Source: Rubrivirga sp. SAORIC476
Lineage (GTDB): Bacteria > Bacteroidota > Rhodothermia > Rhodothermales > Rubricoccaceae
Direction: 5' to 3'
Length of the DNA stretch: 64,000 nucleotides
Assembly (NCBI RefSeq): GCF_002283555.1
Contig: NZ_MVOI01000003.1
Coordinates: 332,536-396,535, forward strand
The notes beneath the pieces were generated by a model. It searched no databases. It was given only the letters and a program-made list of their open reading frames with translations, and was not told the DNA's origin. Position numbers and translations under genes: made by a program. This document shows, in pieces, positions 1-64,000 of the stretch (position 1 is its first letter; every line of letters begins with the position of its first letter).

Positions 1-1
1 G

Positions 2-1072
2 TTGCAGATCGAGGTCGACCGCGACCGGGCGCAGGCGCTCGGGATCGCGCCGCTCGACGTGGCGCAGGCCCTCTCCGTCGCCCTCAGCGAGGGCCGCTAT
101 GGCTACTTCAACCGCAACGGCGAGCAGTACGAGATCATCGGCCAGCTGGAGCGCGAGGCGCGCGACACGCCGAACGCGCTGCAGGGGCTGTACGTCCGCA
201 GCGCCGCCGGGCAGCCGATCCCTCTGTCCAACCTCGTCACGCTGACCGAGTCGGCCGCGCCGCCGCAGCTCTACCGCTTCAACCGGTTCACGGCCGCGAC
301 GGTCTCGGCCGAGCCCGCCGAGGGCGTCTCGCTGGGCGACGCCATCGACGCGATGGAGGCCGTCGCACGCGAGACGCTGCCGGTCGGCTTCTCGACCGCG
401 CTGGACGGGCAGAGCCGCGACTTCCGGGAGTCAGGGGGCTCCATCCTGGTCGTCTTCGGGCTGGCGCTCGTGCTGATCTACCTCGTGCTGGCGGCCCAGT
501 TCGAGAGCTTCCGCGACCCGATCACGATCCTGCTGACGGTCCCGCTGGCACTGCTCGGTGCGCTCGGCGCGCTGTGGGTGTTCGGGAGCACGCTCAACGT
601 GTTCAGCCAGATCGGGCTCGTGATGCTGATCGGGCTCGTGACTAAAAACGGCATCCTGATCGTCGAGTTCGCCAAGCAGAAGCGAGAGGAGGGCATGGGC
701 CGCCAGCAGGCCGCCGAGGAGGCATCGGCGGCGCGCTTCCGCCCGATCCTGATGACGGCCTTCTCGACCGTCCTCGGCACGCTCCCTATCGCGCTGGCGC
801 TGGGCGCGGGCGCCGAGAGCCGCGTCCCGATGGGGCTGGCGGTAATCGGCGGCCTCGTGGTGGGCACGTTCCTGACGCTCTACGTCATCCCGGCGCTGTA
901 CACGTTCATCGCGAGCAAGGAGGTCGGGGTGGTCCCGCTGTCCGTCGCCGGCGACGGCGCGACGACGGCCATCCCCGAGCGGCCCGTCCGCCTCGGTCCC
1001 GAGACGGGCGGAGACGGGAGCGAGGCGGAGGCGCCCGCCGCGCTCATCGAACCCGACCGGGACGCCTCGTGA
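2..1072 (+). CDS. RND efflux transporter permease, C-terminal part (cut by window edge)
   Basis: The visible 356 residues are the C-terminal third of an inner-membrane RND (HAE1/AcrB-type) multidrug pump, which exports hydrophobic compounds using proton-motive force. Residues 1-140 match the second periplasmic porter/docking segment. From about 145 there are several hydrophobic helices, with the family motifs LAAQFESFRDP near 165 and GLVTKNGILIVEFA near 210, followed by a cytoplasmic loop and further helices ending in YVIPALYTF. The gene starts outside the window. Its TGA overlaps the GTG of the TolC-type gene (GTGA), so pump and outer-membrane channel are translationally coupled. The periplasmic adaptor is presumably upstream. 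The substrate cannot be told from this part. Confidence 0.93.
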   Translation: MQIEVDRDRAQALGIAPLDVAQALSVALSEGRYGYFNRNGEQYEIIGQLEREARDTPNALQGLYVRSAAGQPIPLSNLVTLTESAAPPQLYRFNRFTAATVSAEPAEGVSLGDAIDAMEAVARETLPVGFSTALDGQSRDFRESGGSILVVFGLALVLIYLVLAAQFESFRDPITILLTVPLALLGALGALWVFGSTLNVFSQIGLVMLIGLVTKNGILIVEFAKQKREEGMGRQQAAEEASAARFRPILMTAFSTVLGTLPIALALGAGAESRVPMGLAVIGGLVVGTFLTLYVIPALYTFIASKEVGVVPLSVAGDGATTAIPERPVRLGPETGGDGSEAEAPAALIEPDRDAS

Positions 1073-2586
1073 CCGACCGGACGACGTTCTCGGCTTCGAC
1101 CCGTCGCGGGGGGACGCGACGCGTTGCCTCCCTGCGGGCGGTGATGCGGGGCCTCCTGGCACTCGGGCTGGCCGTCGGCGCCCACGCCCAGCCGACCTCG
1201 CTGCGGCAGGACTCGATCCCGCCCCTCCCCGACTCGCTGCGCCTCTACGGCGGCACGCTCGCGACGCGCCCCCCGCTCCCCACGTTCTCGGTGCCCGACG
1301 GGGCGCTCCGGCTGACGCTCGACGAGGCCATCGCCGTCGCGGTCGCACGCAACCCCGGGCAGGCCATCTCGGCACTCGAAGCGGACCGCGCCCGCAACGA
1401 CGTCACGCGCGGCAACGCGGGCTTCCTGCCGACGCTCGACGCCAGCGCGGGGCTCGCGGGCTCGCGCAGCGGCGCCTTCTTCAGCCGTTCCGACAGCACG
1501 GGCGCCAGCACCGGCAGCGTCCGGTCGTCCACCGTGCTCGACGCGGCCCTCGGGCTGGGCGTGACGCTGTCCGACGGCGGCCTGCGCGAGGCCACCTACC
1601 GCCGCCTCCAGGCCGACGCCCGCCGCCTCGCGCTCCTCGCCGACGCCGACGCCGAGGCACTCGCCCTCGACGTGTCGACGGCCTACCTCGACGTCGCCCG
1701 TCAGGCCGACCTCGCCGACGCCTTCGCCGAGGCGGTCGTGGTGTCGGAGGATCGGCTGCGGATCGCCCAGGCGGAGGTCCGCATCGGGACGGCGGCCGAG
1801 ATCGAGGCGGCGCTCGCGCTGGCCGACTTCACCGCCGACCGGGCGGCGCTGCTCCGCCAGCAGGTCCAGCTCGCGGGCTCCCGCGCGGCCCTCGGCGGCC
1901 TGCTGGCGCTGCCCGACCCCGAGGCGATCGTCGTCACCGACTCGCTCTCCCTCGATGCTCCGCCCGACCTCGCGCGGTTGGTCACCGAGGCGGCCGAGGG
2001 CAACCGGCGCGTTCGCTCGTCACAGGTGGCCGAGGAGGTCGCCGCGCTCGGCATCGACCAGGTCCGCTCCGAGTACCGCCCGACCGTCCGCGCGACGGCG
2101 GGCGTGGGGCTGGCGGCGCTCGACAGCGGCTTCCTCCCGCCCAACGCCGAGCCGATCATCGGGCCGGACCTCCGCTACGGCATCACGGCGTCGATCCCGA
2201 TCCTCGACGGCGGCGAGCGGCGGCGACGGCTCCAGAACGCCGAGATCGCGCTCCGCCAGTCCGAGCTGGCCACCGACGCGCTCCGGCTCTCGTCCCGCGC
2301 CCGGGCCGCCCAGCTCGCCGCGACGGCGCGCGGCTTCCGCGGCCTCGTCGAGCTGGAGACGCTCAACGAGCGGATCGCCCGCGAGAACGTGCGCGTGGCG
2401 CTGGCCCAGCTCCGGCTCGGGTTCATCTCCCCGGTCGACCTCCGCCTGATCCAGCTCGCGCTGGTCGACGTGCGCGTGCGCCGCGTCGAAGCCGTGTATC
2501 AGGCCCGCCTCGCCGAGGCCGAGTTGCGTCTCCTCGCTGGCGAGTTGCTGCCGGACGACCGACTGCCGCGGACCTCGGTGTACTGA
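1069..2586 (+). CDS. TolC-family outer membrane efflux protein
   Basis: Outer-membrane channel component of the RND pump encoded just upstream. The 505-residue length fits the OEP/TolC family. A hydrophobic export signal is at about residues 26-42, followed by a low-complexity segment and then two OEP repeats rich in Ala/Leu coiled-coil sequence, including the LTLDEAIAVAVARNP motif near residue 85 typical of the first repeat. The GTG at 1069 overlaps the preceding stop; an in-frame ATG at 1144 sits immediately before the signal peptide and is a realistic alternative start. It should form the trimeric periplasm-spanning duct of a tripartite pump. The gene ends 67 bp before the next one. Confidence 0.92.
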   Translation: MTDRTTFSASTRRGGTRRVASLRAVMRGLLALGLAVGAHAQPTSLRQDSIPPLPDSLRLYGGTLATRPPLPTFSVPDGALRLTLDEAIAVAVARNPGQAISALEADRARNDVTRGNAGFLPTLDASAGLAGSRSGAFFSRSDSTGASTGSVRSSTVLDAALGLGVTLSDGGLREATYRRLQADARRLALLADADAEALALDVSTAYLDVARQADLADAFAEAVVVSEDRLRIAQAEVRIGTAAEIEAALALADFTADRAALLRQQVQLAGSRAALGGLLALPDPEAIVVTDSLSLDAPPDLARLVTEAAEGNRRVRSSQVAEEVAALGIDQVRSEYRPTVRATAGVGLAALDSGFLPPNAEPIIGPDLRYGITASIPILDGGERRRRLQNAEIALRQSELATDALRLSSRARAAQLAATARGFRGLVELETLNERIARENVRVALAQLRLGFISPVDLRLIQLALVDVRVRRVEAVYQARLAEAELRLLAGELLPDDRLPRTSVY

Positions 2587-2653
2587 CGGCAGGCCCGCCT
2601 CGGGATCCGTATCGGCAGGGTAGCGTGAGGCTCTTTTCCCCGCCGACGCTCCC

Positions 2654-3127
2654 GTGGCCCTGACCCACCACCTGCATACGACCACCTGGCTCCCGCTGCC
2701 GCGCGCCGAGGTGTTCGCCTTCTTCGCCGACGCCGAGAACCTCGCCCGCATCACGCCGCCCGAGCTGGCCTTCGAGATCGTCACGCCGACGCCCATCGAC
2801 ATCCGCGAGGGCGCGCTGATCGATTACCGGCTGGGCCTGTTCGGCGTCCGCTTCGGGTGGCGGACCGAGATCATCCACTGGGAACCGCCGTACCGGTTCG
2901 TGGACCAGCAGTTGAACGGCCCGTACCGGCGCTGGCATCACACCCACACCTTCGTCGAGCGGGTCGGGCCCGACGGGCACCCGGGCACGCAGATGGACGA
3001 CCTGGTCCGGTGGGAGCTGCCGCTGGCGCCGTTCGGGGAGGCGGCCTATCCGCTCGTCCGCCTCCAGCTCGCGCGCATCTTCGGGTACCGGCAGCAGAAG
3101 ATCCGGGAGTTGCTCGGCGGCGGCTAG
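2654..3127 (+). CDS. SRPBCC-family protein (cyclase/ligand-binding fold)
   Basis: A 157-residue protein of the START/SRPBCC helix-grip superfamily. It has the opening pattern LPRAEVFAFFADAENL around residue 15, a central VDQQLNGPYRRWHHTHTF segment near 85, and a long C-terminal helix ending YRQQKIREL. Close relatives in many bacteria are annotated as cyclase or polyketide-type SRPBCC proteins of unproven function; they bind hydrophobic ligands in a cavity. No signal peptide is seen, so it is probably cytoplasmic. The start is a GTG at 2654. It faces the DUF1801 gene tail to tail. No substrate can be proposed from the sequence. Confidence 0.85.
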   Translation: MALTHHLHTTTWLPLPRAEVFAFFADAENLARITPPELAFEIVTPTPIDIREGALIDYRLGLFGVRFGWRTEIIHWEPPYRFVDQQLNGPYRRWHHTHTFVERVGPDGHPGTQMDDLVRWELPLAPFGEAAYPLVRLQLARIFGYRQQKIRELLGGG

Positions 3128-3154
3128 CCTCGGCCTGCCCGCACGACGCGGACG

Positions 3155-3523
3155 CTACCAGAACCCGTCGTCTTCCCGCTGCGCCACGACCTGGACGCGG
3201 TGCTCGGCGATCCGCCGAATCAGGTCCTCGGGCATCGGCTCGTCGTAGCCCACCTTGAGGAAGTTGGTGGTCGTCTTGTAGTCCCCGATCTCCTCCCGGA
3301 AGCGCTCCAGCGCCTCCGGCGTCGCCGCCAGGCTGACGTGGGCCTTATGGGCGGAGAACGAGAACAGGAACCGGGGCTCGACGAAGAAGGGCGCACCCCA
3401 CTTGATCGCCTCCTGGGCGTCCGGCGCGGCGTCCTTCAGGATCGCGTACAGGCGCCGCAGGTGCGGGCGCCCCGCCTCGGGGGCGGCGTCGATGTACGCG
3501 GCGATGGTCGCAGATCGGGACAT
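3155..3523 (-). CDS. DUF1801 (YdhG-like) domain protein
   Basis: A 122-residue protein matching the DUF1801 fold over almost its full length. Key features are the helix IAAYIDAAPEAGRPHLRRL at the N terminus, the family signature EAIKWGAPFF near residue 45, and FSFSAHKAHVSL near 60. The ATG at 3523 is preferred over an in-frame start 45 bp upstream, because family members begin right at this helix and the extra residues are Pro-rich. The cellular role of DUF1801 is unknown; the fold is small and cytoplasmic. The gene lies between the SRPBCC gene (convergent) and the DUF885 gene. Confidence 0.85.
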   Translation of the reverse strand: MSRSATIAAYIDAAPEAGRPHLRRLYAILKDAAPDAQEAIKWGAPFFVEPRFLFSFSAHKAHVSLAATPEALERFREEIGDYKTTTNFLKVGYDEPMPEDLIRRIAEHRVQVVAQREDDGFW

Positions 3524-3610
3524 CGGTGTCGGGGCGGAGGGATCTGCAGGCAGGATACGCGGACTCACCTCGACACAGGCTCCCTCTGCGGCCTCACCGA
3601 GGCGGGAAGG

Positions 3611-5359
3611 TCACTGCCGCGCGATCCAGTCACGGACGACCGTCTCCAATACGCCCATCGGCAACTCGCCGTGGCCGAGCACCTCGTCGTGGAACGCCCG
3701 CACGTCGAAGCGCTCGCCCAGCGCGTCCTCGGCCTCGGTGCGCAGGCGGCGGATCGTGAGCTCGCCCATTTTGTAGCCCAGCGCCTGCCCCGGCCACCCG
3801 ATGTAGCGGTCCACCTCGGTGCGGACCTCCAGCTCCGACAGCGCCGTGTTGGCACCCAGGTAATCGATGGCGTCCTGTCGGCTCCAGCCGAGCGCGTGCA
3901 TCCCGGTGTCGACGACCAGGCGGCACGCGCGCCACATCTCGTAGGTCAGGCGGCCGAAGCGGCGGTACGGGTCGGTGTAGAAGCCCGCCTCCGTCCCGAG
4001 CGACTCGGCGTACAGACCCCAACCCTCCTCGTAGGCCGTCAGCACGAGGGCGCGGCGGAAGGCGGGCAGGTGGTCCAACTCCTGCGCCAGCGCGATCTGG
4101 AGGTGGTGGCCCGGCACGGCCTCGTGGAACGTCAGCGCCTCCAGCGCCCACGTCGGGCGGCTGGGCAGGTCGTACGTGTTGAGCCAGTAGACGCCCGGCA
4201 CGCGCCCCCCGGCGGGCGGCTCGACGTAGAAGCCGGCCGTGAACGTCGGCGCGAGGAAGTCCGGCACGGGCTGGACGGTGTACGGCAGGCGTGGGAGGCG
4301 GCCGAAGAGCTGCGGCAGCTTCGCGTTCATCTGCATCGCGATCCACGCGCCCTCCCGGAGCAGCGCCTCCGGCGAGTCGGCCACGAACTGCGGGTCGGTG
4401 CGGAGGAACGTCAGGAAGTCGTCGAACGACCCCTCGAAGCCGACCTCCGCGATCACGGCCTCCATCTCGCCACGGATGCGGTCCACCTCGGCCAGCCCGA
4501 TGTCGTGGACAGCGCGCGGCGTCACGTCGAGCGTGGTGAACTGGCGGACGCGCCACGCATAGGCTGCCTCGCCCCCCGGCAGGTCGCCGAGGCCGATCGT
4601 GGCGCGCGCACCGGGCAGGTACTCGCCCTCCATGAACGCCAGAAAGGCGGCGTAGCCGGGAACGACCGCCGTTTCAATCACGGCTCTCCCCTCCTCCATC
4701 AGGCGCGCCCGGTCCGCCTCGGGAAGGGTCGAGGGCAGCTCGGCGAGGGGAGCCCAGAAGACGCTCGCCTCGGGGTCGGCCACGACGTGTGCGGCGATGG
4801 TGGCGGGCAGGCCCTGGATGGCGACGGCGGGCAGCGTTCGCCCGGTGCGGAGCCCCTCGCGCATGTTGGCGATCTGGGCCTCCACGTGCGCGGGCCACGC
4901 GCGGAGGCGGGCGAGGTAGTTCTCGACCTCCGCGACCGTCGTCATCGGCATCTGGCTGGGCAGGCGGGTGAACGCGACGTGGAAGCCGTCCGACGCGGTC
5001 ACCGGCATCAGCTCCGCGCCGAAGCGGTCCGCGTCGATCACGTCGTCCAGCATCGTGCGGAGGATGCCCGCCGTGATGCGTGCCTCGCCTTCCAGCGCGT
5101 CGGCGTCGATCGCGTCGAGTCGGTCGAGGAAGCGCGCGGCCTGTGCGGCGCGGGCGGCCCGCGCCTCCGCCGTCACGTCCTGGAGCCGGTCGTCGTGGTC
5201 CCTCACACCGACGTAGCTGGCGAACAGCGGGTCGTCGGCGAGGCGCCACGCCCACCACTCGGCCACGACGGACTCGACGGCCTCCACCTCGGTCGACCGC
5301 TGCGCCGAGGCGGAAAGGGTCAACAGCAGGGCGACGAGGGCGAGGACGGCAGCGCGCAT
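3611..5359 (-). CDS. DUF885 family putative secreted metallopeptidase
   Basis: A 582-residue protein with an N-terminal export signal (hydrophobic core ALVALLLTLSASA, cleavage near residue 20), followed by a full DUF885 domain. The signature HEAVPGHHLQ begins at about residue 412; His and Glu in this HExxPGHH motif are the probable metal ligands and general base, as in HExxH peptidases. The family is widespread in Bacteroidota and Proteobacteria and is annotated as predicted carboxypeptidase-like; true substrates are mostly unknown. The ATG at 5359 is chosen because it places the signal peptide at the start. A TATGTTCG -7-like box lies at 5380-5387. The gene is divergent from the pilus-like cassette at 6033. 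Confidence 0.87.
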   Translation of the reverse strand: MRAAVLALVALLLTLSASAQRSTEVEAVESVVAEWWAWRLADDPLFASYVGVRDHDDRLQDVTAEARAARAAQAARFLDRLDAIDADALEGEARITAGILRTMLDDVIDADRFGAELMPVTASDGFHVAFTRLPSQMPMTTVAEVENYLARLRAWPAHVEAQIANMREGLRTGRTLPAVAIQGLPATIAAHVVADPEASVFWAPLAELPSTLPEADRARLMEEGRAVIETAVVPGYAAFLAFMEGEYLPGARATIGLGDLPGGEAAYAWRVRQFTTLDVTPRAVHDIGLAEVDRIRGEMEAVIAEVGFEGSFDDFLTFLRTDPQFVADSPEALLREGAWIAMQMNAKLPQLFGRLPRLPYTVQPVPDFLAPTFTAGFYVEPPAGGRVPGVYWLNTYDLPSRPTWALEALTFHEAVPGHHLQIALAQELDHLPAFRRALVLTAYEEGWGLYAESLGTEAGFYTDPYRRFGRLTYEMWRACRLVVDTGMHALGWSRQDAIDYLGANTALSELEVRTEVDRYIGWPGQALGYKMGELTIRRLRTEAEDALGERFDVRAFHDEVLGHGELPMGVLETVVRDWIARQ

Positions 5360-6032
5360 AGCAGAGCGGGATGGACAACCGAACATAGGCGCCGCGTGTC
5401 CAGTGCGGACGGCGTAGATCCAGCGCGCCTCCTCGCCGTCTGCGGAGTGACGTCCTCCCAGCCTCGACGGGCGGTGGGGATCAGCCTGGCGGGCGGAGGT
5501 GCACGGCACGAGGCATAGAAGACGGTGAAGGGAACCGGCACCCACGGAAACCTTCGCTCTCGCCGACCGGACTCCAGGGGCCTCCTTCAGGAGCCACTCC
5601 TCATCGTCCTCCGCTCGACGCTCCGCACTCCCGACGAGGCAGACGCGACACAGATCGGAAACGATCACTCATCGAGGTCATTTCTACCCGCCCCTGCCGA
5701 TGACCGATTCCTCTCTCCGTCGGGGCGGACCGCTCGCAGGGCGCGTGGCCCTGGCAAGCCGACGGCGGGCTCCAGCGCGCGACGTTCGCAGAGTAGCCCT
5801 CTCGGGGCTGAATCTCCCCATCCTGGCTGGCCGCGCGTCGCAGCCGAATGCCTCCCTCGCATTCCCGTCCTCGCCGGCAGCCACGAACCCCCACGACTCC
5901 GCGCGCCAGAAGCCGACGATTTGGGCGGTTCGAAAAGGAACGCCGACGTTCCGAATTGTAACGAGCGTCTCGAAAGAGGATTCAGGAACGCCTGGACCGA
6001 CCGATGCTAGGGCTCGTCTTCTCCCTGGCTCC
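5360..6032 (+). other. Gene-free divergent intergenic region
   Basis: About 670 bp separate the DUF885 start (minus) from the first cassette gene (plus). Open frames here lack protein-family character and appear to be chance high-GC frames. The right half is noticeably less GC-rich than its surroundings. It contains the near-palindrome GGAACG-CCGA-CGTTCC at 5937-5952, a possible operator for the downstream cassette. A -7-like box for DUF885 sits at 5380-5387. No RNA gene or mobile-element signature was recognised. Confidence 0.5.
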
Positions 6033-6473
6033 GTGATCCAAACCCTGCTCACCACCTGTGCACTCGCAAGTGCGCTGGTCCTCTCCCTCAGCGCGCGACA
6101 GGCCACGCACCACCGCACGGCGGAGTCCGAGCGAGGCGAGGTCGAGGTCCGCCTCGGGCAACTCGGCGGCGACTTGCTCGACTTCGGCGCCACGCTCCCC
6201 GTCGCGGCGGATGCGCCGCTGTCCGCCGACGGCGCCACCCTCTGGACCGCGACCTCGCTGGAGGAGTGGCATGGAATCGACGAGCGCGTCGACCTCCCGG
6301 CCGACCGTGCCACCCTGCCTGTCCAGGTGCGCGTGGGCGTGGAGACGGTCCGCAAGCAGGGGGACGCCTTCGTCCCGACGGCGAATGCGAGCCCGTTCCG
6401 CCGGGTTCAGGTGGAGTTGCAGAGCGTGATGGGCGCGACGGTGCGCCTCGAACGGATCTACGCTAGCCGCTGA
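6033..6473 (+). CDS. Pilus-tip-like cassette protein A, copy 1 (unrecognised family)
   Basis: A 146-residue protein with one hydrophobic segment right at the N terminus (VIQTLLTTCALASALVLSLS) followed by a polar, probably extracytoplasmic, domain. I do not recognise a named family. Its N terminus, size class and place as the first of three genes parallel the gene at 44417-45100 (MPQTLLALLALVLASFLTF), which sits inside the pilus locus. The shared pattern is QTLL at residues 3-6, a hydrophobic stretch, and then a charged helix. The GTG at 6033 is chosen because it opens directly on the membrane segment; upstream in-frame sequence is unlike protein. The inferred role is minor-pilin/pseudopilin-like. 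The next gene follows after 23 bp. Confidence 0.6.
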   Translation: MIQTLLTTCALASALVLSLSARQATHHRTAESERGEVEVRLGQLGGDLLDFGATLPVAADAPLSADGATLWTATSLEEWHGIDERVDLPADRATLPVQVRVGVETVRKQGDAFVPTANASPFRRVQVELQSVMGATVRLERIYASR

Positions 6474-6496
6474 GCGCTCCTCTCCCCCTCGCCAGT

Positions 6497-7072
6497 ATGT
6501 GGGCTCTCCTCGACCACCTCAACGCCTCGATTCTGCTGTCGGCCGTGGTGCTGCTGTTCCTCGCCACGCAGATGGGCGGGCAGGAGGCCCAGATCGCGTC
6601 GACCATCCGTGCCTCGGGCACAGGCCTGTACGAGGCGGCGGACTGGATCGAGCGCGACCTCGCCAACCTCGGCGACGGCGTGGCCGAGGCCGACCCGGCG
6701 ATCGTGGACTTCGCCTGGGACGGCGACACCCCCCGGTTCACGTTTCGGACGGGCAACGACACCACCCTGGCCGCGGCCGCCACGCTCGTCCTCTACGACC
6801 TCGCGCCGGGGGCGACCCCTGAGCACCGGGAGCTGCGGCGCTTCGTCGTGGACGGGGCCGATACCACCCTGACGGCACGGACTCCGGCGACGCTGCGCCT
6901 CGCCACGCTGACGCTCCTCGACGCGGCCGGGCAGCCCGTCCCGAGCGACGACCTCGGCCGCGCCCGGTCGGTCGCGGTCCACCTCTCGCTGGACCCTCCC
7001 CTGGGCGCCACCGACGGTGCGGTGGACTGGTCGCGGCGCTTCTTCCCTCTCGGCCTCGCTCAGAACGACTGA
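6497..7072 (+). CDS. Pilus-tip-like cassette protein B, copy 1 (PilW-like position)
   Basis: A 191-residue protein with an N-terminal hydrophobic helix after only seven residues (MWALLDHLNASILLSAVVLL), then an amphipathic helix and a soluble domain with beta-rich, Asp/Thr-rich sequence. It matches the layout of the gene at 43658-44356 (MQFLLDNLIAVIVAGVLILG): LLD at residues 4-6, a Gln-rich charged stretch after the membrane helix, then an acidic segment with a WIERDLANLG-type pattern against WVEEDVMNIG. That local resemblance supports homology of the two cassettes. No named domain was recognised; PilW-type minor pilins are the nearest analogy by size and position. It is the middle gene of a tight three-gene unit. 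Confidence 0.62.
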   Translation: MWALLDHLNASILLSAVVLLFLATQMGGQEAQIASTIRASGTGLYEAADWIERDLANLGDGVAEADPAIVDFAWDGDTPRFTFRTGNDTTLAAAATLVLYDLAPGATPEHRELRRFVVDGADTTLTARTPATLRLATLTLLDAAGQPVPSDDLGRARSVAVHLSLDPPLGATDGAVDWSRRFFPLGLAQND

Positions 7073-7102
7073 CCGCCGCTTCACTCTTCGACCTTCGCTG
7101 CC

Positions 7103-8302
7103 GTGGGCAAATACGCACTCCTCCTCACGACCATCCTGTCGGCGTCCGGCGCCTTCACCCAGCTCAACCTGACCGAGGCCCATCAGGGCGAGACCTCGGA
7201 GCGCAGGGCTCACCAACTGGACCTTCTCGCACGTGAGGCGGCCCTGTCGGGGTATGCGGAGGCCCTCTACCTGATCGAGACGGAGCCGCTGGCCTCCCTC
7301 TCCAGCCGCTCCGGCACGCTGGCCGCGGGGCGCTACCACACGACGTTCGACGTCACGCTCGGCGCCCCGACGGAGGTCTACGTACGGGTTGAAGGCGCCG
7401 CCGAGGCGGGCGGGGACGCCACGCAGTACGTCATCGAGGCGCAGTTCCACGACCTCGACGGCGTCGAGGTGCCGACCCACCCGGACACGCTGCTGGCGCG
7501 CGTCCCGCCGTACCTCCGGTACGCGGCGCTCAGCGACGGCCCCCTCCGTCTGACCCTGATGCCGCGCATCCTCGGCGCCACGCACCAGGTCAACGCCAGC
7601 GTCCACACCAACGACGACCTGGACCTCGCGCTGTCGCTCGGCGCAATCCTTGGCCTCCAGGCCGTCCGCGGGTTCGGAACGTACGCGGGCGACCTATACA
7701 GCGTCCCGCTCCTCAGCGACCCCGAGAACGCGTTCCGCCCTGCGAGCAACCCGGACCTGCTGGACACCCTCCGCCCGTCCGACGTGGTCGAGATGCCGGA
7801 GATCGACGTGGACAGCCTCGCCCGATTCGCCACCGACACCCGGCCCGGAGGCCTCGAACTGCTCGGGACGATGGCGCTCGGCACGCGCGAGTCGCCCGAG
7901 ATCATCCACGTCGAGGGTGATCTCGTGCTGGCCGATGTCCAGTTCGACGGCTACGGCGTGTTTCTCGTAGACGGGGCCCTGATCGTGGACGCGACGCTGC
8001 GGGGCGTCCTCAACGACCTTCTGGGTCGCCCCGAGAGCCGCGTCGCCTTCTACGTGGACGGCCCGATCCTCTTCAACGGCCTCGGCGACGTGCAGGGCCA
8101 GTTCGTCAGCAACGAGTCGATCACGTTCAGCGGGGCGGCGACGCTCTACGGCAACGTCGCCGCGGGCGGGTCGGTGAACTTCCTCGTCGCCCCGACGATC
8201 CGCTTCCTCCCGCCCTCCCCCGCCCTCACGACGCACCTCCCGGACGCGGTGCCGGTCTACGACCTGGAGCGGGTCGCGATGCGGGAGTGGGAGGTCAAGT
8301 GA
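7103..8302 (+). CDS. Pilus-tip-like cassette protein C, copy 1 (PilX-like, beta-solenoid C terminus)
   Basis: A 399-residue protein starting MGKYALLLTTILSASGAF, followed by a helical segment with a charged EAALSGYAEALYLIE stretch near residue 45. The homologous position in the 42183-43607 gene starts MGKALLVLVLGSG and carries REIAASAFNVGMGEL. The C-terminal half (about 255-375) is a run of short Gly/Val-rich strands such as VEGDLVLADVQFDGYGVFLV and FSGAATLYGNVAAGGSVNF, suggesting a right-handed beta-solenoid like those seen in some PilX-type and bactofilin-like proteins. The start is a GTG. It is the last gene of the cassette and converges on the aminotransferase gene 6 bp away. Function is inferred only. 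Confidence 0.62.
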   Translation: MGKYALLLTTILSASGAFTQLNLTEAHQGETSERRAHQLDLLAREAALSGYAEALYLIETEPLASLSSRSGTLAAGRYHTTFDVTLGAPTEVYVRVEGAAEAGGDATQYVIEAQFHDLDGVEVPTHPDTLLARVPPYLRYAALSDGPLRLTLMPRILGATHQVNASVHTNDDLDLALSLGAILGLQAVRGFGTYAGDLYSVPLLSDPENAFRPASNPDLLDTLRPSDVVEMPEIDVDSLARFATDTRPGGLELLGTMALGTRESPEIIHVEGDLVLADVQFDGYGVFLVDGALIVDATLRGVLNDLLGRPESRVAFYVDGPILFNGLGDVQGQFVSNESITFSGAATLYGNVAAGGSVNFLVAPTIRFLPPSPALTTHLPDAVPVYDLERVAMREWEVK

Positions 8303-8308
8303 GGCGGC

Positions 8309-9211
8309 CTACTCCACCACCCGCTCGCCCGTGCGCTGGACCTCGGCCGTGAACAGGTCCGTCAGGCGGCGCGTCATCTCCCCCACCTCGCCGTCGCCGA
8401 TCGTGCGCCCGTCGAGGCGGGTGACGGCAGCCAGCTCGCCCATCGTGCCGGTGCAGAACATCTCGTCGGCGCGGTAGGCCTCGGGGAGCGAGAGGCGAGC
8501 GGTCCGCGCGGGGATGCCGTTCGCCGCGCACAGGTCGAGGACCGTCTGCCGCGTGATCCCCTCGGGGCAGGCGTCGGTGTGGCTGGTGAGCACCTCCCCG
8601 TTGCGGACCAGGAAGACGTGTGTGCCGTTGCACTCGGCGAGGAAGCCGTCGCGGTCGAGGAGCAGAGCGGCGTCGGCCCCGGCGGCGTTCGCCTCGATCT
8701 TGGCGAGGATCGACTGGAGCAGGTTGTTGGAGTGGATCTTCGGGTCGAGGCAGTCGGGCGGAAAGCGGCGAACCGACGAGGTCTGGAGCGTCAGTCCGTC
8801 CCGGCCATAGACGGGTGCTTTCCACTCGGCGAGCACGATGAGCGTCGGGCCCGACTGGTTGAGCCGTGGGTCCATGCCGGACGTGATTTTGGTGCCGCGC
8901 GACAGCGTCAGCCGGATGTGGACGCCGTCGCGCATCCCATTCGCCTCCAGCGTCTCGCGAAGGGCCGCCACGATCTCCTCCCGCGGCGGCACGCCTGCGA
9001 TGGCGATAGCCTTCGCCGAGTCGACCATCCGGTCGAGGTGTTCGGTCAGGCGGAAGATCTTGCCGTCGTACAGGCGGAGGCCTTCCCAGACGCCGTCGCC
9101 GCCCTGGACGAGCGAGTCGAACGGCGACACGCCCGCCTCGTCGCGGTGCACGAGGCGCCCGCCGATGTGGACCATCAGGTCGGCGTTGCGAGGGTCAAAC
9201 TGCTGGAGCAT
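8309..9211 (-). CDS. Class IV aminotransferase (branched-chain/D-amino-acid type)
   Basis: A 300-residue PLP-dependent fold-type IV transaminase. The N-terminal domain includes VHRDEAGVSPFDSLVQGG near residue 25, and the motif DPKIHSNNLL near residue 165 contains the probable Schiff-base lysine. Conserved GFLAECNGTHVFLV and EGITRQTVLDL segments bind the cofactor phosphate. This family includes IlvE (branched-chain amino acids), D-alanine aminotransferase and aminodeoxychorismate lyase; the sequence alone does not decide between them. The ATG at 9211 lies inside the end of the sulfotransferase-like gene (17-bp overlap), so the two are co-translated. Compact length and the DSLVQGGDGVWEG segment support a branched-chain or related substrate. 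Confidence 0.88.
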   Translation of the reverse strand: MLQQFDPRNADLMVHIGGRLVHRDEAGVSPFDSLVQGGDGVWEGLRLYDGKIFRLTEHLDRMVDSAKAIAIAGVPPREEIVAALRETLEANGMRDGVHIRLTLSRGTKITSGMDPRLNQSGPTLIVLAEWKAPVYGRDGLTLQTSSVRRFPPDCLDPKIHSNNLLQSILAKIEANAAGADAALLLDRDGFLAECNGTHVFLVRNGEVLTSHTDACPEGITRQTVLDLCAANGIPARTARLSLPEAYRADEMFCTGTMGELAAVTRLDGRTIGDGEVGEMTRRLTDLFTAEVQRTGERVVE

Positions 9212-9947
9212 CGGGGAGTCGGAAGGAGGAGAGGTGGTCGAAGAGGGGAAGGCATGCGTCGAGCACCGGCCGCAGCCGGTCGGGCACCTCGGGGGCGTCG
9301 TCACGCGGGGCGCCGAAGCCCGTCGACGCCTCGACGGAGGCGTACCAGTGCGGTGCCCACGCGCCGTCGGTGGCGCGCGGACCGGGCGCCCACGTCAGCA
9401 TGGCCGGGTCGAAGGCGAGTCCGAGGCGGGTGCAGAGCGTCCGCAGAACGCCTGCGGGATCCGCCAGCAGGTCGGCCGTATCCAGAACGGGAGGGGCGGT
9501 TCCATCCCGGTCGGCCATGCGGTCGAAGAGTTCGACCTGCTGCGGGAAGCCCGTGTCCGCGAGCGTCGGGTCCGGGGTGACGCGATCGAGTGAGACGAGG
9601 ACGGCCGCCGGGTCGCGGATCAGAAACGCGTGGCGGAACGAGGGATGGTCGAGCCACTCCCGCCCGACGTGCGGCAGCAGGTGGTGGGCCATCTGCTTCT
9701 GGTACCACACGGCCGCTCCCCCCGGTGCCGGACCCGACAGCGTCTCGGCGACCGTCCGCCAGTCGGTCGGCTGCGAGGCGAGGACGGCGTCCCGGCCGGG
9801 GTGCTGGAGGCCGGTCGAGGCGAGGTAGGCCGCGTACAGCGGCTCGTCGACGACGGTGGTGTCGGCGCGGCTGCCCCACGACCGCATCAGGGCCGTCGAG
9901 AGGTTGCGCGGCCCGCTCCACATGGCGACGCGGACGGGCTCAGACAT
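9195..9947 (-). CDS. Sulfotransferase-like P-loop protein
   Basis: A 250-residue protein with an N-terminal WSGPRNLSTALMRSW motif (residues 10-24). This resembles the 5'-phosphosulfate-binding loop of PAPS-dependent sulfotransferases. A mid-region HAFLIRDPAAVLVSLDR segment fits the 3'-phosphate-binding motif. No export signal is seen. The stop overlaps the class IV aminotransferase start. The same two domains occur fused in some plant proteins annotated as branched-chain aminotransferase-like (recalled, not checked), which supports a joint function. The substrate is unknown; an amino-alcohol or amino-acid-derived acceptor would fit the context but is inference. Head of a two-gene operon. Confidence 0.8.
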   Translation of the reverse strand: MSEPVRVAMWSGPRNLSTALMRSWGSRADTTVVDEPLYAAYLASTGLQHPGRDAVLASQPTDWRTVAETLSGPAPGGAAVWYQKQMAHHLLPHVGREWLDHPSFRHAFLIRDPAAVLVSLDRVTPDPTLADTGFPQQVELFDRMADRDGTAPPVLDTADLLADPAGVLRTLCTRLGLAFDPAMLTWAPGPRATDGAWAPHWYASVEASTGFGAPRDDAPEVPDRLRPVLDACLPLFDHLSSFRLPDAPAV

Positions 9948-10035
9948 CGGTGCTGGACTCGACGCGGAACGGAAGGGCGTGGGGCATCGACGGGGGCGGA
10001 GGAGCCGGGAGTCTACGGCGCCCCCTCCCGTCGCG

Positions 10036-11571
10036 TCACTCCTCGGCGGGCACCTGCTCGGCCCAGGAGGCGAGGATGGCCTGCGCGTGCGTCTCGCCGA
10101 GACCTGCCGCGCGCTGGAGCCAGTCGCGGGCGCGGACCGCGTCGGCCGCGACGCCGCGGCCCTCGTGGAGCAGCACCCCGAGGCGCGTCATGGCGAGCGC
10201 GTCGCCCTGGAGGGCCGCCTGCTGGTAGAGATCTGCCGCTCGCTCGAGGTCTGCCGAGACGCCAGTGCCCGTCTCGTAGAGCGCGCCGAGGGCGCTCTGG
10301 GCAGCTGGGAGGCCCTGCGCCGCCGCGAGGCCGTACAGGCGGGCCGCCTCGGACACGTCGGCCGGGACGCCGGTGCCGTACTGGAGGAGCGTCGCGAGGT
10401 TGTGCTGAGCCATCGGCCGCCCCTGTGCCGCTGCGAGGCGGTAGAGCCGCGCCGCTTCGGCCGGGTCCGCCGCGACGCCGAGCCCGGTCTCGTAGGCGTA
10501 GCCCAGGTTGGTCTGAGCGCCCGCGTGGCCCAGGTCGGCCGCCGCGCGCAGCCACGACAGGCCCGAGGCGGGATCGGCGGGGACGCCGTCGCCGCGGAGC
10601 AGGAGCCAGCCGAGGACCGACTGGGCCTCCGCGTGGCCCGCCTCGGCAGCGGTGCGGAGCACCGTCACCACACCCGCGCTGTCGCCCGCCTCGATGCGCC
10701 GGAGGGCGGTGTCGACCCGCGCATTGAGCACGACGGCCGAGACGCCGGACTGCGGGGCCGGATCCACGACCAGCCCGTCGCCCTCCGCCGGGACGAAGTA
10801 GAACTCATCCCCGTACGAGCTGTTGATCCACGGCTCCTGCGTGCGGTCGCTCATCTCCATCACGCGGCTGTAGATGCGGCGCATCATGGCCGTCACCTCC
10901 AGACCCGGCGTGTAGACGTTCTCCAGGAAGGCTTGTGTGAACAGCCCGTTCCGGCCGGAGACGTTGTCGCTGGCGCGGTCCCCCGGCGAGGTCGCGAACG
11001 AGATCAGCGACCCCGTCGGCCCCTGGGGCGTCGCCCAGCCGCCCGCCGAGGACCGCCACGTCTGGAAGGGGTTGTCGCGGCAGGCGTCCAGGAAGATCAT
11101 CTTGAACCGCGGGTTGGCGTCCTCCAGGATCCCCATCACCTCCCCGAGGGGGAGCGAGTTGTAGCGCATCTGCGACTCGGTGGCGATGTCCGCGTCGACG
11201 GGCAGCAGGTAGTTCTCGCCGTTCACCTGGACGCCGTGGCCGGCGTAGTAGAACAGCGCCACATCCGCTCCGGCAGCGTCCTGGGCGAAGGACCGCACGG
11301 CCTGGCCCATCTCCTCGTCGGTGAGGTCGGTGTAGCCGGAGACCGAGAAGCCGACCGCGTTCAAGGCGTCGGCGATGTCCCGCGCGTCGTTGGTCGCGTT
11401 CTGGAGCGCCGTGGCGTGCTGGTAGTCGGCGTTGCCGATGACGAGGGCCACACGGGCGCCCGCCTCGATGTCGAGACCGCGCATGACCTCCTGTGCAGCG
11501 ACGGAGGGAGCGGCGAGCAGGAGCGCGAGCAGGAGGCCCGCCGGGCGGAGTCGGTGAGTCAGGGAGCGCAT
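10036..11571 (-). CDS. Exported caspase-family (peptidase C14) protein with Sel1 repeats
   Basis: A 511-residue protein. Residues 1-26 are a clear signal peptide ending SVAAQ. Residues about 35-255 form a C14/metacaspase-type domain with the catalytic dyad present: His112 in FYYAGHGVQ and Cys164 in FLDACRDNP. From about 295 to the end come five full Sel1-type repeats of about 36 residues (AxxLGxxYxxGxGVxxD pattern) plus a partial sixth, a protein-interaction solenoid. The ATG overlaps the TGA of the upstream FGE-like gene by one base (TGATG), so the two are coupled. Caspase-like proteins cleave after basic or acidic residues and can act in signalling or cell death; export makes an intracellular suicide role unlikely. 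Targets unknown. Confidence 0.9.
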   Translation of the reverse strand: MRSLTHRLRPAGLLLALLLAAPSVAAQEVMRGLDIEAGARVALVIGNADYQHATALQNATNDARDIADALNAVGFSVSGYTDLTDEEMGQAVRSFAQDAAGADVALFYYAGHGVQVNGENYLLPVDADIATESQMRYNSLPLGEVMGILEDANPRFKMIFLDACRDNPFQTWRSSAGGWATPQGPTGSLISFATSPGDRASDNVSGRNGLFTQAFLENVYTPGLEVTAMMRRIYSRVMEMSDRTQEPWINSSYGDEFYFVPAEGDGLVVDPAPQSGVSAVVLNARVDTALRRIEAGDSAGVVTVLRTAAEAGHAEAQSVLGWLLLRGDGVPADPASGLSWLRAAADLGHAGAQTNLGYAYETGLGVAADPAEAARLYRLAAAQGRPMAQHNLATLLQYGTGVPADVSEAARLYGLAAAQGLPAAQSALGALYETGTGVSADLERAADLYQQAALQGDALAMTRLGVLLHEGRGVAADAVRARDWLQRAAGLGETHAQAILASWAEQVPAEE

Positions 11572-13355
11572 CAGTTCGAAGTCGGGACGAGCGGGCGGAG
11601 GACGCGGATGCCGATGTGGCCTCTCGGGTCGTTCGGGTCGGCGACCTGCGTGAGTTGGGAGACCAGCGTGCTGGGCGAGGTCGTGTAGGATCCGCCCGCG
11701 GCCTGGACGCTGCTCGGCTGGGCGTGACGCGACGCGAGCCACTCCCACACGTTGCCGACCATGTGGAGCAGGCCGAGGCCGTCGGGTTGGCCGTCGGTCG
11801 ACGCGACGAGGCCCGCACGCCCGGACGCCGGGCGCAGGTTGGGCGCGCTCGCCTCGGCCGACGCGCCGACGCGGTAGGCCCAGGTCCACTCCCCGGCCGT
11901 CGGGAGGCGACCGCCCACCCAGGAGGCGTAGGCGCTCGCGCCCAGCCAGGTAGCGTCCACGACGGGCTGATCGGCGACGCCCTCCTTGGGCTGCCAGCCG
12001 TCGCGGCGGGTCTCTTCCAGGTACGCCGGGCGGCGGATCAGGAACGTCCGCGGCACCTCGTCCATCTGGTTCAGGAAGTCCGCGAACTGCGCGTTGGTGA
12101 CCTCGGTGGTCGAAAGCAGGAAGCCCAGAGCCGAGACGTCGTCGGACACGAGCCGGGAGGTCGTCCGCGTCGCCGAGGTGCCGGGGATGAACGCGAACGC
12201 CAGCGTCACGTCCTCCACGCCCCCCGAGGCCGCGTGAGAGAGGTCGCGGAGCAGGGCGACCGCGGACGGGTCGGCGGGCAGGATCTCCAGGATCTCGCCC
12301 GCGGCGTCCACGAGCGACTCGGTGTCGCCCCGCTCGGCCGCCGAGGCGGCCTGGAGGCGGAGCACGGGCAGGTAGGCGCGCGAGGCCTCGCCCGCACTCG
12401 CCTCCTCGGCGATGGCGAGGTCGAGCGAGGTCAGCAGGGCCTGGGCCGCGGCCGGGTTCTGGCCTTCGGCGCGCAGGCGGACGAGGCAGGCGCGGGCGGG
12501 CTCGTACTCGGCGCGTCGGATCCGGCCGAGCGCCTCCTCCGAGAGCGCCGCCGTGTCGACCTCGCAGGTCGGGGCTTCCGGGTCGATCGATCGCTCGGCC
12601 ACCTCGGGCTCGGGCTCCGGGGGCGCAGGCTCCGGCTCGGGCTCCGGCGGCGGCGGGGCCGGGCGCGGAGGCGGCAGGCGGACGGGCGGGGCCACGACCA
12701 CCGGCTCGGGCTCGGGCATCCTCCAGCCCGTCGTGGGGGCGTCGGGGCGGGACGACACGCGGCCGAGCAGTCCGGCGACGAGGTCGGGGGAGATGGTCGC
12801 CGCGGCCACGAGCGCCGGGGCCACGGACGGCGGCGCGTTCCGCGAGGGCAACTCGCTGGTGAACACCTCGGTCGCGACCGGGACCGAGTGGGACTGCGTC
12901 TTCACCTCCCCGTTCTCGAAGCGGAACGTCAACGCGTAGTCGCCGGGCGGGACCCGAAGGCGCACCTTCGACTGGGCGACGAGCCTCCCGTCGAGTTCCA
13001 CGCGCGTGCCTGCACGGGTGAAGACCACGAGCCAGCTCCCCGGCTGCCGGTCGACCGTCGTCGGCGTCAGCCGCCCTTCCTCGGCGAGCACGCGGACGGC
13101 GAACACCATGCACTGCGCCTCGCAGGAGTTTCCGGGCAGCGCCTCCGCCGTCGCCCCGTCGTCCCCGACGCGAAAGAGCGTCGTGGCGACCTCGACATCG
13201 CCCACGTCGTCGGCGGTGTAGAGCACAGCGCCGGGCGGGAAAGCCTCCGACACTGTCCAGGTCTGGCCGGGGGCGTCCTGCGCCGCACCGCTGACGGCCA
13301 CGAGAGGTAGAGACGCCACCGCGAGGAGGCGGAGGGCGAGGCGAAGTCTGTCCAT
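11571..13355 (-). CDS. Exported FGE/sulfatase-modifying-factor-like protein with PEGA-like domain
   Basis: A 594-residue protein with a signal peptide (ATG at 13355; ALRLLAVASLPLVAVSGAAQ). A PEGA-like beta domain follows at about 120-170 (LDGRLVAQSKVRLRVPPGDY). Next are a Pro/Glu-rich linker at about 220-265, a helical TPR-like stretch, and a C-terminal formylglycine-generating-enzyme-type domain with EVTNAQFADFL, GGRLPTAGEWTWA and HMVGNVWEWL. The catalytic cysteine pair of true FGE is not visible near the C-terminal GIRVLRP motif, so it is probably a binding or scaffolding member, not an FGly generator. It is coupled to the caspase gene downstream and divergent from the subtilase gene. Likely periplasmic. 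Confidence 0.87.
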   Translation of the reverse strand: MDRLRLALRLLAVASLPLVAVSGAAQDAPGQTWTVSEAFPPGAVLYTADDVGDVEVATTLFRVGDDGATAEALPGNSCEAQCMVFAVRVLAEEGRLTPTTVDRQPGSWLVVFTRAGTRVELDGRLVAQSKVRLRVPPGDYALTFRFENGEVKTQSHSVPVATEVFTSELPSRNAPPSVAPALVAAATISPDLVAGLLGRVSSRPDAPTTGWRMPEPEPVVVAPPVRLPPPRPAPPPPEPEPEPAPPEPEPEVAERSIDPEAPTCEVDTAALSEEALGRIRRAEYEPARACLVRLRAEGQNPAAAQALLTSLDLAIAEEASAGEASRAYLPVLRLQAASAAERGDTESLVDAAGEILEILPADPSAVALLRDLSHAASGGVEDVTLAFAFIPGTSATRTTSRLVSDDVSALGFLLSTTEVTNAQFADFLNQMDEVPRTFLIRRPAYLEETRRDGWQPKEGVADQPVVDATWLGASAYASWVGGRLPTAGEWTWAYRVGASAEASAPNLRPASGRAGLVASTDGQPDGLGLLHMVGNVWEWLASRHAQPSSVQAAGGSYTTSPSTLVSQLTQVADPNDPRGHIGIRVLRPLVPTSN

Positions 13356-13539
13356 GAGTGAGCCGTCGTCGAAACCGAAGTCTCCAGCACCCCGCGCCAA
13401 TCCCAATCGGCGCAGGGGTTAGGGAGGTGAGCCGTGCAATCTAGAGCCGCGCGTCGAATCAGCGCCTCGTGCATCCCCTCGTTTTTTCGCTCCCGCCCCT
13501 GTCAGCAGATCTCGATGCGGAAGAACGGGCGCTCGCCCC

Positions 13540-13546
13540 TACCTTG
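13540..13546 (+). promoter_or_regulatory. Predicted -7 promoter element for the subtilase gene
   Basis: TACCTTG fits the Bacteroidota-type -7 consensus TAnnTTTG (7-base form TAnnTTG) and lies 24 bp before the ATG of the subtilase gene, giving a leader of about 17-18 nt. No good -33 TTG partner is visible. Confidence 0.45.
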
Positions 13547-13570
13547 GCGCCCCTGGCTTCCCCGACTCGC

Positions 13571-15586
13571 ATGCTCCGGCCCGACCGCTTCCGCTTCTGC
13601 CTGCTGCTGCTCGCCGTGGCCACCCTGCCCGCCTCGGCGCAGTCCGGCGCGGACCGGGCGGGCCTCGTGGTCCCCGTCGCGGGCGTCGCCCTGGACCCGG
13701 TGGACCTGCTCCGCGCCGAGAACCCCGAGCAGGCGTTCGAGGTGACGCTGGAGTCGGCCGACGGGTCGACGCTCGTGCCCGAGGGGACCGAAATCCGGGT
13801 CCGCGTGACCTCGGAGCGAGCGGGCTTCCTGACGCTCGTCGCCATGGACGAAGAGGGCGCGGTGACGGTCCTCTACCCGAACCGCTTCGCGCCCAGCGCG
13901 CGACTGACCGCCGCCGAGCCCACCTTCTTCCCCGCCGCGTCCGAGTTCCGGATGGTGGCCCGCGCGCCGTTCGGGCGGGAGGTGATGAAGGCGCTCGTCA
14001 CGCCGATGCCGCTGATCGACCCCGCGGCGGCGGCGCGCGTGTTCCTCTCCTCGCGCGTGATCCGCGTCGAGGGCCCGCCACCGACCGACGCCGGGACGGC
14101 GCTGGGTGGCCTCGATCCCGGGGCATGGGGCACGGCGTCGCTGGCCATCGAGACGGTCCAGACGCGCGCGGTCGGTGCCCCTCCGGTGCTGCCCCCGCCG
14201 CCACCGAGCGCGTACCGTCCGCAGGCGCCGCTGTCGGCCTGGGAGGAGCGCTACGAGGACCTCGCGGGCGCCCCGGCAGAGGTTAAGACGTGGAGCCAGT
14301 TCCGGGCCGCGCCCACCCACGACAGCACGCTGGTGGTGGTGCAGCGCCCGTCGACCGGCTGGCGGAGCTTCGGGCGCCCGGCGGGCGGCGGCGGGCTGTT
14401 CAGCCGCGTCCGCTACGTCGCGCCGGCAGCGGACGCGCCGGACGCCTCGGGCACGCGGTCGCTCCACCGCAGCTTCGGCGCCTCCTTCGACGACGTGCTG
14501 GAGGGCCTCAACGCCGACCCGGACGTGCTCGCCGCAGTCCCCAACTACCAGTTCACCTCCCTTGGCTGGCGCTCGGCCCTCCAGCCCGTGCCCCAGCCTG
14601 CGGCGGCCGTGGCCGACTACTGGGAGGCGCAGTGGGCGCTCCACAACCCGTTCTTCCGCTCCGAGGCCGAGCGCCTCGACATCGCGTGGCGCGGCGCGCT
14701 GGAGCGCTACCGCGCCCCCGACCGGCCCGTCGTGGTCGCGGTGCTCGACACCGGCATCCGGTTCGACAACCCCCACCTCGGGCCCATCCTCTGGCGCAAC
14801 CCGCGCGAGATCGCCGAGAACGGCATCGACGACGACGGCAACGGCTTCGTGGACGACGTCCGGGGCTGGGATGCCATCGACGGCGACGGCGACCCCACGG
14901 ACCCGTCGGCGGAGGAGAGCCACGGGACGTTCGTGGCGTCGCAGATCGGCGGCGTCGGCGGCGCGATCCAGGCGATGGCGCCGGACGTGCAGATCCTGCC
15001 GGTTCGCGTGCTGGACGCCGAAGGGCGCGGGTCGCTCCGTCAGCTCATCGAGGGCGTCCGCTACGCAGCGCAGAACGGGGCGCGGGTCATCAACCTGTCG
15101 TTCGGGATGCCACCGATGGACACGCCGAACCCGCGCCTGGAGCAGGTGCTGGAGGCCCTGTTCGCGGAGGCCGAGAGCCGGGGCGCGCTGCTCGTCATCG
15201 CTGCGGGCAACCACGGCGCCGACGCGCGGACCTCGGTGACGTACCCCGCGCATGTCCGCACGACCAACACGATCACGACGGGCGCCCTCACCATGACCGG
15301 CGAGCTGGCCGACTTCTCGAACCGCGGCCCCGACGTCGACGTGGTGGCGCCGGGGCAGGCCATCATCAGCCACCCCGGCCGCGGGTCCGGCGTCGGCGCG
15401 TTCGACGGCACCTCGATGGCGGCGCCCTTCGTCTCTGGCCTCGCCGCCATGCTGATCGCCCAGCACCCGACGTGGACGCCCGCGCAGGTCCGCGCGGCGA
15501 TCCTGGAAACCGTCCGCCAGATCCCCGACCTCGACGTGGCCTCGGGCGGACTCATCGACGCCGCGGCAGCGCTCGGCCGCGAGTAG
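13571..15586 (+). CDS. Exported subtilase (S8 peptidase) with N-terminal DUF4384 domain
   Basis: A 671-residue protein. It has a signal peptide (FCLLLLAVATLPASAQ), a DUF4384-type domain at about 55-150 (VPEGTEIRVRVTSERAGFLT), a Pro-rich linker, an inhibitor-like region, and a subtilisin domain from about 360. The catalytic triad is intact: Asp393 in VLDTGIRF, His451 in SHGTFVAS and Ser615 in GTSMAAPFVSG. The ATG at 13571 is preferred over an in-frame start 102 bp upstream because it begins at the signal peptide. It is divergent from the FGE/caspase pair and convergent with the kinase. DUF4384 is often found with caspase-like and kinase genes, so a shared extracytoplasmic proteolytic pathway is plausible but unproven. 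Confidence 0.92.
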   Translation: MLRPDRFRFCLLLLAVATLPASAQSGADRAGLVVPVAGVALDPVDLLRAENPEQAFEVTLESADGSTLVPEGTEIRVRVTSERAGFLTLVAMDEEGAVTVLYPNRFAPSARLTAAEPTFFPAASEFRMVARAPFGREVMKALVTPMPLIDPAAAARVFLSSRVIRVEGPPPTDAGTALGGLDPGAWGTASLAIETVQTRAVGAPPVLPPPPPSAYRPQAPLSAWEERYEDLAGAPAEVKTWSQFRAAPTHDSTLVVVQRPSTGWRSFGRPAGGGGLFSRVRYVAPAADAPDASGTRSLHRSFGASFDDVLEGLNADPDVLAAVPNYQFTSLGWRSALQPVPQPAAAVADYWEAQWALHNPFFRSEAERLDIAWRGALERYRAPDRPVVVAVLDTGIRFDNPHLGPILWRNPREIAENGIDDDGNGFVDDVRGWDAIDGDGDPTDPSAEESHGTFVASQIGGVGGAIQAMAPDVQILPVRVLDAEGRGSLRQLIEGVRYAAQNGARVINLSFGMPPMDTPNPRLEQVLEALFAEAESRGALLVIAAGNHGADARTSVTYPAHVRTTNTITTGALTMTGELADFSNRGPDVDVVAPGQAIISHPGRGSGVGAFDGTSMAAPFVSGLAAMLIAQHPTWTPAQVRAAILETVRQIPDLDVASGGLIDAAAALGRE

Positions 15587-15630
15587 AGCCCCCGCGACGG
15601 CGTCCCCCCTCTCGTCCGGCGCGCCCCGCC

Positions 15631-17316
15631 TCAGTACGCGTCCAGCGCGAGGTCCTCGATGTCGAATTGGAGTGTTCGCGTGGTCGTCTCGCCCGGCGCC
15701 ACCTCGACCCGAAACTGGCGCGCGACGTAGCCATCGGCCCGCACCTCCAGCATGTGGACGCCCGCTGGCAACCCGGCGAGCCGCACGTCGCCCACGCCGT
15801 CGCTCGCCGCCGAGGCGGCCTGTCCCACGACTGTGACGCGGGCGCCTGCCAGCGGCCCCCCATCCTCGCCGAGCACGGTCGCGCGGACCGCACCGGTCTG
15901 GACGGGTGGAGGCTCGGGACGGCGCTCCGGCGCCGCCACAGGCCCGGACGCCGACGCGGGCGGACCGGTCGGTACAGGCGCTGGAGCCGCTGCCTGCGGA
16001 GGGGGCGCCGTCAGCACGGGGGGCGTCTCGATGGGATCGGCCTCGACGGGGTCGGCCTCGGCCACAAGGAGCGGGTCGTCGTCCAGAACGTCGGCCTGCT
16101 GGGCCTCGGTGGTGCCGTCGGCGGTGGCGTCGGGCCAGACGGCCCAGGCGCCGACGGCGGTGGCGGCGAACACCACGGCGGCGAGCAGGGCGAGCACGAG
16201 CGACCGCCGCGACGGGGAGGGCGACGAGGAGACCGAGGCCGGCGGGGCGGGCGCGCGACCGAGCGCCTCGATCATGTCTGACGCGGTGGCGAACCGCTTG
16301 TCCGGGGCCAGCATGGTCGCGGTGCGGATCCACTCGCGGAGCGAAGCCGGGAGGTCGGCCCGGTCGAGCGCCTCGTGGAGCGGGTCCGGCGCGCCCGAGT
16401 GGAGCGCGTCCGAGCGGCGGCGGGTCGAGAACTCGCGCGCGTCGTCCCGGGTGAGCAGCGTCAGCGCGGTCATGCCGACGCTGTAGAGGTCGCTCTGCGG
16501 GAGCGTGTCCTCGCCGCGGTCCACCTCGGGCGCCGCGTAGCCCGGCGACCCGGCCCCCACCGCCGATGGCACCACCGAGGTCAGCTCCGAGATGCCGCTC
16601 CGCGCGATCCCCAGGTCCACGACATACAGGTTGTCGTGCGGGTCGAGGATCAGGTTGGCGGGCTTGATGTCGCGGTGGAAGATGGGCGTGTCGCTGACCG
16701 GCGCCCCGCCGTCGGCCCGGCGGGTGTGGATGGTGTGCAGGTAGTCGAGCACGCGGAGCGTGTCGCGGAGCCAGGGCAGCACCTCGGCGACCGGGAACGG
16801 CTCCGCGCGGGCGCGGCGGCGCTGCTGGAGCGAGTCACCCGCGATGTACTCCATCACCAGGACCCAACGGCCGCGGTCCTCGAAGAGGGCCTCCACGACG
16901 GGGAGGCGCGGGTGCCGCAGGCGGCTCAGCAGGCGGGCCTCCTTCTGGAGCAGGTCCCGATGGAGACCATCGTGCCCCGTGTCGATGCGGCTGACCTTGA
17001 GCGCCACCTCGCGAGCACCGAAGTCGTCGTCCCCGATGTGGGTCGTGTCCCGCGCCCGAAAGACGCTCCCCGAGGCCCCCTCGCCCAGCGTCTGGACGAC
17101 TTCGAACTTGCCTCCAATCAGCGCCCCCGACCCGAACGACGGCGGCCCCGACGCGGGCCGGTTGACGGTCGCGCCCCAGAGCGCGTCCATCACCTTCGCG
17201 TGGATGGCCGGGTCGCGCTGCTTGAGGATGTCCAACGCGCGCGGGCGCTCGGCCTCGGGCATCTCCTGCAGACGCCGCATGGCCAGTTCGACGGTCAGCG
17301 GGGGCGGGGCGGGCAT
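15631..17316 (-). CDS. Membrane-anchored Ser/Thr protein kinase (PknB-type)
   Basis: A 561-residue Hanks-type kinase. A short N-terminal helical region precedes the kinase domain (about 70-340). That domain has the glycine loop GEGASGSV, ATP-binding Lys107 in EVALKVS, catalytic Asp216 in FHRDIKPAN, and Asp234 in a DLG (not DFG) magnesium motif. A single membrane helix lies at about 371-393, then a Pro/Ala-rich linker, then a C-terminal carboxypeptidase-regulatory-like beta domain (about 470-555; GPLAGARVTVVGQAAS) that should be outside the membrane and could sense a ligand. The ATG at 17316 begins the conserved N-terminal helix. It converges on the subtilase gene 44 bp away, which suggests the island is one functional neighbourhood. 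Confidence 0.93.
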   Translation of the reverse strand: MPAPPPLTVELAMRRLQEMPEAERPRALDILKQRDPAIHAKVMDALWGATVNRPASGPPSFGSGALIGGKFEVVQTLGEGASGSVFRARDTTHIGDDDFGAREVALKVSRIDTGHDGLHRDLLQKEARLLSRLRHPRLPVVEALFEDRGRWVLVMEYIAGDSLQQRRRARAEPFPVAEVLPWLRDTLRVLDYLHTIHTRRADGGAPVSDTPIFHRDIKPANLILDPHDNLYVVDLGIARSGISELTSVVPSAVGAGSPGYAAPEVDRGEDTLPQSDLYSVGMTALTLLTRDDAREFSTRRRSDALHSGAPDPLHEALDRADLPASLREWIRTATMLAPDKRFATASDMIEALGRAPAPPASVSSSPSPSRRSLVLALLAAVVFAATAVGAWAVWPDATADGTTEAQQADVLDDDPLLVAEADPVEADPIETPPVLTAPPPQAAAPAPVPTGPPASASGPVAAPERRPEPPPVQTGAVRATVLGEDGGPLAGARVTVVGQAASAASDGVGDVRLAGLPAGVHMLEVRADGYVARQFRVEVAPGETTTRTLQFDIEDLALDAY

Positions 17317-17454
17317 GGAGGGGTGAGCCAGGAGATCTGAACCTACATCCGACCCGCCACATGCCGACGGGCGGCTTCGGGGCTCTGGTTCAGGCGTCTC
17401 CCCCGTCGCCCGAGCCCCCCCGGCACGTACACTTCCGCCCCTCCCCGCCTCGGC

Positions 17455-18045
17455 ATGTCGCTCGCCATCCCCGTCCTCTACGGCTCCGTCCGCACCGACC
17501 GGGTCGGCATCCGGGCCGCGCGCTACGTCTGCGACCGCCTCCGCGACGCCGGGCACACGCCGACGCTCGTCGACCCCGTCGAGGTGGACCTTCCGCTACT
17601 CGACCGGATGCACAAGGAGTACGCACCGGGCGAGGCGCCCGACCCGATGGAGCGGCTGGCCGGGCTCTACCGCGAGGCCGACGCCTTCGTGATCGTCTCG
17701 GGTGAGTACAACCACCTGCCGCCGCCTGCGCTGGTCAACCTCCTCGACCATTTCCTGAACGCCTACTACTGGCGTCCGGCCGGCATCGTGACGTACTCGC
17801 GGGGCAGCTTCGGCGGCGTCCGCGCGGGCGTCCACCTGCGCGACATGCTGGCAGAACTGGGCATGATGACGACCCCGACTGCCCTCGCCTACCCGCGCGT
17901 CGACGCGCTCTTCGACGCCGAGGGCGCCCCCGTGCCGACCGAGGCGGAGGGACTGGCAACACGCTTCGGCCGGTTCGAGACGGAGTTGACCTGGGTCGCG
18001 GAAGCCCTCCGGGCCAAGCGCGCCGAAGGCGTTCCCTACACCTGA
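17455..18045 (+). CDS. NADPH-dependent FMN reductase family protein
   Basis: A 196-residue flavodoxin-fold protein. The FMN phosphate loop is the N-terminal LYGSVRTDRVG segment (residues 8-18), and the GEYNHLPPPALVNLLDHF motif near residue 83 is the hallmark of the NADPH_red_FMN family. The family reduces FMN or quinones/azo compounds with NAD(P)H; the physiological substrate here is unknown. It is soluble and cytoplasmic. The ATG at 17455 is close to the family start. The downstream DUF427 gene begins 4 bp after the stop, so the two are probably one operon. Confidence 0.9.
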   Translation: MSLAIPVLYGSVRTDRVGIRAARYVCDRLRDAGHTPTLVDPVEVDLPLLDRMHKEYAPGEAPDPMERLAGLYREADAFVIVSGEYNHLPPPALVNLLDHFLNAYYWRPAGIVTYSRGSFGGVRAGVHLRDMLAELGMMTTPTALAYPRVDALFDAEGAPVPTEAEGLATRFGRFETELTWVAEALRAKRAEGVPYT

Positions 18046-18049
18046 TCCG

Positions 18050-18547
18050 ATGCCGCCCGTCCCCCCGACCCCGCCCGGCCCCGGACAGCGCTCCGTCTGG
18101 TCGTTCCCCCGCCCGCCCGCGCTCGAACGCGTCGGCCAGACGGTCCGCATCGACTTCGGGGGGCGGGAGATCGCGCGGACCGAGGACGCGCTCCAGGTCC
18201 TGGAGACGAGCCACCCGCCGACGGTCTACCTGCCGCCGGACGCGTTCGCCCCGGGCGTGCTCGTCCCAAGGCCGGGGACCTCGGGCTGCGAGTGGAAGGG
18301 GCGGGCCGTCTACTTCGACGTAGTCTCGGGCGACGCTCGCGCCGAGAAGGTGGCCTGGGCCTACCCCGACCCGACGCCCCGCTTCGCGGCCCTGAAAGAC
18401 CACGTCGCCGTGTACGCCGGGCCGATGGACGCCTGCTGGGTCGGCGACGAGCGGGTGACGCCCCAGCCGGGCGGGTTCTACGGGGGCTGGATCACGTCGG
18501 CCGTCGTCGGCCCGTTCAAGGGCGAGCCGGGGACGTGGGGCTGGTAG
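18050..18547 (+). CDS. DUF427 domain protein
   Basis: A 165-residue protein. After a Pro-rich lead it has the DUF427 core: RIDFGGREIARTEDALQVLE near residue 40, the conserved PPTVYLPPDAF near 60, CEWKGRAVYFDV near 82 and a terminal WGW. DUF427 is a small beta-rich domain of unknown biochemical role, common in Actinobacteria and other soil or marine bacteria, often beside oxidoreductases as here. It is predicted cytoplasmic. It is translationally close to the FMN reductase gene upstream. The stop codon touches a strong palindrome that probably terminates the operon. Confidence 0.88.
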   Translation: MPPVPPTPPGPGQRSVWSFPRPPALERVGQTVRIDFGGREIARTEDALQVLETSHPPTVYLPPDAFAPGVLVPRPGTSGCEWKGRAVYFDVVSGDARAEKVAWAYPDPTPRFAALKDHVAVYAGPMDACWVGDERVTPQPGGFYGGWITSAVVGPFKGEPGTWGW

Positions 18548-18570
18548 CCCGCCTCGGCGCCGAGGCGGGC
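18547..18570. terminator. 24-bp perfect palindrome between convergent genes (CCGCCTCGG pair)
   Basis: Two 12-bp arms meet head to head with no spacer; each contains the 9-mer CCGCCTCGG or its complement. It lies between the ends of the DUF427 gene (plus) and the nitrilase-family gene (minus), so it is well placed as a bidirectional terminator. No T-run follows on either strand. It belongs to a set with the palindromes at 25296, 28151 and 60765. Confidence 0.6.
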
Positions 18571-18574
18571 CGGG

Positions 18575-19396
18575 TCAGCGCGCCAGCCAGTCGGCGTACA
18601 GCTCCGGGCGGCGGTGGCGGAGGAAGAGGCGCCGCGCGTGGGAGTCCGCGAGGGCGGTCAGGTCCACGTCGGCGAGCAGGATCTCCTCGGTGCCGGCTCC
18701 TGCCCGCGCCACGACGCGGCCGTCGGGACCGCAGACGAAGCTCTCGCCTGCGAACGTCAGCCGCTCCTCCTGCCCGACCCGGTTCGCGAGCGCCGTCACG
18801 TAGCCGTTCTGGAAGGCCGCCACTTGCATCTCGGCCTCGTAGAGCCCGTCGGGCCACTCGCCCACCGCGCCCGCCTGGGGCACCACGACCACCTCGGCGC
18901 CTGCGAGCGCGAGGCCCCGCATCACCTCCGGGTAGTGTCGGTCGTAGCAAATGGCGACGCCGATCCGCCCGGCGACGGTGTCGTAGACCGGCAGGCCGGT
19001 GTCGCCGGGCGCGTAGTAGCCCTGCTCGTGAAACGCCTCGTACTCCGTGATGTGGAGCATACGGGACCGTCCGAGGAGCGCCCCGTCCGCGTCGATGACG
19101 GGCGACGTGTCGTAGGTCGCGTCGCCGTCGCGCTCGAACAGATTGAGGATGCAGACCACCCCGCGGTCGGCGCAGCGCGCCTGGAAGGCCTCGACGGTCG
19201 GGCCGGGGATGGCCTCGGCGTGTGCCAGCAGGTCGGGCGTCGCGTGGCGCTGGGGGTAGAACGGGTGGAAGGCCAACTCGGCATAGGCCACGAGGTCCGC
19301 CCCGGCGTCGGCGGCGCGGTCGAAGGCGGCGAGGCCGCGCGCGAGGTTGTCGGCGAGGTCGGCGGTGGCGGGCTGCTGGACGAGGGCGATGCGCAT
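18575..19396 (-). CDS. Carbon-nitrogen hydrolase (nitrilase superfamily)
   Basis: A 273-residue protein of the nitrilase/amidase superfamily. Its alpha-beta-beta-alpha fold hydrolyses amide, carbamoyl or nitrile bonds. Glu40 (YAELAFHP) and Cys150 (VAICYDRHYP) of the Glu-Lys-Cys triad are present. The usual lysine position, in a YRKxHI-type motif, reads SRMLHI, with Met113 where Lys is expected. Either this clade uses another lysine or the protein is not a standard hydrolase. The closest appearance is N-carbamoylputrescine amidase-like. The ATG at 19396 starts two bases after the PlsC stop, so it is the second gene of a plsC-led operon. Confidence 0.85.
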   Translation of the reverse strand: MRIALVQQPATADLADNLARGLAAFDRAADAGADLVAYAELAFHPFYPQRHATPDLLAHAEAIPGPTVEAFQARCADRGVVCILNLFERDGDATYDTSPVIDADGALLGRSRMLHITEYEAFHEQGYYAPGDTGLPVYDTVAGRIGVAICYDRHYPEVMRGLALAGAEVVVVPQAGAVGEWPDGLYEAEMQVAAFQNGYVTALANRVGQEERLTFAGESFVCGPDGRVVARAGAGTEEILLADVDLTALADSHARRLFLRHRRPELYADWLAR

Positions 19397-19398
19397 GG

Positions 19399-20085
19399 TC
19401 AGGAGGCGAGGAGGGCGACGACGGCGGAGCGGGCGCGGGCGGCGAACGCGCGCGGGTCCTCGCCGGGGAGGGCGTGGAGAGGGGCGCCGACCCGGACACG
19501 GACAGTGCCGCTGCGGGCCGTCTTCTGGCGCTCGTTCAGGATGGTGGGCGCGCCGTCGACCGCGACCGGGATCACGGGCACGTCGGCGGCGAGCGCGAGG
19601 CGGAAGGCGCCCGTCAGGAAGGGGCGGACGGTCTCGCCGTAGTTGCGCGTCCCCTCCGGGTAGAACACGACCGCATCGCCCTCGGCGACCCGCTGGGCGG
19701 CCTCCGCCAGCCCCGCCCCACCCGCGCCCCGGTCGATGAACACGCACCGCGTCAGCGCCAGCACCCAGCCGACGATGGGCAGGCGGCGCAGCTCAGACCG
19801 CGCCACGAACACGAACGGCCGGTCGATGCCGAGCAGCAACGCCGGGATGTCGAGCATCGCCTCGTGGTTGGCCACGATCACGGCAGCCCCCTCGTACGCC
19901 GTCCCGGACGCCTCGACGCGGAACCCGCACCCGCCCAGCACGACGCGCGACCAGACCCGCATCCAGCGCCAGAACCGCTCCGCCGTCGGCCGCATCAGGT
20001 AGTGGACCGCACCGGGCGGAAACATCACCACCGACACGATCGCGCACCACGACAGCGTCCAGACGTAACGGAGACGGGCGACCAC
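19399..20085 (-). CDS. plsC: 1-acyl-sn-glycerol-3-phosphate acyltransferase (PlsC family)
   Basis: A 228-residue membrane-associated acyltransferase that adds the second acyl chain in phospholipid synthesis. It has a hydrophobic N-terminal segment (TLSWCAIVSVVMFPP), the catalytic NHEAMLD (NHx4D) motif near residue 75, and the glycerophosphate-binding YPEGTRNYGE near 143. A TTG at 20109 would give eight more residues. I prefer the GTG at 20085 because that TTG forms the last three bases of a TAGCTTG -7 element (20107-20113) and so should lie upstream of the transcript. It is followed immediately by the nitrilase-family gene. Function is well supported by motifs; acyl specificity is unknown. 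Confidence 0.88.
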   Translation of the reverse strand: MVARLRYVWTLSWCAIVSVVMFPPGAVHYLMRPTAERFWRWMRVWSRVVLGGCGFRVEASGTAYEGAAVIVANHEAMLDIPALLLGIDRPFVFVARSELRRLPIVGWVLALTRCVFIDRGAGGAGLAEAAQRVAEGDAVVFYPEGTRNYGETVRPFLTGAFRLALAADVPVIPVAVDGAPTILNERQKTARSGTVRVRVGAPLHALPGEDPRAFAARARSAVVALLAS

Positions 20086-20106
20086 GGGCAGACAGAGGGG
20101 GGCCGG

Positions 20107-20113
20107 CAAGCTA
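20107..20113 (-). promoter_or_regulatory. Predicted -7 promoter element for plsC
   Basis: TAGCTTG on the minus strand matches TAnnTTG. It lies 21 bp before the GTG at 20085 and overlaps the TTG that would otherwise be taken as the start codon, which decides the start choice. Confidence 0.45.
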
Positions 20114-20127
20114 CCCGCGCGCTCCGC

Positions 20128-21951
20128 TCACCGGCCGACTGCCACGACCTGCGCCGTCCGCACCGACGCTCCCTGCGTCACGCGGACGAGGTAGGCCCCC
20201 GCCGCGCGCGTCGGCGCCCACTCGAAGACCCCGCCGCCCACCGCCTCGGCGGTGTGGACGCGCCGCCCCAGCACGTCGAACACCGCCAGCCGGACGGGCT
20301 CCGTGCCGTCGGCCGAGACGCGGATCGTGACGCGGCCGCGGAACGGCGTCGGCCCCACGGTCAGCGCCAGACCGGAGGCCGTGGGGAGCCGCTCCCCCGC
20401 CGTCGGCGCCCCCAGCCCGACGCCCTCCACGACGCGGATCCGGCGGCTCGTCGCGAGGTTTGGTAGCCGGTCCACCTGCCCGCTCGGCCACGCGACCACG
20501 AGCGAGTCGACGACCGCGGCCGTGCCCAGCCCGAGGTGGACGGGCGCGAGGTTCTGGGCGAGGTACTGCGCGCCGTGGTGCAGCCGGAGGTGCGGCGTGC
20601 CGTCCACCCAGGCCGTGACCGTGGCGCCGTAGCCGTCGCGCGTCGAGGCGACGCCCTGCAACTCCACGTCCAGCCACGCGCCGCCGTCGGCGGTGTTCTC
20701 GTAGAGGTAGGGCGGGCGGAAAACGTTGGACACCAGCAGGTCCTGGTCGCCGTCGGCGTCGTAGTCGAAGGCGACGAGCCCCCGGGCCGCCTCGGAGTCG
20801 GCGAAGCCCGCACCGGTGTCTCGCGCGAAGACGAAGGTTCCCGTCTCGATCTGGTTGCGAAACAGGTAGTTCGGGTAGTCTGGATCGAACAGTCCCGTCA
20901 CCACGATCAGGTCGTCGTCGCCGTCGTTCTCCACGTCCACGAACTCGGTGCCCCAGCCCCAGTCGGCGATGTCCACGCCCGCCTCGGGCGCCGCGTCGGC
21001 GAAGACGCCGGGGGCGGTCTGGAGCCAGAGCGGGTTGCGCTGGTCGCGGCTCGGCGTGGCGACGTTGGTCAGGTAGAGATCGAGGAGCCCGTTGCGGTCG
21101 GGGTCCGCCATCGCCAGCCCCATGCCGTAGTTGTCGTCCTCCAGCCCGTACGCGGCGGTCGCGTCGCGAAACGTGAGGTCGCCGTTGTTGAGGTAGAGCT
21201 TGTTGACCCCGTCGCCCGTGGTGGTGTCGGTGTCGGTCGAGAGGTAGAGGTCGGTCCAGCCGTCGCGGTCGGCGTCGAAGGGAAGCGCCATCCAGGTCGC
21301 GCCGGGATCGTCGAGCCCGCTCGCCTCGGAGACGTCGGCGAAGCTGCCGTCGCCGTTGTTCACGTAGAGCCGGTTGCTCAGGTCGCGCGCCGGCCCGTAG
21401 TCCCACCACGAGCCGACGTACAGGTCGAGGTCGCCGTCATGGTCGGGGTCGAACCAGAGCCCCGACACGGTCACGTAGCCGCCGCCCGCCGCGCCCCCTG
21501 AGACGCCTGCCTCGGCGGTCACGTCGGTGAACGTGCCGTCGCCGTTGTTGCGGAAGAGCTGGTCCGGACCGACGTGGCCGAGGAAGAGGTCCGGCCAGCC
21601 GTCGTTGTCGTAGTCGCCCCAGGAGGCGCTGTACTGGATGCCGAAGTTGCGCGTGTCCTCGTACGCCGCGCCGTTGACCACCTGGATGCCCGCCGCCAGC
21701 GTCACGTCGTCGAAGGTGCCGTCGCCGTTGTTCGAGAAGAGGCGGCTCCACGTCCGCACGTCGGTCGGCGTGTAGCCGCGCCGGGCGACGATGTAGACGT
21801 CGAGGTCGCCGTCCTGGTCGTAGTCCGCCACGGCGACGCCGTTGGTGTTGTCGATGGCGCCGAGCCCCGCCAGGAACGTCCGGTTCTCGAACCCCTGCGC
21901 GGACGCGGCGACGCAGACCCCCAGGGAGACGAGGAGGAGGCGCAGCGTCAT
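20128..21951 (-). CDS. Secreted FG-GAP/VCBS-repeat and ASPIC/UnbV protein with type IX sorting domain
   Basis: A 607-residue secreted protein. It has a signal peptide (LLLVSLGVCVAASAQ), then about seven FG-GAP/VCBS repeats with Ca-binding D-x-D-x-DG loops (YDQDGDLDVYI, YDNDGWPDLFLG, FDPDHDGDLDLYVGSW). An ASPIC/UnbV domain at about 430-520 follows (ATVTAWVDGTPHLRLHHGAQY), and the last about 75 residues form a Por-type C-terminal sorting domain (LAVFDVLGRRVHTAEAV). Such proteins are beta-propellers exported by the type IX system to the cell surface or medium. The ATG overlaps the stop of the haloperoxidase-like gene (ATGA), so the two are translationally coupled and may work together. Ligand unknown. 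Confidence 0.92.
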   Translation of the reverse strand: MTLRLLLVSLGVCVAASAQGFENRTFLAGLGAIDNTNGVAVADYDQDGDLDVYIVARRGYTPTDVRTWSRLFSNNGDGTFDDVTLAAGIQVVNGAAYEDTRNFGIQYSASWGDYDNDGWPDLFLGHVGPDQLFRNNGDGTFTDVTAEAGVSGGAAGGGYVTVSGLWFDPDHDGDLDLYVGSWWDYGPARDLSNRLYVNNGDGSFADVSEASGLDDPGATWMALPFDADRDGWTDLYLSTDTDTTTGDGVNKLYLNNGDLTFRDATAAYGLEDDNYGMGLAMADPDRNGLLDLYLTNVATPSRDQRNPLWLQTAPGVFADAAPEAGVDIADWGWGTEFVDVENDGDDDLIVVTGLFDPDYPNYLFRNQIETGTFVFARDTGAGFADSEAARGLVAFDYDADGDQDLLVSNVFRPPYLYENTADGGAWLDVELQGVASTRDGYGATVTAWVDGTPHLRLHHGAQYLAQNLAPVHLGLGTAAVVDSLVVAWPSGQVDRLPNLATSRRIRVVEGVGLGAPTAGERLPTASGLALTVGPTPFRGRVTIRVSADGTEPVRLAVFDVLGRRVHTAEAVGGGVFEWAPTRAAGAYLVRVTQGASVRTAQVVAVGR

Positions 21952-24158
21952 CGGATCACGAAGAAGGGGACGGACTCCACCCGGCCGTCGGCACGCAGGC
22001 GGACCACGTAGGCGCCCGGCGCCAGCCCCGAGGTAGACAGGGAGACGGTGGGGCCAGTCGCGGACTGGACGCTCACACGGCGGCCCTGCACGTCGAACAC
22101 CGCCACCTCTCCCCCGCCCTCGGGCAACCGGACGGTCACGTGCCGGCCTGCCACGACGGGCGACGGAAAAGCGCGGATCTCGTTGTCCGCCACCGGCCCC
22201 ACTTCGGCATCGACGGGAGCCGTACCGGCGAAGAAGCGCTCCGCGAGGGCGACCGCGTCCTGGCCGAGCGTCACGCCGAGGCGGCGGCCCGGGAGGTCGT
22301 CGGCGGGCGGGTGGATGCCGCCCCAGATCCGCGAGAGGCTGCACTGGTCCGCCGCGTCGCGGTAGGTCGCCCACTGGAGCACCACGTCGACGCTGGGGCC
22401 GTCTTCGAACACGAGGAAGCTGTCAGCCGGAGCCACGAACTCGCCGAGGCCGCCGGGGAAGAACGGGTCGCCGGTGGCGACCGTCAGCACCTCGGCAGCG
22501 GCGCGCGAGAACGTCGAGTGGCCGGAGACGAAGCCTGCGAACGGCGGCGTCACGAACGTCGGCCGCTGGTACGGCCACCACTCGGCCGCGCGCACCCAGC
22601 CGACGCCCGCCTCGTCGGTCTCGGGGTCCTCGATCACGTCCGGGCCGCGCCAGCCGAAGATCTTGACCGCGCCGACGTGCTCGCCCGCGTCGCCCGCCAG
22701 CGGGTCGTCGGCGCGGATGACCTCGATGCGGTCCGGCACGAGCGGGATGCCGCCGGGGTGGTACGAGTCCACGGTCGCGTCGGTGCTCTGGCCGAGGGCC
22801 GCCATCGCGCGGATCGCGGAGATCGGGCGGATGTAGTCCACCCAGCCCTTGAGCGCCCACGCCGTCACGGCGGCGTCGTGCATGGCCCCGCCGAGGGCGA
22901 AGTAGGTCTTCACGTCCCACTCCAGGTCGCCCAGGACCGGCCCCTCACCGCCCCAGCGCTTGACCAGCCTCGGGTCACTGTTGACGCCGTTGAGCAGCGT
23001 GAACCAGTGGCCGGGCGGCGTCTCGGAGTCCGGCCCGTCGGCCCAGAACTCGGCGAGCACGCGCGTGTAGTCGCCGCGGGGGACCACGTTGGGCGTGTAG
23101 GGCTGGCCCGTCGTCGGGTTGGTGGCGCGGCCGGCGCCGTTGACGCCCTCGCCCGCCTCGGTGTAGAACTGGCGGACCTCGGCATCGGTCGTCGGAAACG
23201 CGCTCAGGTTGCCGAGCGTGCCGGGAGAGATGTCCCACATCACCCCGTCGGCCGGGTCGAGGTGGGCAGACCACTCGGCGACGAGGGCGAAATTCCACTG
23301 GTAGGCCTCCGTCTCGCCGCCGCCGTCCGCCTGCCACAGCGGCGGCCGCCCGGGGTCGGCGTGGAGCACGTAGTCCTGCCCGTCGCGCGTCTGCACGGTC
23401 GCCTCGGCGGGGTCGAGCGCGAAGCCCTTCACCTGTCCCCACTCGGGCCCGACGAACGGCGGCGCCCCGCCCGGCACCTCGTTGCCCGACTGGTCGATGA
23501 ACACGTCGAACTGGAGCGGCTGCCACCGGTTCATGTCCTCGATGTCCGGGTTGCCCGGCTCGGCCGGTTCGAGTGGGGGGTTGACGGCTGCGTAGCCTTC
23601 CGCCGCATAGCCCTCGGCCTCGTTGGAGCCGTCGGTCAGGCCGTAGGCCAGGATGCAGGCCCCGAGCGCGTTGCCGACCGCCGCCGGGCTGCCACCGGTG
23701 GTGGTCTCCACCTCGGGGTCGTACCCGAGGGCGGCCATCAGCGCGTCGAACTCGGGCAGGGTGAAGATGCCGCCGGGCGAGTTGCGGAAGCGGGCGCGGA
23801 GCACGCGGTAGGCGGCGTAGCTCATCGCCTCCTCACGCGCCGCCTCGCGGTCGGCCACGGCACCGACCTGGATGGCACACGGCGCGTCGCCGAGGGGTCG
23901 GTTCAGCAGGTACGGCGTCGCGGTGTCGTCGTAGGCCGCCCAGGCGTCGTAGAGGGCGACAGACGTGTGGAAGAGGTTGCGCGCGTGGACCGTCGGCCGG
24001 GCGAGGTCGCCGCGGATGCCCTCCAGCAGCGCCTCGTTCCACTGCCGGGCTACCGTGGGGGCCGCCTCCTGCGCGCCGACGCCCGGCGCCAGCAGCAGCA
24101 CGAGCGCGCCCACGACGCCCCCGAGGCGCAAGGCAGGGCGGATCGCGAAACGGCGCAT
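21948..24158 (-). CDS. Vanadium-dependent haloperoxidase/PAP2-like secreted protein with type IX sorting domain
   Basis: A 736-residue protein with a signal peptide (ATG at 24158; GGVVGALVLLLAPGVGAQ). A helical vanadium-haloperoxidase/PAP2 domain follows, with the active-site motif SGHSTFSRAA (His about 547) and a downstream SRIWGGIHPPADD, whose Arg and His match the phosphate/vanadate-binding positions. A Por-type sorting domain closes the protein (EVAVFDVQGRRV, GLAPGAYVVRLRADG). The fold either oxidises halides with peroxide or acts as a phosphatase; sequence alone does not decide. A GTG 30 bp upstream is a weaker start. A near-match -7 box TAGCTTC is at 24193-24199. Coupled to the FG-GAP gene. 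Confidence 0.88.
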   Translation of the reverse strand: MRRFAIRPALRLGGVVGALVLLLAPGVGAQEAAPTVARQWNEALLEGIRGDLARPTVHARNLFHTSVALYDAWAAYDDTATPYLLNRPLGDAPCAIQVGAVADREAAREEAMSYAAYRVLRARFRNSPGGIFTLPEFDALMAALGYDPEVETTTGGSPAAVGNALGACILAYGLTDGSNEAEGYAAEGYAAVNPPLEPAEPGNPDIEDMNRWQPLQFDVFIDQSGNEVPGGAPPFVGPEWGQVKGFALDPAEATVQTRDGQDYVLHADPGRPPLWQADGGGETEAYQWNFALVAEWSAHLDPADGVMWDISPGTLGNLSAFPTTDAEVRQFYTEAGEGVNGAGRATNPTTGQPYTPNVVPRGDYTRVLAEFWADGPDSETPPGHWFTLLNGVNSDPRLVKRWGGEGPVLGDLEWDVKTYFALGGAMHDAAVTAWALKGWVDYIRPISAIRAMAALGQSTDATVDSYHPGGIPLVPDRIEVIRADDPLAGDAGEHVGAVKIFGWRGPDVIEDPETDEAGVGWVRAAEWWPYQRPTFVTPPFAGFVSGHSTFSRAAAEVLTVATGDPFFPGGLGEFVAPADSFLVFEDGPSVDVVLQWATYRDAADQCSLSRIWGGIHPPADDLPGRRLGVTLGQDAVALAERFFAGTAPVDAEVGPVADNEIRAFPSPVVAGRHVTVRLPEGGGEVAVFDVQGRRVSVQSATGPTVSLSTSGLAPGAYVVRLRADGRVESVPFFVIR

Positions 24159-24248
24159 CGGACGGGGCGGACTGGGCGGGAGCGTCACGCCGGAAGCTAC
24201 GGGCCGCGGGCGTGCACCTCCTCCTGCAACCAGAGGATTCCCCTGTCG

Positions 24249-25259
24249 CTACGGCGTGCGGCCGAGCGCTGCGATCACCGCGTCCGGCACGTCCGCGAAC
24301 ACCCCGTCCACCCCCGCCTCGGCGAGGGCGCGGACCTCTGCGGCCAGATCGCCGTGCGCGGCAGGCTCGTCCGAAGAACGGAGCGGGACGGGCAGGAAGG
24401 CGTTCTCGGGGCGCAGCGTCCAGACGTGGACGGCCAGCCCGGCCGCGTGGGCGTCGGCCACGAGCGGCGAGGCAGCCAGCGTCTCGGGGTCCAGCACCAT
24501 CGCCTTCGCCACACCGACGGCGTCGGCGTAGGTCGCCACGGTGGCGAGGCCGTCGGGCGACATCATCGCGTCGTAGCGCATCTCGGGCCGGTCGGCGGGC
24601 CCCGCGCCAGGCATCGCCAGTTGGACGAGGCGCAGGCGTGTCAGCCCGCGCAGCAGTTCCAGGTTGCCGACCTCGAACGACTGGATCCACACGGGGTCCG
24701 AGGCGGACGTGTAGCCCGCGACGTGGAGGGCACCGACCAGTGGGACCTCCAGCGACAGGCCGATCCGTCGGAAGTAGGTCGGGTGCTTGGTCTCCGGGTA
24801 CAGCCCGATGCGCCGCCCGTGGGCCCGGCTCAGCGAGTCGGCCAGCGCCAGGATCTCGTCGAACGTCGGGATCTCGAACTGGCCGTCGAACGCCGCGCTC
24901 TGCGGGCGCAGCTCGGGCAGCCGCTCAACGGCGCGGAGCGTCTTCAGCTCCGCCAGCGTGAAGTCCTCCGTGAACCAGCCGGTCACGGCCTCGCCGTCGA
25001 TGGTCCGGGTCGTCCGGCGCTCCGCAAACTCCGGGTACATGGCCACATCGGTCGTCCCGGAGATCTCGTTCTCGTGACGGGCGACGAGGACGCCGTCGCG
25101 CGTCATGACGAGGTCCGGCTCGATCACGTCGGCGCCTTGCTCGACGGCCAGCGTGTAGGCCGCCAGGGTGTGCTCGGGGCGATGCCCGCTGGCGCCGCGG
25201 TGGGCGATGACGAGGACAGAGTCGGCGGCGAACACGGCGAGCAGGAGAGCGAGGAGCAT
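24249..25259 (-). CDS. glpQ: Glycerophosphodiester phosphodiesterase, exported (GlpQ type)
   Basis: A 336-residue GDPD-family TIM barrel that hydrolyses glycerophosphodiesters to glycerol-3-phosphate and an alcohol. A short signal peptide (MLLALLLAVFAADS) leads directly into the catalytic HRGASGHRPEHTLAAY motif (residues 20-35) with its two essential histidines. VIEPDLVMTRDGVLVARHE near residue 45-63 supplies the metal-binding Glu-x-Asp. The FAERRTTRTIDGEAVTGWFTEDFTL insertion and length resemble periplasmic GlpQ more than cytoplasmic UgpQ. It is alone between the haloperoxidase-like gene and the response regulator. The start codon fits the signal peptide. Confidence 0.92.
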   Translation of the reverse strand: MLLALLLAVFAADSVLVIAHRGASGHRPEHTLAAYTLAVEQGADVIEPDLVMTRDGVLVARHENEISGTTDVAMYPEFAERRTTRTIDGEAVTGWFTEDFTLAELKTLRAVERLPELRPQSAAFDGQFEIPTFDEILALADSLSRAHGRRIGLYPETKHPTYFRRIGLSLEVPLVGALHVAGYTSASDPVWIQSFEVGNLELLRGLTRLRLVQLAMPGAGPADRPEMRYDAMMSPDGLATVATYADAVGVAKAMVLDPETLAASPLVADAHAAGLAVHVWTLRPENAFLPVPLRSSDEPAAHGDLAAEVRALAEAGVDGVFADVPDAVIAALGRTP

Positions 25260-25295
25260 GGCGGACGGCGGCGTCGCGCCAGACTACGCCACCCT

Positions 25296-25319
25296 TCCCG
25301 CCTCGGGACCGAGGCGGGA
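25296..25319. terminator. Inverted CCGCCTCGG pair, 2-nt loop
   Basis: Two 11-bp arms separated by GA, each with CCGCCTCGG or its complement, between the response-regulator stop and the glpQ start (both minus strand). It can end transcription after the response regulator. No T-run follows. Confidence 0.55.
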
Positions 25320-25336
25320 GGAATCGACGCGTCCTC

Positions 25337-25948
25337 TCACGTACGAACCACGCCCGTCCGCCAGGCCCAGGCGACGGCGTCGCGGGCGCCCTCCAGACCC
25401 AGCTTGGCGTACACGTTCGTGAGGTGGTTCCGCACGGTGTACTCGGAGAGGCAGAGCGCCTCGGCGATGCCGCCGTTGGTCTGGCCCTTGGCCAGTTCGA
25501 GGAGCACCGCGCGCTCGCGGTCGGTGAGTGCCGTCAGGCCCGTCTCCGACTTCGGCATCACGAACCAGCGCCCCTGGCCCTCGGCGACGGCGATCACGGC
25601 CTCGACCACGAGCGACGGCGCCTTCTCCTTGGTGATGTAACCCGCCGCGCCTTCGTCGAGCAGTTGGCGGACGTAGGCGGGGTCGTCATAGGCCGAGAGC
25701 GCGAGCACCCGGACAGGGAGAGTCTCAGCACGGATGGCACGGGCCACTTCGACGCCGGACATCTTGGGCATGTCCATGTCGAGCAGCAGCACGTCCGGCT
25801 TGAGGAGACGGACCGTGCTCAGCGCCTCGACGCCGTCCGAGGCCTCGGCGACCACGGCCAGCCGACCGCTCTTCTCTAGGAGCGCCCGGATACCGGACCG
25901 AAAGGCAGGGTGGTCGTCCGCGAGGACGACGCGGTAGGAATCAGACAT
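25337..25948 (-). CDS. NarL/FixJ-type response regulator
   Basis: A 203-residue two-domain regulator. The receiver domain is residues 5-125, with acidic pocket Asp11-Asp12, phosphoacceptor Asp57 (LLLDMDMP) and the conserved Lys near 107 (GYITKE). A LuxR-type helix-turn-helix is at about 140-200 (LTDRERAVLLELAKGQTNGG, LSEYTVRNHLTNVYAKLG). Phosphorylated regulators of this class dimerise and bind promoter DNA. The probable partner is the HisKA_3 histidine kinase at 26764-28008, same strand, separated only by a lipoprotein gene. The targets are not evident. Confidence 0.93.
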   Translation of the reverse strand: MSDSYRVVLADDHPAFRSGIRALLEKSGRLAVVAEASDGVEALSTVRLLKPDVLLLDMDMPKMSGVEVARAIRAETLPVRVLALSAYDDPAYVRQLLDEGAAGYITKEKAPSLVVEAVIAVAEGQGRWFVMPKSETGLTALTDRERAVLLELAKGQTNGGIAEALCLSEYTVRNHLTNVYAKLGLEGARDAVAWAWRTGVVRT

Positions 25949-26014
25949 AGAGGGGCGGAGGTGCGGTTGAGGCGAACACAGGGGGACCCGTGACCGCCCC
26001 GAAGACGGGGTGAG

Positions 26015-26689
26015 CTATTCGCTCGTCGTGTTGCCGCCCTCGACGGGGTAGAGTTGGGCGCCCGAGACTTTGCTCGTCACCAGGACCGAGTCCGCATCCG
26101 GCATCGGCATGTTGGTCTCGACACCCATGTGGGTGCAGGTCACCGTCGGGATGGCCACTTGCCGCCGATCCCTCGGGGGCCGGCACCATCCGGCGGCGGC
26201 CTCACCATAGCCGACATCCATGCGGATCGATCCGGGCTTCTTGTGAATGGACGTACCGTTGTACTTCATCTGGCCGGCTGCCACGAAATCAAGCGGCGCC
26301 GATGCGACGAGCTCATTGCGGAGCATTTCGACACCCTCATTCTCGAAGACGAACTCCACCTTCTCACGATTGATGCCAGGCCAGCGAGTCTCGATTTTCA
26401 TGACGCCCGAGGTCTCCGACCCGACCTGAGTGTAGCGGTACGCAATGAGTTCGGCGCCGTTGTGGTAGAACGTAACGGTGTGGTCCCCCACCCCTGCAGG
26501 GTCCCAGAGGTCATACCACGTGTCCAGGGAGTCCACACCTACCAAGTCATAGGTCGCGAGGACGACCTCCTCGCCCTGTCCACTTTCGCCCTGCTCGCTG
26601 GCTTTTGCGTCTTGGAGCGTGGTGAAGGTGGGTGATGTGTCACAACCGGCGGCAGCGAATGCGACGAGGAGGACGGGGAGATAGCGCAT
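26015..26689 (-). CDS. Hypothetical lipoprotein between a kinase and its regulator
   Basis: A 224-residue protein whose first 17 residues form a lipoprotein signal with lipobox VAFAAAGC (Cys lipidated). The mature part is rich in beta strands (TVTFYHNGAELIAYRYTQ). I recognise no family. The gene is visibly less GC-rich than its neighbours (many A/T third positions), hinting at recent acquisition or relaxed selection. The ATG at 26689 is chosen because it starts the lipoprotein signal; a perfect TATTTTTG -7 box lies 24 bp before it. Its position between a sensor kinase and a response regulator suggests it may modulate signalling or be its target; this is inference. Confidence 0.75.
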   Translation of the reverse strand: MRYLPVLLVAFAAAGCDTSPTFTTLQDAKASEQGESGQGEEVVLATYDLVGVDSLDTWYDLWDPAGVGDHTVTFYHNGAELIAYRYTQVGSETSGVMKIETRWPGINREKVEFVFENEGVEMLRNELVASAPLDFVAAGQMKYNGTSIHKKPGSIRMDVGYGEAAAGWCRPPRDRRQVAIPTVTCTHMGVETNMPMPDADSVLVTSKVSGAQLYPVEGGNTTSE

Positions 26690-26712
26690 GGCGACATAGG
26701 TAGGGAGGCCGC

Positions 26713-26720
26713 CAAAAATA
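26713..26720 (-). promoter_or_regulatory. Perfect TAnnTTTG -7 element before the lipoprotein gene
   Basis: TATTTTTG on the minus strand is an exact match to the Bacteroidota -7 consensus, 23-24 bp before the ATG. No clear -33 TTG motif is seen. It implies the lipoprotein (and perhaps the response regulator) has its own promoter separate from the kinase. Confidence 0.5.
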
Positions 26721-26763
26721 GGTGGCCTCCTCCCCTCGTACTCCCTCGACACCTACCGACCTC

Positions 26764-28008
26764 CTAGTCGATTTGTACCGGGTCGGCGAAGGCACGGGCC
26801 CCTGGGATCTCGAACGCGACTCGGATCCCCCCACGTTCGCCGCGCAGGATCCGAAGCGTGCCGCCGACCGACTCGGCGCGCTCCGCCATCCCGATCAGCC
26901 CGTAGTGTCCCTCAGGCGATGCCTGGGGCGACCCGACGTCGGCGGGGACATCGAACCCCGCGCCGTCGTCCTCGATGACGACCTGGACCGCCTCGGCGCC
27001 GTAAACGAGCAGGACGGAAACGGACTCGGGGTCCCCGTGCTGCGCCGCGTTGTTCATCGACTCCTGGATGACGCGGAACAGGGTCAGCGCTGCGGCCGGA
27101 TCGAGCGCCGGCTTTTCGCCGTCGATGACGAGGTCCGTCTTGATGAAAGGGAAGGTCCGCTCGAAGCGGCCGATGAAGGAGCGGACAGCCACGTCGAGAC
27201 CCATCGTGTCGAGGCTGGGCGGGCGGAGGTTTTCTCCGATGGCACGGAGGCTGTCGATGATCCCGATCACGTCGGGGTCGACCGAGTCCGCGAGCGCTCC
27301 GGCGCCGAGGTGGAGCCGGAGGGCGTGGAGGTCCTGGACAGGACCATCGTGGATCTCGCGGGCGATCCGGAGGCGCTCCGTCTCGCGCGCGTCGGCGAGG
27401 CGCCGTCGGCTCTCAGCGAGTGCCCGCGCGCGGGCCTGAGACCGGCGCAACGCCCACGCCAGCCACGCGAGCACGCTCACGGTACCGACCACGAGGTACG
27501 CCAGCAGGGCGATCGCGACCCAGGGCCTGAAGCCACGGGCGGCGTAGATGTGGAACCGGCCATCGTAGGAGCCCCAGCCGAACCCCTCGGCCTGGGCCTC
27601 GCTGTACCCCGTCTCATCGCCTACATAGTCGCCGAGTTTGGTCACGATGTAGGGATCGAGCACGGCCGACTCGCCCTCCGGCGACCGGACCCACACGGTC
27701 GAGTCGGACCGGATGACGTACCACGTCGGGCGGAGGGCGTCTGGGTCGCGGGTCTCGTCATAGAGCAGCCCTACCCAGGAGGGGTCCCGCCCGAGGTCTG
27801 TCAGCCCCAGGAGGAGGGCTTCGAGCTGGGCGGTCTCCGCCCCCGGCTCTAGCTCAGCCTCTCTGCCGACCCGCTCGAACACGGAGTCCTCGGGGGCCAT
27901 CTGTGCAAGGACAGCGGGCGCAATCAGTGCTCCGAGGACCACAAGCAGGCTCCAGTACCAACGGTTCCGGACCGGAACGTGAACGGAGCGAGCAAGCGGG
28001 CGAACCAT
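26764..28008 (-). CDS. Sensor histidine kinase (HisKA_3/NarX type)
   Basis: A 414-residue membrane kinase. A hydrophobic segment at about 18-36 (WYWSLLVVLGALIAPAVLA) and another at about 180-202 bracket an extracytoplasmic sensor region with no recognised domain. A coiled linker leads to the HisKA_3 dimerisation box with phosphoacceptor His220 (IAREIHDGPVQDLHAL). The HATPase domain has the N box QESMNNAAQHGD, the G1 box EDDGAGFD and a G2 box GHYGLIGMAERAES. The ATG at 28008 precedes the first membrane helix; upstream in-frame sequence is Arg-rich and not protein-like. The likely cognate regulator is the NarL-type gene at 25337-25948. Signal unknown. Confidence 0.91.
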   Translation of the reverse strand: MVRPLARSVHVPVRNRWYWSLLVVLGALIAPAVLAQMAPEDSVFERVGREAELEPGAETAQLEALLLGLTDLGRDPSWVGLLYDETRDPDALRPTWYVIRSDSTVWVRSPEGESAVLDPYIVTKLGDYVGDETGYSEAQAEGFGWGSYDGRFHIYAARGFRPWVAIALLAYLVVGTVSVLAWLAWALRRSQARARALAESRRRLADARETERLRIAREIHDGPVQDLHALRLHLGAGALADSVDPDVIGIIDSLRAIGENLRPPSLDTMGLDVAVRSFIGRFERTFPFIKTDLVIDGEKPALDPAAALTLFRVIQESMNNAAQHGDPESVSVLLVYGAEAVQVVIEDDGAGFDVPADVGSPQASPEGHYGLIGMAERAESVGGTLRILRGERGGIRVAFEIPGARAFADPVQID

Positions 28009-28150
28009 CGAGGCGAAGAGATCGAAGGGGCTAAGATCTCCCCATATAGGCCCGGGCGGGAGGCGAATGTTGAAACCCCGCCGGGTGAATCCCTCATCCT
28101 GGGTCGCCGTCTTCTCGGCTCGTCGGCGCCGATCAGGTCGCCTCGCGTCC

Positions 28151-28176
28151 GGCCCGCCTCGGTGCCGAGGCGGGCC
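28151..28176. terminator. Inverted CCGCCTCGG pair, 2-nt loop
   Basis: Two 12-bp arms around TG, each holding the CCGCCTCGG 9-mer. It is 9 bp past the stop of the TonB-dependent receptor gene and upstream of the histidine kinase, so it is well placed as the receptor gene's terminator. No T-run. Confidence 0.58.
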
Positions 28177-28184
28177 GAGCGCGA

Positions 28185-30632
28185 CTACGGCTGCGGCTGG
28201 AAGCCCTCGCCCTGGAACTCGCCGCCGTCGCCCTGGCCCCGCTCGTCGCCGTCGCGGTCGCCGCGGCGCTCCTGCTGGCCAAAGGCGTACGAGAACGTCA
28301 CGCCCACCTGCCGGCCGCCCCACGTGCGGGAGAGCTCCTGGAAGAGCTCCGGCTGGTCGAGCGTGTAGGCGAAGCCATTCTGGTTGAACGGGTCGCGGAT
28401 CTGGACCGTCAGCGAGGCGCGGTCGTCGAGAAGCTTCTGGCGGAGCGCGAGGTCGACCGAGATGCGCGAGTCGATGCGCGCCTGCTCGGTCTCGATGGGC
28501 GCGCTGTAGCGGGCCGTCGCCTGGAGGTCGAGCCCGCCCAGTCCGAGCCGGTCGCCGACGCGGTAGGTCGCGTTCATCCGCCCACCCCAGCTGAAGCCGT
28601 CGCTCGCCACGTCGCCGGTCGAGGTCGTGGTGCCGTCGGTCTTGAGGCGGAAGCCCTCCAGGCTCGCGTACCCGCTCAGCCCGCCGATGTCCTCGAACGA
28701 TGAGACCAGCTCGACGCCGTAGGAGTCGGACGTGTCGAGGTTCTCGAACGTGCGGACCGTCACCCCGTCCTCGCGGATGGTCAGGAAGCGGCGGATGACG
28801 TCGGTCGTGTGGCGGTAGTAGGGCGTCAGCGAGACCGAGCCCCACGACACGAACTGCGTCACGCCGGCCTCGAAGGCCGAGACGTACTCGGGCTTCAGCG
28901 CCGGGTTGCCCTGGCGGATGTTGAGCGGGTCGTCGAAGGACGGGAACGGGTTCAGAGCGCGCGTGCGCGGCCGGTTGACGCGGCGGCTGTAGCTGGCCTT
29001 GAAGGTGGTCGCGTCGGAGGGCGCGAACGAGAGGAAGGCACTCGGGAAGAGGCTCCGGTAGTCGTTGTCGAACGTCTCGCCGGTCGTCAGCAGGTCGAAG
29101 GTGGTCTGGGCGTCCTCGAACCGGAGCCCGGCCTGCGCGCCGAACGGCCCCCACTCGCCGCCCGCCTGGACGTAAAGCGCCTGGACGGTCTGGGCGAAGT
29201 CGAACGTGTTGGTCTGCCCGAGGTCGGGCACGAAGCCCCCGCTGGCATCTGCCGAGTCGGCGGCGAGACCGCTCTCGAGCCGCTCCCAGTCGCCCTTGTA
29301 GCCCGCGTCGATGCGAAGCGCGCCCAGCGGGCGGGTGTAGTCGAGTTGGACCGAGCCCTCGCGTTCGAGCTCGGTCTGGTCGGCCCGGCGGGCCGCCGTC
29401 AGGTCGCCCTGGCCGCTGAGAAGGGTTTCGAGGTACGTGTTGGCCTCGGTCTCATCCGACACGTCGGCCCGCCCCTCGATGGTGAGCCGGTGGCCCTCGC
29501 CGAACTGCTGGACGAGTCCGAGACGCGCGTCGAGCGACTGGCCGTCCTCCACCTCGGTGACCTCGCGGCCGTACCCGAACACGGGCGTGCCGTCGAGCGA
29601 CTCGACGAAGGTGGTTCCGAGTTCGGTCTCGTCGCCGCTGCGGGTGCCGAGCTGGAGCTGCGACGTGATCGTGGTCGCGCGGCTGAGGGCGTAGTCGGCA
29701 GAGAGGTTGAGGAGGTTCGAGATGCGCGCGCGCTCGTCGGTCTCCTCTTCGAGCCGCTGCGTCGGGTCGTCCTCGAAGCGGTTGATGCGGAAGCCGTCGC
29801 CGCCGCCGGGGCGGGCGTCGTTGCGGTAGCCGTAGGTGGCGGCGAGCGACCAGGGGCCGCGGCCGTAGGTGACCGCGCCGGTGGCGTCGTAGCCCCCCTG
29901 CGAGTCGGTCCCGGCGGTCACGGTCCCGCCCAGGCCGCGGTCGGCGTTCTGCTTCAGGACGATGTTGATGACGCCGCCGACGCCGTCGGGCTCGAACGCG
30001 GCGGACGGATTGGGGATGATCTCGACGCGCTCGACGGAGCCCGCGGGCAGGCTCTGGAGGTAGGACGCGAGGAAGTCGCCCTGGACGGGTGCCGGGCGGC
30101 CGTTGATGAACACGGCCACGTTGCCCGCGCCCCGCAGCGACACGTTGCCGTCCACGTCGACGTCCACCGAGGGGAGCGTCGAGAGCACGTCGGTCGCCGA
30201 GCCGCCGTCAGCGACGGGGTCGTCGGCGGTGGCGTAGACGGTCCGGTCGATGCGGGTCTGGACCTGCGTCCGCTCGGCGGTCACGCGGACCTCCGAGAGC
30301 GCCTCGGCGCTGGGCACGAGCGCGATCGTCCCGAGGTCGGTCTCCCCCGCCTCAGCCACCACGCCCTCCAGGCGGCCGGGGTCGTAGCCGACGAAGCTGG
30401 CCACCACGTCGTAGGTCCCCGTCGGCAGGCTCTCGATGCGGAAGACGCCGTCGATGTTGGTGGTGGCGCCGCCGACCAGCGTCGAGTCGGTGCCAGCGAT
30501 CTGCCAGACGGCGACCGAGGCGGTCGGCATCGGGAAGTCGCCGTCGACCACGCGGCCCGTCAGGGTACTGGTCTGGGCGAGCGCGCCGGGCGCCAGCAGC
30601 GTCGTGAGGAGCAGGGCGTAAAGACGAAACAT
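28185..30632 (-). CDS. TonB-dependent outer-membrane receptor with carboxypeptidase-regulatory domain
   Basis: An 815-residue outer-membrane protein. It has a signal peptide (LYALLLTTLLAPGALAQ), a CarboxypepD_reg-like domain at about 22-105 (TGRVVDGDFPMPTASVAVW), a plug domain at about 115-215 with DVLSTLPSVDVDVDGNVSLR, and then an outer-membrane beta-barrel family domain to the terminal residues. It imports or signals for a large nutrient across the outer membrane using TonB energy. The ATG at 30632 opens the signal peptide. It is divergent from the LytS/LytTR pair, and a 13-bp direct repeat lies between, so the LytTR regulator may control it. The C terminus after the barrel (about 790-815) is a polar Gly/Asp/Gln-rich tail. 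Confidence 0.93.
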   Translation of the reverse strand: MFRLYALLLTTLLAPGALAQTSTLTGRVVDGDFPMPTASVAVWQIAGTDSTLVGGATTNIDGVFRIESLPTGTYDVVASFVGYDPGRLEGVVAEAGETDLGTIALVPSAEALSEVRVTAERTQVQTRIDRTVYATADDPVADGGSATDVLSTLPSVDVDVDGNVSLRGAGNVAVFINGRPAPVQGDFLASYLQSLPAGSVERVEIIPNPSAAFEPDGVGGVINIVLKQNADRGLGGTVTAGTDSQGGYDATGAVTYGRGPWSLAATYGYRNDARPGGGDGFRINRFEDDPTQRLEEETDERARISNLLNLSADYALSRATTITSQLQLGTRSGDETELGTTFVESLDGTPVFGYGREVTEVEDGQSLDARLGLVQQFGEGHRLTIEGRADVSDETEANTYLETLLSGQGDLTAARRADQTELEREGSVQLDYTRPLGALRIDAGYKGDWERLESGLAADSADASGGFVPDLGQTNTFDFAQTVQALYVQAGGEWGPFGAQAGLRFEDAQTTFDLLTTGETFDNDYRSLFPSAFLSFAPSDATTFKASYSRRVNRPRTRALNPFPSFDDPLNIRQGNPALKPEYVSAFEAGVTQFVSWGSVSLTPYYRHTTDVIRRFLTIREDGVTVRTFENLDTSDSYGVELVSSFEDIGGLSGYASLEGFRLKTDGTTTSTGDVASDGFSWGGRMNATYRVGDRLGLGGLDLQATARYSAPIETEQARIDSRISVDLALRQKLLDDRASLTVQIRDPFNQNGFAYTLDQPELFQELSRTWGGRQVGVTFSYAFGQQERRGDRDGDERGQGDGGEFQGEGFQPQP

Positions 30633-30696
30633 CGGAGGGGTTGGAGAGGATGTGCGGGGTGAATCGGCACGTACGCCACCCCGTTTCTTGTTGCAA

Positions 30697-30729
30697 CACG
30701 AATCGCACGTCTGCGTCACGAATCGCACG
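30697..30729. promoter_or_regulatory. 13-bp direct repeat, 20-bp period (candidate LytTR operator)
   Basis: CACGAATCGCACG occurs at 30697-30709 and again at 30717-30729, identical, start to start 20 bp, on one face of the helix. It lies between the TonB-dependent receptor gene and the divergent LytS-like kinase / LytTR regulator operon. LytTR domains are known to bind paired direct repeats with about two helical turns of spacing. Binding here is inferred. Confidence 0.5.
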
Positions 30730-30770
30730 GCGGCGTCGGAGAGGATCTGGGGCCCGGCCCGTCGGGACTC

Positions 30771-30777
30771 TACCTTG
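30771..30777 (+). promoter_or_regulatory. TAnnTTG element 4 nt before the kinase ATG
   Basis: TACCTTG ends only four bases before the ATG at 30782. If it is the -7 element, transcription starts at or next to the start codon and the mRNA is leaderless. It lies 41 bp beyond the direct-repeat operator candidate. Confidence 0.42.
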
Positions 30778-30781
30778 AGGC

Positions 30782-31972
30782 ATGACGGTCCCGTCCACCC
30801 CTCTCCGCCCCTGGTCGCGCCGCGCCGAAGCGCTGGCGGCGGTCGGCTTCTGGCTGATCCTCGGCGTCCTGTCGGTGGTCCGGCGGGCCGTCGGGCCGTG
30901 GCACCCCGAGGGCATCCCCGTCGGCGACGTCATCGAGACGCTCGCGGAGTACGGCTTCTGGGCCCTGCTGACGCCGGTCGTGTTCTGGGTCGCCGCGCGG
31001 TGGGGCGCCGAGCGGGACACCTGGCTCCGGCGGCTCTCGGCGCAGCTGCTCCTGGGGGTGGCGCTGGCGCTGCTCATCGAGTGGGTGACCCGCGGCGTGC
31101 TGCGCCCGCTCCTGAGTAGCCCCGACGCGGCCGGACCGCCCGAGGGGTTCGAGTGGACCCTGGGGGGCGCGTTCCAGGGCCTCTGGTTCCTGGACGAGTT
31201 CATCATCTACCTCGCCGTGCTGGCGGTCGGGTACACGCGGCACGCGCTCCTCCGGCTGCGCGAGCGACAGATCGAGGCCGAGCACCTCCTCGCCGACCGC
31301 GCGCGACTGGAGGCCCAGCTCTCCGAGGCCCGGCTGTCGGCCCTCCGCATGCAGCTCAACCCGCACTTCCTGTTCAACACGCTCAACGCGGTCAGCGCGC
31401 TCGTCGAGCGCGACCCGGCCGGAGTGCGGACCATGATCGCGCGCCTGTCGTCGCTCCTGCGCCGCGTGCTCGACGACGACGGCGCGGCCGAGGTGCCGCT
31501 CCGCGACGAGATGGCCTTCCTGCGCGACTACCTCGACGTGCAGCGCGTCCGCTTTCAAGGCCGGATGGAGGTCGAGGAGGCCGTCGCGTCCGACCTGCTG
31601 GACGCGCTCGTGCCGCCGCTGCTGCTCCAGCCACTCGTCGAGAACGCCGTCGGGCACGGCATCCGGAGCATTGAGGAGGGCGTCGGGCGCATCCGGCTGA
31701 CCGGCCGGCGTGACGGAGACCGCCTCGTGCTGACGGTCGAGGACAACGGCCCCGGCCTCGGCGGAGTCGCGGACGGGCAGGGCGGCTCGGGCGGGGTCGG
31801 CTTGCAGAACACGCGCGCGCGCCTCGACGCCCTCTACGGGGCCGACGGGGTGCTGACGCTCCGGGACGCCGACGGCTCGGGCGTGATCGCGGAGGTCGCG
31901 TTGCCGTACCGCCAGGCGCCCACGTCGGGCGACGGCGTGATGACCGCGGTGCCCCGCGTCTCCCATGCCTGA
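30782..31972 (+). CDS. LytS/YehU-type sensor histidine kinase
   Basis: A 396-residue kinase of the His_kinase (PF06580) class. It has about four hydrophobic helices in the first 155 residues (AVGFWLILGVLSVV, LLGVALALLIEWVT, YLAVLAVGY), a coiled linker, and the signature LRMQLNPHFLFNTLNAVS with phosphoacceptor His195. An HATPase domain follows with the N box LLLQPLVENAVGHGI and G box VEDNGPGLGG. Its stop overlaps the LytTR regulator start by eight bases, so the two form a coupled two-component pair. It is divergent from a TonB-dependent receptor gene. The sensed signal is unknown. Confidence 0.93.
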   Translation: MTVPSTPLRPWSRRAEALAAVGFWLILGVLSVVRRAVGPWHPEGIPVGDVIETLAEYGFWALLTPVVFWVAARWGAERDTWLRRLSAQLLLGVALALLIEWVTRGVLRPLLSSPDAAGPPEGFEWTLGGAFQGLWFLDEFIIYLAVLAVGYTRHALLRLRERQIEAEHLLADRARLEAQLSEARLSALRMQLNPHFLFNTLNAVSALVERDPAGVRTMIARLSSLLRRVLDDDGAAEVPLRDEMAFLRDYLDVQRVRFQGRMEVEEAVASDLLDALVPPLLLQPLVENAVGHGIRSIEEGVGRIRLTGRRDGDRLVLTVEDNGPGLGGVADGQGGSGGVGLQNTRARLDALYGADGVLTLRDADGSGVIAEVALPYRQAPTSGDGVMTAVPRVSHA

Positions 31973-32756
31973 GCCCCTGCGCATCCTCGTCGTGGACGAC
32001 GAGCCGCTGGCCCGCCAGCGTGTGCTCGACCTGCTCGCACGCGCCGCCGAGGTGGAGGTGGTCGGCACGGCGGGCACGGGGCGGCAGGCGGTCGCCGCGA
32101 TCGCCCAGCACGCGCCCGACCTCGTCTTCCTCGACGTGCAGATGCCCGGCCTGAGCGGCCTCGACGTGGTCCGCGAGGTCGGCCCCGAGGCGATGCCGGC
32201 CGTCGTGTTCGTGACGGCGTACGACCAGCACGCGCTCGCGGCCTTCGACGTGGCAGCGGTAGACTACCTCCTCAAGCCCTACGACGACGACCGGTTCGCG
32301 CAGGCGCTGGCCCGCGCCCGCGACGCCGTCCGCCTCCGGGAGGTCGACACGCTCCGCGACCGCCTCGCGAGCCTGCTCGGCGGGTCGGTGCCCCCTCCTC
32401 CGCCCTCGCAGGCCTACCTGGAGCGCATCGCCGTCGACATGCGCGGCCAGACGCGCCTGGTACCGGTCGACGCCATCGACTACATCGCGTCCGACGGGCC
32501 CTACGCCGAGGTCCACACGGGGAGCGACGTCTACGTCGTCCGCGAGCGGATGCAGACGCTGGAGGAGCGCCTCGACCCGGCGCGCTTCTTCCGCATCCAC
32601 CGCTCGACCATCGTCCGCATCGACCGGGTGGAGGCCATCCTGACGGCTGCGGGCGGCGACTACTCGGTGCGCCTGGCGGACGGGACACGGCTGCGGCTGA
32701 GCCGCTCCCGCCGCGATGCATTCACGCAGCACCTCGGCATCGACGCGGCGGAGTAG
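31965..32756 (+). CDS. LytTR-family response regulator
   Basis: A 263-residue regulator. The receiver domain (1-120) has Asp11-Asp12, phosphoacceptor Asp57 (LVFLDVQMPG) and a DYLLKPYDDDR lysine motif near 105. The C-terminal LytTR DNA-binding domain (about 155-255) carries VDAIDYIASDGPYAEVHT and RFFRIHRSTIVRIDRV, the usual contact region. LytTR regulators bind direct repeats as dimers; a 13-bp direct repeat 20 bp apart stands upstream of this operon. Coupled to the kinase gene by an eight-base overlap. Convergent with feoB 48 bp downstream. Confidence 0.94.
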   Translation: MPEPLRILVVDDEPLARQRVLDLLARAAEVEVVGTAGTGRQAVAAIAQHAPDLVFLDVQMPGLSGLDVVREVGPEAMPAVVFVTAYDQHALAAFDVAAVDYLLKPYDDDRFAQALARARDAVRLREVDTLRDRLASLLGGSVPPPPPSQAYLERIAVDMRGQTRLVPVDAIDYIASDGPYAEVHTGSDVYVVRERMQTLEERLDPARFFRIHRSTIVRIDRVEAILTAAGGDYSVRLADGTRLRLSRSRRDAFTQHLGIDAAE

Positions 32757-32804
32757 CCCGCCGCCGCGCCCCATCGGTCAGGATGGAACCCTCCCTCCGG
32801 CCGA

Positions 32805-35066
32805 TCACCCCAGCCCCAGCAGCTTGCCGCCCTGGTAGATCGCGAACGAGAACACGTACGCGAGGCCGAACATGTAGCCCCACATCACGGCGGGCCAGAG
32901 CCACGAGTTGAGCTCCCGCTTCGCGATGGCGAGCGTGCTCATGCACTGGAGCGCGAAGACGAAGAACACCATCAGGCTGACCGCCACGAGGGGCGTGAAG
33001 ACCTTCGTGCCGTCCGCGTAGGTGTCTGCCTTGATGGCGTCGCGGAGAGCGAGGCTCTCCTCGTTGGCGTCCGCCCCGGCGCTGTAGATGGTGGCCAGCG
33101 CCGACACGATGACCTCGCGCGCGGCGAAGCTGGCGACGATGCCCGCCGAGATCTTCCAGTCGAACCCGAGCGGGCGCATGATCGGCTCGATGGCGTGGCC
33201 GAAGCGGCCGATGAGGCTGTTCTGCACCTGGTAGCTGGCGACCGCGTTGGCCGCCACCAGCTGCTCGGCGTCGGCGGCGTCCAGGGCCGACTGAAGCTGG
33301 TGCGCTTGCGAGCCCTCCAACTGCGCCTCGATGCCGTTCGGGTCGATGCGCACGAGCGCTTCGGTGGCCCGCTCCACGGCTGCGTCGGCCTCGGCCGAGC
33401 GAGCGGCGAGGTCGGCGGGCAGGTCCACCTTCGGGTAGCTCGCCATGAACCAGAGCACGATGCTGAGCCCGAAGATGATCTTGCCCGCCCGCACGACGAA
33501 CACCTTCGCGCGGTCGCGCATCCGCCGCCACAGGTACATCGGCTGGGGGAGCCGGTACGGCGGCAGTTCCATCACGAACGACGAGCCCTCGCCCTTGAAC
33601 ACGAACCGCCGCAGCACCCACGCCGAGACGAACGCCATCAGCGTGCCCAGCACATAGAGCGAGGTCATCGCCAGCCCCTGATACCCGACGACCCCGAAGA
33701 GGGCGCCTGAGGGAATGAAGGCGGCGATGAACAGCACGTACACCGGCAGCCGCGCCGAGCAGCCCTGCAACGGGACCACCATGATGGTGATGATGCGGTC
33801 GCGCTCGTCGGCCAGCGTGCGCGCGGCCATGATGCCGGGGATGGCGCACGCGTAGGCCGAGAGCATCGGCACGACGGACGCGCCGCTGAGGCCCACCCGC
33901 CGCATCGCGCGGTCCATGATGAACGCCGTCCGCGCCATGTAGCCGGTGTCCTCCATCAGCCCGAGGAAGAAGAACAGCAGCAGGATCTGGGGTAGGAACA
34001 CCAGCACGTTGCCGACGCCCGAGAGCGCGCCCTCCACGAGCACGTCCTCCAGGACGCCGTCCGGCAGGACCGCCCGGAGCCCCTCCCCCGTCACGCCCAC
34101 GAGCCACTCGATGAGGTCCATCGCGGGCGTCGCCCACGAGAACACGGCCTGGAAGATGAGCAGCAGGACGGCGCCGAAGATGAGCGGCCCCCAGATGCGG
34201 TGCGTCACGACCGCGTCGATGCGGTCGGAGAGGGTCTCCTCGCCCGCCTCGGCGGTGTGGCGGACGACCGCGGCGGCGACCGGGCTGATCCAGCCGTAGC
34301 GCCCGGTCATCTCGGCCATCTTGTACGGCACCGGCCGCGCGTCCATGTCGGCGCGAGCGTCGAGCACCGCCTGGTGGAACGCCGGATCGCGGTCGGCCCA
34401 AGGGGCCAGGAGTGGGTCCGAGGTGAGCGCCCCGAGCGCCTCGACGCGACGGCGCGCGTGCGAGAGGTGGTCGGGCAGCAGGTCTTCGAGCGGGTCCAGC
34501 ACGGCGGCGACCGCTGGCATCACCTCCCAGCCGACCCCGTCGGCGGGCGGCGGCGGGTCCAGCACGGCCGCCGTGAGCCGGTCGATGCCCTCGCCCACGC
34601 GGGCGGCCGTCGGCACCACGGGCACGCCCAGCTTCTCGGAGAGCGCCGCAGCGTCGACGGAGATGCCCGCCTCGGTGGCCGCGTCGGTCATGTTGAGCGC
34701 CACGACGGTCGGCAGGCCGAGGTCGAGGACCTGGGTGACGAGGTAGAGGTTGCGCTCCAGGTTGGTCGCGTCGATCACGCACACCACCACGTCGGGCGCG
34801 GGCTCGCCCGCGATGCGCCCGACGAGGGCGTCGAACGCGACCCGCTCGTCGATCGACTTGGGGTTGAGGCTGTAGGTGCCCGGCAGGTCGATCACCTCGA
34901 CCGCCGTGTCCAGCATCCGGCCCGACGTCCGCTCGACGGTCACGCCGGGGTAGTTGGCCACCTTCTGCTGCGCGCCCGTGAGCGCGTTGAAGAGCGTCGT
35001 CTTGCCGACGTTCGGGTTGCCCGCCAGCGCGACGGAGCGGACGGGGGGCGATGCGGCGGTGTCCAT
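32805..35066 (-). CDS. feoB: Ferrous iron transporter FeoB
   Basis: A 753-residue inner-membrane iron(II) transporter. The N-terminal G domain has GNPNVGKTT (residues 16-24), DLPGTYSL as switch II, NMTD as G4, and a helical GDI-like part to about 280. The membrane domain includes two gate repeats with GCSARLPVYVLFIAAF near 430 and a second Nucleos_tra_2-type repeat, ending with LWPAVMWGYMFGLAYVFSF. Length is normal for the family. The ATG shares a base with the feoA stop (TGATG). Fe(II) uptake is the known role; regulation by iron is likely, but no Fur box is recognisable. Confidence 0.96.
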   Translation of the reverse strand: MDTAASPPVRSVALAGNPNVGKTTLFNALTGAQQKVANYPGVTVERTSGRMLDTAVEVIDLPGTYSLNPKSIDERVAFDALVGRIAGEPAPDVVVCVIDATNLERNLYLVTQVLDLGLPTVVALNMTDAATEAGISVDAAALSEKLGVPVVPTAARVGEGIDRLTAAVLDPPPPADGVGWEVMPAVAAVLDPLEDLLPDHLSHARRRVEALGALTSDPLLAPWADRDPAFHQAVLDARADMDARPVPYKMAEMTGRYGWISPVAAAVVRHTAEAGEETLSDRIDAVVTHRIWGPLIFGAVLLLIFQAVFSWATPAMDLIEWLVGVTGEGLRAVLPDGVLEDVLVEGALSGVGNVLVFLPQILLLFFFLGLMEDTGYMARTAFIMDRAMRRVGLSGASVVPMLSAYACAIPGIMAARTLADERDRIITIMVVPLQGCSARLPVYVLFIAAFIPSGALFGVVGYQGLAMTSLYVLGTLMAFVSAWVLRRFVFKGEGSSFVMELPPYRLPQPMYLWRRMRDRAKVFVVRAGKIIFGLSIVLWFMASYPKVDLPADLAARSAEADAAVERATEALVRIDPNGIEAQLEGSQAHQLQSALDAADAEQLVAANAVASYQVQNSLIGRFGHAIEPIMRPLGFDWKISAGIVASFAAREVIVSALATIYSAGADANEESLALRDAIKADTYADGTKVFTPLVAVSLMVFFVFALQCMSTLAIAKRELNSWLWPAVMWGYMFGLAYVFSFAIYQGGKLLGLG

Positions 35067-35284
35067 CAGGCCGCCTCGATCTCGACGTGGGCGGCCTCGG
35101 CCTTCCGCACCGACAGCAGAAAGCCGCGGACCTTCAGCTCCATCGGGTCGCCCAGGGGCGCGAGGCGGACCACCTCAACCACGGTCCCGGGCACGAGTCC
35201 CATCTCGAGGAGGCGGGCCGGCAGGTCGCCGGTGTAGCCGGTCACGGTACCGGTGGCGCCGGGGGCGAGTGCGTCGAGCGTCAC
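35066..35284 (-). CDS. feoA: FeoA domain protein
   Basis: A 72-residue SH3-like FeoA protein, the small cytoplasmic partner that stimulates FeoB. Features are the opening LDALAPGATGTVTGYTGD, ARLLEMGLVPGTVVEVV in the middle and PLGDPMELKVRGF. Start is a GTG at 35284. The stop overlaps the feoB start. It has no cysteines, unlike the FeoA-like gene 70 bp upstream. Confidence 0.92.
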   Translation of the reverse strand: MTLDALAPGATGTVTGYTGDLPARLLEMGLVPGTVVEVVRLAPLGDPMELKVRGFLLSVRKAEAAHVEIEAA

Positions 35285-35354
35285 AGAATCGGGAAATCAG
35301 GGGGGTGGGACATGGGTCTCCATGTCCGAGGGTCGACGGCAGCGACTCGGCGCT

Positions 35355-35600
35355 CTACCGGCTGGTGTCGGTCGCAAAGAGGCCCATCGCCACCTCGCGG
35401 CGCAGCGCCACGCGGGCGGCGCCCAGCCCGAGCACGCACTTGTCTCCGGTCGCCATCACGCAGGCGTCGCAGCCCTCGCGGACGCCCAGCTCGCGCAGCC
35501 GCGCGCACGTCGGCTCGTCGAGGCCCATGAAACACAGGCGGACCGTCTTCCCTGCGGGGAAGGACGAAACCGGGGCGGCATGGTCGAACGAGTCGGTCAC
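35355..35600 (-). CDS. Second FeoA-like protein, cysteine-rich
   Basis: About 81 residues with a FeoA-type SH3 pattern (AGKTVRLCFMGLDEP, ARLRELGVREGCDACVMA, GLGAARVALRREVA), but with five cysteines, where the neighbour FeoA has none. The cysteines could bind iron or an Fe-S cluster, as in FeoC-like regulators; that is inference. The GTG at 35600 gives a family-sized protein; a GTG at 35663 would add 21 Pro/Arg-rich residues. It is the first gene of the feo operon (feoA2-feoA-feoB), with a 70-bp gap to feoA. Terminator of the pilus locus lies upstream. Confidence 0.72.
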   Translation of the reverse strand: MTDSFDHAAPVSSFPAGKTVRLCFMGLDEPTCARLRELGVREGCDACVMATGDKCVLGLGAARVALRREVAMGLFATDTSR

Positions 35601-35692
35601 CGGGAGGGGCTTGTCTGGACTACGTCTAAGGTACACCGCCGATGGACGTGCGGGGCGGTTCACAAGATCCCCGCCGAAGCCTCAAACGCAGA

Positions 35693-35724
35693 CCGCCCCG
35701 GAGACCGTGTGGTCCCCGGGGCGG
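35693..35724 (-). terminator. Rho-independent-type terminator after the secretin gene
   Basis: A 9-bp GC stem (CCGCCCCGG/CCGGGGCGG) with a 14-nt loop lies 23 bp beyond the secretin stop. On the minus strand it runs into TCTGCGTTTGAGG. It marks the 3' end of the pilus locus and separates it from the feo operon. Confidence 0.7.
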
Positions 35725-35746
35725 GCGTCCCTGCGTCACGTGTGGT

Positions 35747-37126
35747 CTAGCGCTCGCGCACCTGGATGTCCGTGTCCTGGAGCACCTCGGCCGGCTCGGC
35801 GCCGAAGATCCGGACGCGCTCCTCGGCGTCGCGGCGCTCCTGCTCCATCAGGCCGCGCGGCAGCTCCCGGCCCATCCGCGTGCGGAGGTCGTCCGCCACG
35901 CGGGCGCGCAGCACGATGATGATCTCATTCTGCTGGACCGTCGTCGACTCGTACGAGAAGAGGTACTTGAGCAGCGGGAGGTCCTTCAGGATCGGGATGC
36001 CGCGGCGGGAGGTAGACTCGTCGGTCGAGGTCAGGCCGCCGATGGCGCGCATCTCCCCCGAGAGCAGCGGCAGCTGCGTCGAGATGTCGTCCTTGTTGAT
36101 CGCGATGCCATCCCCGGACGGGACGCCGGTCGACTTCTCGACCTTGACGTTGAGGTGGATGAACTCCACCGGGGCGCCCTCGCGCTCGTCCACGATCAGC
36201 GTCGGCGTGACGTCGATGATGGTGCCCGTCGAGAAGAACTGCGTGATGGCGTTGCCCTGGAAGTCGCGGACGGTGACCGGGATGTCCTGGCCGCTCTGCA
36301 TCCGGCCCTGCTCCCCACTCTGCACGACCGTGAACGGCGTCGCGATGGTCTGGCCGTAGCCCTGGGTCTCGAAGTAGCGGAAGAGGTTCAGGATGGTCGA
36401 CAGTTCGACGCGGTCCGAGGAGGCCTCCAGGAAGCCGTCGAGCGCGTCGAAGAACGAGCCCGCGTTGACGAAGAACTGGGTGCCGTTCTGGGAGCCACTC
36501 CCGGTGCTGCCCCCGGACCCACTGGACGCCCCGGCCGCCTGGCCGAAGAGCGAGCCCCAGTTGGTGCCGACCTCGCGGGCGCGCTGCGAGTTGAGCTGGA
36601 AGATGACCGCGTCGATGCGGATCTCGCGCGTCTCCGCGGTGGCGGGCAGCTCGGCGACGCCTGCGCCGCCGACGGGGCCGCCAGCGACCGGCTGGACGGC
36701 CGTGATGGCCGCGCCCGAGGCGCCGTCGGTCGTCGTGGCGACGATCTGCGGCTCGGTCACGATGAAGTAGCCCTCCGACTCCGAGAAGTCGAGTTGCTGG
36801 CGGTCGAGCACCAGCTCGAAGGCGTCGATGAAGTGGACGCCGTTGAGCGCCACCCCGATCGGCTCGGTGCGGTCCTGCGGATCCACGACGCGCTTGCCGG
36901 TGACGCGCTGGAACGTCGGGTTGATGAGCCGGAAGAACTGGTTCATCGGCGTCGTCGAGGGGAACGAGACGAGCTCGTCCGGCGGCACGTAGCCGCGGAC
37001 CACCTGGCCGTGGACCAGCGCGACGGGCGACAGCGCCGGGATGGCGACGAACAGCGCGGCGAAGAGCGCCAGCACCGGCCCGAGGCGGGTGCGGCTGACG
37101 CGGCGAGAAGTAGAGGTCGAGGTCAT
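35747..37126 (-). CDS. pilQ: Short secretin (PilQ/GspD family)
   Basis: A 459-residue outer-membrane secretin. The signal peptide is about residues 18-41. A single short N domain (about 45-130; HFIDAFELVLDRQQLDF) is followed by a Gly/Ser-rich insertion near 195-210. The secretin core has VELSTILNLFRYFETQGYG, VDVTPTLIVDE-like strands, and the signature IPILKDLPLLKYLFSYE near 395 with the closing EIIIVLRARV. It forms the pore through which the pilus passes. It is much shorter than typical PilQ (about 700 residues): AMIN and extra N domains are missing. Last gene of the pilus locus, after the PilO-PilP fusion. Confidence 0.9.
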   Translation of the reverse strand: MTSTSTSRRVSRTRLGPVLALFAALFVAIPALSPVALVHGQVVRGYVPPDELVSFPSTTPMNQFFRLINPTFQRVTGKRVVDPQDRTEPIGVALNGVHFIDAFELVLDRQQLDFSESEGYFIVTEPQIVATTTDGASGAAITAVQPVAGGPVGGAGVAELPATAETREIRIDAVIFQLNSQRAREVGTNWGSLFGQAAGASSGSGGSTGSGSQNGTQFFVNAGSFFDALDGFLEASSDRVELSTILNLFRYFETQGYGQTIATPFTVVQSGEQGRMQSGQDIPVTVRDFQGNAITQFFSTGTIIDVTPTLIVDEREGAPVEFIHLNVKVEKSTGVPSGDGIAINKDDISTQLPLLSGEMRAIGGLTSTDESTSRRGIPILKDLPLLKYLFSYESTTVQQNEIIIVLRARVADDLRTRMGRELPRGLMEQERRDAEERVRIFGAEPAEVLQDTDIQVRER

Positions 37127-37167
37127 GTCAGGGGGGGAATGACGCGGGGAGGGACGGCGTGGGAGGC

Positions 37168-38232
37168 CTAGTTCTGGGGGGTCCGAGGCGTGATCTCGGC
37201 ACTCTGGTAGGTGCCGGCCTCGATCGCCTCGGGCGTGCCGGGCGCGGGCGGCGGGGCGTCGAGGGTGGGGCCGGCCGGGACCGAGCCGCGGGACGGCGAG
37301 AGCGTCTGCCGACCGAGCGCCTGGCGGTAGCGCTCGCCCGTCTCCAGGTCGATCTCGACGCGCTCGCGGATGCCGCCGCGGTTGTAGTCCACCACGACGC
37401 GGGCTCGGGTCGGGTCGACGTTGGCGATGCGGCCGAGGTAGACGCGGTCGCCGGAGCGGAGCTGGCGCAGCTCGCCGCCGCGCTCGAAAACGGCCGTACC
37501 GCCGATGACGCTCACGAGCGGGTTCTGCTCGGGGTCGACGAGGTCGTCGACGTTGTTGGGCAGCGTCTCCAGAATGAACGGGAAGAACGGGTTGACCGCG
37601 GCGCGGCGCGACGGGAACGCCTCCGGCGGCGGCGTGATGGCGCTGTCCGGCGCCGAGATGTCGCGGTTGGTGCTGTAGAACGCATCCACGGCGAACGCGA
37701 ACTCGGCCAGGATGACCTGCCGGCCGGGCCCGTTGCCCTCGCCCGAGCCACCGATCGTGGAGACGTTCTTCTTGACCGACAGGTCGCGGATGCGGTAGAG
37801 GCCGCGGCTGTTCTCCACGTTCCAGAGGAAGGCGAAGAGGCTCTCGAAGTAGGCCTCGCCGGTCACCTGGTACGTGTAGTAGGACGCCGTCTGGCCGGGC
37901 GTCACGCCCGTCAGCGACAGGTCGAAGCGGTGGAAGCCGCTGCCCGAGAGGGCGTTCAGGTACGCCACCACGTCGGCCGAGGAGAGCTGCGAGGGCAGCA
38001 CCTTGTAGCGCGTGTTCCAGCGGGCGAGCGTGGCCGAGGCCTCCTCGCTGGCCGCGGCCTCCTCGGCGATCAGCGTCTCGACCTCCGCCTCGCGGCTTTC
38101 GAGCGCCTCGATCTCCGTCTCGATGCGGTCGAGCTCTTCGGGCTGGACCCGCTGGGTCACGTAGTAGCCGCCGCCGCCGGCCGCAGCCAGAAAGACGGAC
38201 AGGATGAGGGTGTTGAGGACTTCGTTGGACAT
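37168..38232 (-). CDS. Fused PilO-PilP-like inner-membrane pilus assembly protein
   Basis: A 354-residue protein with an N-terminal membrane helix (residues 6-26, LNTLILSVFLAAAGGGGYYV), a coiled coil (30-72) and a ferredoxin-like PilO domain (about 80-215). A loop then leads to a PilP-like beta domain (about 235-315) with LVSVIGGTAVFERGGELRQL and RVYLGRIANVDPTRARVVVDY, and a Pro-rich tail. PilO sets inner-membrane alignment and PilP contacts the secretin; in most bacteria they are two genes. The ATG at 38232 starts the membrane helix. It follows the PilM-PilN fusion by 56 bp and precedes the secretin by 41 bp. Confidence 0.8.
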   Translation of the reverse strand: MSNEVLNTLILSVFLAAAGGGGYYVTQRVQPEELDRIETEIEALESREAEVETLIAEEAAASEEASATLARWNTRYKVLPSQLSSADVVAYLNALSGSGFHRFDLSLTGVTPGQTASYYTYQVTGEAYFESLFAFLWNVENSRGLYRIRDLSVKKNVSTIGGSGEGNGPGRQVILAEFAFAVDAFYSTNRDISAPDSAITPPPEAFPSRRAAVNPFFPFILETLPNNVDDLVDPEQNPLVSVIGGTAVFERGGELRQLRSGDRVYLGRIANVDPTRARVVVDYNRGGIRERVEIDLETGERYRQALGRQTLSPSRGSVPAGPTLDAPPPAPGTPEAIEAGTYQSAEITPRTPQN

Positions 38233-38288
38233 GTCGTCGGGGCGCGGGGGCCGTCGAGGGGAGCCGTCAGGGAGTGAGAGCGGGAGGC

Positions 38289-40508
38289 CTAGGTCTCCGG
38301 AGTGCCGGGCGGCGGCGGCGGCGCGGCACCGGCCGACCCGTCGCCGAGGCCGTCGAGCGGCGCCGGGGGCGCCCCCACATCGGGCATGCCCGACTGCTCG
38401 CGCAGCACGCGGGTGATCTGGGGCAGCTCCGGGGGCTGCGTGAACCGGAGGCGGTACTTGTAGACCGGGTATTCGCGGACCTCGTCGAAGATGGTCTCCT
38501 CGATGGTGGCGTCCAGGCGCTGGGCCAGGCCCACCACGTTGGCGCGGGTCGTGGAGAAGCCCGACAGGGCGATTTCGGAGCCGGTCGGCGCCCACTCCTC
38601 GATCCAGATGCCACCGGTCTGGGACGCTGCCCGCGTGGTGCGGAGCATCGTCTGCGTCCAGCGGTCGGTGTCGATGAGCAGCGAGTCGAGAGCACCGAGG
38701 GCGGCCGTCAGCGCCACCTGGCGGTTCCGTAGGCTGTCGATGCGGGCCTGGAGCTGGGGCACCGAGAGCTGCGCTTCGGGCGGGAACTCGGCGAGCGTCT
38801 GCTGCGCCTGCGCGATCTCGCCGTCCTGCGAGACGTAGAGGTAGCTGAAGTAGATCACGCTCAGGAACAGCAGCATCGCCACGACCAGCGTGTGCCAGCC
38901 GAACGACAGGTCCAGCTTCCGCTTGCGCTTCAGCAGCGCGGCGGGGAGCAGGTTGGCGTCCTCGAAGGGGCTGTCCTTCTGGCGGACCCGGTGGCCCGCG
39001 ACCGCGGCACCGGCAGCCCCGACGAGCATCGGCGCCAGCGGACCGTAGGGGCCCACCAAGCCCTGTCGGGCGAGGCCCTCGCGGAGCGTCTCGACGCGCG
39101 CCTCGGGGTAGAACGCGGCGAAGCCCTGCACGAGCTCCTTCTCCCGCTCCTCCGAGATCACGACGACGTTGTGGACCGTGCCGACGCCCTGGACGTCCTG
39201 CTGGAGCAGCACGCGCGAGCAGATCGTGTCCGGCCCGTCGAAGGCGGTCACGGACTGCATCATCTCGTAGTGATGCAGCTGGTTGCCGGTCAGCAGGAGG
39301 ACGATCGTGTCCTCCGCACCCACCCGGACGATGGCGGTGTTCTCGTGCGTGTCCGGCACGAGCGTCATCCGCACGAGGCCGATCAGCAGCGGGACCTCGC
39401 CTTCGAGGGTCTTGATGACCGTCTTGCGATGGGCGGACTGCTCGCGGAGCATGCCCACGGACTCGGCCACGGGCTCGCTGCCGGTCGGAGCCACGGCGAG
39501 GTAGCGCCGCAGGCCATCACGGGGCGACATGGGGAAGAACGCCACGCGGTCCTTGCTGACCGGCGTGCCGAAGTCGGGCAGGAGCTCCAGGAGGCGCTCG
39601 CGCTTGACGGGCGTCGAGGCGCTCTCCTTGAGGCCGTCGGCGCCGGGCGCGGCCGGGGCGTCGCCCTTGCCCTTCTTCTTGGCCTTCTTGGCCTTGGTCT
39701 TCTTCTCCGGGGGCACCGACAGCTCGGCGTACGCCACGTCGGGCGCATCGATCGTGAAGGAGAGCGTCGGGCGCGCGAAGCCCGCCTGGGTGCACTCTTC
39801 GAGGATGTCCCGGAGCTCGAAGATGATCGGTTGGGCCTCCTGGCTGATGTCGCCCGCGGTGGCCGTCGTGTCGAAGGCCGCGTCCGTCACCACGCCCATG
39901 CCCGCGAACTCGGCCGAGAAGTCGATCTCGCCCGAGCCACCGAACTGGATGGACGGGTCCTCCGCGCCGACGGCGAGCGTGGCCTCCTCCAGCTCCACGT
40001 CGTCGGGGCTGAGCGGGCTCTGGCCGTACTGGCTCTCGGCCCGGTTGCGGACGAACTGCCGCAGCGGCTCGTAGCCGTCGGCGGAGGGCCGCACGAGGAC
40101 GCCGTAGACCTGCTTCGGCGTCACGTGGATGCCGAGCACGAGGCCGTCCTTGACGCGCCCGCGCCGGGAGGACTTCTTCTCGCGCCCGCGGCGGCTGGGG
40201 GGCGCGGCGTCGGGGCCGGGCTCGGCCTCCGAGAACGAGACCGCGAGCGGGTCGCCGCCGGTGCCGTCGGTGAGGGTGCCCGCCTCGGCGCCGAAGGCGA
40301 GGTCGGGGTCCACCGGGATGTCGTCGTAGGCGCCGCCGCCGAGGAAGACGCCGTCGTCGGCGAGATCGCCGGCCGGGAAGGCCGGCGAGGCCGCCTGGTC
40401 GGAGGCGCCATCGCCAGGCCCGAAGGACTCGGGCCCGAAAGACTCGGACCCGAAGGACTCAGAGGAGAACCCGTCGGGGTCGTCGGGGAAGATGAAGTTG
40501 TCGCTCAT
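38289..40508 (-). CDS. Fused PilM-PilN-like (GspL-like) pilus assembly protein
   Basis: A 739-residue protein. An acidic low-complexity N terminus (1-110, SFGxES repeats) precedes an actin-like PilM region (about 125-500): LVLGIHVTPKQVYGVLVR, a Lys/Ala-rich KKTKAKKAKKKGKG loop near 265, and a GLVGPYGPLAPMLVGAAGAA closing segment. A membrane helix (about 540-560, LVVAMLLFLSVIYFSYLYV) is followed by a PilN-like coiled coil and ferredoxin-like domain, then a Pro-rich tail. PilM is normally cytoplasmic and binds the N-terminal tail of PilN; here the contact is built in by fusion, as in GspL. It sits between the PilT-like ATPase and PilO-PilP. Confidence 0.8.
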   Translation of the reverse strand: MSDNFIFPDDPDGFSSESFGSESFGPESFGPGDGASDQAASPAFPAGDLADDGVFLGGGAYDDIPVDPDLAFGAEAGTLTDGTGGDPLAVSFSEAEPGPDAAPPSRRGREKKSSRRGRVKDGLVLGIHVTPKQVYGVLVRPSADGYEPLRQFVRNRAESQYGQSPLSPDDVELEEATLAVGAEDPSIQFGGSGEIDFSAEFAGMGVVTDAAFDTTATAGDISQEAQPIIFELRDILEECTQAGFARPTLSFTIDAPDVAYAELSVPPEKKTKAKKAKKKGKGDAPAAPGADGLKESASTPVKRERLLELLPDFGTPVSKDRVAFFPMSPRDGLRRYLAVAPTGSEPVAESVGMLREQSAHRKTVIKTLEGEVPLLIGLVRMTLVPDTHENTAIVRVGAEDTIVLLLTGNQLHHYEMMQSVTAFDGPDTICSRVLLQQDVQGVGTVHNVVVISEEREKELVQGFAAFYPEARVETLREGLARQGLVGPYGPLAPMLVGAAGAAVAGHRVRQKDSPFEDANLLPAALLKRKRKLDLSFGWHTLVVAMLLFLSVIYFSYLYVSQDGEIAQAQQTLAEFPPEAQLSVPQLQARIDSLRNRQVALTAALGALDSLLIDTDRWTQTMLRTTRAASQTGGIWIEEWAPTGSEIALSGFSTTRANVVGLAQRLDATIEETIFDEVREYPVYKYRLRFTQPPELPQITRVLREQSGMPDVGAPPAPLDGLGDGSAGAAPPPPPGTPET

Positions 40509-40542
40509 GGGGGGCGGGGTCGGTCCGGGGCGGGCGGGACGG

Positions 40543-41916
40543 CTAGGCCGTCTGCATCAGCTGCTGGAAGCGGCGCTTGTTGTTCGAGTACTGGAGGCCG
40601 GTCTCGGGCGTGATCTTGCGCTCACGGACGAGGCGAAACAGGTCCTGCTCCAGGGTCACCATGCCCTGGCGCGTGCCTTCCCACATCATCTGGTAGATCT
40701 CGTTGGTGTTGTCGTTCTTGATGGCCGCGCGCACCGAGGCAGTCACCCAGAGGACCTCCTTGGCGAGCACGCGCCCGCCGCCCGCCTTCGGCGGCAGCTT
40801 CTGCGAGACGACGCAGTTGAGCACGTCGGCCAGGCGGGAGCGGACGCGCTCCTGCTCGAAGGGCGGGTACTCGGCCACGATGCGGTCGATGGACTCGACG
40901 GCGCTGGCGGTGTGGAGCGTCGAGAAGACCTTGTGGCCGGTGTCGGCCGCCTCGATGGCCGAGTCGATGGTCTCGGGGTCGCGCATCTCCCCGATCATGA
41001 TGATGTCGGGGTCCTGGCGGAGCGCCTGGCTGACGCCGATCTTGAACGACGGCACGTCCGGGCCCACCTCGCGGTGACGGATGATGCAGCGCTGCGGGTT
41101 GTGGACGTACTCGAGCGGCTTCGCGATGATGACGATGTGGCCGTCGAAGTCGCGGTTGTTGGCGTCGATGATGGCGTCCAGCGTGGTGCTCTTGCCGGAG
41201 CCGGTCACGCCGGTCACCAGCGCGAGCCCGCTCCGCACGTTCGAGAACAGGACGCCCTTCTGGATCACCGGGTGGAAGCCCAGCCCGTCCAGCGGGCGGA
41301 CCTCCTCGTTGATGGCGCGCAAACACACGCCGAGGTGCTGGTTGTCGTAGTAGGCCGTGCAGCGGAATCGCTTGCGGAGGCCGTTGTCGCCGTCGAGCTG
41401 GTACGAGAAGTCGGCCGACTGCACCTCCCAGAGGTCGTCCTGGTTGCGTTCCGAGAGGAGGTTGAGGATCAGGATGTCGACCTCGTCGTTGCTTGCGATG
41501 CCGAGTTCGAAGTGGGGCGTCTTGTCGCCGTCGACGCGGTACCAGACGCGGCCGAGCGTGGCCGGGCCGCCCATGTCGAGGTCACTCGCGCCCATGGTGT
41601 GCATCTTCCCCACGTACTGCTCGACGAAGCTGCGCAGCTGCTCCCGCTGGTCGATGGAGAGCCGGGCGACCTGCTCGGCGTAGAACTTCAGCCGGTCCTC
41701 CCCCACGAGCAGCTTCGGCGCGCTCCGCGCCAGCGGGCGGACGAACGACGGGATCCGGTGGAACCCGTCGCTGTCGACGTCGCCGAAGCCGGGCACCTGG
41801 GCCTGCGGCTCGGGTGCGCCGGGCGCCCCCATCGGAGTGGACCAGGCGGGCAGGGTGCCGGGGGCCGTCGGGCCGCCGAAGCCAGGGGCCTGCGGGAAGG
41901 AAGGGGGCGAAGTCAC
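40543..41916 (-). CDS. pilT: PilT-like pilus ATPase with substituted Asp box
   Basis: A 457-residue hexameric ATPase of the PilT/PilB superfamily. A Pro/Gly-rich N-terminal extension (1-60) precedes an N domain and a RecA core with Walker A GVTGSGKST (Lys242), Walker B DPDIIMIGEMRDPET, His box FSTLHTASA and an AAIKN motif like the AIRNLI element of retraction ATPases. The Asp box, normally TIEDPIEFVH, reads IIAKPLEYVH: the Glu-Asp pair is Ala265-Lys266. That Glu is the proposed general base in PilT. The enzyme may be slow, regulatory, or use another base. Start is a GTG. Known role of relatives: pilus retraction and twitching. Confidence 0.88.
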   Translation of the reverse strand: MTSPPSFPQAPGFGGPTAPGTLPAWSTPMGAPGAPEPQAQVPGFGDVDSDGFHRIPSFVRPLARSAPKLLVGEDRLKFYAEQVARLSIDQREQLRSFVEQYVGKMHTMGASDLDMGGPATLGRVWYRVDGDKTPHFELGIASNDEVDILILNLLSERNQDDLWEVQSADFSYQLDGDNGLRKRFRCTAYYDNQHLGVCLRAINEEVRPLDGLGFHPVIQKGVLFSNVRSGLALVTGVTGSGKSTTLDAIIDANNRDFDGHIVIIAKPLEYVHNPQRCIIRHREVGPDVPSFKIGVSQALRQDPDIIMIGEMRDPETIDSAIEAADTGHKVFSTLHTASAVESIDRIVAEYPPFEQERVRSRLADVLNCVVSQKLPPKAGGGRVLAKEVLWVTASVRAAIKNDNTNEIYQMMWEGTRQGMVTLEQDLFRLVRERKITPETGLQYSNNKRRFQQLMQTA

Positions 41917-42097
41917 AAGTGCGGGAGGGAGCGTCGACAGGATCTCGGCAAGGGCCGGGCCAGACCGGCCAGGGCGGGAATTGGCCCGTGCGGTATCGTC
42001 TTGGCCCCTGTCCGGGCGCGCTTTCGACCCATCGGGGGCACGATTGGTAACCCTGGCGCTCCACGGACGAAGCCCATTCGCGCCTCCCCAAGACGCG

Positions 42098-42139
42098 CCA
42101 AAACAGACGCGGGGGCGGCCGCAGATCGACCGCCCCCGC
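42098..42139 (-). terminator. Terminator after cassette protein C, copy 2
   Basis: A 10-bp stem (GCGGGGGCGG/CCGCCCCCGC) with an 11-nt loop is 43 bp past the stop of the 42183-43607 gene and is followed on the minus strand by TCTGTTTTGG. It separates the upstream pilus genes from the pilT-like operon. Confidence 0.72.
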
Positions 42140-42182
42140 AGGGCTCGCTCGCGCGTCGGAGGGCGCGCATCGGCAGGCCTGG

Positions 42183-43607
42183 CTACCTCACCGTGCAGGA
42201 CAGCACGATGTCATTGTGCTGCCGGAGGTGGGTCCGCGTGGCCGGGTCCGGGAGGCAGAGGAGCTGCTCGTTGGACTCGTTGCCCGGCGGCCGGTGCAGG
42301 ACCGGGTTCTTGTTGTTCTTGGTGTTGTTCTTCGTGCAGCTGCACGCGTAATCGTTGTAAGCGTCGTTGTCGTCGTCGTCCGGGTCGGTGTCCGGCTCCG
42401 GCTCCGGCTCGGGGTCCGGATCGGGGGTGGGGTTGGGATCCGGATCGGGGGTGGTGTCCGGGTCCGGATCGGTGTCCGGGTCCGGCTCCGTCGTCGGGTC
42501 GGGGAGGTCCGGGACCTCGTCCTCGACCTCTCCGCACTCGTCCTGCTGGTCGTGGTAGGAGTCCACGGTCTCCTGGTACTCGGCGTCCGACGGGCGGATG
42601 ACGTGCACCTCGATCACCTGATCGGAGAGGTCGGGGCGGCTCCCGTAGTCACGGAGGAGGCGATAGCCGTCGGCGTTCGCGTCCGGCCAGCCGGTGCCGT
42701 CGTAGCCGTAGATCTTGAGCCCCTGGAGGCTGTTGCGCGGGTCCGTGGATGTCGGGTTGTCCCAGGACGTGTTGTGGATGTCCTCCCAGCCGATCCGCCA
42801 CGTGTCGCGGGCGCCCGGCTTCTGCTCGACGTAGGCCCAGATGTCCTCCTCGACTTCGCCGAGGTTGCCCGCCGAGACGACCAACGCGCTGTGGATGTAG
42901 TCGAAGTCCGAGAGGCGAACCGTGTTGTTCCGCGCGTGCGCACGCGCCTGGCACGTCGGCATCTCCTTCGTAGGCCGTGTAGAGCAGTTCTTGTCGACCC
43001 CGATGAAGAAGTTCATCTGGGTCCCGGGCTCGACCCAGATCATGCGGGCCGGGCGGGCGACGCTCCGGTCCCGGTTGTCGGGCGCGAAGAGCATGATGGG
43101 CTCTGGCTCCTCGCCCTCCTCCATGTCCAGGGTGTAGGCCTGGTAGTACACCGCCGAGCAGTACCCGGCCATCGACTCGATGAACGACACGTCCACGATG
43201 CCGCCCTCGCGGGCCGTCAGGACGTGCACGCGGTACTCGTCGTGCATGGTGTAGCTTGCCTCGCCGAAGGTCCCGGTCGCCACCACGCGGACGCTGTGGC
43301 CGGAGGTCAGCTGGGCCTTGACGGTGTAGGACCCGCCCGTGAAGCGGCCCGTCGAGTAGGTGCCGCTCCGGCCCCGGTTGTTGGGGCCGTTGAGGGCGAT
43401 GGTCCCGGCGTGGACCTCCTCGCCGAAGGCGCGGAGCTCGCCCATGCCGACGTTGAACGCCGAGGCCGCGATCTCACGCGCGATGACTTCCTCCTGGTAG
43501 GCGCGCTGGTCCTTGGAGGTGCGCGCTTCGCTTTCTTGCGTGGAGACGAGTTGCTTGGTCAGGATCAACCCTGAACCGAGCACGAGGACGAGTAAAGCCT
43601 TTCCCAT
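42183..43607 (-). CDS. Pilus-tip-like cassette protein C, copy 2, with Asp-Pro repeat region
   Basis: A 474-residue protein beginning MGKALLVLVLGSGLILTKQL, a hydrophobic start with a Gly at position 2 as in the pilins here. A charged helix follows (REIAASAFNVGMGEL near 45-60), like PilX-type minor pilins, then a strand-rich domain. From about 365 to 420 there is a PDPDTDPDPD-type repeat, a stiff acidic linker that may bind Ca2+. The C-terminal tail has several cysteines (ACSC and others). It is the third gene of the in-locus A-B-C cassette and parallels the gene at 7103-8302. No named family recognised; the inferred role is pilus tip or adhesin. Confidence 0.72.
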   Translation of the reverse strand: MGKALLVLVLGSGLILTKQLVSTQESEARTSKDQRAYQEEVIAREIAASAFNVGMGELRAFGEEVHAGTIALNGPNNRGRSGTYSTGRFTGGSYTVKAQLTSGHSVRVVATGTFGEASYTMHDEYRVHVLTAREGGIVDVSFIESMAGYCSAVYYQAYTLDMEEGEEPEPIMLFAPDNRDRSVARPARMIWVEPGTQMNFFIGVDKNCSTRPTKEMPTCQARAHARNNTVRLSDFDYIHSALVVSAGNLGEVEEDIWAYVEQKPGARDTWRIGWEDIHNTSWDNPTSTDPRNSLQGLKIYGYDGTGWPDANADGYRLLRDYGSRPDLSDQVIEVHVIRPSDAEYQETVDSYHDQQDECGEVEDEVPDLPDPTTEPDPDTDPDPDTTPDPDPNPTPDPDPEPEPEPDTDPDDDDNDAYNDYACSCTKNNTKNNKNPVLHRPPGNESNEQLLCLPDPATRTHLRQHNDIVLSCTVR

Positions 43608-43657
43608 TGGAGTGGTGGTGTGTGCGTGTCAGAAAGAGCCGGGGGCGGCGTGGTGGG

Positions 43658-44356
43658 CTACGACTGGGTGGACGGCGGCGGGACCCAGTAGGGCCGCACC
43701 TTCATGGTCTTGACCCAGTAGAGCTCGCGCATGTAGTTGTCCGGCTTGAGGACGTACTCCGGGACGACCCCGAAGCGGACCCGGATGAAATCGACCTTGT
43801 AGACGTCCACCTCGCCCGTGGGCGTCCGGGGCGTCTCGCCGGACCGGTCGAGCAGGTGGACCTGGAAGAAGGACAGCGTCCCGATGCTGCGCGTGTTGAG
43901 CGTCCAGTCGCTCGTGGAGACGTCGCCCAACGCAGGCGGGTCGCCGTCCGAGTCGAAGTCCACCACCGCCGAGTCGCGCAGGACGCGGTACATCTGGTAG
44001 GTGGTGTCGGCGAACTCCGCCATGCCGGTCTCCACGAGCCGGTAGCGCTTGAAGATGCGGCTGTCGGTGCCGTCGGTCGCGGTGGTGTCGCTGTAGAACA
44101 CCCACTCGGTGGCGTTGCCGTTGATCGCGTCGACGGTCGGCTCCTCGAACCGGTACAGGTTCTCGCCGAAGTTGGCGCCGATGTTCATCACGTCCTCCTC
44201 GACCCACTGGCCGAAGATGAGCGTCTTCGCCTTGACCGAGTGGGACGCGACCTGCTCGATGTTGGCGTGCTGAGAGCGGACCTGCGTGACCTGGAGGCCG
44301 AGGATGAGCACGCCGGCGACGATGACAGCGATGAGGTTGTCGAGGAGGAACTGCAT
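43658..44356 (-). CDS. Pilus-tip-like cassette protein B, copy 2 (PilW-like position)
   Basis: A 232-residue protein with a hydrophobic helix from residue 3 (FLLDNLIAVIVAGVLILGLQ), a Gln/His-rich charged helix, then WVEEDVMNIGANFGENLY near residue 50 and a beta-rich domain ending in a Pro-rich tail. It aligns by eye with the 6497-7072 protein (LLD at 4-6; WxExDxxNxG). The unit order A-B-C, spacing and strand match the orphan cassette. PilW-like minor pilins share this size, but no family assignment is certain. Gap to gene C is 50 bp, to gene A 60 bp. Confidence 0.72.
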   Translation of the reverse strand: MQFLLDNLIAVIVAGVLILGLQVTQVRSQHANIEQVASHSVKAKTLIFGQWVEEDVMNIGANFGENLYRFEEPTVDAINGNATEWVFYSDTTATDGTDSRIFKRYRLVETGMAEFADTTYQMYRVLRDSAVVDFDSDGDPPALGDVSTSDWTLNTRSIGTLSFFQVHLLDRSGETPRTPTGEVDVYKVDFIRVRFGVVPEYVLKPDNYMRELYWVKTMKVRPYWVPPPSTQS

Positions 44357-44416
44357 GCGAAGGAGGAGCCGGGTGTGGTGGAGGTGGGGTCGTGGTGGGC
44401 CAGCGGAGGCTCAGCC

Positions 44417-45100
44417 TCAGGGGGACGGCTCTTCCGAGGTGGTCCCGCCGCCTTCTCCGTCGCCACCGCCATAGGTGGGGTCGTAGTACTCGGAGTTCTC
44501 GTAGTCCATCTCCGCCTTGACGGGGTCGTAGGAGACCACGCGCGTGGCGCGGTAGAGGCCCTCGTCGGTGCCCGCGTAGGGCGAGCGAATGTCGATCAGG
44601 ATGCGCTTGTGGCGGGTCGGGTCGTCGGCCTCGACCATGCTGTTCGGGTTGTCCACGTAGTAGACCTGCGTGCGCACCTCGAAGGGGAGCGAGCGGCCGT
44701 GGGAGAGGTCCACCTGGACCGCGCGCCACTCGATGCTGTCCTCCTCGTCCGCGTCCCAGGAGACGTCGTCGACGTCGTCGCAGTCCGGCGTGAGGGCGGG
44801 GAAGAGCAGGTTGCAGTCGTCGTCGCCCCGGTCGGTCCCGCCCGCGGTGGTCCCGTCGGAGAACTGCGACGGGTCGTCCGGGATGGAGCCGTTTCGATCG
44901 CGGATCGCCGAGGGGGTGGTGTTCTCGTCGAACGAGCGCCCGTCGATGAAGGCCACGATCTCAGACGCCAGCCCGGCCGCCGCCAGCTCGACCTCGTCCG
45001 AGACGAGGTTTTGATGCGAGCGCATCGTCAACCGCTGCTGGTTGAACGTCAGGAACGAGGCGAGGACGAGCGCCAGGAGCGCGAGCAGGGTTTGGGGCAT
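44417..45100 (-). CDS. Pilus-tip-like cassette protein A, copy 2
   Basis: A 227-residue protein with an N-terminal hydrophobic helix (PQTLLALLALVLASFLTF), then a charged Gln-rich helix (NQQRLTMRSHQNLVSDEVEL) and an Asp/Ser-rich soluble part. A Gly/Glu/Ser-rich tail lies at the C terminus. It is similar in start and position to the 6033-6473 protein, but about 80 residues longer. It is the first gene of the cassette, 234 bp after pilB, so a promoter may lie in 45101-45334. A minor-pilin or tip-complex role is inferred. Confidence 0.7.
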   Translation of the reverse strand: MPQTLLALLALVLASFLTFNQQRLTMRSHQNLVSDEVELAAAGLASEIVAFIDGRSFDENTTPSAIRDRNGSIPDDPSQFSDGTTAGGTDRGDDDCNLLFPALTPDCDDVDDVSWDADEEDSIEWRAVQVDLSHGRSLPFEVRTQVYYVDNPNSMVEADDPTRHKRILIDIRSPYAGTDEGLYRATRVVSYDPVKAEMDYENSEYYDPTYGGGDGEGGGTTSEEPSP

Positions 45101-45302
45101 GTGAGCCTACCGGTGAGAGCCGGGACAAAGGTCCTCGACATATCGCCGGGGGTGTCCCACCTGTGAACCACCTCGCCCCTATTGACGCGTCGCGGTTCCA
45201 TCCCCCTGTTCCTTACAGCGTTTGGCCCGCGTGGCCTGCCGGATCGTGCATCCGGGCTTCACCGACGCCCCCTCCCGTGGCCTGCGCCCGGCCGCCTCCG
45301 GG

Positions 45303-45324
45303 CCCGCGCCCGGCCGGGCGCGGG
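45303..45324. terminator. 22-bp perfect palindrome after pilB
   Basis: Two 11-bp arms (CCCGCGCCCGG and complement) meet without spacer, 10 bp past the pilB stop. Very strong stem but no T-run. Probably ends the pilC-pilB unit before cassette gene A. Confidence 0.55.
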
Positions 45325-45334
45325 CGGCCTCCGG

Positions 45335-47311
45335 TCAGTGCTCGCCTGCCGTCACGCGGAGCATCTCTTCGACGGAGACCTCGCCGCGCAGGACCAGCAC
45401 GCGTGCCGAGGCGGCCAGGGTCAGCATGCCCTCGCTCTCGCCGATCTGGCGGATCTCCTCCTCGTTGATCTTGCCGCCCGCGCCGACGATGGCGGCCTGG
45501 ATGGCGGGCGTGAAGTAGAGCGCCTCGGCACACGCCCGGCGGCCCTTGTAGCCCTTGCCCTTGCACGACGGGCACGACGTCCCCGTGGCGGCCTCGTAGA
45601 CCGTCACCTCGCGGATGTCCTCGGGCTTGAAGCCGAGCTCCGTCATCAGGATCGGGTCGAACTGCGTCTGTGGGCGCTTGCAGTCGGAGCAGAGCGTCCG
45701 GATCAGGCGCTGGGCCACGACCAGGTTGATGGCGTACGCGATCAGGAAGGGCTCCAGGCCCATCTTGTAAAGTCGCGAGACCGCGCTCGGGGCGTCGTTG
45801 GTGTGGAGCGTCGAGAAGGTCAGGTGGCCCGTGTTGGCCAGCTTGATGGCCAGCTCGGCGGTGTCCTTGTCACGCATCTCGCCCACCATGACCACGTCGG
45901 GGTCGTGGCGGAGGATGGCGCGCAGGGCGCCCTCCAGCGACAGCTTGTGGGACAGCTTGATCTGGCGGACGCCGGGGATGATGTACTCCACCGGGTCCTC
46001 AACCGTGAGCACGTTCACCTCCGGCGTGACGACGTTGGACAGCGCCGCGACGAGCGTGGTGGACTTGCCCGAGCCCGTCGGGCCGGTCAGGATCACCATG
46101 CCGTGCGGGCGGCGGATGGCCTTGTTGAACTGCTCCAGCGCGCCCTCCAGCAGGCCCAGCTTGGAGAGGTCCGTGATCACCTTCCGGTCGTCCAGGATTC
46201 GGATGACGATGGACTCGGCGCGGACCTCCGGGTTGGCGTTCGCGATCGGCAGGATGCTCACTCGGTACCGGATGAGCGTGCCGTCGATCTTGCGCTGGAT
46301 GAAGCCGTCCTGCGCCATGTCGCGCTCGAAGCGGTCCACGTTGAGGGCGGCGTCCTTGAACACGGCCAGCAGCGCCTCCGGGTGGCCGCGCGTCTCGGTG
46401 TGCCAGTGCGCCAGGCGGCCGTCCACGCGGAAGTGGACCTCGGTCTGCCGGTTGGCGTTCGGCCAGATGTGGATATCGGAGGCGCCCATCCGGACGCCCT
46501 CCACCAGGATGGCCTCGGTCAGGTTGAGCAGCGCCGACTGCGAGATCTCGGCCTCGAGCGCGTCCTCGTCGACGAGGCCCTTCTCGCCGCTCTCGAACGA
46601 CATGCCGAAGTCGAGATCCGGCGAGTCCGTCTCGGCGAGTCGCTCCAGGAACTCGTTCTTGCGCGGGAAGGCCTCCGCGATGACGCGGTCGACGACGTCG
46701 CCGGGCGCGTAGCACAGCTCGAAGCGCTCCAGCTCCAGCCCGTTGATGACCTTCTGCAGCTCCGGCCGCATCGGGTCCTCCGTGATGAAGACGAGCTTCA
46801 GGATGCCGGAGGGCTGGTCCTGAGCGTAAGCGTACGGGACGGCCTTGAGTTCGATCAGCTTGTCGCCGAGCACTTCCTCGAACGACTCGATGACGGTCTT
46901 GGCGAACTCCGCCTCGGGCTCGCGGTCCTTGACCGGCGCGAGCCGGAAGGCATACGTCGCCGCGGCCTGCTCGAAGACGTGGTTCCGGTCGACGCCCTTC
47001 TGGCCGACCAGGCTCCGCCAGAGCGGGTCACGGCTGCTGGCGTTCTTGCGCGCCACCTCCGCCGCCGTGACCTGTTCGGCGGTGACGAGCCCGCGCCGGA
47101 GCAGCGCCTGCACGACGCGGTCCTGGACGTGGGAGTACGCCTGAGCCTGGGCGACGGGCGGCGGCGGGACCGCGCCGGCCGGGCCCTGCGACGGGCTGAC
47201 CGTGCGCGCGACCGCGCTGCTGGCGCCCGGCTCCGGCCGCCGCTCGCCTCCTCCCCGAGGGGCGGAGGGCATGACGGCAGAGGACCCGTACGGAGGAGAA
47301 AGTGGTGGCAT
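45335..47311 (-). CDS. pilB: Type IV pilus assembly ATPase PilB (GspE family)
   Basis: A 658-residue hexameric ATPase that drives pilus extension. It has a Pro-rich N terminus (1-55), an N1D/MshEN-type domain (about 60-210), and a RecA core with SDIHIWPNA, an Asp box TVEDPVEYI (intact), Walker A GPTGSGKST (Lys416), Walker B RHDPDVVMVGEMRDKDT and His box FSTLHTNDA. The C-terminal tetracysteine zinc motif of extension ATPases is present (CSDCKRP and CPSCKGKGYKG). The intact Asp box contrasts with the PilT-like paralogue. It follows pilC by 24 bp and is co-transcribed with it. Confidence 0.95.
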   Translation of the reverse strand: MPPLSPPYGSSAVMPSAPRGGGERRPEPGASSAVARTVSPSQGPAGAVPPPPVAQAQAYSHVQDRVVQALLRRGLVTAEQVTAAEVARKNASSRDPLWRSLVGQKGVDRNHVFEQAAATYAFRLAPVKDREPEAEFAKTVIESFEEVLGDKLIELKAVPYAYAQDQPSGILKLVFITEDPMRPELQKVINGLELERFELCYAPGDVVDRVIAEAFPRKNEFLERLAETDSPDLDFGMSFESGEKGLVDEDALEAEISQSALLNLTEAILVEGVRMGASDIHIWPNANRQTEVHFRVDGRLAHWHTETRGHPEALLAVFKDAALNVDRFERDMAQDGFIQRKIDGTLIRYRVSILPIANANPEVRAESIVIRILDDRKVITDLSKLGLLEGALEQFNKAIRRPHGMVILTGPTGSGKSTTLVAALSNVVTPEVNVLTVEDPVEYIIPGVRQIKLSHKLSLEGALRAILRHDPDVVMVGEMRDKDTAELAIKLANTGHLTFSTLHTNDAPSAVSRLYKMGLEPFLIAYAINLVVAQRLIRTLCSDCKRPQTQFDPILMTELGFKPEDIREVTVYEAATGTSCPSCKGKGYKGRRACAEALYFTPAIQAAIVGAGGKINEEEIRQIGESEGMLTLAASARVLVLRGEVSVEEMLRVTAGEH

Positions 47312-47335
47312 GGATCAGTGGGGGCAGTCCCTGGG

Positions 47336-48688
47336 CTAGACGCCCATGATGTCGGTCGAGGACGGACGGATGAGGGCGGTCTCGGCCGAGAGGACCGTCA
47401 GGAAGCCGACCATCACACCGATGAACAGGCCCACGAAGGTCTGGATGGTCTCGACGGCGGTCTTCAGCTTGAGCGACGTCTCGCGCTCGTAGTAGTCGGC
47501 CATCTGCTGGGCGCTCTTGCGCACGGCGCCCGTCTCGGCGCCCGTCTTGAAGCGCGACAGCGTCATCGAGGTGAACACGCCGGAGGCCTCCATCGACTCG
47601 ACGAGGCCGGCGCCCTGGCCCATCATGGCCGGGATGGTGATCGTCTTGATCTGGTGCTCCATGTACCGGTTGCCCGACGCCTCGGCGGCCACCTTGATGA
47701 CCTCCAGGTTCTCGCCCGAACCCGAGTACAGGATCGCGAACACGCGGCAGAACACCTCGATGTTGAGCTTGTGGAGCAGCCCCCCGATGACCGGAATCCG
47801 GATCATGTGCTTCGAGATCAGGAACTGGCCCTTCGGGGTCCGGGCCCAGGCGACGCCGCCTGCGGCAGCGAGCACGAAGATGACGCCCATGACGCCCATC
47901 CACTTGTCCAGGAAGGCGCTCATCGCCAGCGAGAACGTCGTCAGCGGCGGCAGTTCGATGCCCTCGAACGTCGCGAAGAGGCCCGCCGTCTCCGGGACGA
48001 TGTACCAGACGTACCAGATGAACACGCCGATGGTCGCCAGGATGGTGACGGCCGGCATGATGAGCGCGCTCTTGACGCTCTTCTTGAACTCGTCGCGGCG
48101 CTCCAGGAAGCGGGCGGTGGCCTCGTAGATCTCCGCCATGTTGCCCGACTGGCTGGCCACGCCGAGCATGTAGGAGGTGAACTTGCCGAGCGCCTCCTGG
48201 TGCTTCATAAAGGCCTGCTTGGCCTCCATGCCCCCCTTCAGGTCGGACGAGATGTCGCGCAGGACCTGCTTCAGAGGCTTCGACGAGATGTCGGTCATCA
48301 GGAGGTTCATCACCTCCGTGAAGGCCATCTTCTCCATCAGCAGGTTCGACGCCAGGCGCACGAACATGATGACGTCGCCCGTCGGGGGCTTCCGGTTGAA
48401 GGCGAACAGGTTCTTCTGGATAGAGACGACCTCCATGCCCATCCGCTCCAGCGCGCTCCGGATCTCTTCCTCGGCGTACGCCTTCTGCTCGCCCTCGACG
48501 ATCTTGCCAGAGGGGTGCTTGATCTTGTACTTGAAGATCATCCGCTGCTCGAGGTCGCGCAGCGTAAACGTGTGGCGCTCGGACAGCGCCGTGACCTTCT
48601 TCTGGGCGGCCTTCTTGTTGGGCGCGTAGACCGTCCCCTGGACGGATTGTCCGCCTTGGGCGACGCCGCTAAATCGGAACTCTGGCAT
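47336..48688 (-). CDS. pilC: Type IV pilus inner-membrane platform protein PilC (GspF family)
   Basis: A 450-residue platform protein. There are two cytoplasmic GspF helical bundles (about 85-205 and 280-400) with FVRLASNLLMEKMAFTEVMN and IEVFCRVFAILYSGSGENLE. Membrane helices are near 210-235, 262-280 and 415-440, the last one GLFIGVMVGFLTVLSAETAL. It anchors the extension ATPase and channels pilins into the fibre. The ATG at 48688 is clear. First gene of the pilC-pilB unit; upstream is the pilin terminator at 48745-48773. Confidence 0.94.
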   Translation of the reverse strand: MPEFRFSGVAQGGQSVQGTVYAPNKKAAQKKVTALSERHTFTLRDLEQRMIFKYKIKHPSGKIVEGEQKAYAEEEIRSALERMGMEVVSIQKNLFAFNRKPPTGDVIMFVRLASNLLMEKMAFTEVMNLLMTDISSKPLKQVLRDISSDLKGGMEAKQAFMKHQEALGKFTSYMLGVASQSGNMAEIYEATARFLERRDEFKKSVKSALIMPAVTILATIGVFIWYVWYIVPETAGLFATFEGIELPPLTTFSLAMSAFLDKWMGVMGVIFVLAAAGGVAWARTPKGQFLISKHMIRIPVIGGLLHKLNIEVFCRVFAILYSGSGENLEVIKVAAEASGNRYMEHQIKTITIPAMMGQGAGLVESMEASGVFTSMTLSRFKTGAETGAVRKSAQQMADYYERETSLKLKTAVETIQTFVGLFIGVMVGFLTVLSAETALIRPSSTDIMGV

Positions 48689-48744
48689 GGAGGGGATCGG
48701 GAGGGAGGCTAGTATCGACGGACTATCGGGTCACCTTAACGAGA

Positions 48745-48773
48745 CCGGGCGGCCTCTTGGAGAGACCGCCCGG
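48745..48773 (-). terminator. Terminator after the 48824-49234 pilin
   Basis: An 8-bp stem (CCGGGCGG/CCGCCCGG) with a 13-nt loop, 50 bp past the pilin stop. On the minus strand it is followed by TCTCGTTAAGG. It can reduce read-through from the pilin into pilC. Confidence 0.65.
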
Positions 48774-48823
48774 ACGGGAGGAGGAGTCGTGGCACGGGGC
48801 ATCGCAAAGCGATGGAACGGCCC

Positions 48824-49234
48824 CTAGTCGAAGGCGATCGAGCCGTCGAAGGCGGTCACGCTGGAGTCCACGGAGTAGTCCCGGACGTAGACCCGGACCC
48901 CGACGCCAGCGATGCGGTCGCTGATGCCCGTGACCTCCAGCGTGTTGTCGGTCGCCCCGGTGATCGAGAACCGTCCGCGCACGTTGATCGAGTCGAGCGC
49001 GAGACGCTGCATCCCCCCCTCGGTCAGGGCCAGGTACGACTGGGCGCCGCCAGCGAAGGGGTCGTTCTTGGCCTTCCAGTAGACCGCCTGGGTGGCGATG
49101 GCGAGGCTCCGCTCCAGGAGTCCGTCGGCTTCGTCTTTGCGGTAGTTGGTCTCCAGAACGGTGAACGCTGCCACCACCGCAAGGCCCACGAGGACCACAC
49201 AGATGATGAGGAGGAGGAGCTGCTGCTGACCCAT
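48824..49234 (-). CDS. Type IV pilin-like protein, third paralogue
   Basis: A 136-residue protein starting MGQQQLLLLIICVVLVGLAV, with the pilin-like N-terminal hydrophobic helix and an amphipathic continuation, then a small strand-rich head with no cysteine pair. The start is well fixed: no in-frame start lies upstream before a stop. It shares the MGQQQLLLL opening with the two pilins at 51036 and 52131, but has diverged elsewhere. If processed, cleavage after Gly2 leaves no Glu at mature position 5. It stands between the glycosyltransferase and pilC and has its own terminator. Confidence 0.75.
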   Translation of the reverse strand: MGQQQLLLLIICVVLVGLAVVAAFTVLETNYRKDEADGLLERSLAIATQAVYWKAKNDPFAGGAQSYLALTEGGMQRLALDSINVRGRFSITGATDNTLEVTGISDRIAGVGVRVYVRDYSVDSSVTAFDGSIAFD

Positions 49235-49432
49235 GAGAAGAAATGGGAGGACGGTGTGCGAGAATTACCGGCGGCCCCCTCAAACGAGGGCCCTAACGGG
49301 CGTTTCGCGCATCAGGATGGATGTACGGGGCATAGACCAAACCACATGCCAGTCCCGACGACCCGCCTTCGGCGCGAGAAAACGTCGCCGACGCGGGACA
49401 GCCAGTGACGGAACGGCCGAACCAGACAGGGC

Positions 49433-50953
49433 TTACCGACCAGGCGACGCCGTGGCGGCGTGAGCCTCCGCCTCGGGGATCGGGTCGGGGGCAACGCCCA
49501 GCAGCGACCCTGCCCGCCAAAAGCGCGGCATCAACGTCAGAACCGTCGTGTCGCGGACATTGGCCAGGTCCCGCTCGTCGACTCGCATCGCGTCGGGGCC
49601 CGCACCGAGGACCACGGCCGCTCCGGCTGCCAGCACCAGCGCGGAGGCGATCCACGCGCGGCCGGCTCCAGGGGCGGCGGCGGACGGTGCGCGGCGCGCG
49701 GACAGGTACCACCCGAGCGCGGCGCCGACCACGAGCCCCCCCCAGAGCTGGCTGACTGGCATCACGACCACGCCAGAGACCATCGCGTGGAGGGCGGCAC
49801 CGAGCAGGGCGAGCGTCAGCACGAAGCTGCCGAGCGCACGATCCTGGCGCTCACGCCGCGCCGCGAGCCCCCAGCGCCACAGGCCCCAGCCCACCGCTGT
49901 CACCACGAGCAGCGCCGCACCGCCCCCCCACTCGGCGAGCACCTGGACGACCGCGTTGTGGGGATGGGCGACGCGCCCGTCTGCCAGGAAGGCCGCGTCG
50001 GCGGCCAGTTGCATCGGCCCGACGCCGAGCCAGGGGGAGGCGGCGAACCGCTCCAGGGCCAGCCCCCACACGAGCAGCCGCGCCTCCCCCATCGGACGGG
50101 CCAGCCGGTACGCCTCCTGCTCGAACAGGACCGCGGGCAACCAGACGAGGAGCAGGTACAGGCCGATTCCCGCGACGGCCACCCCGACCACCGTCCAGAG
50201 GTGGCGTCTCACCGCAGGTCCGAACAGCAGCCATGCCACGACCAGCGAGGCCGCCAGCGCGAGCAGCGTCCCGCGTCCGCCCGACCCGATGGCCAGGGCG
50301 ATCCAGAATGCGCTCAGCCCGAGCGACGCCCGGCGCCATCCGCGGGACTCCGCGGTCAGCGCAGGCAAGAGCAGGAGACCGTAGGTCCACGTCTGGAGCT
50401 GGTTCAGGTGACGGATGTTCGAGAAGCCCGTGTAGGCATGCGGCCACAACCGCGTCCCCGCGGCGATGGACGCGACCTGGGAGACCGCGAACAGGAGCGC
50501 GTAGAATCCCACCATCACGACGACCGCGCGCGAGAGCAGCCGGAGCGCCTCCTGCGGTCCCTGGGACACGCGGTCCGCGACGATCAGCGACAGCGTGGCC
50601 GACAGCACGAGCACGCCCACCTCGACGAGTGCGTAGCCCGGCAGCGCCGCGGTCGCCGACGAGGCCACGCCCAGGCCCACCACACCGCCGAAGGCGACGC
50701 GCAGGACCGGGGGCAGGGCCGCCCAGGCCCGGAGCAGGCTCGCCCGGATGGCGGGCACCACGGCCACGGAGACGCCCGTGCCGAGGAGAACCGCCAGCTG
50801 CGCGAGCCGCTGCCCGTCGTGGGGCTGGGCCGCGAGCAGCGAGGGTGCGAGGGGCGCCAGGACGGCCACGGCGAGGGCCGTAGCGGTCAGGATGTCCGTC
50901 GCGTCGACCGAGGCGGAAGGCCGGGAGAGCAAAGCGGGAGATGGAGCGCGCAT
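49433..50953 (-). CDS. O-antigen ligase/polymerase-family (Wzy_C) membrane protein
   Basis: A 506-residue polytopic protein with about eleven hydrophobic helices. The Wzy_C/WaaL core includes GSGGRGTLLALAASL near residue 228 and LGVGPMQLAADA near 320, with HPHNAVVQVLAEWG shortly after. The HxHN-x3-Q pattern is the catalytic hallmark of O-antigen ligases and of pilin O-oligosaccharyltransferases (PglL, TfpO). It transfers lipid-linked glycan to an acceptor on the periplasmic side. Its place between pilin genes makes a pilin the probable acceptor. Start ATG at 50953; a pilin terminator lies just upstream. Confidence 0.87.
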   Translation of the reverse strand: MRAPSPALLSRPSASVDATDILTATALAVAVLAPLAPSLLAAQPHDGQRLAQLAVLLGTGVSVAVVPAIRASLLRAWAALPPVLRVAFGGVVGLGVASSATAALPGYALVEVGVLVLSATLSLIVADRVSQGPQEALRLLSRAVVVMVGFYALLFAVSQVASIAAGTRLWPHAYTGFSNIRHLNQLQTWTYGLLLLPALTAESRGWRRASLGLSAFWIALAIGSGGRGTLLALAASLVVAWLLFGPAVRRHLWTVVGVAVAGIGLYLLLVWLPAVLFEQEAYRLARPMGEARLLVWGLALERFAASPWLGVGPMQLAADAAFLADGRVAHPHNAVVQVLAEWGGGAALLVVTAVGWGLWRWGLAARRERQDRALGSFVLTLALLGAALHAMVSGVVVMPVSQLWGGLVVGAALGWYLSARRAPSAAAPGAGRAWIASALVLAAGAAVVLGAGPDAMRVDERDLANVRDTTVLTLMPRFWRAGSLLGVAPDPIPEAEAHAATASPGR

Positions 50954-50978
50954 GGCGGGCGAGCGGGGCGAACAGAGA

Positions 50979-51012
50979 GCGCCCCCGCCAGACCGGAGTC
51001 CAGCGGGGGCGC
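50979..51012 (-). terminator. Terminator after the 51036-51458 pilin
   Basis: A 10-bp stem (GCGCCCCCGC/GCGGGGGCGC) with a 14-nt loop, 23 bp past the pilin stop, followed by TCTCTGTTCG on the minus strand. Loop and stem resemble the terminator of the neighbouring pilin (52076-52105), so it was probably duplicated with the gene. Confidence 0.7.
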
Positions 51013-51035
51013 CGACGATGACTCGATCCGACTCG

Positions 51036-51458
51036 TTACGAGTTGGTGACGGTCGTCGCGATGTCGTCGGGGTCCGTGCCGTCGACGATGACGGTCACGA
51101 TGTTGCCCTGCGCGGAGGTGCCGGTGATGGTGACCTCGGTGCCCGTAGCGACGAGCGTGTAGCAGCCGTTCAGGTTGCCGTAGGTGTCGCAGCCGGTCTG
51201 CGTGCCCTCAGCGTAGCCGAGCTGCGCGAAGGAGAGGCCGGTGAAGTTCTCTTCGCCGACGAGGGCGCCACCGCCGCCGAAGGCCTGCGGCTTGAGCTTC
51301 CACGCCTGGGCGTCGGAGGCGATGCGGACGCCGTCGTTGACCATCGCGTCCGCGTTGGCCTTGGTCTGGTTCTCACCGAAGGCCTGGATGCCGACGACGA
51401 CCGCGAGGCCGACGATCACGATGCCGAGAACGAGGAGGAGGAGCTGCTGCTGTCCCAT
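51036..51458 (-). CDS. Type IV pilin-like protein, paralogue 1
   Basis: A 140-residue protein starting MGQQQLLLLVLGIVIVGLAV, with a hydrophobic N-terminal helix, the AFGENQ-x3-ADAM continuation helix, then a strand-rich head with a TGCDTYGNLNGCYTL cysteine pair near residue 95 that probably forms a disulfide loop. The first 29 codons differ from the 52131-52556 pilin by one base, pointing to recent duplication or gene conversion. The in-frame sequence upstream is not a leader peptide, so the ATG at 51458 is the start. Major pilin is likely. Mature position 5 is Leu, not Glu, if cleavage is after Gly2. Confidence 0.8.
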   Translation of the reverse strand: MGQQQLLLLVLGIVIVGLAVVVGIQAFGENQTKANADAMVNDGVRIASDAQAWKLKPQAFGGGGALVGEENFTGLSFAQLGYAEGTQTGCDTYGNLNGCYTLVATGTEVTITGTSAQGNIVTVIVDGTDPDDIATTVTNS

Positions 51459-52075
51459 GGTGGGTTGTGGTTGGTGTTGGAGCGGGGCGCTCCGGGTGTG
51501 AGAGTGCCCCCTCGCAGGTGCGCCGGGGCGGTGGCAGCCAGTCGGCCGCCGGGGTACGGGGGCTCCTGATGCCATCGCTGTGCCCAATCCGCCGCGCACC
51601 CTCTCCCAGGCGTTCAGCACACCGTCCGTGTCGCGATTTTGAGCCGTCTGGGCCCCTTGGCTCGTCCGTGTCGCCCGTCGGGGCGCCTTTCCCCTGGCTC
51701 CCCTCCCCGAGGAGCCCGGGTACGATTCGAAACGACCGGGGGAGAATCTCCCAGAACGCCCTCCTCCTTGGATAGATGGGAGATGCACGCAATCGCATCA
51801 CCCCAGCGATGCTCTCGCGCCGGCACTCTCCTCCCGGACCCGCAGACGCCCCGGCCGATCGCCACGGGCGGTACCCATGGCGCCGCCCGAGTCGGCGTTT
51901 CGTCCACCGCCTGCGCGCGCCTCCCGGTTCCTCGTCTGTCCGGCCCCCGGCGCCCCTCGCAAGGCCGTGCCCTCTACCTCTTGTATCGGTGAGAGGCACG
52001 GGGCACTCGGCGTCGACGAAGGTCCCTGTCGAGCCATCGGAGGCGCGAGCCCGACCGTAGCGGACCAAACGAGAA
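51459..52075. other. Gene-free stretch between two pilin genes
   Basis: About 620 bp upstream of pilin paralogue 1. Short frames on both strands lack family character. It contains an exact inverted repeat GGGAGA-A-TCTCCC at 51740-51752 and a TTTTGAG patch near 51635. The length is unusual for this compact genome and suggests a regulated promoter with a long leader. No RNA structure was identified with confidence. Confidence 0.4.
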
Positions 52076-52105
52076 GCCCCCGCCGGACCGATGTCCAGCG
52101 GGGGC
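52076..52105 (-). terminator. Terminator after the 52131-52556 pilin
   Basis: An 8-bp stem (GCCCCCGC/GCGGGGGC) around a loop with an inner GGAC-CGAT-GTCC hairpin, 25 bp past the pilin stop. On the minus strand it is followed by TTCTCGTTTGG. Paralogous to the terminator at 50979-51012. Confidence 0.7.
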
Positions 52106-52130
52106 GGCAAGCGAGACCCGACCCGATGCA

Positions 52131-52556
52131 CTATGAGGTCGTGATCGTAGCCGAGATGTCCTCCGGGTTGGGACCAGTCACCGTCACGGTGACTACGTTG
52201 CCGTTGTCGGCCGTGCCGGTGATGGTGACCGTCGTCGCCCCGCCGGTCGTGGAGACAGCGAGTGCGAAGCAGCCGTTGAGGGTGCCGTACTCGTTCGCCT
52301 CGCAGCCGTTGCCACCAAGCGTGTAGCCCAGGCGCGGGAAGGACAGCTCGGCGAGGCCCAGTTCGCCGGGGCCGCCGAACGCTGTCGGCTTGAGCGACCA
52401 GGCCTGCGTGTCGGAGGCGATCCGGACGCCGTCGTTGATCATCGCGTCCGCGCTGGACTTGCGCTGGTTCTCACCGAAGGCCTGGATGCCGACGACGACC
52501 GCGAGGCCGACGATCACGATGCCGAGAACGAGGAGGAGGAGTTGCTGCTGTCCCAT
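52131..52556 (-). CDS. Type IV pilin-like protein, paralogue 2
   Basis: A 141-residue protein starting MGQQQLLLLVLGIVIVGLAV, nearly identical to paralogue 1 for the first 31 residues and then diverging in the head. A GCEANEYGTLNGCF cysteine pair sits near residue 90. No in-frame start occurs upstream before a stop, so the two-residue MG leader is real or the protein is unprocessed. It is the first gene of the pilus locus on this strand; 52557-52890 should hold its promoter. The head sequence (TVTITGTADNGNVVTVTVTG) matches TEVTITGTSAQGNIVTVIVDG in paralogue 1. Confidence 0.8.
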   Translation of the reverse strand: MGQQQLLLLVLGIVIVGLAVVVGIQAFGENQRKSSADAMINDGVRIASDTQAWSLKPTAFGGPGELGLAELSFPRLGYTLGGNGCEANEYGTLNGCFALAVSTTGGATTVTITGTADNGNVVTVTVTGPNPEDISATITTS

Positions 52557-52890
52557 GTGTGTGAGCGAGAAGAAGAGGGAACGCCGCTGCGAGGAGCGAC
52601 CGAGTGAGCCTCGGCAGCCGTGGCGGCCGACCGGGAGACCCCTGGATGGTGCAGGTCACGTACCGGTCCGGGGGCACCGGGGCGCTGGACCGTTTGCCGA
52701 GGCAACCTGTCACGTATCGCAGAGGGAGGCGCCGACTATCAGCATCGGCCCGGAGTGCTCGGTCTTCCGCCTCACCCGCCGACCGTGGAGATCCGTCCGC
52801 CGAGGAGAGAATCCCACTCTGCACGAGGGCGAACGAAACAACCGGAACGGCGTACCGTGCACCACGATTCCCTCCCTTCCCCTCCCGCCC
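52557..52890. other. Divergent intergenic region (pilin / DUF4342)
   Basis: About 334 bp with no supported gene. It has an 8-bp direct repeat GTCACGTA at 52655-52662 and 52709-52716, and a TTTG at 52692. It must contain the promoters of the pilin locus (minus) and the DUF4342 gene (plus); no perfect TAnnTTTG box was found. Confidence 0.4.
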
Positions 52891-53331
52891 ATGCCCGATC
52901 CGAAGCCCGAGCCCACCCTCCAGTCAGAGGCCCAGCGCCTCGCCGACGCCGCCAAGTCCCGCGCCTCCGAGGCCGCCGAGGAACTCAAGGTGGCCTCCAA
53001 CCAGCTCGTCGACAAGGTCCGCGACCTGATCGAGGACGCCAACGTGAAGCGCGTCGCCATCAAGCGCGGCGAGAAGGTGCTCCTCGAGATCCCCCTGACG
53101 GTCGGCGTCGGGGCCGGGGCTGCGGCCCTTCTGCTCAACCCGGTCCTCTCGGCCGTCGGCGCGCTGGCCGCCCTCGTGTCCGACGTGACGCTGGTCATCG
53201 AGCGCGAAGACTCGGACGAGGCGGCCGACGACACCTCGGACGAGGCCGTCGCCAACGTGAACACGCTCGACGCGGGCGCCGAGGACGAGGATGCCGCCGA
53301 CAAGACCGTCGGCAAGCCGCCTGCCGAGTAG
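52891..53331 (+). CDS. DUF4342 domain protein
   Basis: A 146-residue protein. N-terminal charged helices (1-50, Ala/Glu-rich) precede the DUF4342 core: VKRVAIKRGEKVLLEIPLTV at 51-70, a hydrophobic GVGAGAAALLLNPVLSAVGA at 71-90, and SDVTLVIERED. The tail is acidic and low in complexity. DUF4342 is small, probably membrane-associated and of unknown function. The ATG at 52891 fits the family start. It ends just before a strong terminator that reaches to 10 bp before the next gene. Confidence 0.83.
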   Translation: MPDPKPEPTLQSEAQRLADAAKSRASEAAEELKVASNQLVDKVRDLIEDANVKRVAIKRGEKVLLEIPLTVGVGAGAAALLLNPVLSAVGALAALVSDVTLVIEREDSDEAADDTSDEAVANVNTLDAGAEDEDAADKTVGKPPAE

Positions 53332-53349
53332 CCTCTCCCCTCCCCTGCC

Positions 53350-53382
53350 GCGCGGGCCGCTCCACGACGGAGCGGCCCGCGC
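53350..53382 (+). terminator. Strong hairpin terminator after DUF4342
   Basis: A 14-bp perfect stem with a 5-nt loop (ACGAC), followed by GCCGTTTCC. It ends 10 bp before the ATG of the TIGR02757 gene, so that gene's transcript must start inside or right after the hairpin. Confidence 0.75.
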
Positions 53383-53392
53383 GCCGTTTCCG

Positions 53393-54196
53393 ATGGCCCC
53401 CGCCGACGCCCGCGCCCTTCTCGACCCACTGGTCGCTCGGTACGAGCGGACCGCGTTCATCGACGAGGACCCCATCTCGGTGGTCCACGCCTTCGACGAC
53501 CCTGCGGACCAGGAGGTGATCGGCCTGTTCGCCGCCGTGCTGGCCTGGGGCCGCCGGGCGACGATCCTGAACAAGCTGGCCGACCTGGTCGACCGGATGG
53601 ACGCGCGCCCGCACCGCTTCGTGCGCGACTTCACGCTGGCCCGTGCCGACCGCCTCGACGGCTTCAAGCACCGCACGTTCTCGTCGGCCGACGCCATCGC
53701 GCTGACCCGTTCCCTCCGGGCCGTGCTGGAGGCGCACGGCTCCCTCGGGGCTCTCTTCGCGAGCGGGCTCTCCGACGAGGACGACATCGGACCGGCCATC
53801 CAGACGTTCTCGGACACGCTACTCACCGCGGTCCCAGAGGCCGGGATGCGGACGAAGCATCTCGCGCGTCCCTCTTCCGGGAGCGCGTGCAAGCGACTCG
53901 CGATGTACGCCCGCTGGATGACGCGCCCCGGCCCGGTCGACCTCGGCCTGTGGGCGAACGTACGCCCGAGCCAGCTCGTGATCCCGCTCGACGTCCACAC
54001 GGGCACTCAGGCGAGGCGGCTCGGCCTCCTCTCGCGCAGGTATGACGACTGGCGGGCGGTCCAGGAACTCACCGACGTGTGCCGCGCGCTCGACCCCGCG
54101 GACCCAGCGCGCTACGACTTCGCGCTGTTCGGCCTCGGCGCCTACGGCGGCGACGAGATGCCCGAGGTCGCAGATCCCGCTCGCGGGGCGGGCTGA
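53393..54196 (+). CDS. TIGR02757 family protein
   Basis: A 267-residue cytoplasmic protein matching the TIGR02757 family, found mainly in Bacteroidota and relatives. Typical segments are IDEDPISVVHAFDDPADQEV near residue 23, FAAVLAWGRRATIL near 45, a KRLAMYARWM helix-hairpin-like element and VIPLDVHTG near 200. The fold is probably of the HhH DNA-glycosylase kind (KRLAMYARWMTR plus PLDVHTGTQARRLGL), but activity is unproven. The ATG at 53393 is chosen as the first in-frame start after the hairpin. The stop is one base from that of the convergent flavin reductase. Confidence 0.82.
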   Translation: MAPADARALLDPLVARYERTAFIDEDPISVVHAFDDPADQEVIGLFAAVLAWGRRATILNKLADLVDRMDARPHRFVRDFTLARADRLDGFKHRTFSSADAIALTRSLRAVLEAHGSLGALFASGLSDEDDIGPAIQTFSDTLLTAVPEAGMRTKHLARPSSGSACKRLAMYARWMTRPGPVDLGLWANVRPSQLVIPLDVHTGTQARRLGLLSRRYDDWRAVQELTDVCRALDPADPARYDFALFGLGAYGGDEMPEVADPARGAG

Positions 54197-54197
54197 C

Positions 54198-54734
54198 TCA
54201 CACCTCGTTCCCGATCGCGCGGTACGACTGGCGGTAGTAGAGGAGCGGGTCCCGACCAGCGCCCTCGATCACGTGCGTCACCGCGCCAACGAACACGGTG
54301 TGGTCGCCCGCCTCGAAGTGCGCGTGGGGCCGGCAGAGCAACACGCCAAGCGACCCGCGCAGCAGCGGCGGCCCGCCCCCGCGGACGTGGCCGAAGGGCG
54401 CCAGCTGGTCCTCCCCGTTCACATCCGGCACGGCGAAGTGCGACGCGATCTCGGCCTGGTCGGCGGCGAGCAGGTGGACGGCCCAGGTGTCCGCCTCGGT
54501 GAGCGCGTCGTGGAGTTGGGTGCCGTGCGTCACGTTGACCGACACGAGCGGTGGGTCGAGGGAGACGCTGGTGAACGACCCGATCGTCGCGCCACGCGGA
54601 CCGGTCTCGGTCTCGGTGGTAACCACCACGACGGGCGAGGGCAGGTCGCGCAGCGCATGGCGGAGCGCAGCGCCCGTCGCTGGGACGGCAGCGGGGCGCT
54701 CAGGCGCGAGGTCGGTCGGCGGCGGGGTAGGCAC
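54198..54734 (-). CDS. Flavin reductase family protein (FMN-binding)
   Basis: A 178-residue protein of the flavin_reduct split-barrel family: RHALRDLPSPVVVVTTET at 25-42, GATIGSFTSVSLDPPLVSVN with the FMN contacts at 48-67, the AVHLLAADQAEIASHF segment near 86, and a C-terminal YYRQSYR motif. Such proteins reduce FMN with NAD(P)H for a partner monooxygenase, or act as small oxidoreductases. The start is a GTG at 54734; the upstream frame is Arg-rich and not protein-like. No monooxygenase is adjacent; the neighbour is dnaJ. Confidence 0.87.
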   Translation of the reverse strand: MPTPPPTDLAPERPAAVPATGAALRHALRDLPSPVVVVTTETETGPRGATIGSFTSVSLDPPLVSVNVTHGTQLHDALTEADTWAVHLLAADQAEIASHFAVPDVNGEDQLAPFGHVRGGGPPLLRGSLGVLLCRPHAHFEAGDHTVFVGAVTHVIEGAGRDPLLYYRQSYRAIGNEV

Positions 54735-54916
54735 GGAAGGCGAGAGCGTTGGCCTGTGGGACGTGCCTGAACGGGCGGAGGTCCCGACGGGACGGCTCGC
54801 CGCGACGATCTCACCCGCCCCACTTCGGTGTCGAGGCGAGAGGACTCGGAGCCACCGCCGTCGCCTCCCTCTCCCCTGCCTCAGACTCCTTCCGACAGGC
54901 CCCAGACGGGTCCCGC

Positions 54917-56089
54917 CTAGCTCGTGAACGCGTCCTTGACGCGGCTGAAGAAGCCCTTGCGGTCCTTCGAGCCGGGCGACGGCTTGAGGTCGGGCTCCAG
55001 GCGCAGTTGTTCGAGGGCCTCGCGGAGCGCCGGCGACACCTGCTCGGGCGTCCAGACGTGAACGCGCACGAGTTGGTCGCCGCGGCGCCCTCCACCGACC
55101 TCCGGCAGACCGCGACCCCGCATCCGCAGGACGCGTCCGCTCTGGATGCCGCTGTCGATCTGGAGCTTGGCGCGGCCCTTCAGCGTGGGGACGGTCGCCT
55201 CGGTGCCGAGCGCGGCGTCCGGGAACGAGAGGAAGAGGTCGTACACCACGTCGAGCCCTTCGCGCTGGAAGTGCTCGTGGGCGCGTTCGTCGATCTCGAC
55301 GCGCAGCGCACCCGCCGCGCCGCCGCGAACGCCCGCGTTGCCCGCGCCGCGGATCTGGAGGTAGTGGCCGCCCGAGACCCCCGCAGGCACTTCGACGGTG
55401 ACGGTCTCCTCGCCCTTCACCCGGCCCTCGCCCGAGCAGACGGTGCAGCGCTCGTCGATCGTCCGCCCCTCGCCCTCGCAGGTCGGGCACGGCTGCACGT
55501 TGACGAACTGGCCGAAGAACGAACTCGACACCTGGCGGACCTCGCCGGAGCCCTGACACGTCGGGCAGGTGGAAAACCCGTTCTGCTTGTCCTCGGCGCC
55601 CGTACCGGCGCAGTGGTCGCAGCCGACGTACTTCCGGAGCTTGAGCTGCCGCTCGACGCCCTCGGCCACTTCCTCCAGTGTGAGCGCGAGGCGAACGCGG
55701 AGGTCGGTGCCGGGGCGGCCCTGCCCGCGTCGCTGGCCCGGCCGGCGCCCGAACACATCCTCGAAGCGGCTCTCGCCGCCGAAGATGTCGGAGAAGGCCG
55801 AGAAGATGTCCGAGATGTCGGTGAACCCGCCCTGCGGACCGCCTGCCGCGCCGCCCAGCCCGGCACGGCCGAACCGGTCGTACCGCGCGCGCTTGTCGGG
55901 ATCCGACAGCACCTCATAGGCCTCGGCGGCCTCCTTGAAGCGGACCTCCGCCTCGGCGTCGCCCGGGTTGCGGTCCGGGTGCGACTCCATGGCCCGCTTG
56001 CGGTAGGCCTTCTTGATCTCGTCGGCCGTCGCCGTCCGGGCGACACCCAGGACGTCGTAGAAGTCGCGCTCGGCGGTGTCAGCGGGCAT
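54917..56089 (-). CDS. dnaJ: Molecular chaperone DnaJ
   Basis: A 390-residue type I Hsp40. The J domain (8-75) has the HPD motif at 37-39 (ESHPDRN). A Gly/Phe-rich linker precedes the zinc domain (about 148-225), which has four CxxCxGxG motifs ([32 protein letters not shown]). Substrate-binding beta domains follow ([13 protein letters not shown]). It stimulates DnaK ATPase and delivers clients. DnaK itself is not in the window. Last gene of hrcA-grpE-dnaJ, 57 bp after grpE. Confidence 0.97.
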
Positions 56090-56146
56090 CGGGGCGGTCG
56101 GTGGGGGGGCGGGGAGCGCTACGGACGCGAGCGCGAGGGGTTGCCG

Positions 56147-56719
56147 CTACTCGGCGACGATGACGCGGGCGTGGCGCAGGACGCGGTCGCCGAGCCGGTA
56201 ACCGGGCTGGATCTCGGCCAAGACCGTGCCGGACTCGGTGCCGTCAGGCGCGGGCTGCTGCATCATGGCCTCGTGCTCCGCCTCGTCGAACGGCTGTCCG
56301 ACCGCCTCGATGGGCACCACGCCGACCTTCTTCAGCGCGTCGCCGAACTTCTGGAACACCAAGTCGATGCCCTGGCGGAGCACGTCGAAGGACCCCGAGC
56401 CGGCGTCCTGCTGGGCGGCACGCTCGGCGGCGTCGAGCGACCGGGCAAGGTCGTCGTACACGTCCAGAATGGGGACCAGGACGGCCCGGCGGCCCTGGCG
56501 GACGGCCTCCTCGCGGTCGGTCACGGACCGGCGGCGGTAGTTGTCGTACTCGGCGGTGACGCGAAGCAGGCGGTCTTCGAGGCGCTGGATCTCCTCGGCC
56601 GCCGCAGCGGCCTCGGCCGTGGCGTCAGGTGCGGTCGTCTCCTCGGAGGTGGCGTCGGGCTCGGCGACGGCTTCGTCGGAGAAGTGGGCGTCGGAAGGGG
56701 AAACGGGGCGGTCGGCCAT
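56147..56719 (-). CDS. grpE: Nucleotide exchange factor GrpE
   Basis: A 190-residue GrpE. An acidic Ala/Glu-rich N terminus and a long coiled coil (about 42-90; LRVTAEYDNYRRRSVTDREE, the family signature) lead to the C-terminal beta wing ending RVLRHARVIVAE with GYRLGDRVLRHARV. It releases ADP from DnaK. The start ATG at 56719 is clear. It lies between hrcA (83-bp gap) and dnaJ. Confidence 0.96.
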   Translation of the reverse strand: MADRPVSPSDAHFSDEAVAEPDATSEETTAPDATAEAAAAAEEIQRLEDRLLRVTAEYDNYRRRSVTDREEAVRQGRRAVLVPILDVYDDLARSLDAAERAAQQDAGSGSFDVLRQGIDLVFQKFGDALKKVGVVPIEAVGQPFDEAEHEAMMQQPAPDGTESGTVLAEIQPGYRLGDRVLRHARVIVAE

Positions 56720-56802
56720 GTGCAGAAGGAAGGACCGGGCTCGGTAAAATCGGACCCGCGGCGCCGGAGGGGAACGAAACGAGTGGGAAAAGGAGACGAG
56801 GT

Positions 56803-57867
56803 CTAGTCGGAGGCCTCGTCGCCGAGCAGCGAGGCGACGTACTCGACGAGGCCAACCGCGCGGCTGTAGTCCATGCGCGTCGGCCCGAGCACGGCCACCG
56901 CGCCGACGCCGTCGCCGAGGCGGTAGGGAGCGGTCACGACGGAGTACGAGGGCCCGTCGCCAGGGCGCCCGCGGCCGACCTCGCGGCCGATCAGCACGAC
57001 CGCCCGGTCGGGGTCAGTGGGGTCGACGAGGCGCGGCGTCTCCAGCAGGTGGACCACCACGTCCTCGCTCTCGGCCAGCTCGACCACGTCGCGGACCCAC
57101 TCGGGGCTGGAGAACTCGGGCTGGGCGACGAGGTGCTGGGCCCCTCCGATGGCGGCCCGGCGCTCGGGGGCGACCTCGCGGAAGAGCGCCTTGCCGTCGC
57201 GGAGGACCACGCGCACGATGCCCGTCCCGTCCTCCTCGGCGAGGTCACGGACGCGCTCGCGGCCGGTTCGGCGGATCTCCTCCAGCGAGTGGCCCGCGAG
57301 GCGCTCATTGAGGCGCCGCACGATGCCGTCGAGGGCGCGCTCGTCGATGACCACATCGACCTCGGCCGCGACCGTCCGCGCGAGCCCGCCGCGCAGGGCG
57401 AGCACGAACAGCACGCGGGTGGCACCGAGCGGGACGACCTCGATGCGCTCCAGCACGCCGGTCGACAGACTCGGCGTCAGCACGACGCCGAGCAGTTGAC
57501 TGAGGCGGCCGAGCAGGCGGCTCGTCTCGCGGGCGACGGCCTCCAGGTCTCCGAGTCGGCGGCGGATGCTCTCTCGCAGCAACGACGCCTCGCGGTCCGA
57601 GAGCCCCGTCACGTCCATCAGCGAGTCCACGTACGTGCGGTAGCCCCGCTCGGTGGGCACGCGCCCGGCGGACGTGTGAGGGTGGCCAAGGTAGCCCGCG
57701 TCCTCCAGATCGCGCATCGTGGAGCGGACGGACGCACTCGACAGCTCCACCGCCTCGGCGAGTGCCTTCGACCCGACCGGCGAGGCCGTGTCGATGAAGT
57801 GCTGGACGACGCGACGGAGCACGTCCTCCTGGCGGGTGGTGAGCGGGTCAGAGTCGGGGAACGCCAT
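56803..57867 (-). CDS. hrcA: Heat-inducible transcription repressor HrcA
   Basis: A 354-residue HrcA. The winged-helix DNA-binding N terminus (TTRQEDVLRRVVQHFIDTAS at 10-29 and ELSSASVRSTMRDLEDAGYL near 41-60, HTSAGRVPTERGYRTYVD at 64-81) is followed by a GAF-like dimerisation domain with VVLVPLGA-type strands and the closing LGPTRMDYSRAVGLVEYVA. HrcA represses heat-shock operons at CIRCE elements. No TTAGCACTC-type inverted repeat is visible upstream of hrcA or grpE, so the operator may have diverged or lie elsewhere. Confidence 0.96.
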   Translation of the reverse strand: MAFPDSDPLTTRQEDVLRRVVQHFIDTASPVGSKALAEAVELSSASVRSTMRDLEDAGYLGHPHTSAGRVPTERGYRTYVDSLMDVTGLSDREASLLRESIRRRLGDLEAVARETSRLLGRLSQLLGVVLTPSLSTGVLERIEVVPLGATRVLFVLALRGGLARTVAAEVDVVIDERALDGIVRRLNERLAGHSLEEIRRTGRERVRDLAEEDGTGIVRVVLRDGKALFREVAPERRAAIGGAQHLVAQPEFSSPEWVRDVVELAESEDVVVHLLETPRLVDPTDPDRAVVLIGREVGRGRPGDGPSYSVVTAPYRLGDGVGAVAVLGPTRMDYSRAVGLVEYVASLLGDEASD

Positions 57868-57993
57868 AGCAGGTCGGTCAACGAATGTACCCGAGCGGTC
57901 GTTCGTCGGCGTGGGCTCCTGCCCGGAGGCTTCACGGAGCAGACGGCGGACGTCCGCCGTCGCACGGTGTGCGATCCGCCCCTCGTCCTCCCC

Positions 57994-58509
57994 CTACCGC
58001 GGCACGCCCCAGACCATGAGGCCGCCGAGGTGGGCGGTCCAGGCGACCAGCGCCGCCGCGGCGAGGGCGGGCAGCAGCACCAGCAGGCGCCCCCAGAGTG
58101 GCTCGCGCGTCCGCCTCGGCGTCGGCGCGGGTGCAGCCGCATCGGCCGCGTCCGCGGTCGGCACCCGACGTGGCAGGCGGAGCTGTGCAGCCGACACGAG
58201 CGCGAAGAGGAAGGTCGCCAGCGCGCTCATCCAGAGCGTCCACTCCGCCCCGCTCTCGTGGCGCTCCACGACCAGTTCGACCATCGGGTCGCCTTCGACG
58301 GCGTTCTTCAGATCGTGCCCCGTCTCCGCGGCCGCCCACGCGCCGAGCGTCCCCAGGAGGAACAGCACGAGCCCAGCCTGCCGCCAGACGGCGCGCCCCA
58401 GCAGCAGGTACAACCCGGCCGACGCCGCCGCGAGCAGCAGCAACACCAACGGGAAGTGCACCGCCAGCGGGTGCAGGAAGGGGATGTCGTACTGCGTGAT
58501 GAGGTCCAT
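57994..58509 (-). CDS. DUF2231-like small membrane protein
   Basis: A 171-residue membrane protein. FLHPLAVHFPLVLLLLAAAS at residues 11-30 matches the HPLxVHFPi motif of DUF2231. It has about four membrane helices (15-38, 45-62, 92-110, 142-168) with an ETGHDLKNAV loop after helix 2. DUF2231 proteins are of unknown role; some are linked to haem/cytochrome or redox genes. It is isolated between hrcA and gpmI, same strand, with no closer operon link. Confidence 0.78.
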   Translation of the reverse strand: MDLITQYDIPFLHPLAVHFPLVLLLLAAASAGLYLLLGRAVWRQAGLVLFLLGTLGAWAAAETGHDLKNAVEGDPMVELVVERHESGAEWTLWMSALATFLFALVSAAQLRLPRRVPTADAADAAAPAPTPRRTREPLWGRLLVLLPALAAAALVAWTAHLGGLMVWGVPR

Positions 58510-58551
58510 GGCGTGGGTTAGCGAGCGAGAGCGGGTCCTACGCCCGACTCG

Positions 58552-60081
58552 CTACGAGGTGACATCGACCAGCGACGTGCCCGTCATCTCGGGCGGCTGG
58601 GGGACGCCCATCAGGGCGAGGATGGTGGGCGCCACGTCGCCCAACGCGCCGGGACGGATGGGGCCGTCGAAGCCGTCGCGCACGATCGCGTGCGGCACGA
58701 GCGCGGTCGTGTGGGCCGTGTGCGGCGAGCCATCCGGGTTGCGCATCTTGTCCGCGTTGCCGTGATCGGCCAGGACCTCCACCGTGTAGCCCGCCCCGCG
58801 CGCCGCCTCGACGACGACCCTGGCCGCCGCATCCACGGCCTCGACGGCGGCCACGGCGGCGTCGAACACGCCCGTGTGGCCCACCATGTCGGGGTTGGCG
58901 AAGTTGAGCACGATCAGGTCCGGCGCCTCCGTCTGGATCGCTTCGGCGACGCGCGACGCCAGCTCCGGCGCGCTCATCTCCGGCTGGAGGTCGTACGTCG
59001 CCACCTTCGGGCTCTGGGCCAGAACGCGCGACTCGCCGGGGTACTGGACCTCTCGCCCGCCGTTGAAGAAGAACGTGACGTGGGGGTACTTCTCGGTCTC
59101 GGCCGCCCGGAGTTGCGTCAGGCCTGCGTTCGAGATGACCTCGCCCAGCGTGGCCGGGAGGTTGTCCTTGTCGAACGCGACCGGCACGTCGAACTCGGCG
59201 CTGTAGCGCGTCATGGTGACGTATGCTACGTCCGGCGGCGTCCGCTCGAAGCCTGAGAAGCCGACCTCGCGGAAGGCGCGCGTGAGCTGGCGCCCGCGGT
59301 CGGAGCGGAAGTTGAAGAAGACGACCGCGTCGCCGTCCTCGATGCGCGTGCCCGCGCCGTCGCCCAGGACGCCCGGCTGGACGAACTCGTCCGTCGTGCC
59401 GTCGGCGTAGCTCGCCTCCAGAAACGCCGCCGGGTCGGCGTAGCTCTCCCCCACCCCGTCGGTCAGGAGCCGGTACGCCGTCTCCGTGCGCTCCCAGCGC
59501 TGGTCGCGGTCCATCGCGAAGTAGCGCCCGACGACGGACCCGATCACCCCGGCCCCGGCCGCTTCGGCCGCCGCCTGGAGGAGGCGGACGTACCCGGCGC
59601 CCGCCTGCGGCCCCGTGTCGCGCCCGTCCGTGAACGCGTGGATCACGACGCGATCCCCCAGCAGCCCCTCATGCGCCGCCATCTTGAGGAGCGCCGCGAC
59701 GTGGTTGAGGTGGGAGTGGACACCGCCGTCGGACACGAGGCCCATCAGGTGGAGCCGCCCGCCGGTGGCCTGCGCGTGCTGGATGGCACCGAGCAGCACC
59801 GCGTTCTCGGCCAGCGAGCCTTCCTCGATGGCCTTGTCGATCCGCGTGATGTCCTGGTACACCACGCGCCCGGCGCCCAGGTTGAGGTGCCCGACCTCCG
59901 AGTTGCCCATCTGTCCCGCCGGCAACCCGACCGCCCGGCCGGACGCCTCCAGCGTCGAGGTGGGATTGGAGCCGAACAGATCGTCGAGGAACGGCGTCCT
60001 CGCTGCGGCGATGGCGGAGACCGACGGGTCCTCGGCGATGCCGTAGCCGTCGAGGATGAGAAGGAGGTGCTTGTGGGTCAC
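58552..60081 (-). CDS. gpmI: 2,3-bisphosphoglycerate-independent phosphoglycerate mutase
   Basis: A 509-residue two-domain Mn-dependent enzyme that interconverts 3- and 2-phosphoglycerate in glycolysis. The alkaline-phosphatase-like domain has Asp11 (LILDGYGI) and the phospho-serine Ser61 in GQMGNSEVGHLN. The inserted transferase domain (about 80-310) includes HAFTDGRDTGP and GRYFAMDRDQRW. The C-terminal metal ligands are in NFANPDMVGHTG and ADHGNADKM. Full length for the family. Start is GTG at 60081, preceded by a threefold GTTCGGA repeat at about 60084-60104 and a TACTTCTG -7-like box near 60145. Confidence 0.96.
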   Translation of the reverse strand: MTHKHLLLILDGYGIAEDPSVSAIAAARTPFLDDLFGSNPTSTLEASGRAVGLPAGQMGNSEVGHLNLGAGRVVYQDITRIDKAIEEGSLAENAVLLGAIQHAQATGGRLHLMGLVSDGGVHSHLNHVAALLKMAAHEGLLGDRVVIHAFTDGRDTGPQAGAGYVRLLQAAAEAAGAGVIGSVVGRYFAMDRDQRWERTETAYRLLTDGVGESYADPAAFLEASYADGTTDEFVQPGVLGDGAGTRIEDGDAVVFFNFRSDRGRQLTRAFREVGFSGFERTPPDVAYVTMTRYSAEFDVPVAFDKDNLPATLGEVISNAGLTQLRAAETEKYPHVTFFFNGGREVQYPGESRVLAQSPKVATYDLQPEMSAPELASRVAEAIQTEAPDLIVLNFANPDMVGHTGVFDAAVAAVEAVDAAARVVVEAARGAGYTVEVLADHGNADKMRNPDGSPHTAHTTALVPHAIVRDGFDGPIRPGALGDVAPTILALMGVPQPPEMTGTSLVDVTS

Positions 60082-60163
60082 GAGTTCGGAGTTCGGAGTT
60101 CGGAAAGATGGGTCCGCGCAGACAGCGCGGGAGAGGGGGCCCAGAAGTATTTGAGGCCGCGCC

Positions 60164-60703
60164 TCAGTCCGCAGGTCCCCCAGGCGTGATGGTCCCGTCC
60201 GGCGTGAGCGGACCGCCGTCGGTGCCGAGGAACGACGTGCAGTGCGAGCAGCGGCTGGCCTTGAAGGGCACGGCCTCCCGGCAGTAGGCGCACTTCTTGG
60301 TGTCCGGCTGATCCGGGGTGTCGGCCTCGGCCGCGCCGAACTCGTCCTGGATCTGCTCCGAGGCGCGCTTCACCGCCCGCACGAGGACGAAGACGGCCAG
60401 AGCCACGACGAGAAACGTCAGCAGGTGGGTCAGGAACGCACCGTAGTTGAGCGTCACCGCGCCCGCCGCCTGGGCGGCCTCCAGCGTCGGGTACGGCCCC
60501 GTCGCCGCGTCACCCGACTTCAACAGGAGGTAGTAGTCTGAAAAGTCGGTGCTGCCGAGGAGCAGCCCGATGGGCGGCATGATGAGGTCGTTGACGAGCG
60601 ACTGGGCGACCGTCGTGAACGCCGCGCCGACGGTGAAGCCGATGGCGAGGTCGATCAGGTTGCCCCGCAACGCGAAGGACTTGAAGTCAGAAAGCAGAGA
60701 CAC
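60164..60703 (-). CDS. mscL: Large-conductance mechanosensitive channel MscL with zinc-ribbon tail
   Basis: A 179-residue inner-membrane channel that opens under osmotic downshock. The N-terminal FKSFALRGNLIDLAIGFTVG (7-26) and DLIMPPIGLLLG (39-50) are the MscL signature; the second helix is at about 92-110 (THLLTFLVVALAVFVLVRAV). The C terminus adds a four-cysteine ribbon (Cys138, 141, 152, 155; CAYC and CSHC), which most MscL proteins lack. Start is GTG at 60703, just after a sixfold octamer repeat. An in-frame GTG at 60769 would read through the repeat, so copy number could alter expression. Confidence 0.9.
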   Translation of the reverse strand: MSLLSDFKSFALRGNLIDLAIGFTVGAAFTTVAQSLVNDLIMPPIGLLLGSTDFSDYYLLLKSGDAATGPYPTLEAAQAAGAVTLNYGAFLTHLLTFLVVALAVFVLVRAVKRASEQIQDEFGAAEADTPDQPDTKKCAYCREAVPFKASRCSHCTSFLGTDGGPLTPDGTITPGGPAD

Positions 60704-60706
60704 GGT

Positions 60707-60754
60707 GGACGAGGGGACGAGGGGACGAGGGGACGAGGGGACGAGGGGACGAGG
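60707..60754. repeat. Tandem repeat, 6 x 8 bp, at the mscL start
   Basis: Six exact copies of GGACGAGG (plus strand) lie 4 bp upstream of the mscL GTG. A unit of 8 is not a multiple of 3 and sits in the leader or N-terminal coding region, the arrangement of slippage-prone contingency loci. Confidence 0.85.
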
Positions 60755-60764
60755 GGAAGGTGTG

Positions 60765-60786
60765 CCCACCTCGGCGCCGAGGTGGG
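60765..60786. terminator. 22-bp perfect palindrome downstream of nth
   Basis: Arms CCCACCTCGGC and complement meet without spacer, 47 bp past the nth stop on the minus strand; it also contains the alternative GTG for mscL. It is a variant of the CCGCCTCGG pairs (CCACCTCGG). Not followed by a T-run. Confidence 0.5.
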
Positions 60787-60833
60787 GGGCCGCGGCCCCT
60801 TTTCATTCTCCCCTTGCCCGCGCGCGAAGCGGG

Positions 60834-61673
60834 CTACACCCGATAGTCCTTGACCTTCTTGGTCGTCTGGCCCGTGCGGGCGTCGAAGACGTTCATCGAG
60901 CCCGACCACGGGTCGGCGATCTGCTCGGTGCCGTGGCGGTCCACCTTCGTAGCGGGCGTGTCGAAGTAGCGCTTGGCCGTCTTCGAGTAATAGCGCCCCT
61001 GCTTCGGGTCGAGGCCCTTCAGCGGTTCGGGGAGGGCCTGGAGCGACGCGAAGTAGTCGCACAGGTCGGTGAGCGGGCACACCTCGCACTTCGGCGCGCG
61101 AGCGAGGCAGGTGTACCGCCCGTGCAGGATGAACAGGTGATGCGCCTCCGCCCACTCGTCCCTGGGGATGACCCGGTGGAGGGCCTTCTCGACCCCGTCC
61201 GGCGTCTTCTTGTCGCGCACGATGCCGATCCGGTTGGCGACGCGGAAGACGTGCGTATCGACCGCGATGGCGGCGTCTCCGAAGGCGACCGAGACCACCA
61301 CGTTGGCCGTCTTCCGCCCGACGCCAGCCAGCTTGACGAGGTCGGCATGCGCGCGCGGCACCTCGCCGCCGAAGTCGTCGCGTAGCATCCGCGCCGTTTT
61401 GGCGAGCGCCGTGGCCTTGTTGTTGGGATACGTGACCGAGCGGATGAACGGAAAGATCTCGTCGGCCTCGGCCTCGGCCATCGCGCGGGCGTCCGGGTAA
61501 GCCTCGAAGAGCGCGGGGGTGACCAGGTTGACCCGCTCGTCGGTGCACTGAGCCGACAGGATGACGGCGATCAGCAGTTCGAACTCGGTCCGGTACTGGA
61601 GTTCAGTCTCCGGAGCGGGGATTGCGACGCGGAGGCGGTCGAGGACGAGGGCGGCTTTCTCCTTGCGGGTCAC
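60834..61673 (-). CDS. nth: Endonuclease III with C-terminal extension
   Basis: A 279-residue base-excision-repair glycosylase/AP lyase. The helix-hairpin-helix is LAGVGRKTANVV at 115-126 with catalytic Lys121; the catalytic Asp139 is in VDTHVFRVANR. The four-cysteine [4Fe-4S] motif is complete: Cys189, 196, 199, 205 (C-x6-C-x2-C-x5-C). After the cluster there are about 70 extra residues (KQGRYYSKTAKRYFDTP and DARTGQTTKKVKDYRV) not found in standard Nth (about 211 residues). The start is GTG at 61673, with TAGCTTG -7 box 25 bp upstream. Divergent from the DUF4105 gene. Confidence 0.92.
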   Translation of the reverse strand: MTRKEKAALVLDRLRVAIPAPETELQYRTEFELLIAVILSAQCTDERVNLVTPALFEAYPDARAMAEAEADEIFPFIRSVTYPNNKATALAKTARMLRDDFGGEVPRAHADLVKLAGVGRKTANVVVSVAFGDAAIAVDTHVFRVANRIGIVRDKKTPDGVEKALHRVIPRDEWAEAHHLFILHGRYTCLARAPKCEVCPLTDLCDYFASLQALPEPLKGLDPKQGRYYSKTAKRYFDTPATKVDRHGTEQIADPWSGSMNVFDARTGQTTKKVKDYRV

Positions 61674-61698
61674 AGGGTCCGGGGCGGGGTTCGCTCGC

Positions 61699-61705
61699 CA
61701 AGCTA
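61699..61705 (-). promoter_or_regulatory. Predicted -7 element for nth
   Basis: TAGCTTG (minus strand), identical to the plsC element, 25 bp before the GTG start. No -33 TTG seen. Confidence 0.42.
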
Positions 61706-61850
61706 CCCGCCTCGCGGTGTGCCCCACCGGCGCACCCGCTCGACCACGGGCGACGCCACATCGACCCGCACGCGGGCGCCACGTCCCGCGAAAGCGGACG
61801 GCGGAGAACGGGGACATGCCCCAGGCTACGGCCCGGACTCAGCCGTCGGG

Positions 61851-61857
61851 TAGTTTG
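61851..61857 (+). promoter_or_regulatory. TAnnTTG element 5 nt before the DUF4105 ATG
   Basis: TAGTTTG ends five bases before the ATG at 61863, like the element at 30771. If functional it implies a leaderless transcript. Confidence 0.42.
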
Positions 61858-61862
61858 GCGCC

Positions 61863-63086
61863 ATGATGCGCGTGCTCCTCCTGCTGCTGACCGTCGCCCT
61901 CGGCCTCCTCGCCTCGGCCCAAGACCCGACCGCGCCGACCACAGGCCCCGTCGACACCCTCCAGCCGTTCACCGAGCCCCCCGTGGGGCTGTCCGACTCG
62001 GCGCGCGTGTCCCTCCTCACCATGCTGCCCGGCGACGAGGTCTACAGCCTCTTCGGCCACAGCGCCATCCGCATCCGCGACGACGCAGCGGGGATGGACC
62101 GGACGTACAACTTCGGGACGTTCTCCTTCGACCAGCCGTTCTTCGTGGTCCGCTTCCTGCGCGGGTCGCTGGATTACATGCTCGACACGGCGCCGTTCGA
62201 GTTGGAGTTGGACAAGTACGCCTACCTGCAGCGGCCCATCATCGAGCAGACCCTCGACCTGGACCCCGAGACCGTTCGCACCTTCTACGACCGGCTGGAG
62301 CGCAACGCACTCCCCGAGAACCGCGCCTACCGGTACGACTTCTTCTGGGACAACTGCTCGACGCGCCTTCTGGATGGCATCGACTCGGCCCTGGTGGCGT
62401 CGGGGCGGCCGGGGCTGGCCCTGCCGCCGGTCGAGGCCCCACGGACGTACCGGCAGTTGCTCGCGCCCTACCTCGTGGGCCAGCGCGCCGTCGAAACGGG
62501 GCTCAACCTCGCGCTGGGTGCGCCGGGCGACCGCGACGCCACGGCGCGTGAGGAGGGCTTCCTGCCCATCGAACTGGCGGATCAGTTGGACCGGGCGACG
62601 GTCGGCGGGCGCCCGCTGGTGGCGTCGCGCGACACGCTGTTCTGGATCGAGGGCGCCGGGATGCCCGCGCCCGCGCCGAGGTGGCCGCTCTGGGCGACGA
62701 TCGCGCTCGCCGTCGTCGGCATCGGGCTGACGGCGCTGCGCCGCCCCCTCACCCGCCTCGGCCGGCTGGCGGACGCTGCGCTGTTCGGGGTCGTCGGCGG
62801 GATGGGCGTAATCCTGTTCCTGCTCTGGGTCGCGACGACGCACGACGTGATGGGGCCGAACTGGAACCTAATCTGGGCGTGGCCGACGCATCTCGCGCTG
62901 GCCGTCGCCATCGGACGGGACCGCGTCGGGCCGCGGTGGCGGGCGTACCTCTGGGCGACGGCCGGAATCACGGGACTCGCCGTGCTCGCCTGGGCGGTGT
63001 TGCCCCAACGCCTGCCGCTGGAGGTCCTCCCGGTGGCCGTCCTGCTGGCGGTCCGCGCCGCCGCCCGGGCACGGGGGAACCCCTGA
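61863..63086 (+). CDS. DUF4105 domain membrane protein
   Basis: A 407-residue exported/membrane protein. A signal peptide (LLLLLTVALGLLASAQ) is followed by DUF4105 (about 45-255), with LLTMLPGDEVYSLFGHSAIR, the FDQPFFVVRFLRGSLDYML stretch and DFFWDNCSTRLLD, whose His and Cys suggest an NlpC/P60-like catalytic arrangement. About five membrane helices fill the C terminus (about 275-400). The family is common in Bacteroidota and of unproven function; a cysteine-peptidase role is inferred from the His/Cys pattern. ATG at 61863 (or 61866). The BLUF gene follows 48 bp later. Confidence 0.87.
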   Translation: MMRVLLLLLTVALGLLASAQDPTAPTTGPVDTLQPFTEPPVGLSDSARVSLLTMLPGDEVYSLFGHSAIRIRDDAAGMDRTYNFGTFSFDQPFFVVRFLRGSLDYMLDTAPFELELDKYAYLQRPIIEQTLDLDPETVRTFYDRLERNALPENRAYRYDFFWDNCSTRLLDGIDSALVASGRPGLALPPVEAPRTYRQLLAPYLVGQRAVETGLNLALGAPGDRDATAREEGFLPIELADQLDRATVGGRPLVASRDTLFWIEGAGMPAPAPRWPLWATIALAVVGIGLTALRRPLTRLGRLADAALFGVVGGMGVILFLLWVATTHDVMGPNWNLIWAWPTHLALAVAIGRDRVGPRWRAYLWATAGITGLAVLAWAVLPQRLPLEVLPVAVLLAVRAAARARGNP

Positions 63087-63134
63087 ACCGCACCTGGGGG
63101 CGGACTTCCCCAGCCGTCGTGGCGTTGTCCCTCC

Positions 63135-63557
63135 ATGCACGCACTCCTGTACCGCTCCCGCGCCCGCCCTGGCCTCCTCGCCGGAGACCTCAACGCCATC
63201 ATCGAGACGGCAGAATCCAGGAACCGCGCCCTCGACATCACCGGGATTCTGCTGTACGGCCAGCTGGCCATCGTCGCAGGTGCGCCCGGTGAGTTCGTCC
63301 AGTGGATCGAAGGGCCCGAGGACGCGGTCGAGGCCCTGTACGCAGACATCCGGACCGATGCCCGCCACTTCGACCCCGACGTGATCGCGCGTGGACCGGT
63401 CGCCGACATCGCTGCGGGATCGGGGTGCCGCGTCTCCGGTGGCCGTCTCTTCCCGGCCTGGTCCATGCGGCTCGTCCGGCTCTCCGAACTTCCCGCGACG
63501 CCCCAGGGCTTCCTGTCATTCGTCCGCGACATGGAGCACCGACTGGAGGCGGCGTAG
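63135..63557 (+). CDS. BLUF-domain blue-light photoreceptor
   Basis: A 140-residue single-domain flavin photoreceptor. The FAD-contacting and photoactive residues are all in place: Tyr6 (LLYRSRA), Asn30 (ESRNRALDITGILLYG), Gln56 (FVQWIEG) and Trp109 (FPAWSM). BLUF proteins bind FAD and, on blue light, switch the Tyr-Gln-flavin hydrogen bonds; short BLUF proteins act through partner proteins. There is no output domain, so it must regulate an unidentified partner. ATG at 63135. The downstream neighbours are tRNAs on the other strand; DUF4105 upstream. Confidence 0.92.
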   Translation: MHALLYRSRARPGLLAGDLNAIIETAESRNRALDITGILLYGQLAIVAGAPGEFVQWIEGPEDAVEALYADIRTDARHFDPDVIARGPVADIAAGSGCRVSGGRLFPAWSMRLVRLSELPATPQGFLSFVRDMEHRLEAA

Positions 63558-63578
63558 CGCCTCGTCGCCCTGCGTCAG

Positions 63579-63651
63579 TACCGCGTACGGGATTTGAACC
63601 CGTGTGACCACCGTGAAAGGGTGGCATCCTAGACCCCTAGATGAACGCGGC
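63579..63651 (-). tRNA. tRNA-Glu (UUC)
   Basis: A 73-nt cloverleaf on the minus strand. It has a 7-bp acceptor stem (GCCGCGT/ACGCGGT, one G-U), anticodon stem CCACC/GGTGG with loop CTTTCAC (anticodon TTC), and T-arm CGGGTTCAAATCCCG. Discriminator A; CCA is not encoded. Close to tRNA-His, 21 bp apart. Confidence 0.95.
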
Positions 63652-63672
63652 AGGGTCCCCTCTAGGGGGAAG

Positions 63673-63747
63673 GGTGGCTGACGGGGTTTGAACCCGCGAC
63701 CTTCCGGACCACAACCGGACGCTCTAACCAACTGAGCTACAGCCACC
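63673..63747 (-). tRNA. tRNA-His (GUG)
   Basis: A 75-nt cloverleaf on the minus strand, with the extra 5' G (-1) opposite C73, which is the identity element of tRNA-His. Anticodon stem TCCGG/CCGGA with loop TTGTGGT (anticodon GTG), T-arm GCGGGTTCAAACCCCGT. CCA not encoded. Pairs with the neighbouring tRNA-Glu in one minus-strand cluster. Confidence 0.95.
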
Positions 63748-63837
63748 ATGTCTCGTGCGAGGCACGGTCGCCCAATCTACACGTGACGCGGCCGGGCGCT
63801 CCGCGGGGCGCGTTGAAAATCCGAGAAGCGCGGCCGG

Positions 63838-64000
63838 TCAGCTCGCCGTCGCGTCCGTCGGCATCGTCCCGGCGATGGCCTCGTGCAGGTCGTCCGGGCG
63901 GACGTGACGGCGGACGGCCTCGGTGACGGCCTCGGGGGTGAGGGCGTGGATGAGCTCGGGGTAGCGGTCAAGGTAGCCCACGTCGAAGCCGCGCTCGGCG
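63838..64000 (-). CDS. C-terminal end of a probable M16-family peptidase (cut by window edge)
   Basis: Fifty-three residues and a TGA are visible. The sequence GYLDRYPELIHALTPEAVTE, then AVRRHVRPDDLHEAIAGT, matches the C-terminal pattern of M16 zinc-peptidase (pitrilysin-like) subunits: YLDxYP..I..LT.e.v..a..r.l.P.....v..G. The catalytic HxxEH motif would be far upstream, outside the window, so activity cannot be judged. It lies 90 bp beyond tRNA-His on the same strand. Confidence 0.65.
   Translation of the reverse strand, partial: AERGFDVGYLDRYPELIHALTPEAVTEAVRRHVRPDDLHEAIAGTMPTDATAS

Follow-up and report, generated by a model that had tools for sequence, protein, structure and literature searches.

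What are two copies of the same three-gene set, one inside a type IV pilus locus and one outside it, doing in a single stretch of bacterial DNA? We addressed this in a window of 64,000 nucleotides (the whole stretch analysed) from Rubrivirga sp. SAORIC476 (assembly GCF_002283555.1, contig NZ_MVOI01000003.1, positions 332,536 to 396,535). On computational evidence alone, the six genes look like two copies of a three-protein tip complex of a type IV pilus, and they belong to a widespread kind of pilus whose subunits appear to be made without the usual leader peptide, in bacteria in which the peptidase that removes it is mostly not found.

Five A-B-C cassettes in one genome

The preliminary description reported an A-B-C cassette present twice, with the same gene order and matched N-termini. 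This is correct, although it undercounts the sets. The cassettes and the remainder of the pil locus are arranged as follows:

6033..6473 (+): orphan A, small, apparently leaderless minor pilin in a proposed GspI/PilV position; GTG start placed by homology, with 168 codons open upstream
6497..7072 (+): orphan B, apparently leaderless GspJ/PilW-type minor pilin with LLD at residues 4-6; ATG start, in-frame stop 10 codons upstream
7103..8302 (+): orphan C, apparently leaderless, inferred tip pilin; GTG start
35747..37126 (-): secretin (PilQ-like); PF00263 4.4e-29, TIGR02515 5.4e-25 (under its cut-off)
37168..38232 (-): PilO-like gene, by position only (conserved position, judged by eye); no pilus family in Pfam
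38289..40508 (-): PilM/PilN-like gene, by position only (conserved position, judged by eye); no Pfam family at 0.01
40543..41916 (-): PilT-family retraction ATPase; TIGR01420 3e-98, over its cut-off
42183..43607 (-): pil-locus C, apparently leaderless minor pilin with a DP-rich stretch and a C-terminal HRPPGN..HL..C motif; ATG start, in-frame stop 7 codons before it
43658..44356 (-): pil-locus B, GspJ/PilW-type minor pilin by predicted structure; ATG start
44417..45100 (-): pil-locus A, apparently leaderless; ATG start, in-frame stop two codons before it
45335..47311 (-): PilB extension ATPase (T2SSE); PF00437 1.7e-95
47336..48688 (-): PilC platform protein (T2SSF); PF00482 8e-28
48824..49234 (-): third pilin, MGQQQLLLLIICVVLVGLAV; in-frame stop 10 codons upstream
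51036..51458 (-): second major-type pilin with the same N-terminus as the next; 113 codons open upstream, start placed by homology
52131..52556 (-): major-type pilin, MGQQQLLLLVLGIVIVGLAV; 33 codons open upstream with no ATG in them

The N-termini of the two sets (orphan and pil locus, respectively) are MIQTLL and MPQTLL for A, MWALLD..DWIERD and MQFLLD..QWVEED for B, and MGKYALL and MGKALLV for C. Gene starts come from our own simple gene caller, which preferred a start for pil-locus C 13 codons further in; its MGK start is placed by homology.

The resemblance between the sets is more than chance. HMMs built without the four non-pil copies of this genome, but with the pil-locus copy, find orphan A at full length with E 3.6e-10 (6.4e-5 from residue 31 on), orphan B with 2.3e-24 (4.4e-14) and orphan C with 1.4e-24 (3.4e-18). 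Among 261 ORFs of 80 aa or more in the window, each HMM ranks its two expected ORFs first, with nothing else below E 0.01, the nearest other being pil-locus A with the B model at E 0.013. A mild circularity remains, since the training members were collected with seeds that included the genome's own copies, and other comparisons were weaker: direct BLASTP between the two copies gave 3e-8 for B, 0.008 for C and 0.026 for A, while a stricter HMM of the soluble parts of 16 pil-locus members gave 3.3e-11 for orphan B and 4.9e-5 for orphan C, but a non-significant 0.86 for orphan A.

Beyond these two, the genome has three further cassettes: a tandem pair at L006:8870-12407 and 12706-16644, and one at L007:7795-5551 (L numbers denote genomic regions). 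Two or more copies were found in 23 of 61 genomes, although these are HMM matches that were not checked one by one; the hit of genome G107 is broken by stops and spurious, and the hits in family f17 are weak (E 2.3e-5 to 5.3e-3). A, B and C lie between pilB and pilT in 11 of 20 regions read across the class, one of which (L055) was read from HMM hits because the gene caller chose the wrong strand for most of its genes. Trios with similar N-termini occur, by eye, in other classes of the phylum (L184-L186, L191), so that the cassette is wider than the single lineage proposed in the preliminary description.

Predicted folds and the tip-complex reading

Pfam and NCBIfam gave nothing credible for A and B, and PDB sequence profiles gave no hit for B at E up to 10, a phage A1 fusion at 0.28 for A, a weak best hit to ComZ at 0.025 for C and, for the major pilin, PilE1 at 0.34, ranked below an unrelated deacetylase at 0.17. 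None of 41 C members matches the PilX N-terminal family (PF14341) at 0.01, while three match DUF7305; orphan C matches Pfam Ice_binding at 6.2e-5, under its cut-off.

The AlphaFold model of pil-locus B (pLDDT 90.1) has a helix at residues 2-57 followed by strands at 82-219. With the aligner VIA it stands out only against GspJ-type minor pilins, ten rows scoring Z 10.0-12.1 and the next row 3.5; the rows include 5g24 (12.1), EpsJ 2ret_H (11.7), XcpW 5bw0_G (11.6) and GspJ 3ci0_J (10.0), and against the filament model 9a1f_S the aligned range starts at model residue 2 and chain residue 1. Plain Foldseek, in contrast, gave no significant hit (best E 0.029), so the pilin match rests on the second aligner. 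Consistent with a pilin, 33 of 40 B proteins have an acidic residue at position 6 counted with Met (the fifth after Met), though this is Asp and not the Glu5 of other pilins.

Orphan C is predicted (pLDDT 81.5) to have a helix at residues 2-60, a pilin sheet at 69-116 and a β-solenoid at about 133-373, with Z 19.3 to ice-binding proteins and Z 16.2 to the Thermus tip pilin ComZ. The pilin part alone is not specific, as it matches pilins at Z 5.5-9.1 and autotransporter membrane domains reach 8.1; GspK is not listed for orphan C, which excludes nothing. The ComZ-like architecture makes it possible, though only tentatively so, that C is a DNA receptor and that the pilus serves transformation and not adhesion, ComZ being a DNA-binding pilin proposed to sit at the tip (PMC6561018). 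However, the β-solenoid is shared with ice-binding proteins, and pil-locus and tandem C differ from orphan C in their C-terminal parts.

The proposal that A, B and C form a minor-pilin tip complex is thus supported, by predicted structure for pil-locus B and orphan C, and for A by position and size only. With fair confidence, we believe that they are the three minor pilins of a GspI-GspJ-GspK / PilV-PilW-PilX-type tip (priming) complex, in which C would sit at the very tip and carry the binding module, with B and A joining it below, and the major pilin then polymerizing under PilB/PilC and being withdrawn by PilT. Complex formation, tip location, ligand and the fold of A are inferred, without wet evidence of pili or of tip location. 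That the locus is instead a type II secretion pseudopilus with A-B-C as its GspI-J-K tip appears very unlikely. The closeness of B to GspJ/XcpW/EpsJ and the I-J-K-like order and sizes speak for it, but the locus holds a PilT-family ATPase over the curated cut-off and three major-type pilins, and TTHA1219, a type IV pilin, matches B as well as the pseudopilins do. As only 22 of 146 genomes class-wide pass the PilT cut-off, this argument is strong for the window and weaker for all relatives.

The four cassettes outside the pil locus may give alternative tips that share one motor. The suggestion in the preliminary description that a second set gives a different tip is plausible, in that C is the most variable member and orphan sets form old separate clades. 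It is doubtful, but possible, that they are relics or form a separate short filament: no pil motor gene was seen near them by eye, the PilT-family model has only two matches in this genome, and the orphan and L007 B group with B genes of second pil loci in two other families, albeit with modest support (88/88) and long branches. On the other hand, all twelve ORFs of the four sets are open, the tandem pair has orthologues in G104, one of two other genus members surveyed (the other, G124, has a single B match), and the wider orphan clade spans families f1 and f11 at 100/100.

Leader peptides and prepilin peptidase

The larger point is the apparent absence of leaders. The preliminary description noted that no long leader was present but did not draw the consequence, which is the main novelty here: there is apparently no leader at all, and no prepilin peptidase was found. 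Major pilins (MGQQQLLL...), A, B and C begin at the hydrophobic helix, whereas a type IV prepilin has a hydrophilic leader of 6-26 residues ending in Gly. In-frame stops five codons or fewer before the Met exclude a leader in 51 of 151 starts (10 of 28 major pilins, 12 of 39 A, 15 of 40 B and 14 of 44 C), and in 80 of 144 further distinct pilin starts; over all loci this holds for 89 of 171 distinct major-pilin starts. The other 100 of the 151 have more than five codons or no stop seen and do not exclude a leader by themselves, and only ATG was counted as an alternative start (four rows have one), not GTG or TTG. Starts were chosen as the start codon nearest to the HMM start; one of the 44 C rows (L066:3291) is by its N-terminus a pilin, and another (L074:8186) runs into masked sequence. 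The 144 further starts derive from 149 starts in L102-L200, of which five repeat starts of the first or second set, and one region (L197) is of this genome.

Prepilin peptidase (PF01478) was not found at E 1 in this genome, a 97.5% complete draft, and a peptidase from genome G045 used as query found only E 0.099 inside an 1868-aa frame. PF01478 is over its cut-off in 13 of 146 class genomes, while the PilT-family model matches in 108 of 146, with an overlap of 11, so that 97 of the 108 lack a hit; likewise, 77 of 87 phylum genomes with this pilin lack one and 10 have it. PF01478 can miss a diverged peptidase. The count of 108 uses E 1e-40, at which E. coli and B. subtilis also match, and three of the 108 (G069, G122, G137) have only weaker matches of 1e-46 to 1e-57; the genomes compared between surveys were taken to be the same because their handles agree. 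In 8 of 9 genomes in which we looked at its surroundings, the peptidase lies by canonical prepilins of another system.

An alternative, which we consider unlikely, is an ultra-short Met-Gly leader cut after Gly by an unrecognized or strongly diverged peptidase. Residue 2 is Gly in 26 of 28 major pilins and 44 of 44 C, which could be a remnant two-residue leader, and Gly or Ala before the cut is the rule in prepilins (PMC10191384). In A and B, however, residue 2 is Gln, Pro, His, Ala, Thr and others, Gly in none of 79, though they should enter the same filament, and no A24 gene is over cut-off in most of these genomes. Our preferred explanation is that each subunit is translated from a Met placed directly at the start of the mature helix, so that no prepilin peptidase is needed, and the helix itself serves as membrane anchor and then as filament core; the absence of leaders where the frame is open upstream is inferred, without N-terminal sequence data.

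Leader cleavage is treated as a defining step of type IV filaments, and a review listing the phyla with type IV prepilins found only Nanoarchaeota without a detectable peptidase (PMC4471445). We think it probable that a large part of the Bacteroidota and neighboring phyla (Rhodothermia including Balneolaceae, Ignavibacteria, Kryptonia, KSB1, Calditrichota) builds retractile type IV pili from leaderless pilins with no prepilin peptidase, a second way to make the type IV filament. Prepilin processing and N-methylation would then not be a necessary step of assembly, and these bacteria would diversify the pilus by swapping whole three-pilin tip cassettes. Pilin finders that need a class III signal peptide should miss such pilins, which may explain why the Melioribacter roseus paper reported pilB, C, T and Q but no pilA and no pilD (PMC3534657); a Melioribacteraceae bin (L172) has this pilin with one codon before the Met.

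Comparison with known type IV filament systems

The GspI-GspJ-GspK pseudopilus tip complex (XcpVWX, EpsIJ) likewise has three minor pilins in the order small, middle, large, and B has the GspJ fold in prediction. Here, however, no leader and no peptidase were found, a PilT-family ATPase lies in the locus, and orphan C has a predicted β-solenoid where GspK has a helical insert.

In the Thermus thermophilus PilA1-3 / ComZ locus (TTHA1218, TTHA1219, ComZ), TTHA1219 is the top row for B (Z 12.1) and ComZ the only listed row that spans both domains of orphan C. Its authors relate TTHA1218 and TTHA1219 to GspI and GspJ, and note that ComZ is not predicted to be a PilD substrate. The genus nonetheless has the peptidase (Thermus composti matched in our control search), and only ComZ is suspected there of escaping cleavage, not the whole set.

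Myxococcus xanthus has several minor pilin sets (clusters 1-3, which include PilY1 and FimU) for one motor and one major pilin (PMC7541494). Finally, the Bacteroidetes “T2SS” of Cytophaga hutchinsonii is a type IV filament system of the same phylum, but it has an A24 peptidase gene (PMC5553014), and loci with A24 and canonical prepilins coexist with the leaderless one in some of the genomes studied here.

The pil locus and the A-B-C cassettes

The pil locus lies on the minus strand and, read in the order of transcription, is composed of the following genes, whereas the orphan set lies on the plus strand:

52556-52131, 51458-51036 and 49234-48824, minus strand, three pilins
48688-47336, minus strand, pilC
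47311-45335, minus strand, pilB
45100-44417, minus strand, A
44356-43658, minus strand, B
43607-42183, minus strand, C
41916-40543, minus strand, PilT-family ATPase
next, minus strand, two genes at the PilM/N and PilO positions
37126-35747, minus strand, secretin
6033-8302, plus strand, orphan A-B-C set

The orphan set is flanked by a peptidase-like and an aminotransferase-like gene (names taken from our reading of the translations rather than from a search), and no pil gene was seen in the first 14 kb. In the pilins of the window (48824-52556) and of pil regions from other genomes (L051-L086), residues M1, G2, Q3, Q4, Q5 and L6 are invariant in an alignment of 26 rows; there are several pilin copies per genome, with one more in this genome at G000:C6:173446 (region L197).

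The preliminary description, in which a three-gene cassette was present twice, once as an orphan and once inside the pil locus, holds. HMMs built without the four non-pil copies of this genome recover the orphan set with E-values of 3.6e-10 for A, 2.3e-24 for B and 1.4e-24 for C, and of 6.4e-5, 4.4e-14 and 3.4e-18, respectively, once the first 30 residues are cut off (Z = 4000). Among 261 ORFs of the window, each HMM places only its two expected members below 0.01, although the pil-locus member of each pair was in the training set, and a stricter HMM made from the soluble parts of 16 pil-locus members does not reach orphan A (E 0.86). A search of the genome with B, followed by reading of the regions, shows five cassettes in total: two in the window, a tandem pair in a second region (L006) and one in a third (L007).

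In 146 genomes of the class at 90% completeness or more, the B profile matches in 61. Of twenty pil regions retrieved from the class, eleven show A, B and C between pilB and pilT (L051, L054, L055, L057, L059-L061, L066-L069; pil gene names assigned by eye), usually followed by genes at the pilMN and pilO positions and a secretin, and in two of these, from family f15 (L059, L060), two A-B-C sets stand side by side inside the pil locus before pilT. L056 shows A and B only, L050 shows A-B-C-pilT without pilB upstream, and L053 and L058 are cut by contig ends, while L052 (with its cassette elsewhere, in L077) and the four regions of family f17 (L062-L065) show none there. In the f17 regions, a 167-168 aa soluble protein (..FLKEPPLLLRNFHYEDVLEF) stands between pilB and pilT where A-B-C stand in other families, and similar proteins were seen by eye in L061 and L066-L068.

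Leaders and the prepilin peptidase

For 151 starts (28 major pilins, 39 A, 40 B and 44 C, from the window, L006, L007 and regions L050-L089), we measured the number of codons between the last in-frame stop and the start Met. Five or fewer were found in 10, 12, 15 and 14 of these, respectively, together 51, and ten or fewer in 16, 16, 24 and 24, together 80; published leaders have 6-26 residues (PMC4471445). Pil-locus A of this genome has two codons. An upstream in-frame ATG within the open stretch was seen in four rows (the 51036 pilin, L007 A, L073 A and orphan A), GTG and TTG not being counted. In 19 regions of phylum genomes (one of them, L197, from this genome), 21 of 34 pilin starts have five codons or fewer, as do 63 of 115 in 80 loci of named genomes, including a Melioribacteraceae locus (L172) with one codon; without repeats, this amounts to 80 of 144 beyond the first set, and to 89 of 171 distinct major-pilin starts in all.

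In the same 146 genomes of the class, the PilT-family model matches in 108 at E 1e-40, 22 of them over its cut-off, and the prepilin peptidase PF01478 in 16 at 0.01, 13 of them over cut-off. Of the 108, 11 have a peptidase over cut-off (G017, G021, G043, G044, G045, G046, G052, G075, G086, G095 and G098) and two more have a sub-threshold match (G034, G120); the control for the peptidase search is positive in 12 of 14 known genomes. The pilin profile matches in 87 of 247 genomes of the phylum, well outside the class, and the peptidase over cut-off in 33 of 247, with both in 10 (G017, G021, G043, G044, G045, G046, G052, G156, G160 and G233), so that 77 of 87 lack it.

Genomes with both systems serve as an internal control. 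In three of them (G098, G017 and G045; regions L070-L072), the A24 peptidase lies in another locus, separate from the apparently leaderless one, with canonical prepilins such as DESG|FSLTELLIVLAIIG, read by eye. In seven 3.3-kb loci around peptidase hits (L039-L045, of which two are the same genomes), six hold such a prepilin and one, L044 of G095, does not. A further locus, L076 of G085, also has canonical prepilins beside the peptidase, and its genome has no PilT-family hit. Canonical prepilins thus accompany the peptidase in 8 of the 9 genomes looked at.

A scan of named genomes matched MGQQQLLL in 538 stretches, 416 of them encoding relatives; the best 80 include Rhodothermales, Rubricoccaceae, Salinivenus, Roseithermus, Fodinibius, Gracilimonas, KSB1, Calditrichaeota, Ignavibacterium, Melioribacteraceae and Kryptonia, with a few bins labelled Patescibacteria, Deltaproteobacteria or Pseudomonadota that may be misbinned.

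Predicted structures and evolution of the cassettes

Pil-locus B, predicted from an alignment of 38 rows, has a pLDDT of 90.1, with a helix at residues 2-57 and a beta-rich head. VIA-align gives ten minor pilin rows at Z 10.0-12.1 (TTHA1219, EpsJ, XcpW, GspJ), the next row being at 3.5. Against the filament model 9a1f_S, the aligned range starts at model residue 2 and chain residue 1, which would put Asp6 at Glu5; Asp is there in 33 of 40 B.

Orphan C, predicted from 35 rows, has a pLDDT of 81.5. Its predicted solenoid matches ice-binding proteins (Z 17-19), its pilin part matches TT_C0855 (9.1) and GspI types (up to 7.4, although autotransporter membrane domains reach 8.1), and the whole chain matches ComZ (Z 16.2 over 298 residues, with an rmsd of 14.6, so the domain orientation differs). 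Seven of 44 C proteins hold a loosely defined Cys motif of the form CH..P....HL.HGD...C, seen as a CHxPPGN..HLxHGDxxGxC-like tail on several C proteins (window 42183-42300 and the tandem C proteins of L006).

In a tree of 40 B, the tandem copies fall in a 100/100 clade of 13 sets from families f1 and f11, none from a pil locus that we could see, although several lie on short contigs. The orphan of the window and the L007 copy have long branches and group weakly (88/88) with B from second pil loci, also apparently leaderless, in two other families (L086 and L088, from genomes G132 and G120), one of which has two C genes in a row. Orphan C relatives occur in G332 (four matches) and G333 (one), besides this genome itself, whose L007 copy also matches, but not in the six other genomes of the family searched at 0.001. 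So the sets look like old paralogues, not recent copies.

Relation to known pili

The reading of the cassettes as pilus tips is well supported for B and C, and by analogy for A. The novelty is the apparently leaderless, peptidase-free pilus, which rests on DNA sequence alone; we saw no report of leaderless pilins, or of pili without the peptidase, in these bacteria among the titles and opening lines of abstracts surveyed in the open literature, a survey that was partial and did not extend to subscription papers and preprints. For ComZ, it has been argued that such a domain fits only at the tip, and DNA binding has been reported (PMC6561018). With regard to the peptidase, the Melioribacter genome paper (PMC3534657) records the missing pilA and pilD as an incomplete system, and Denise et al. 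note MSH loci without their own peptidase in genomes that have one elsewhere (PMC6668835).
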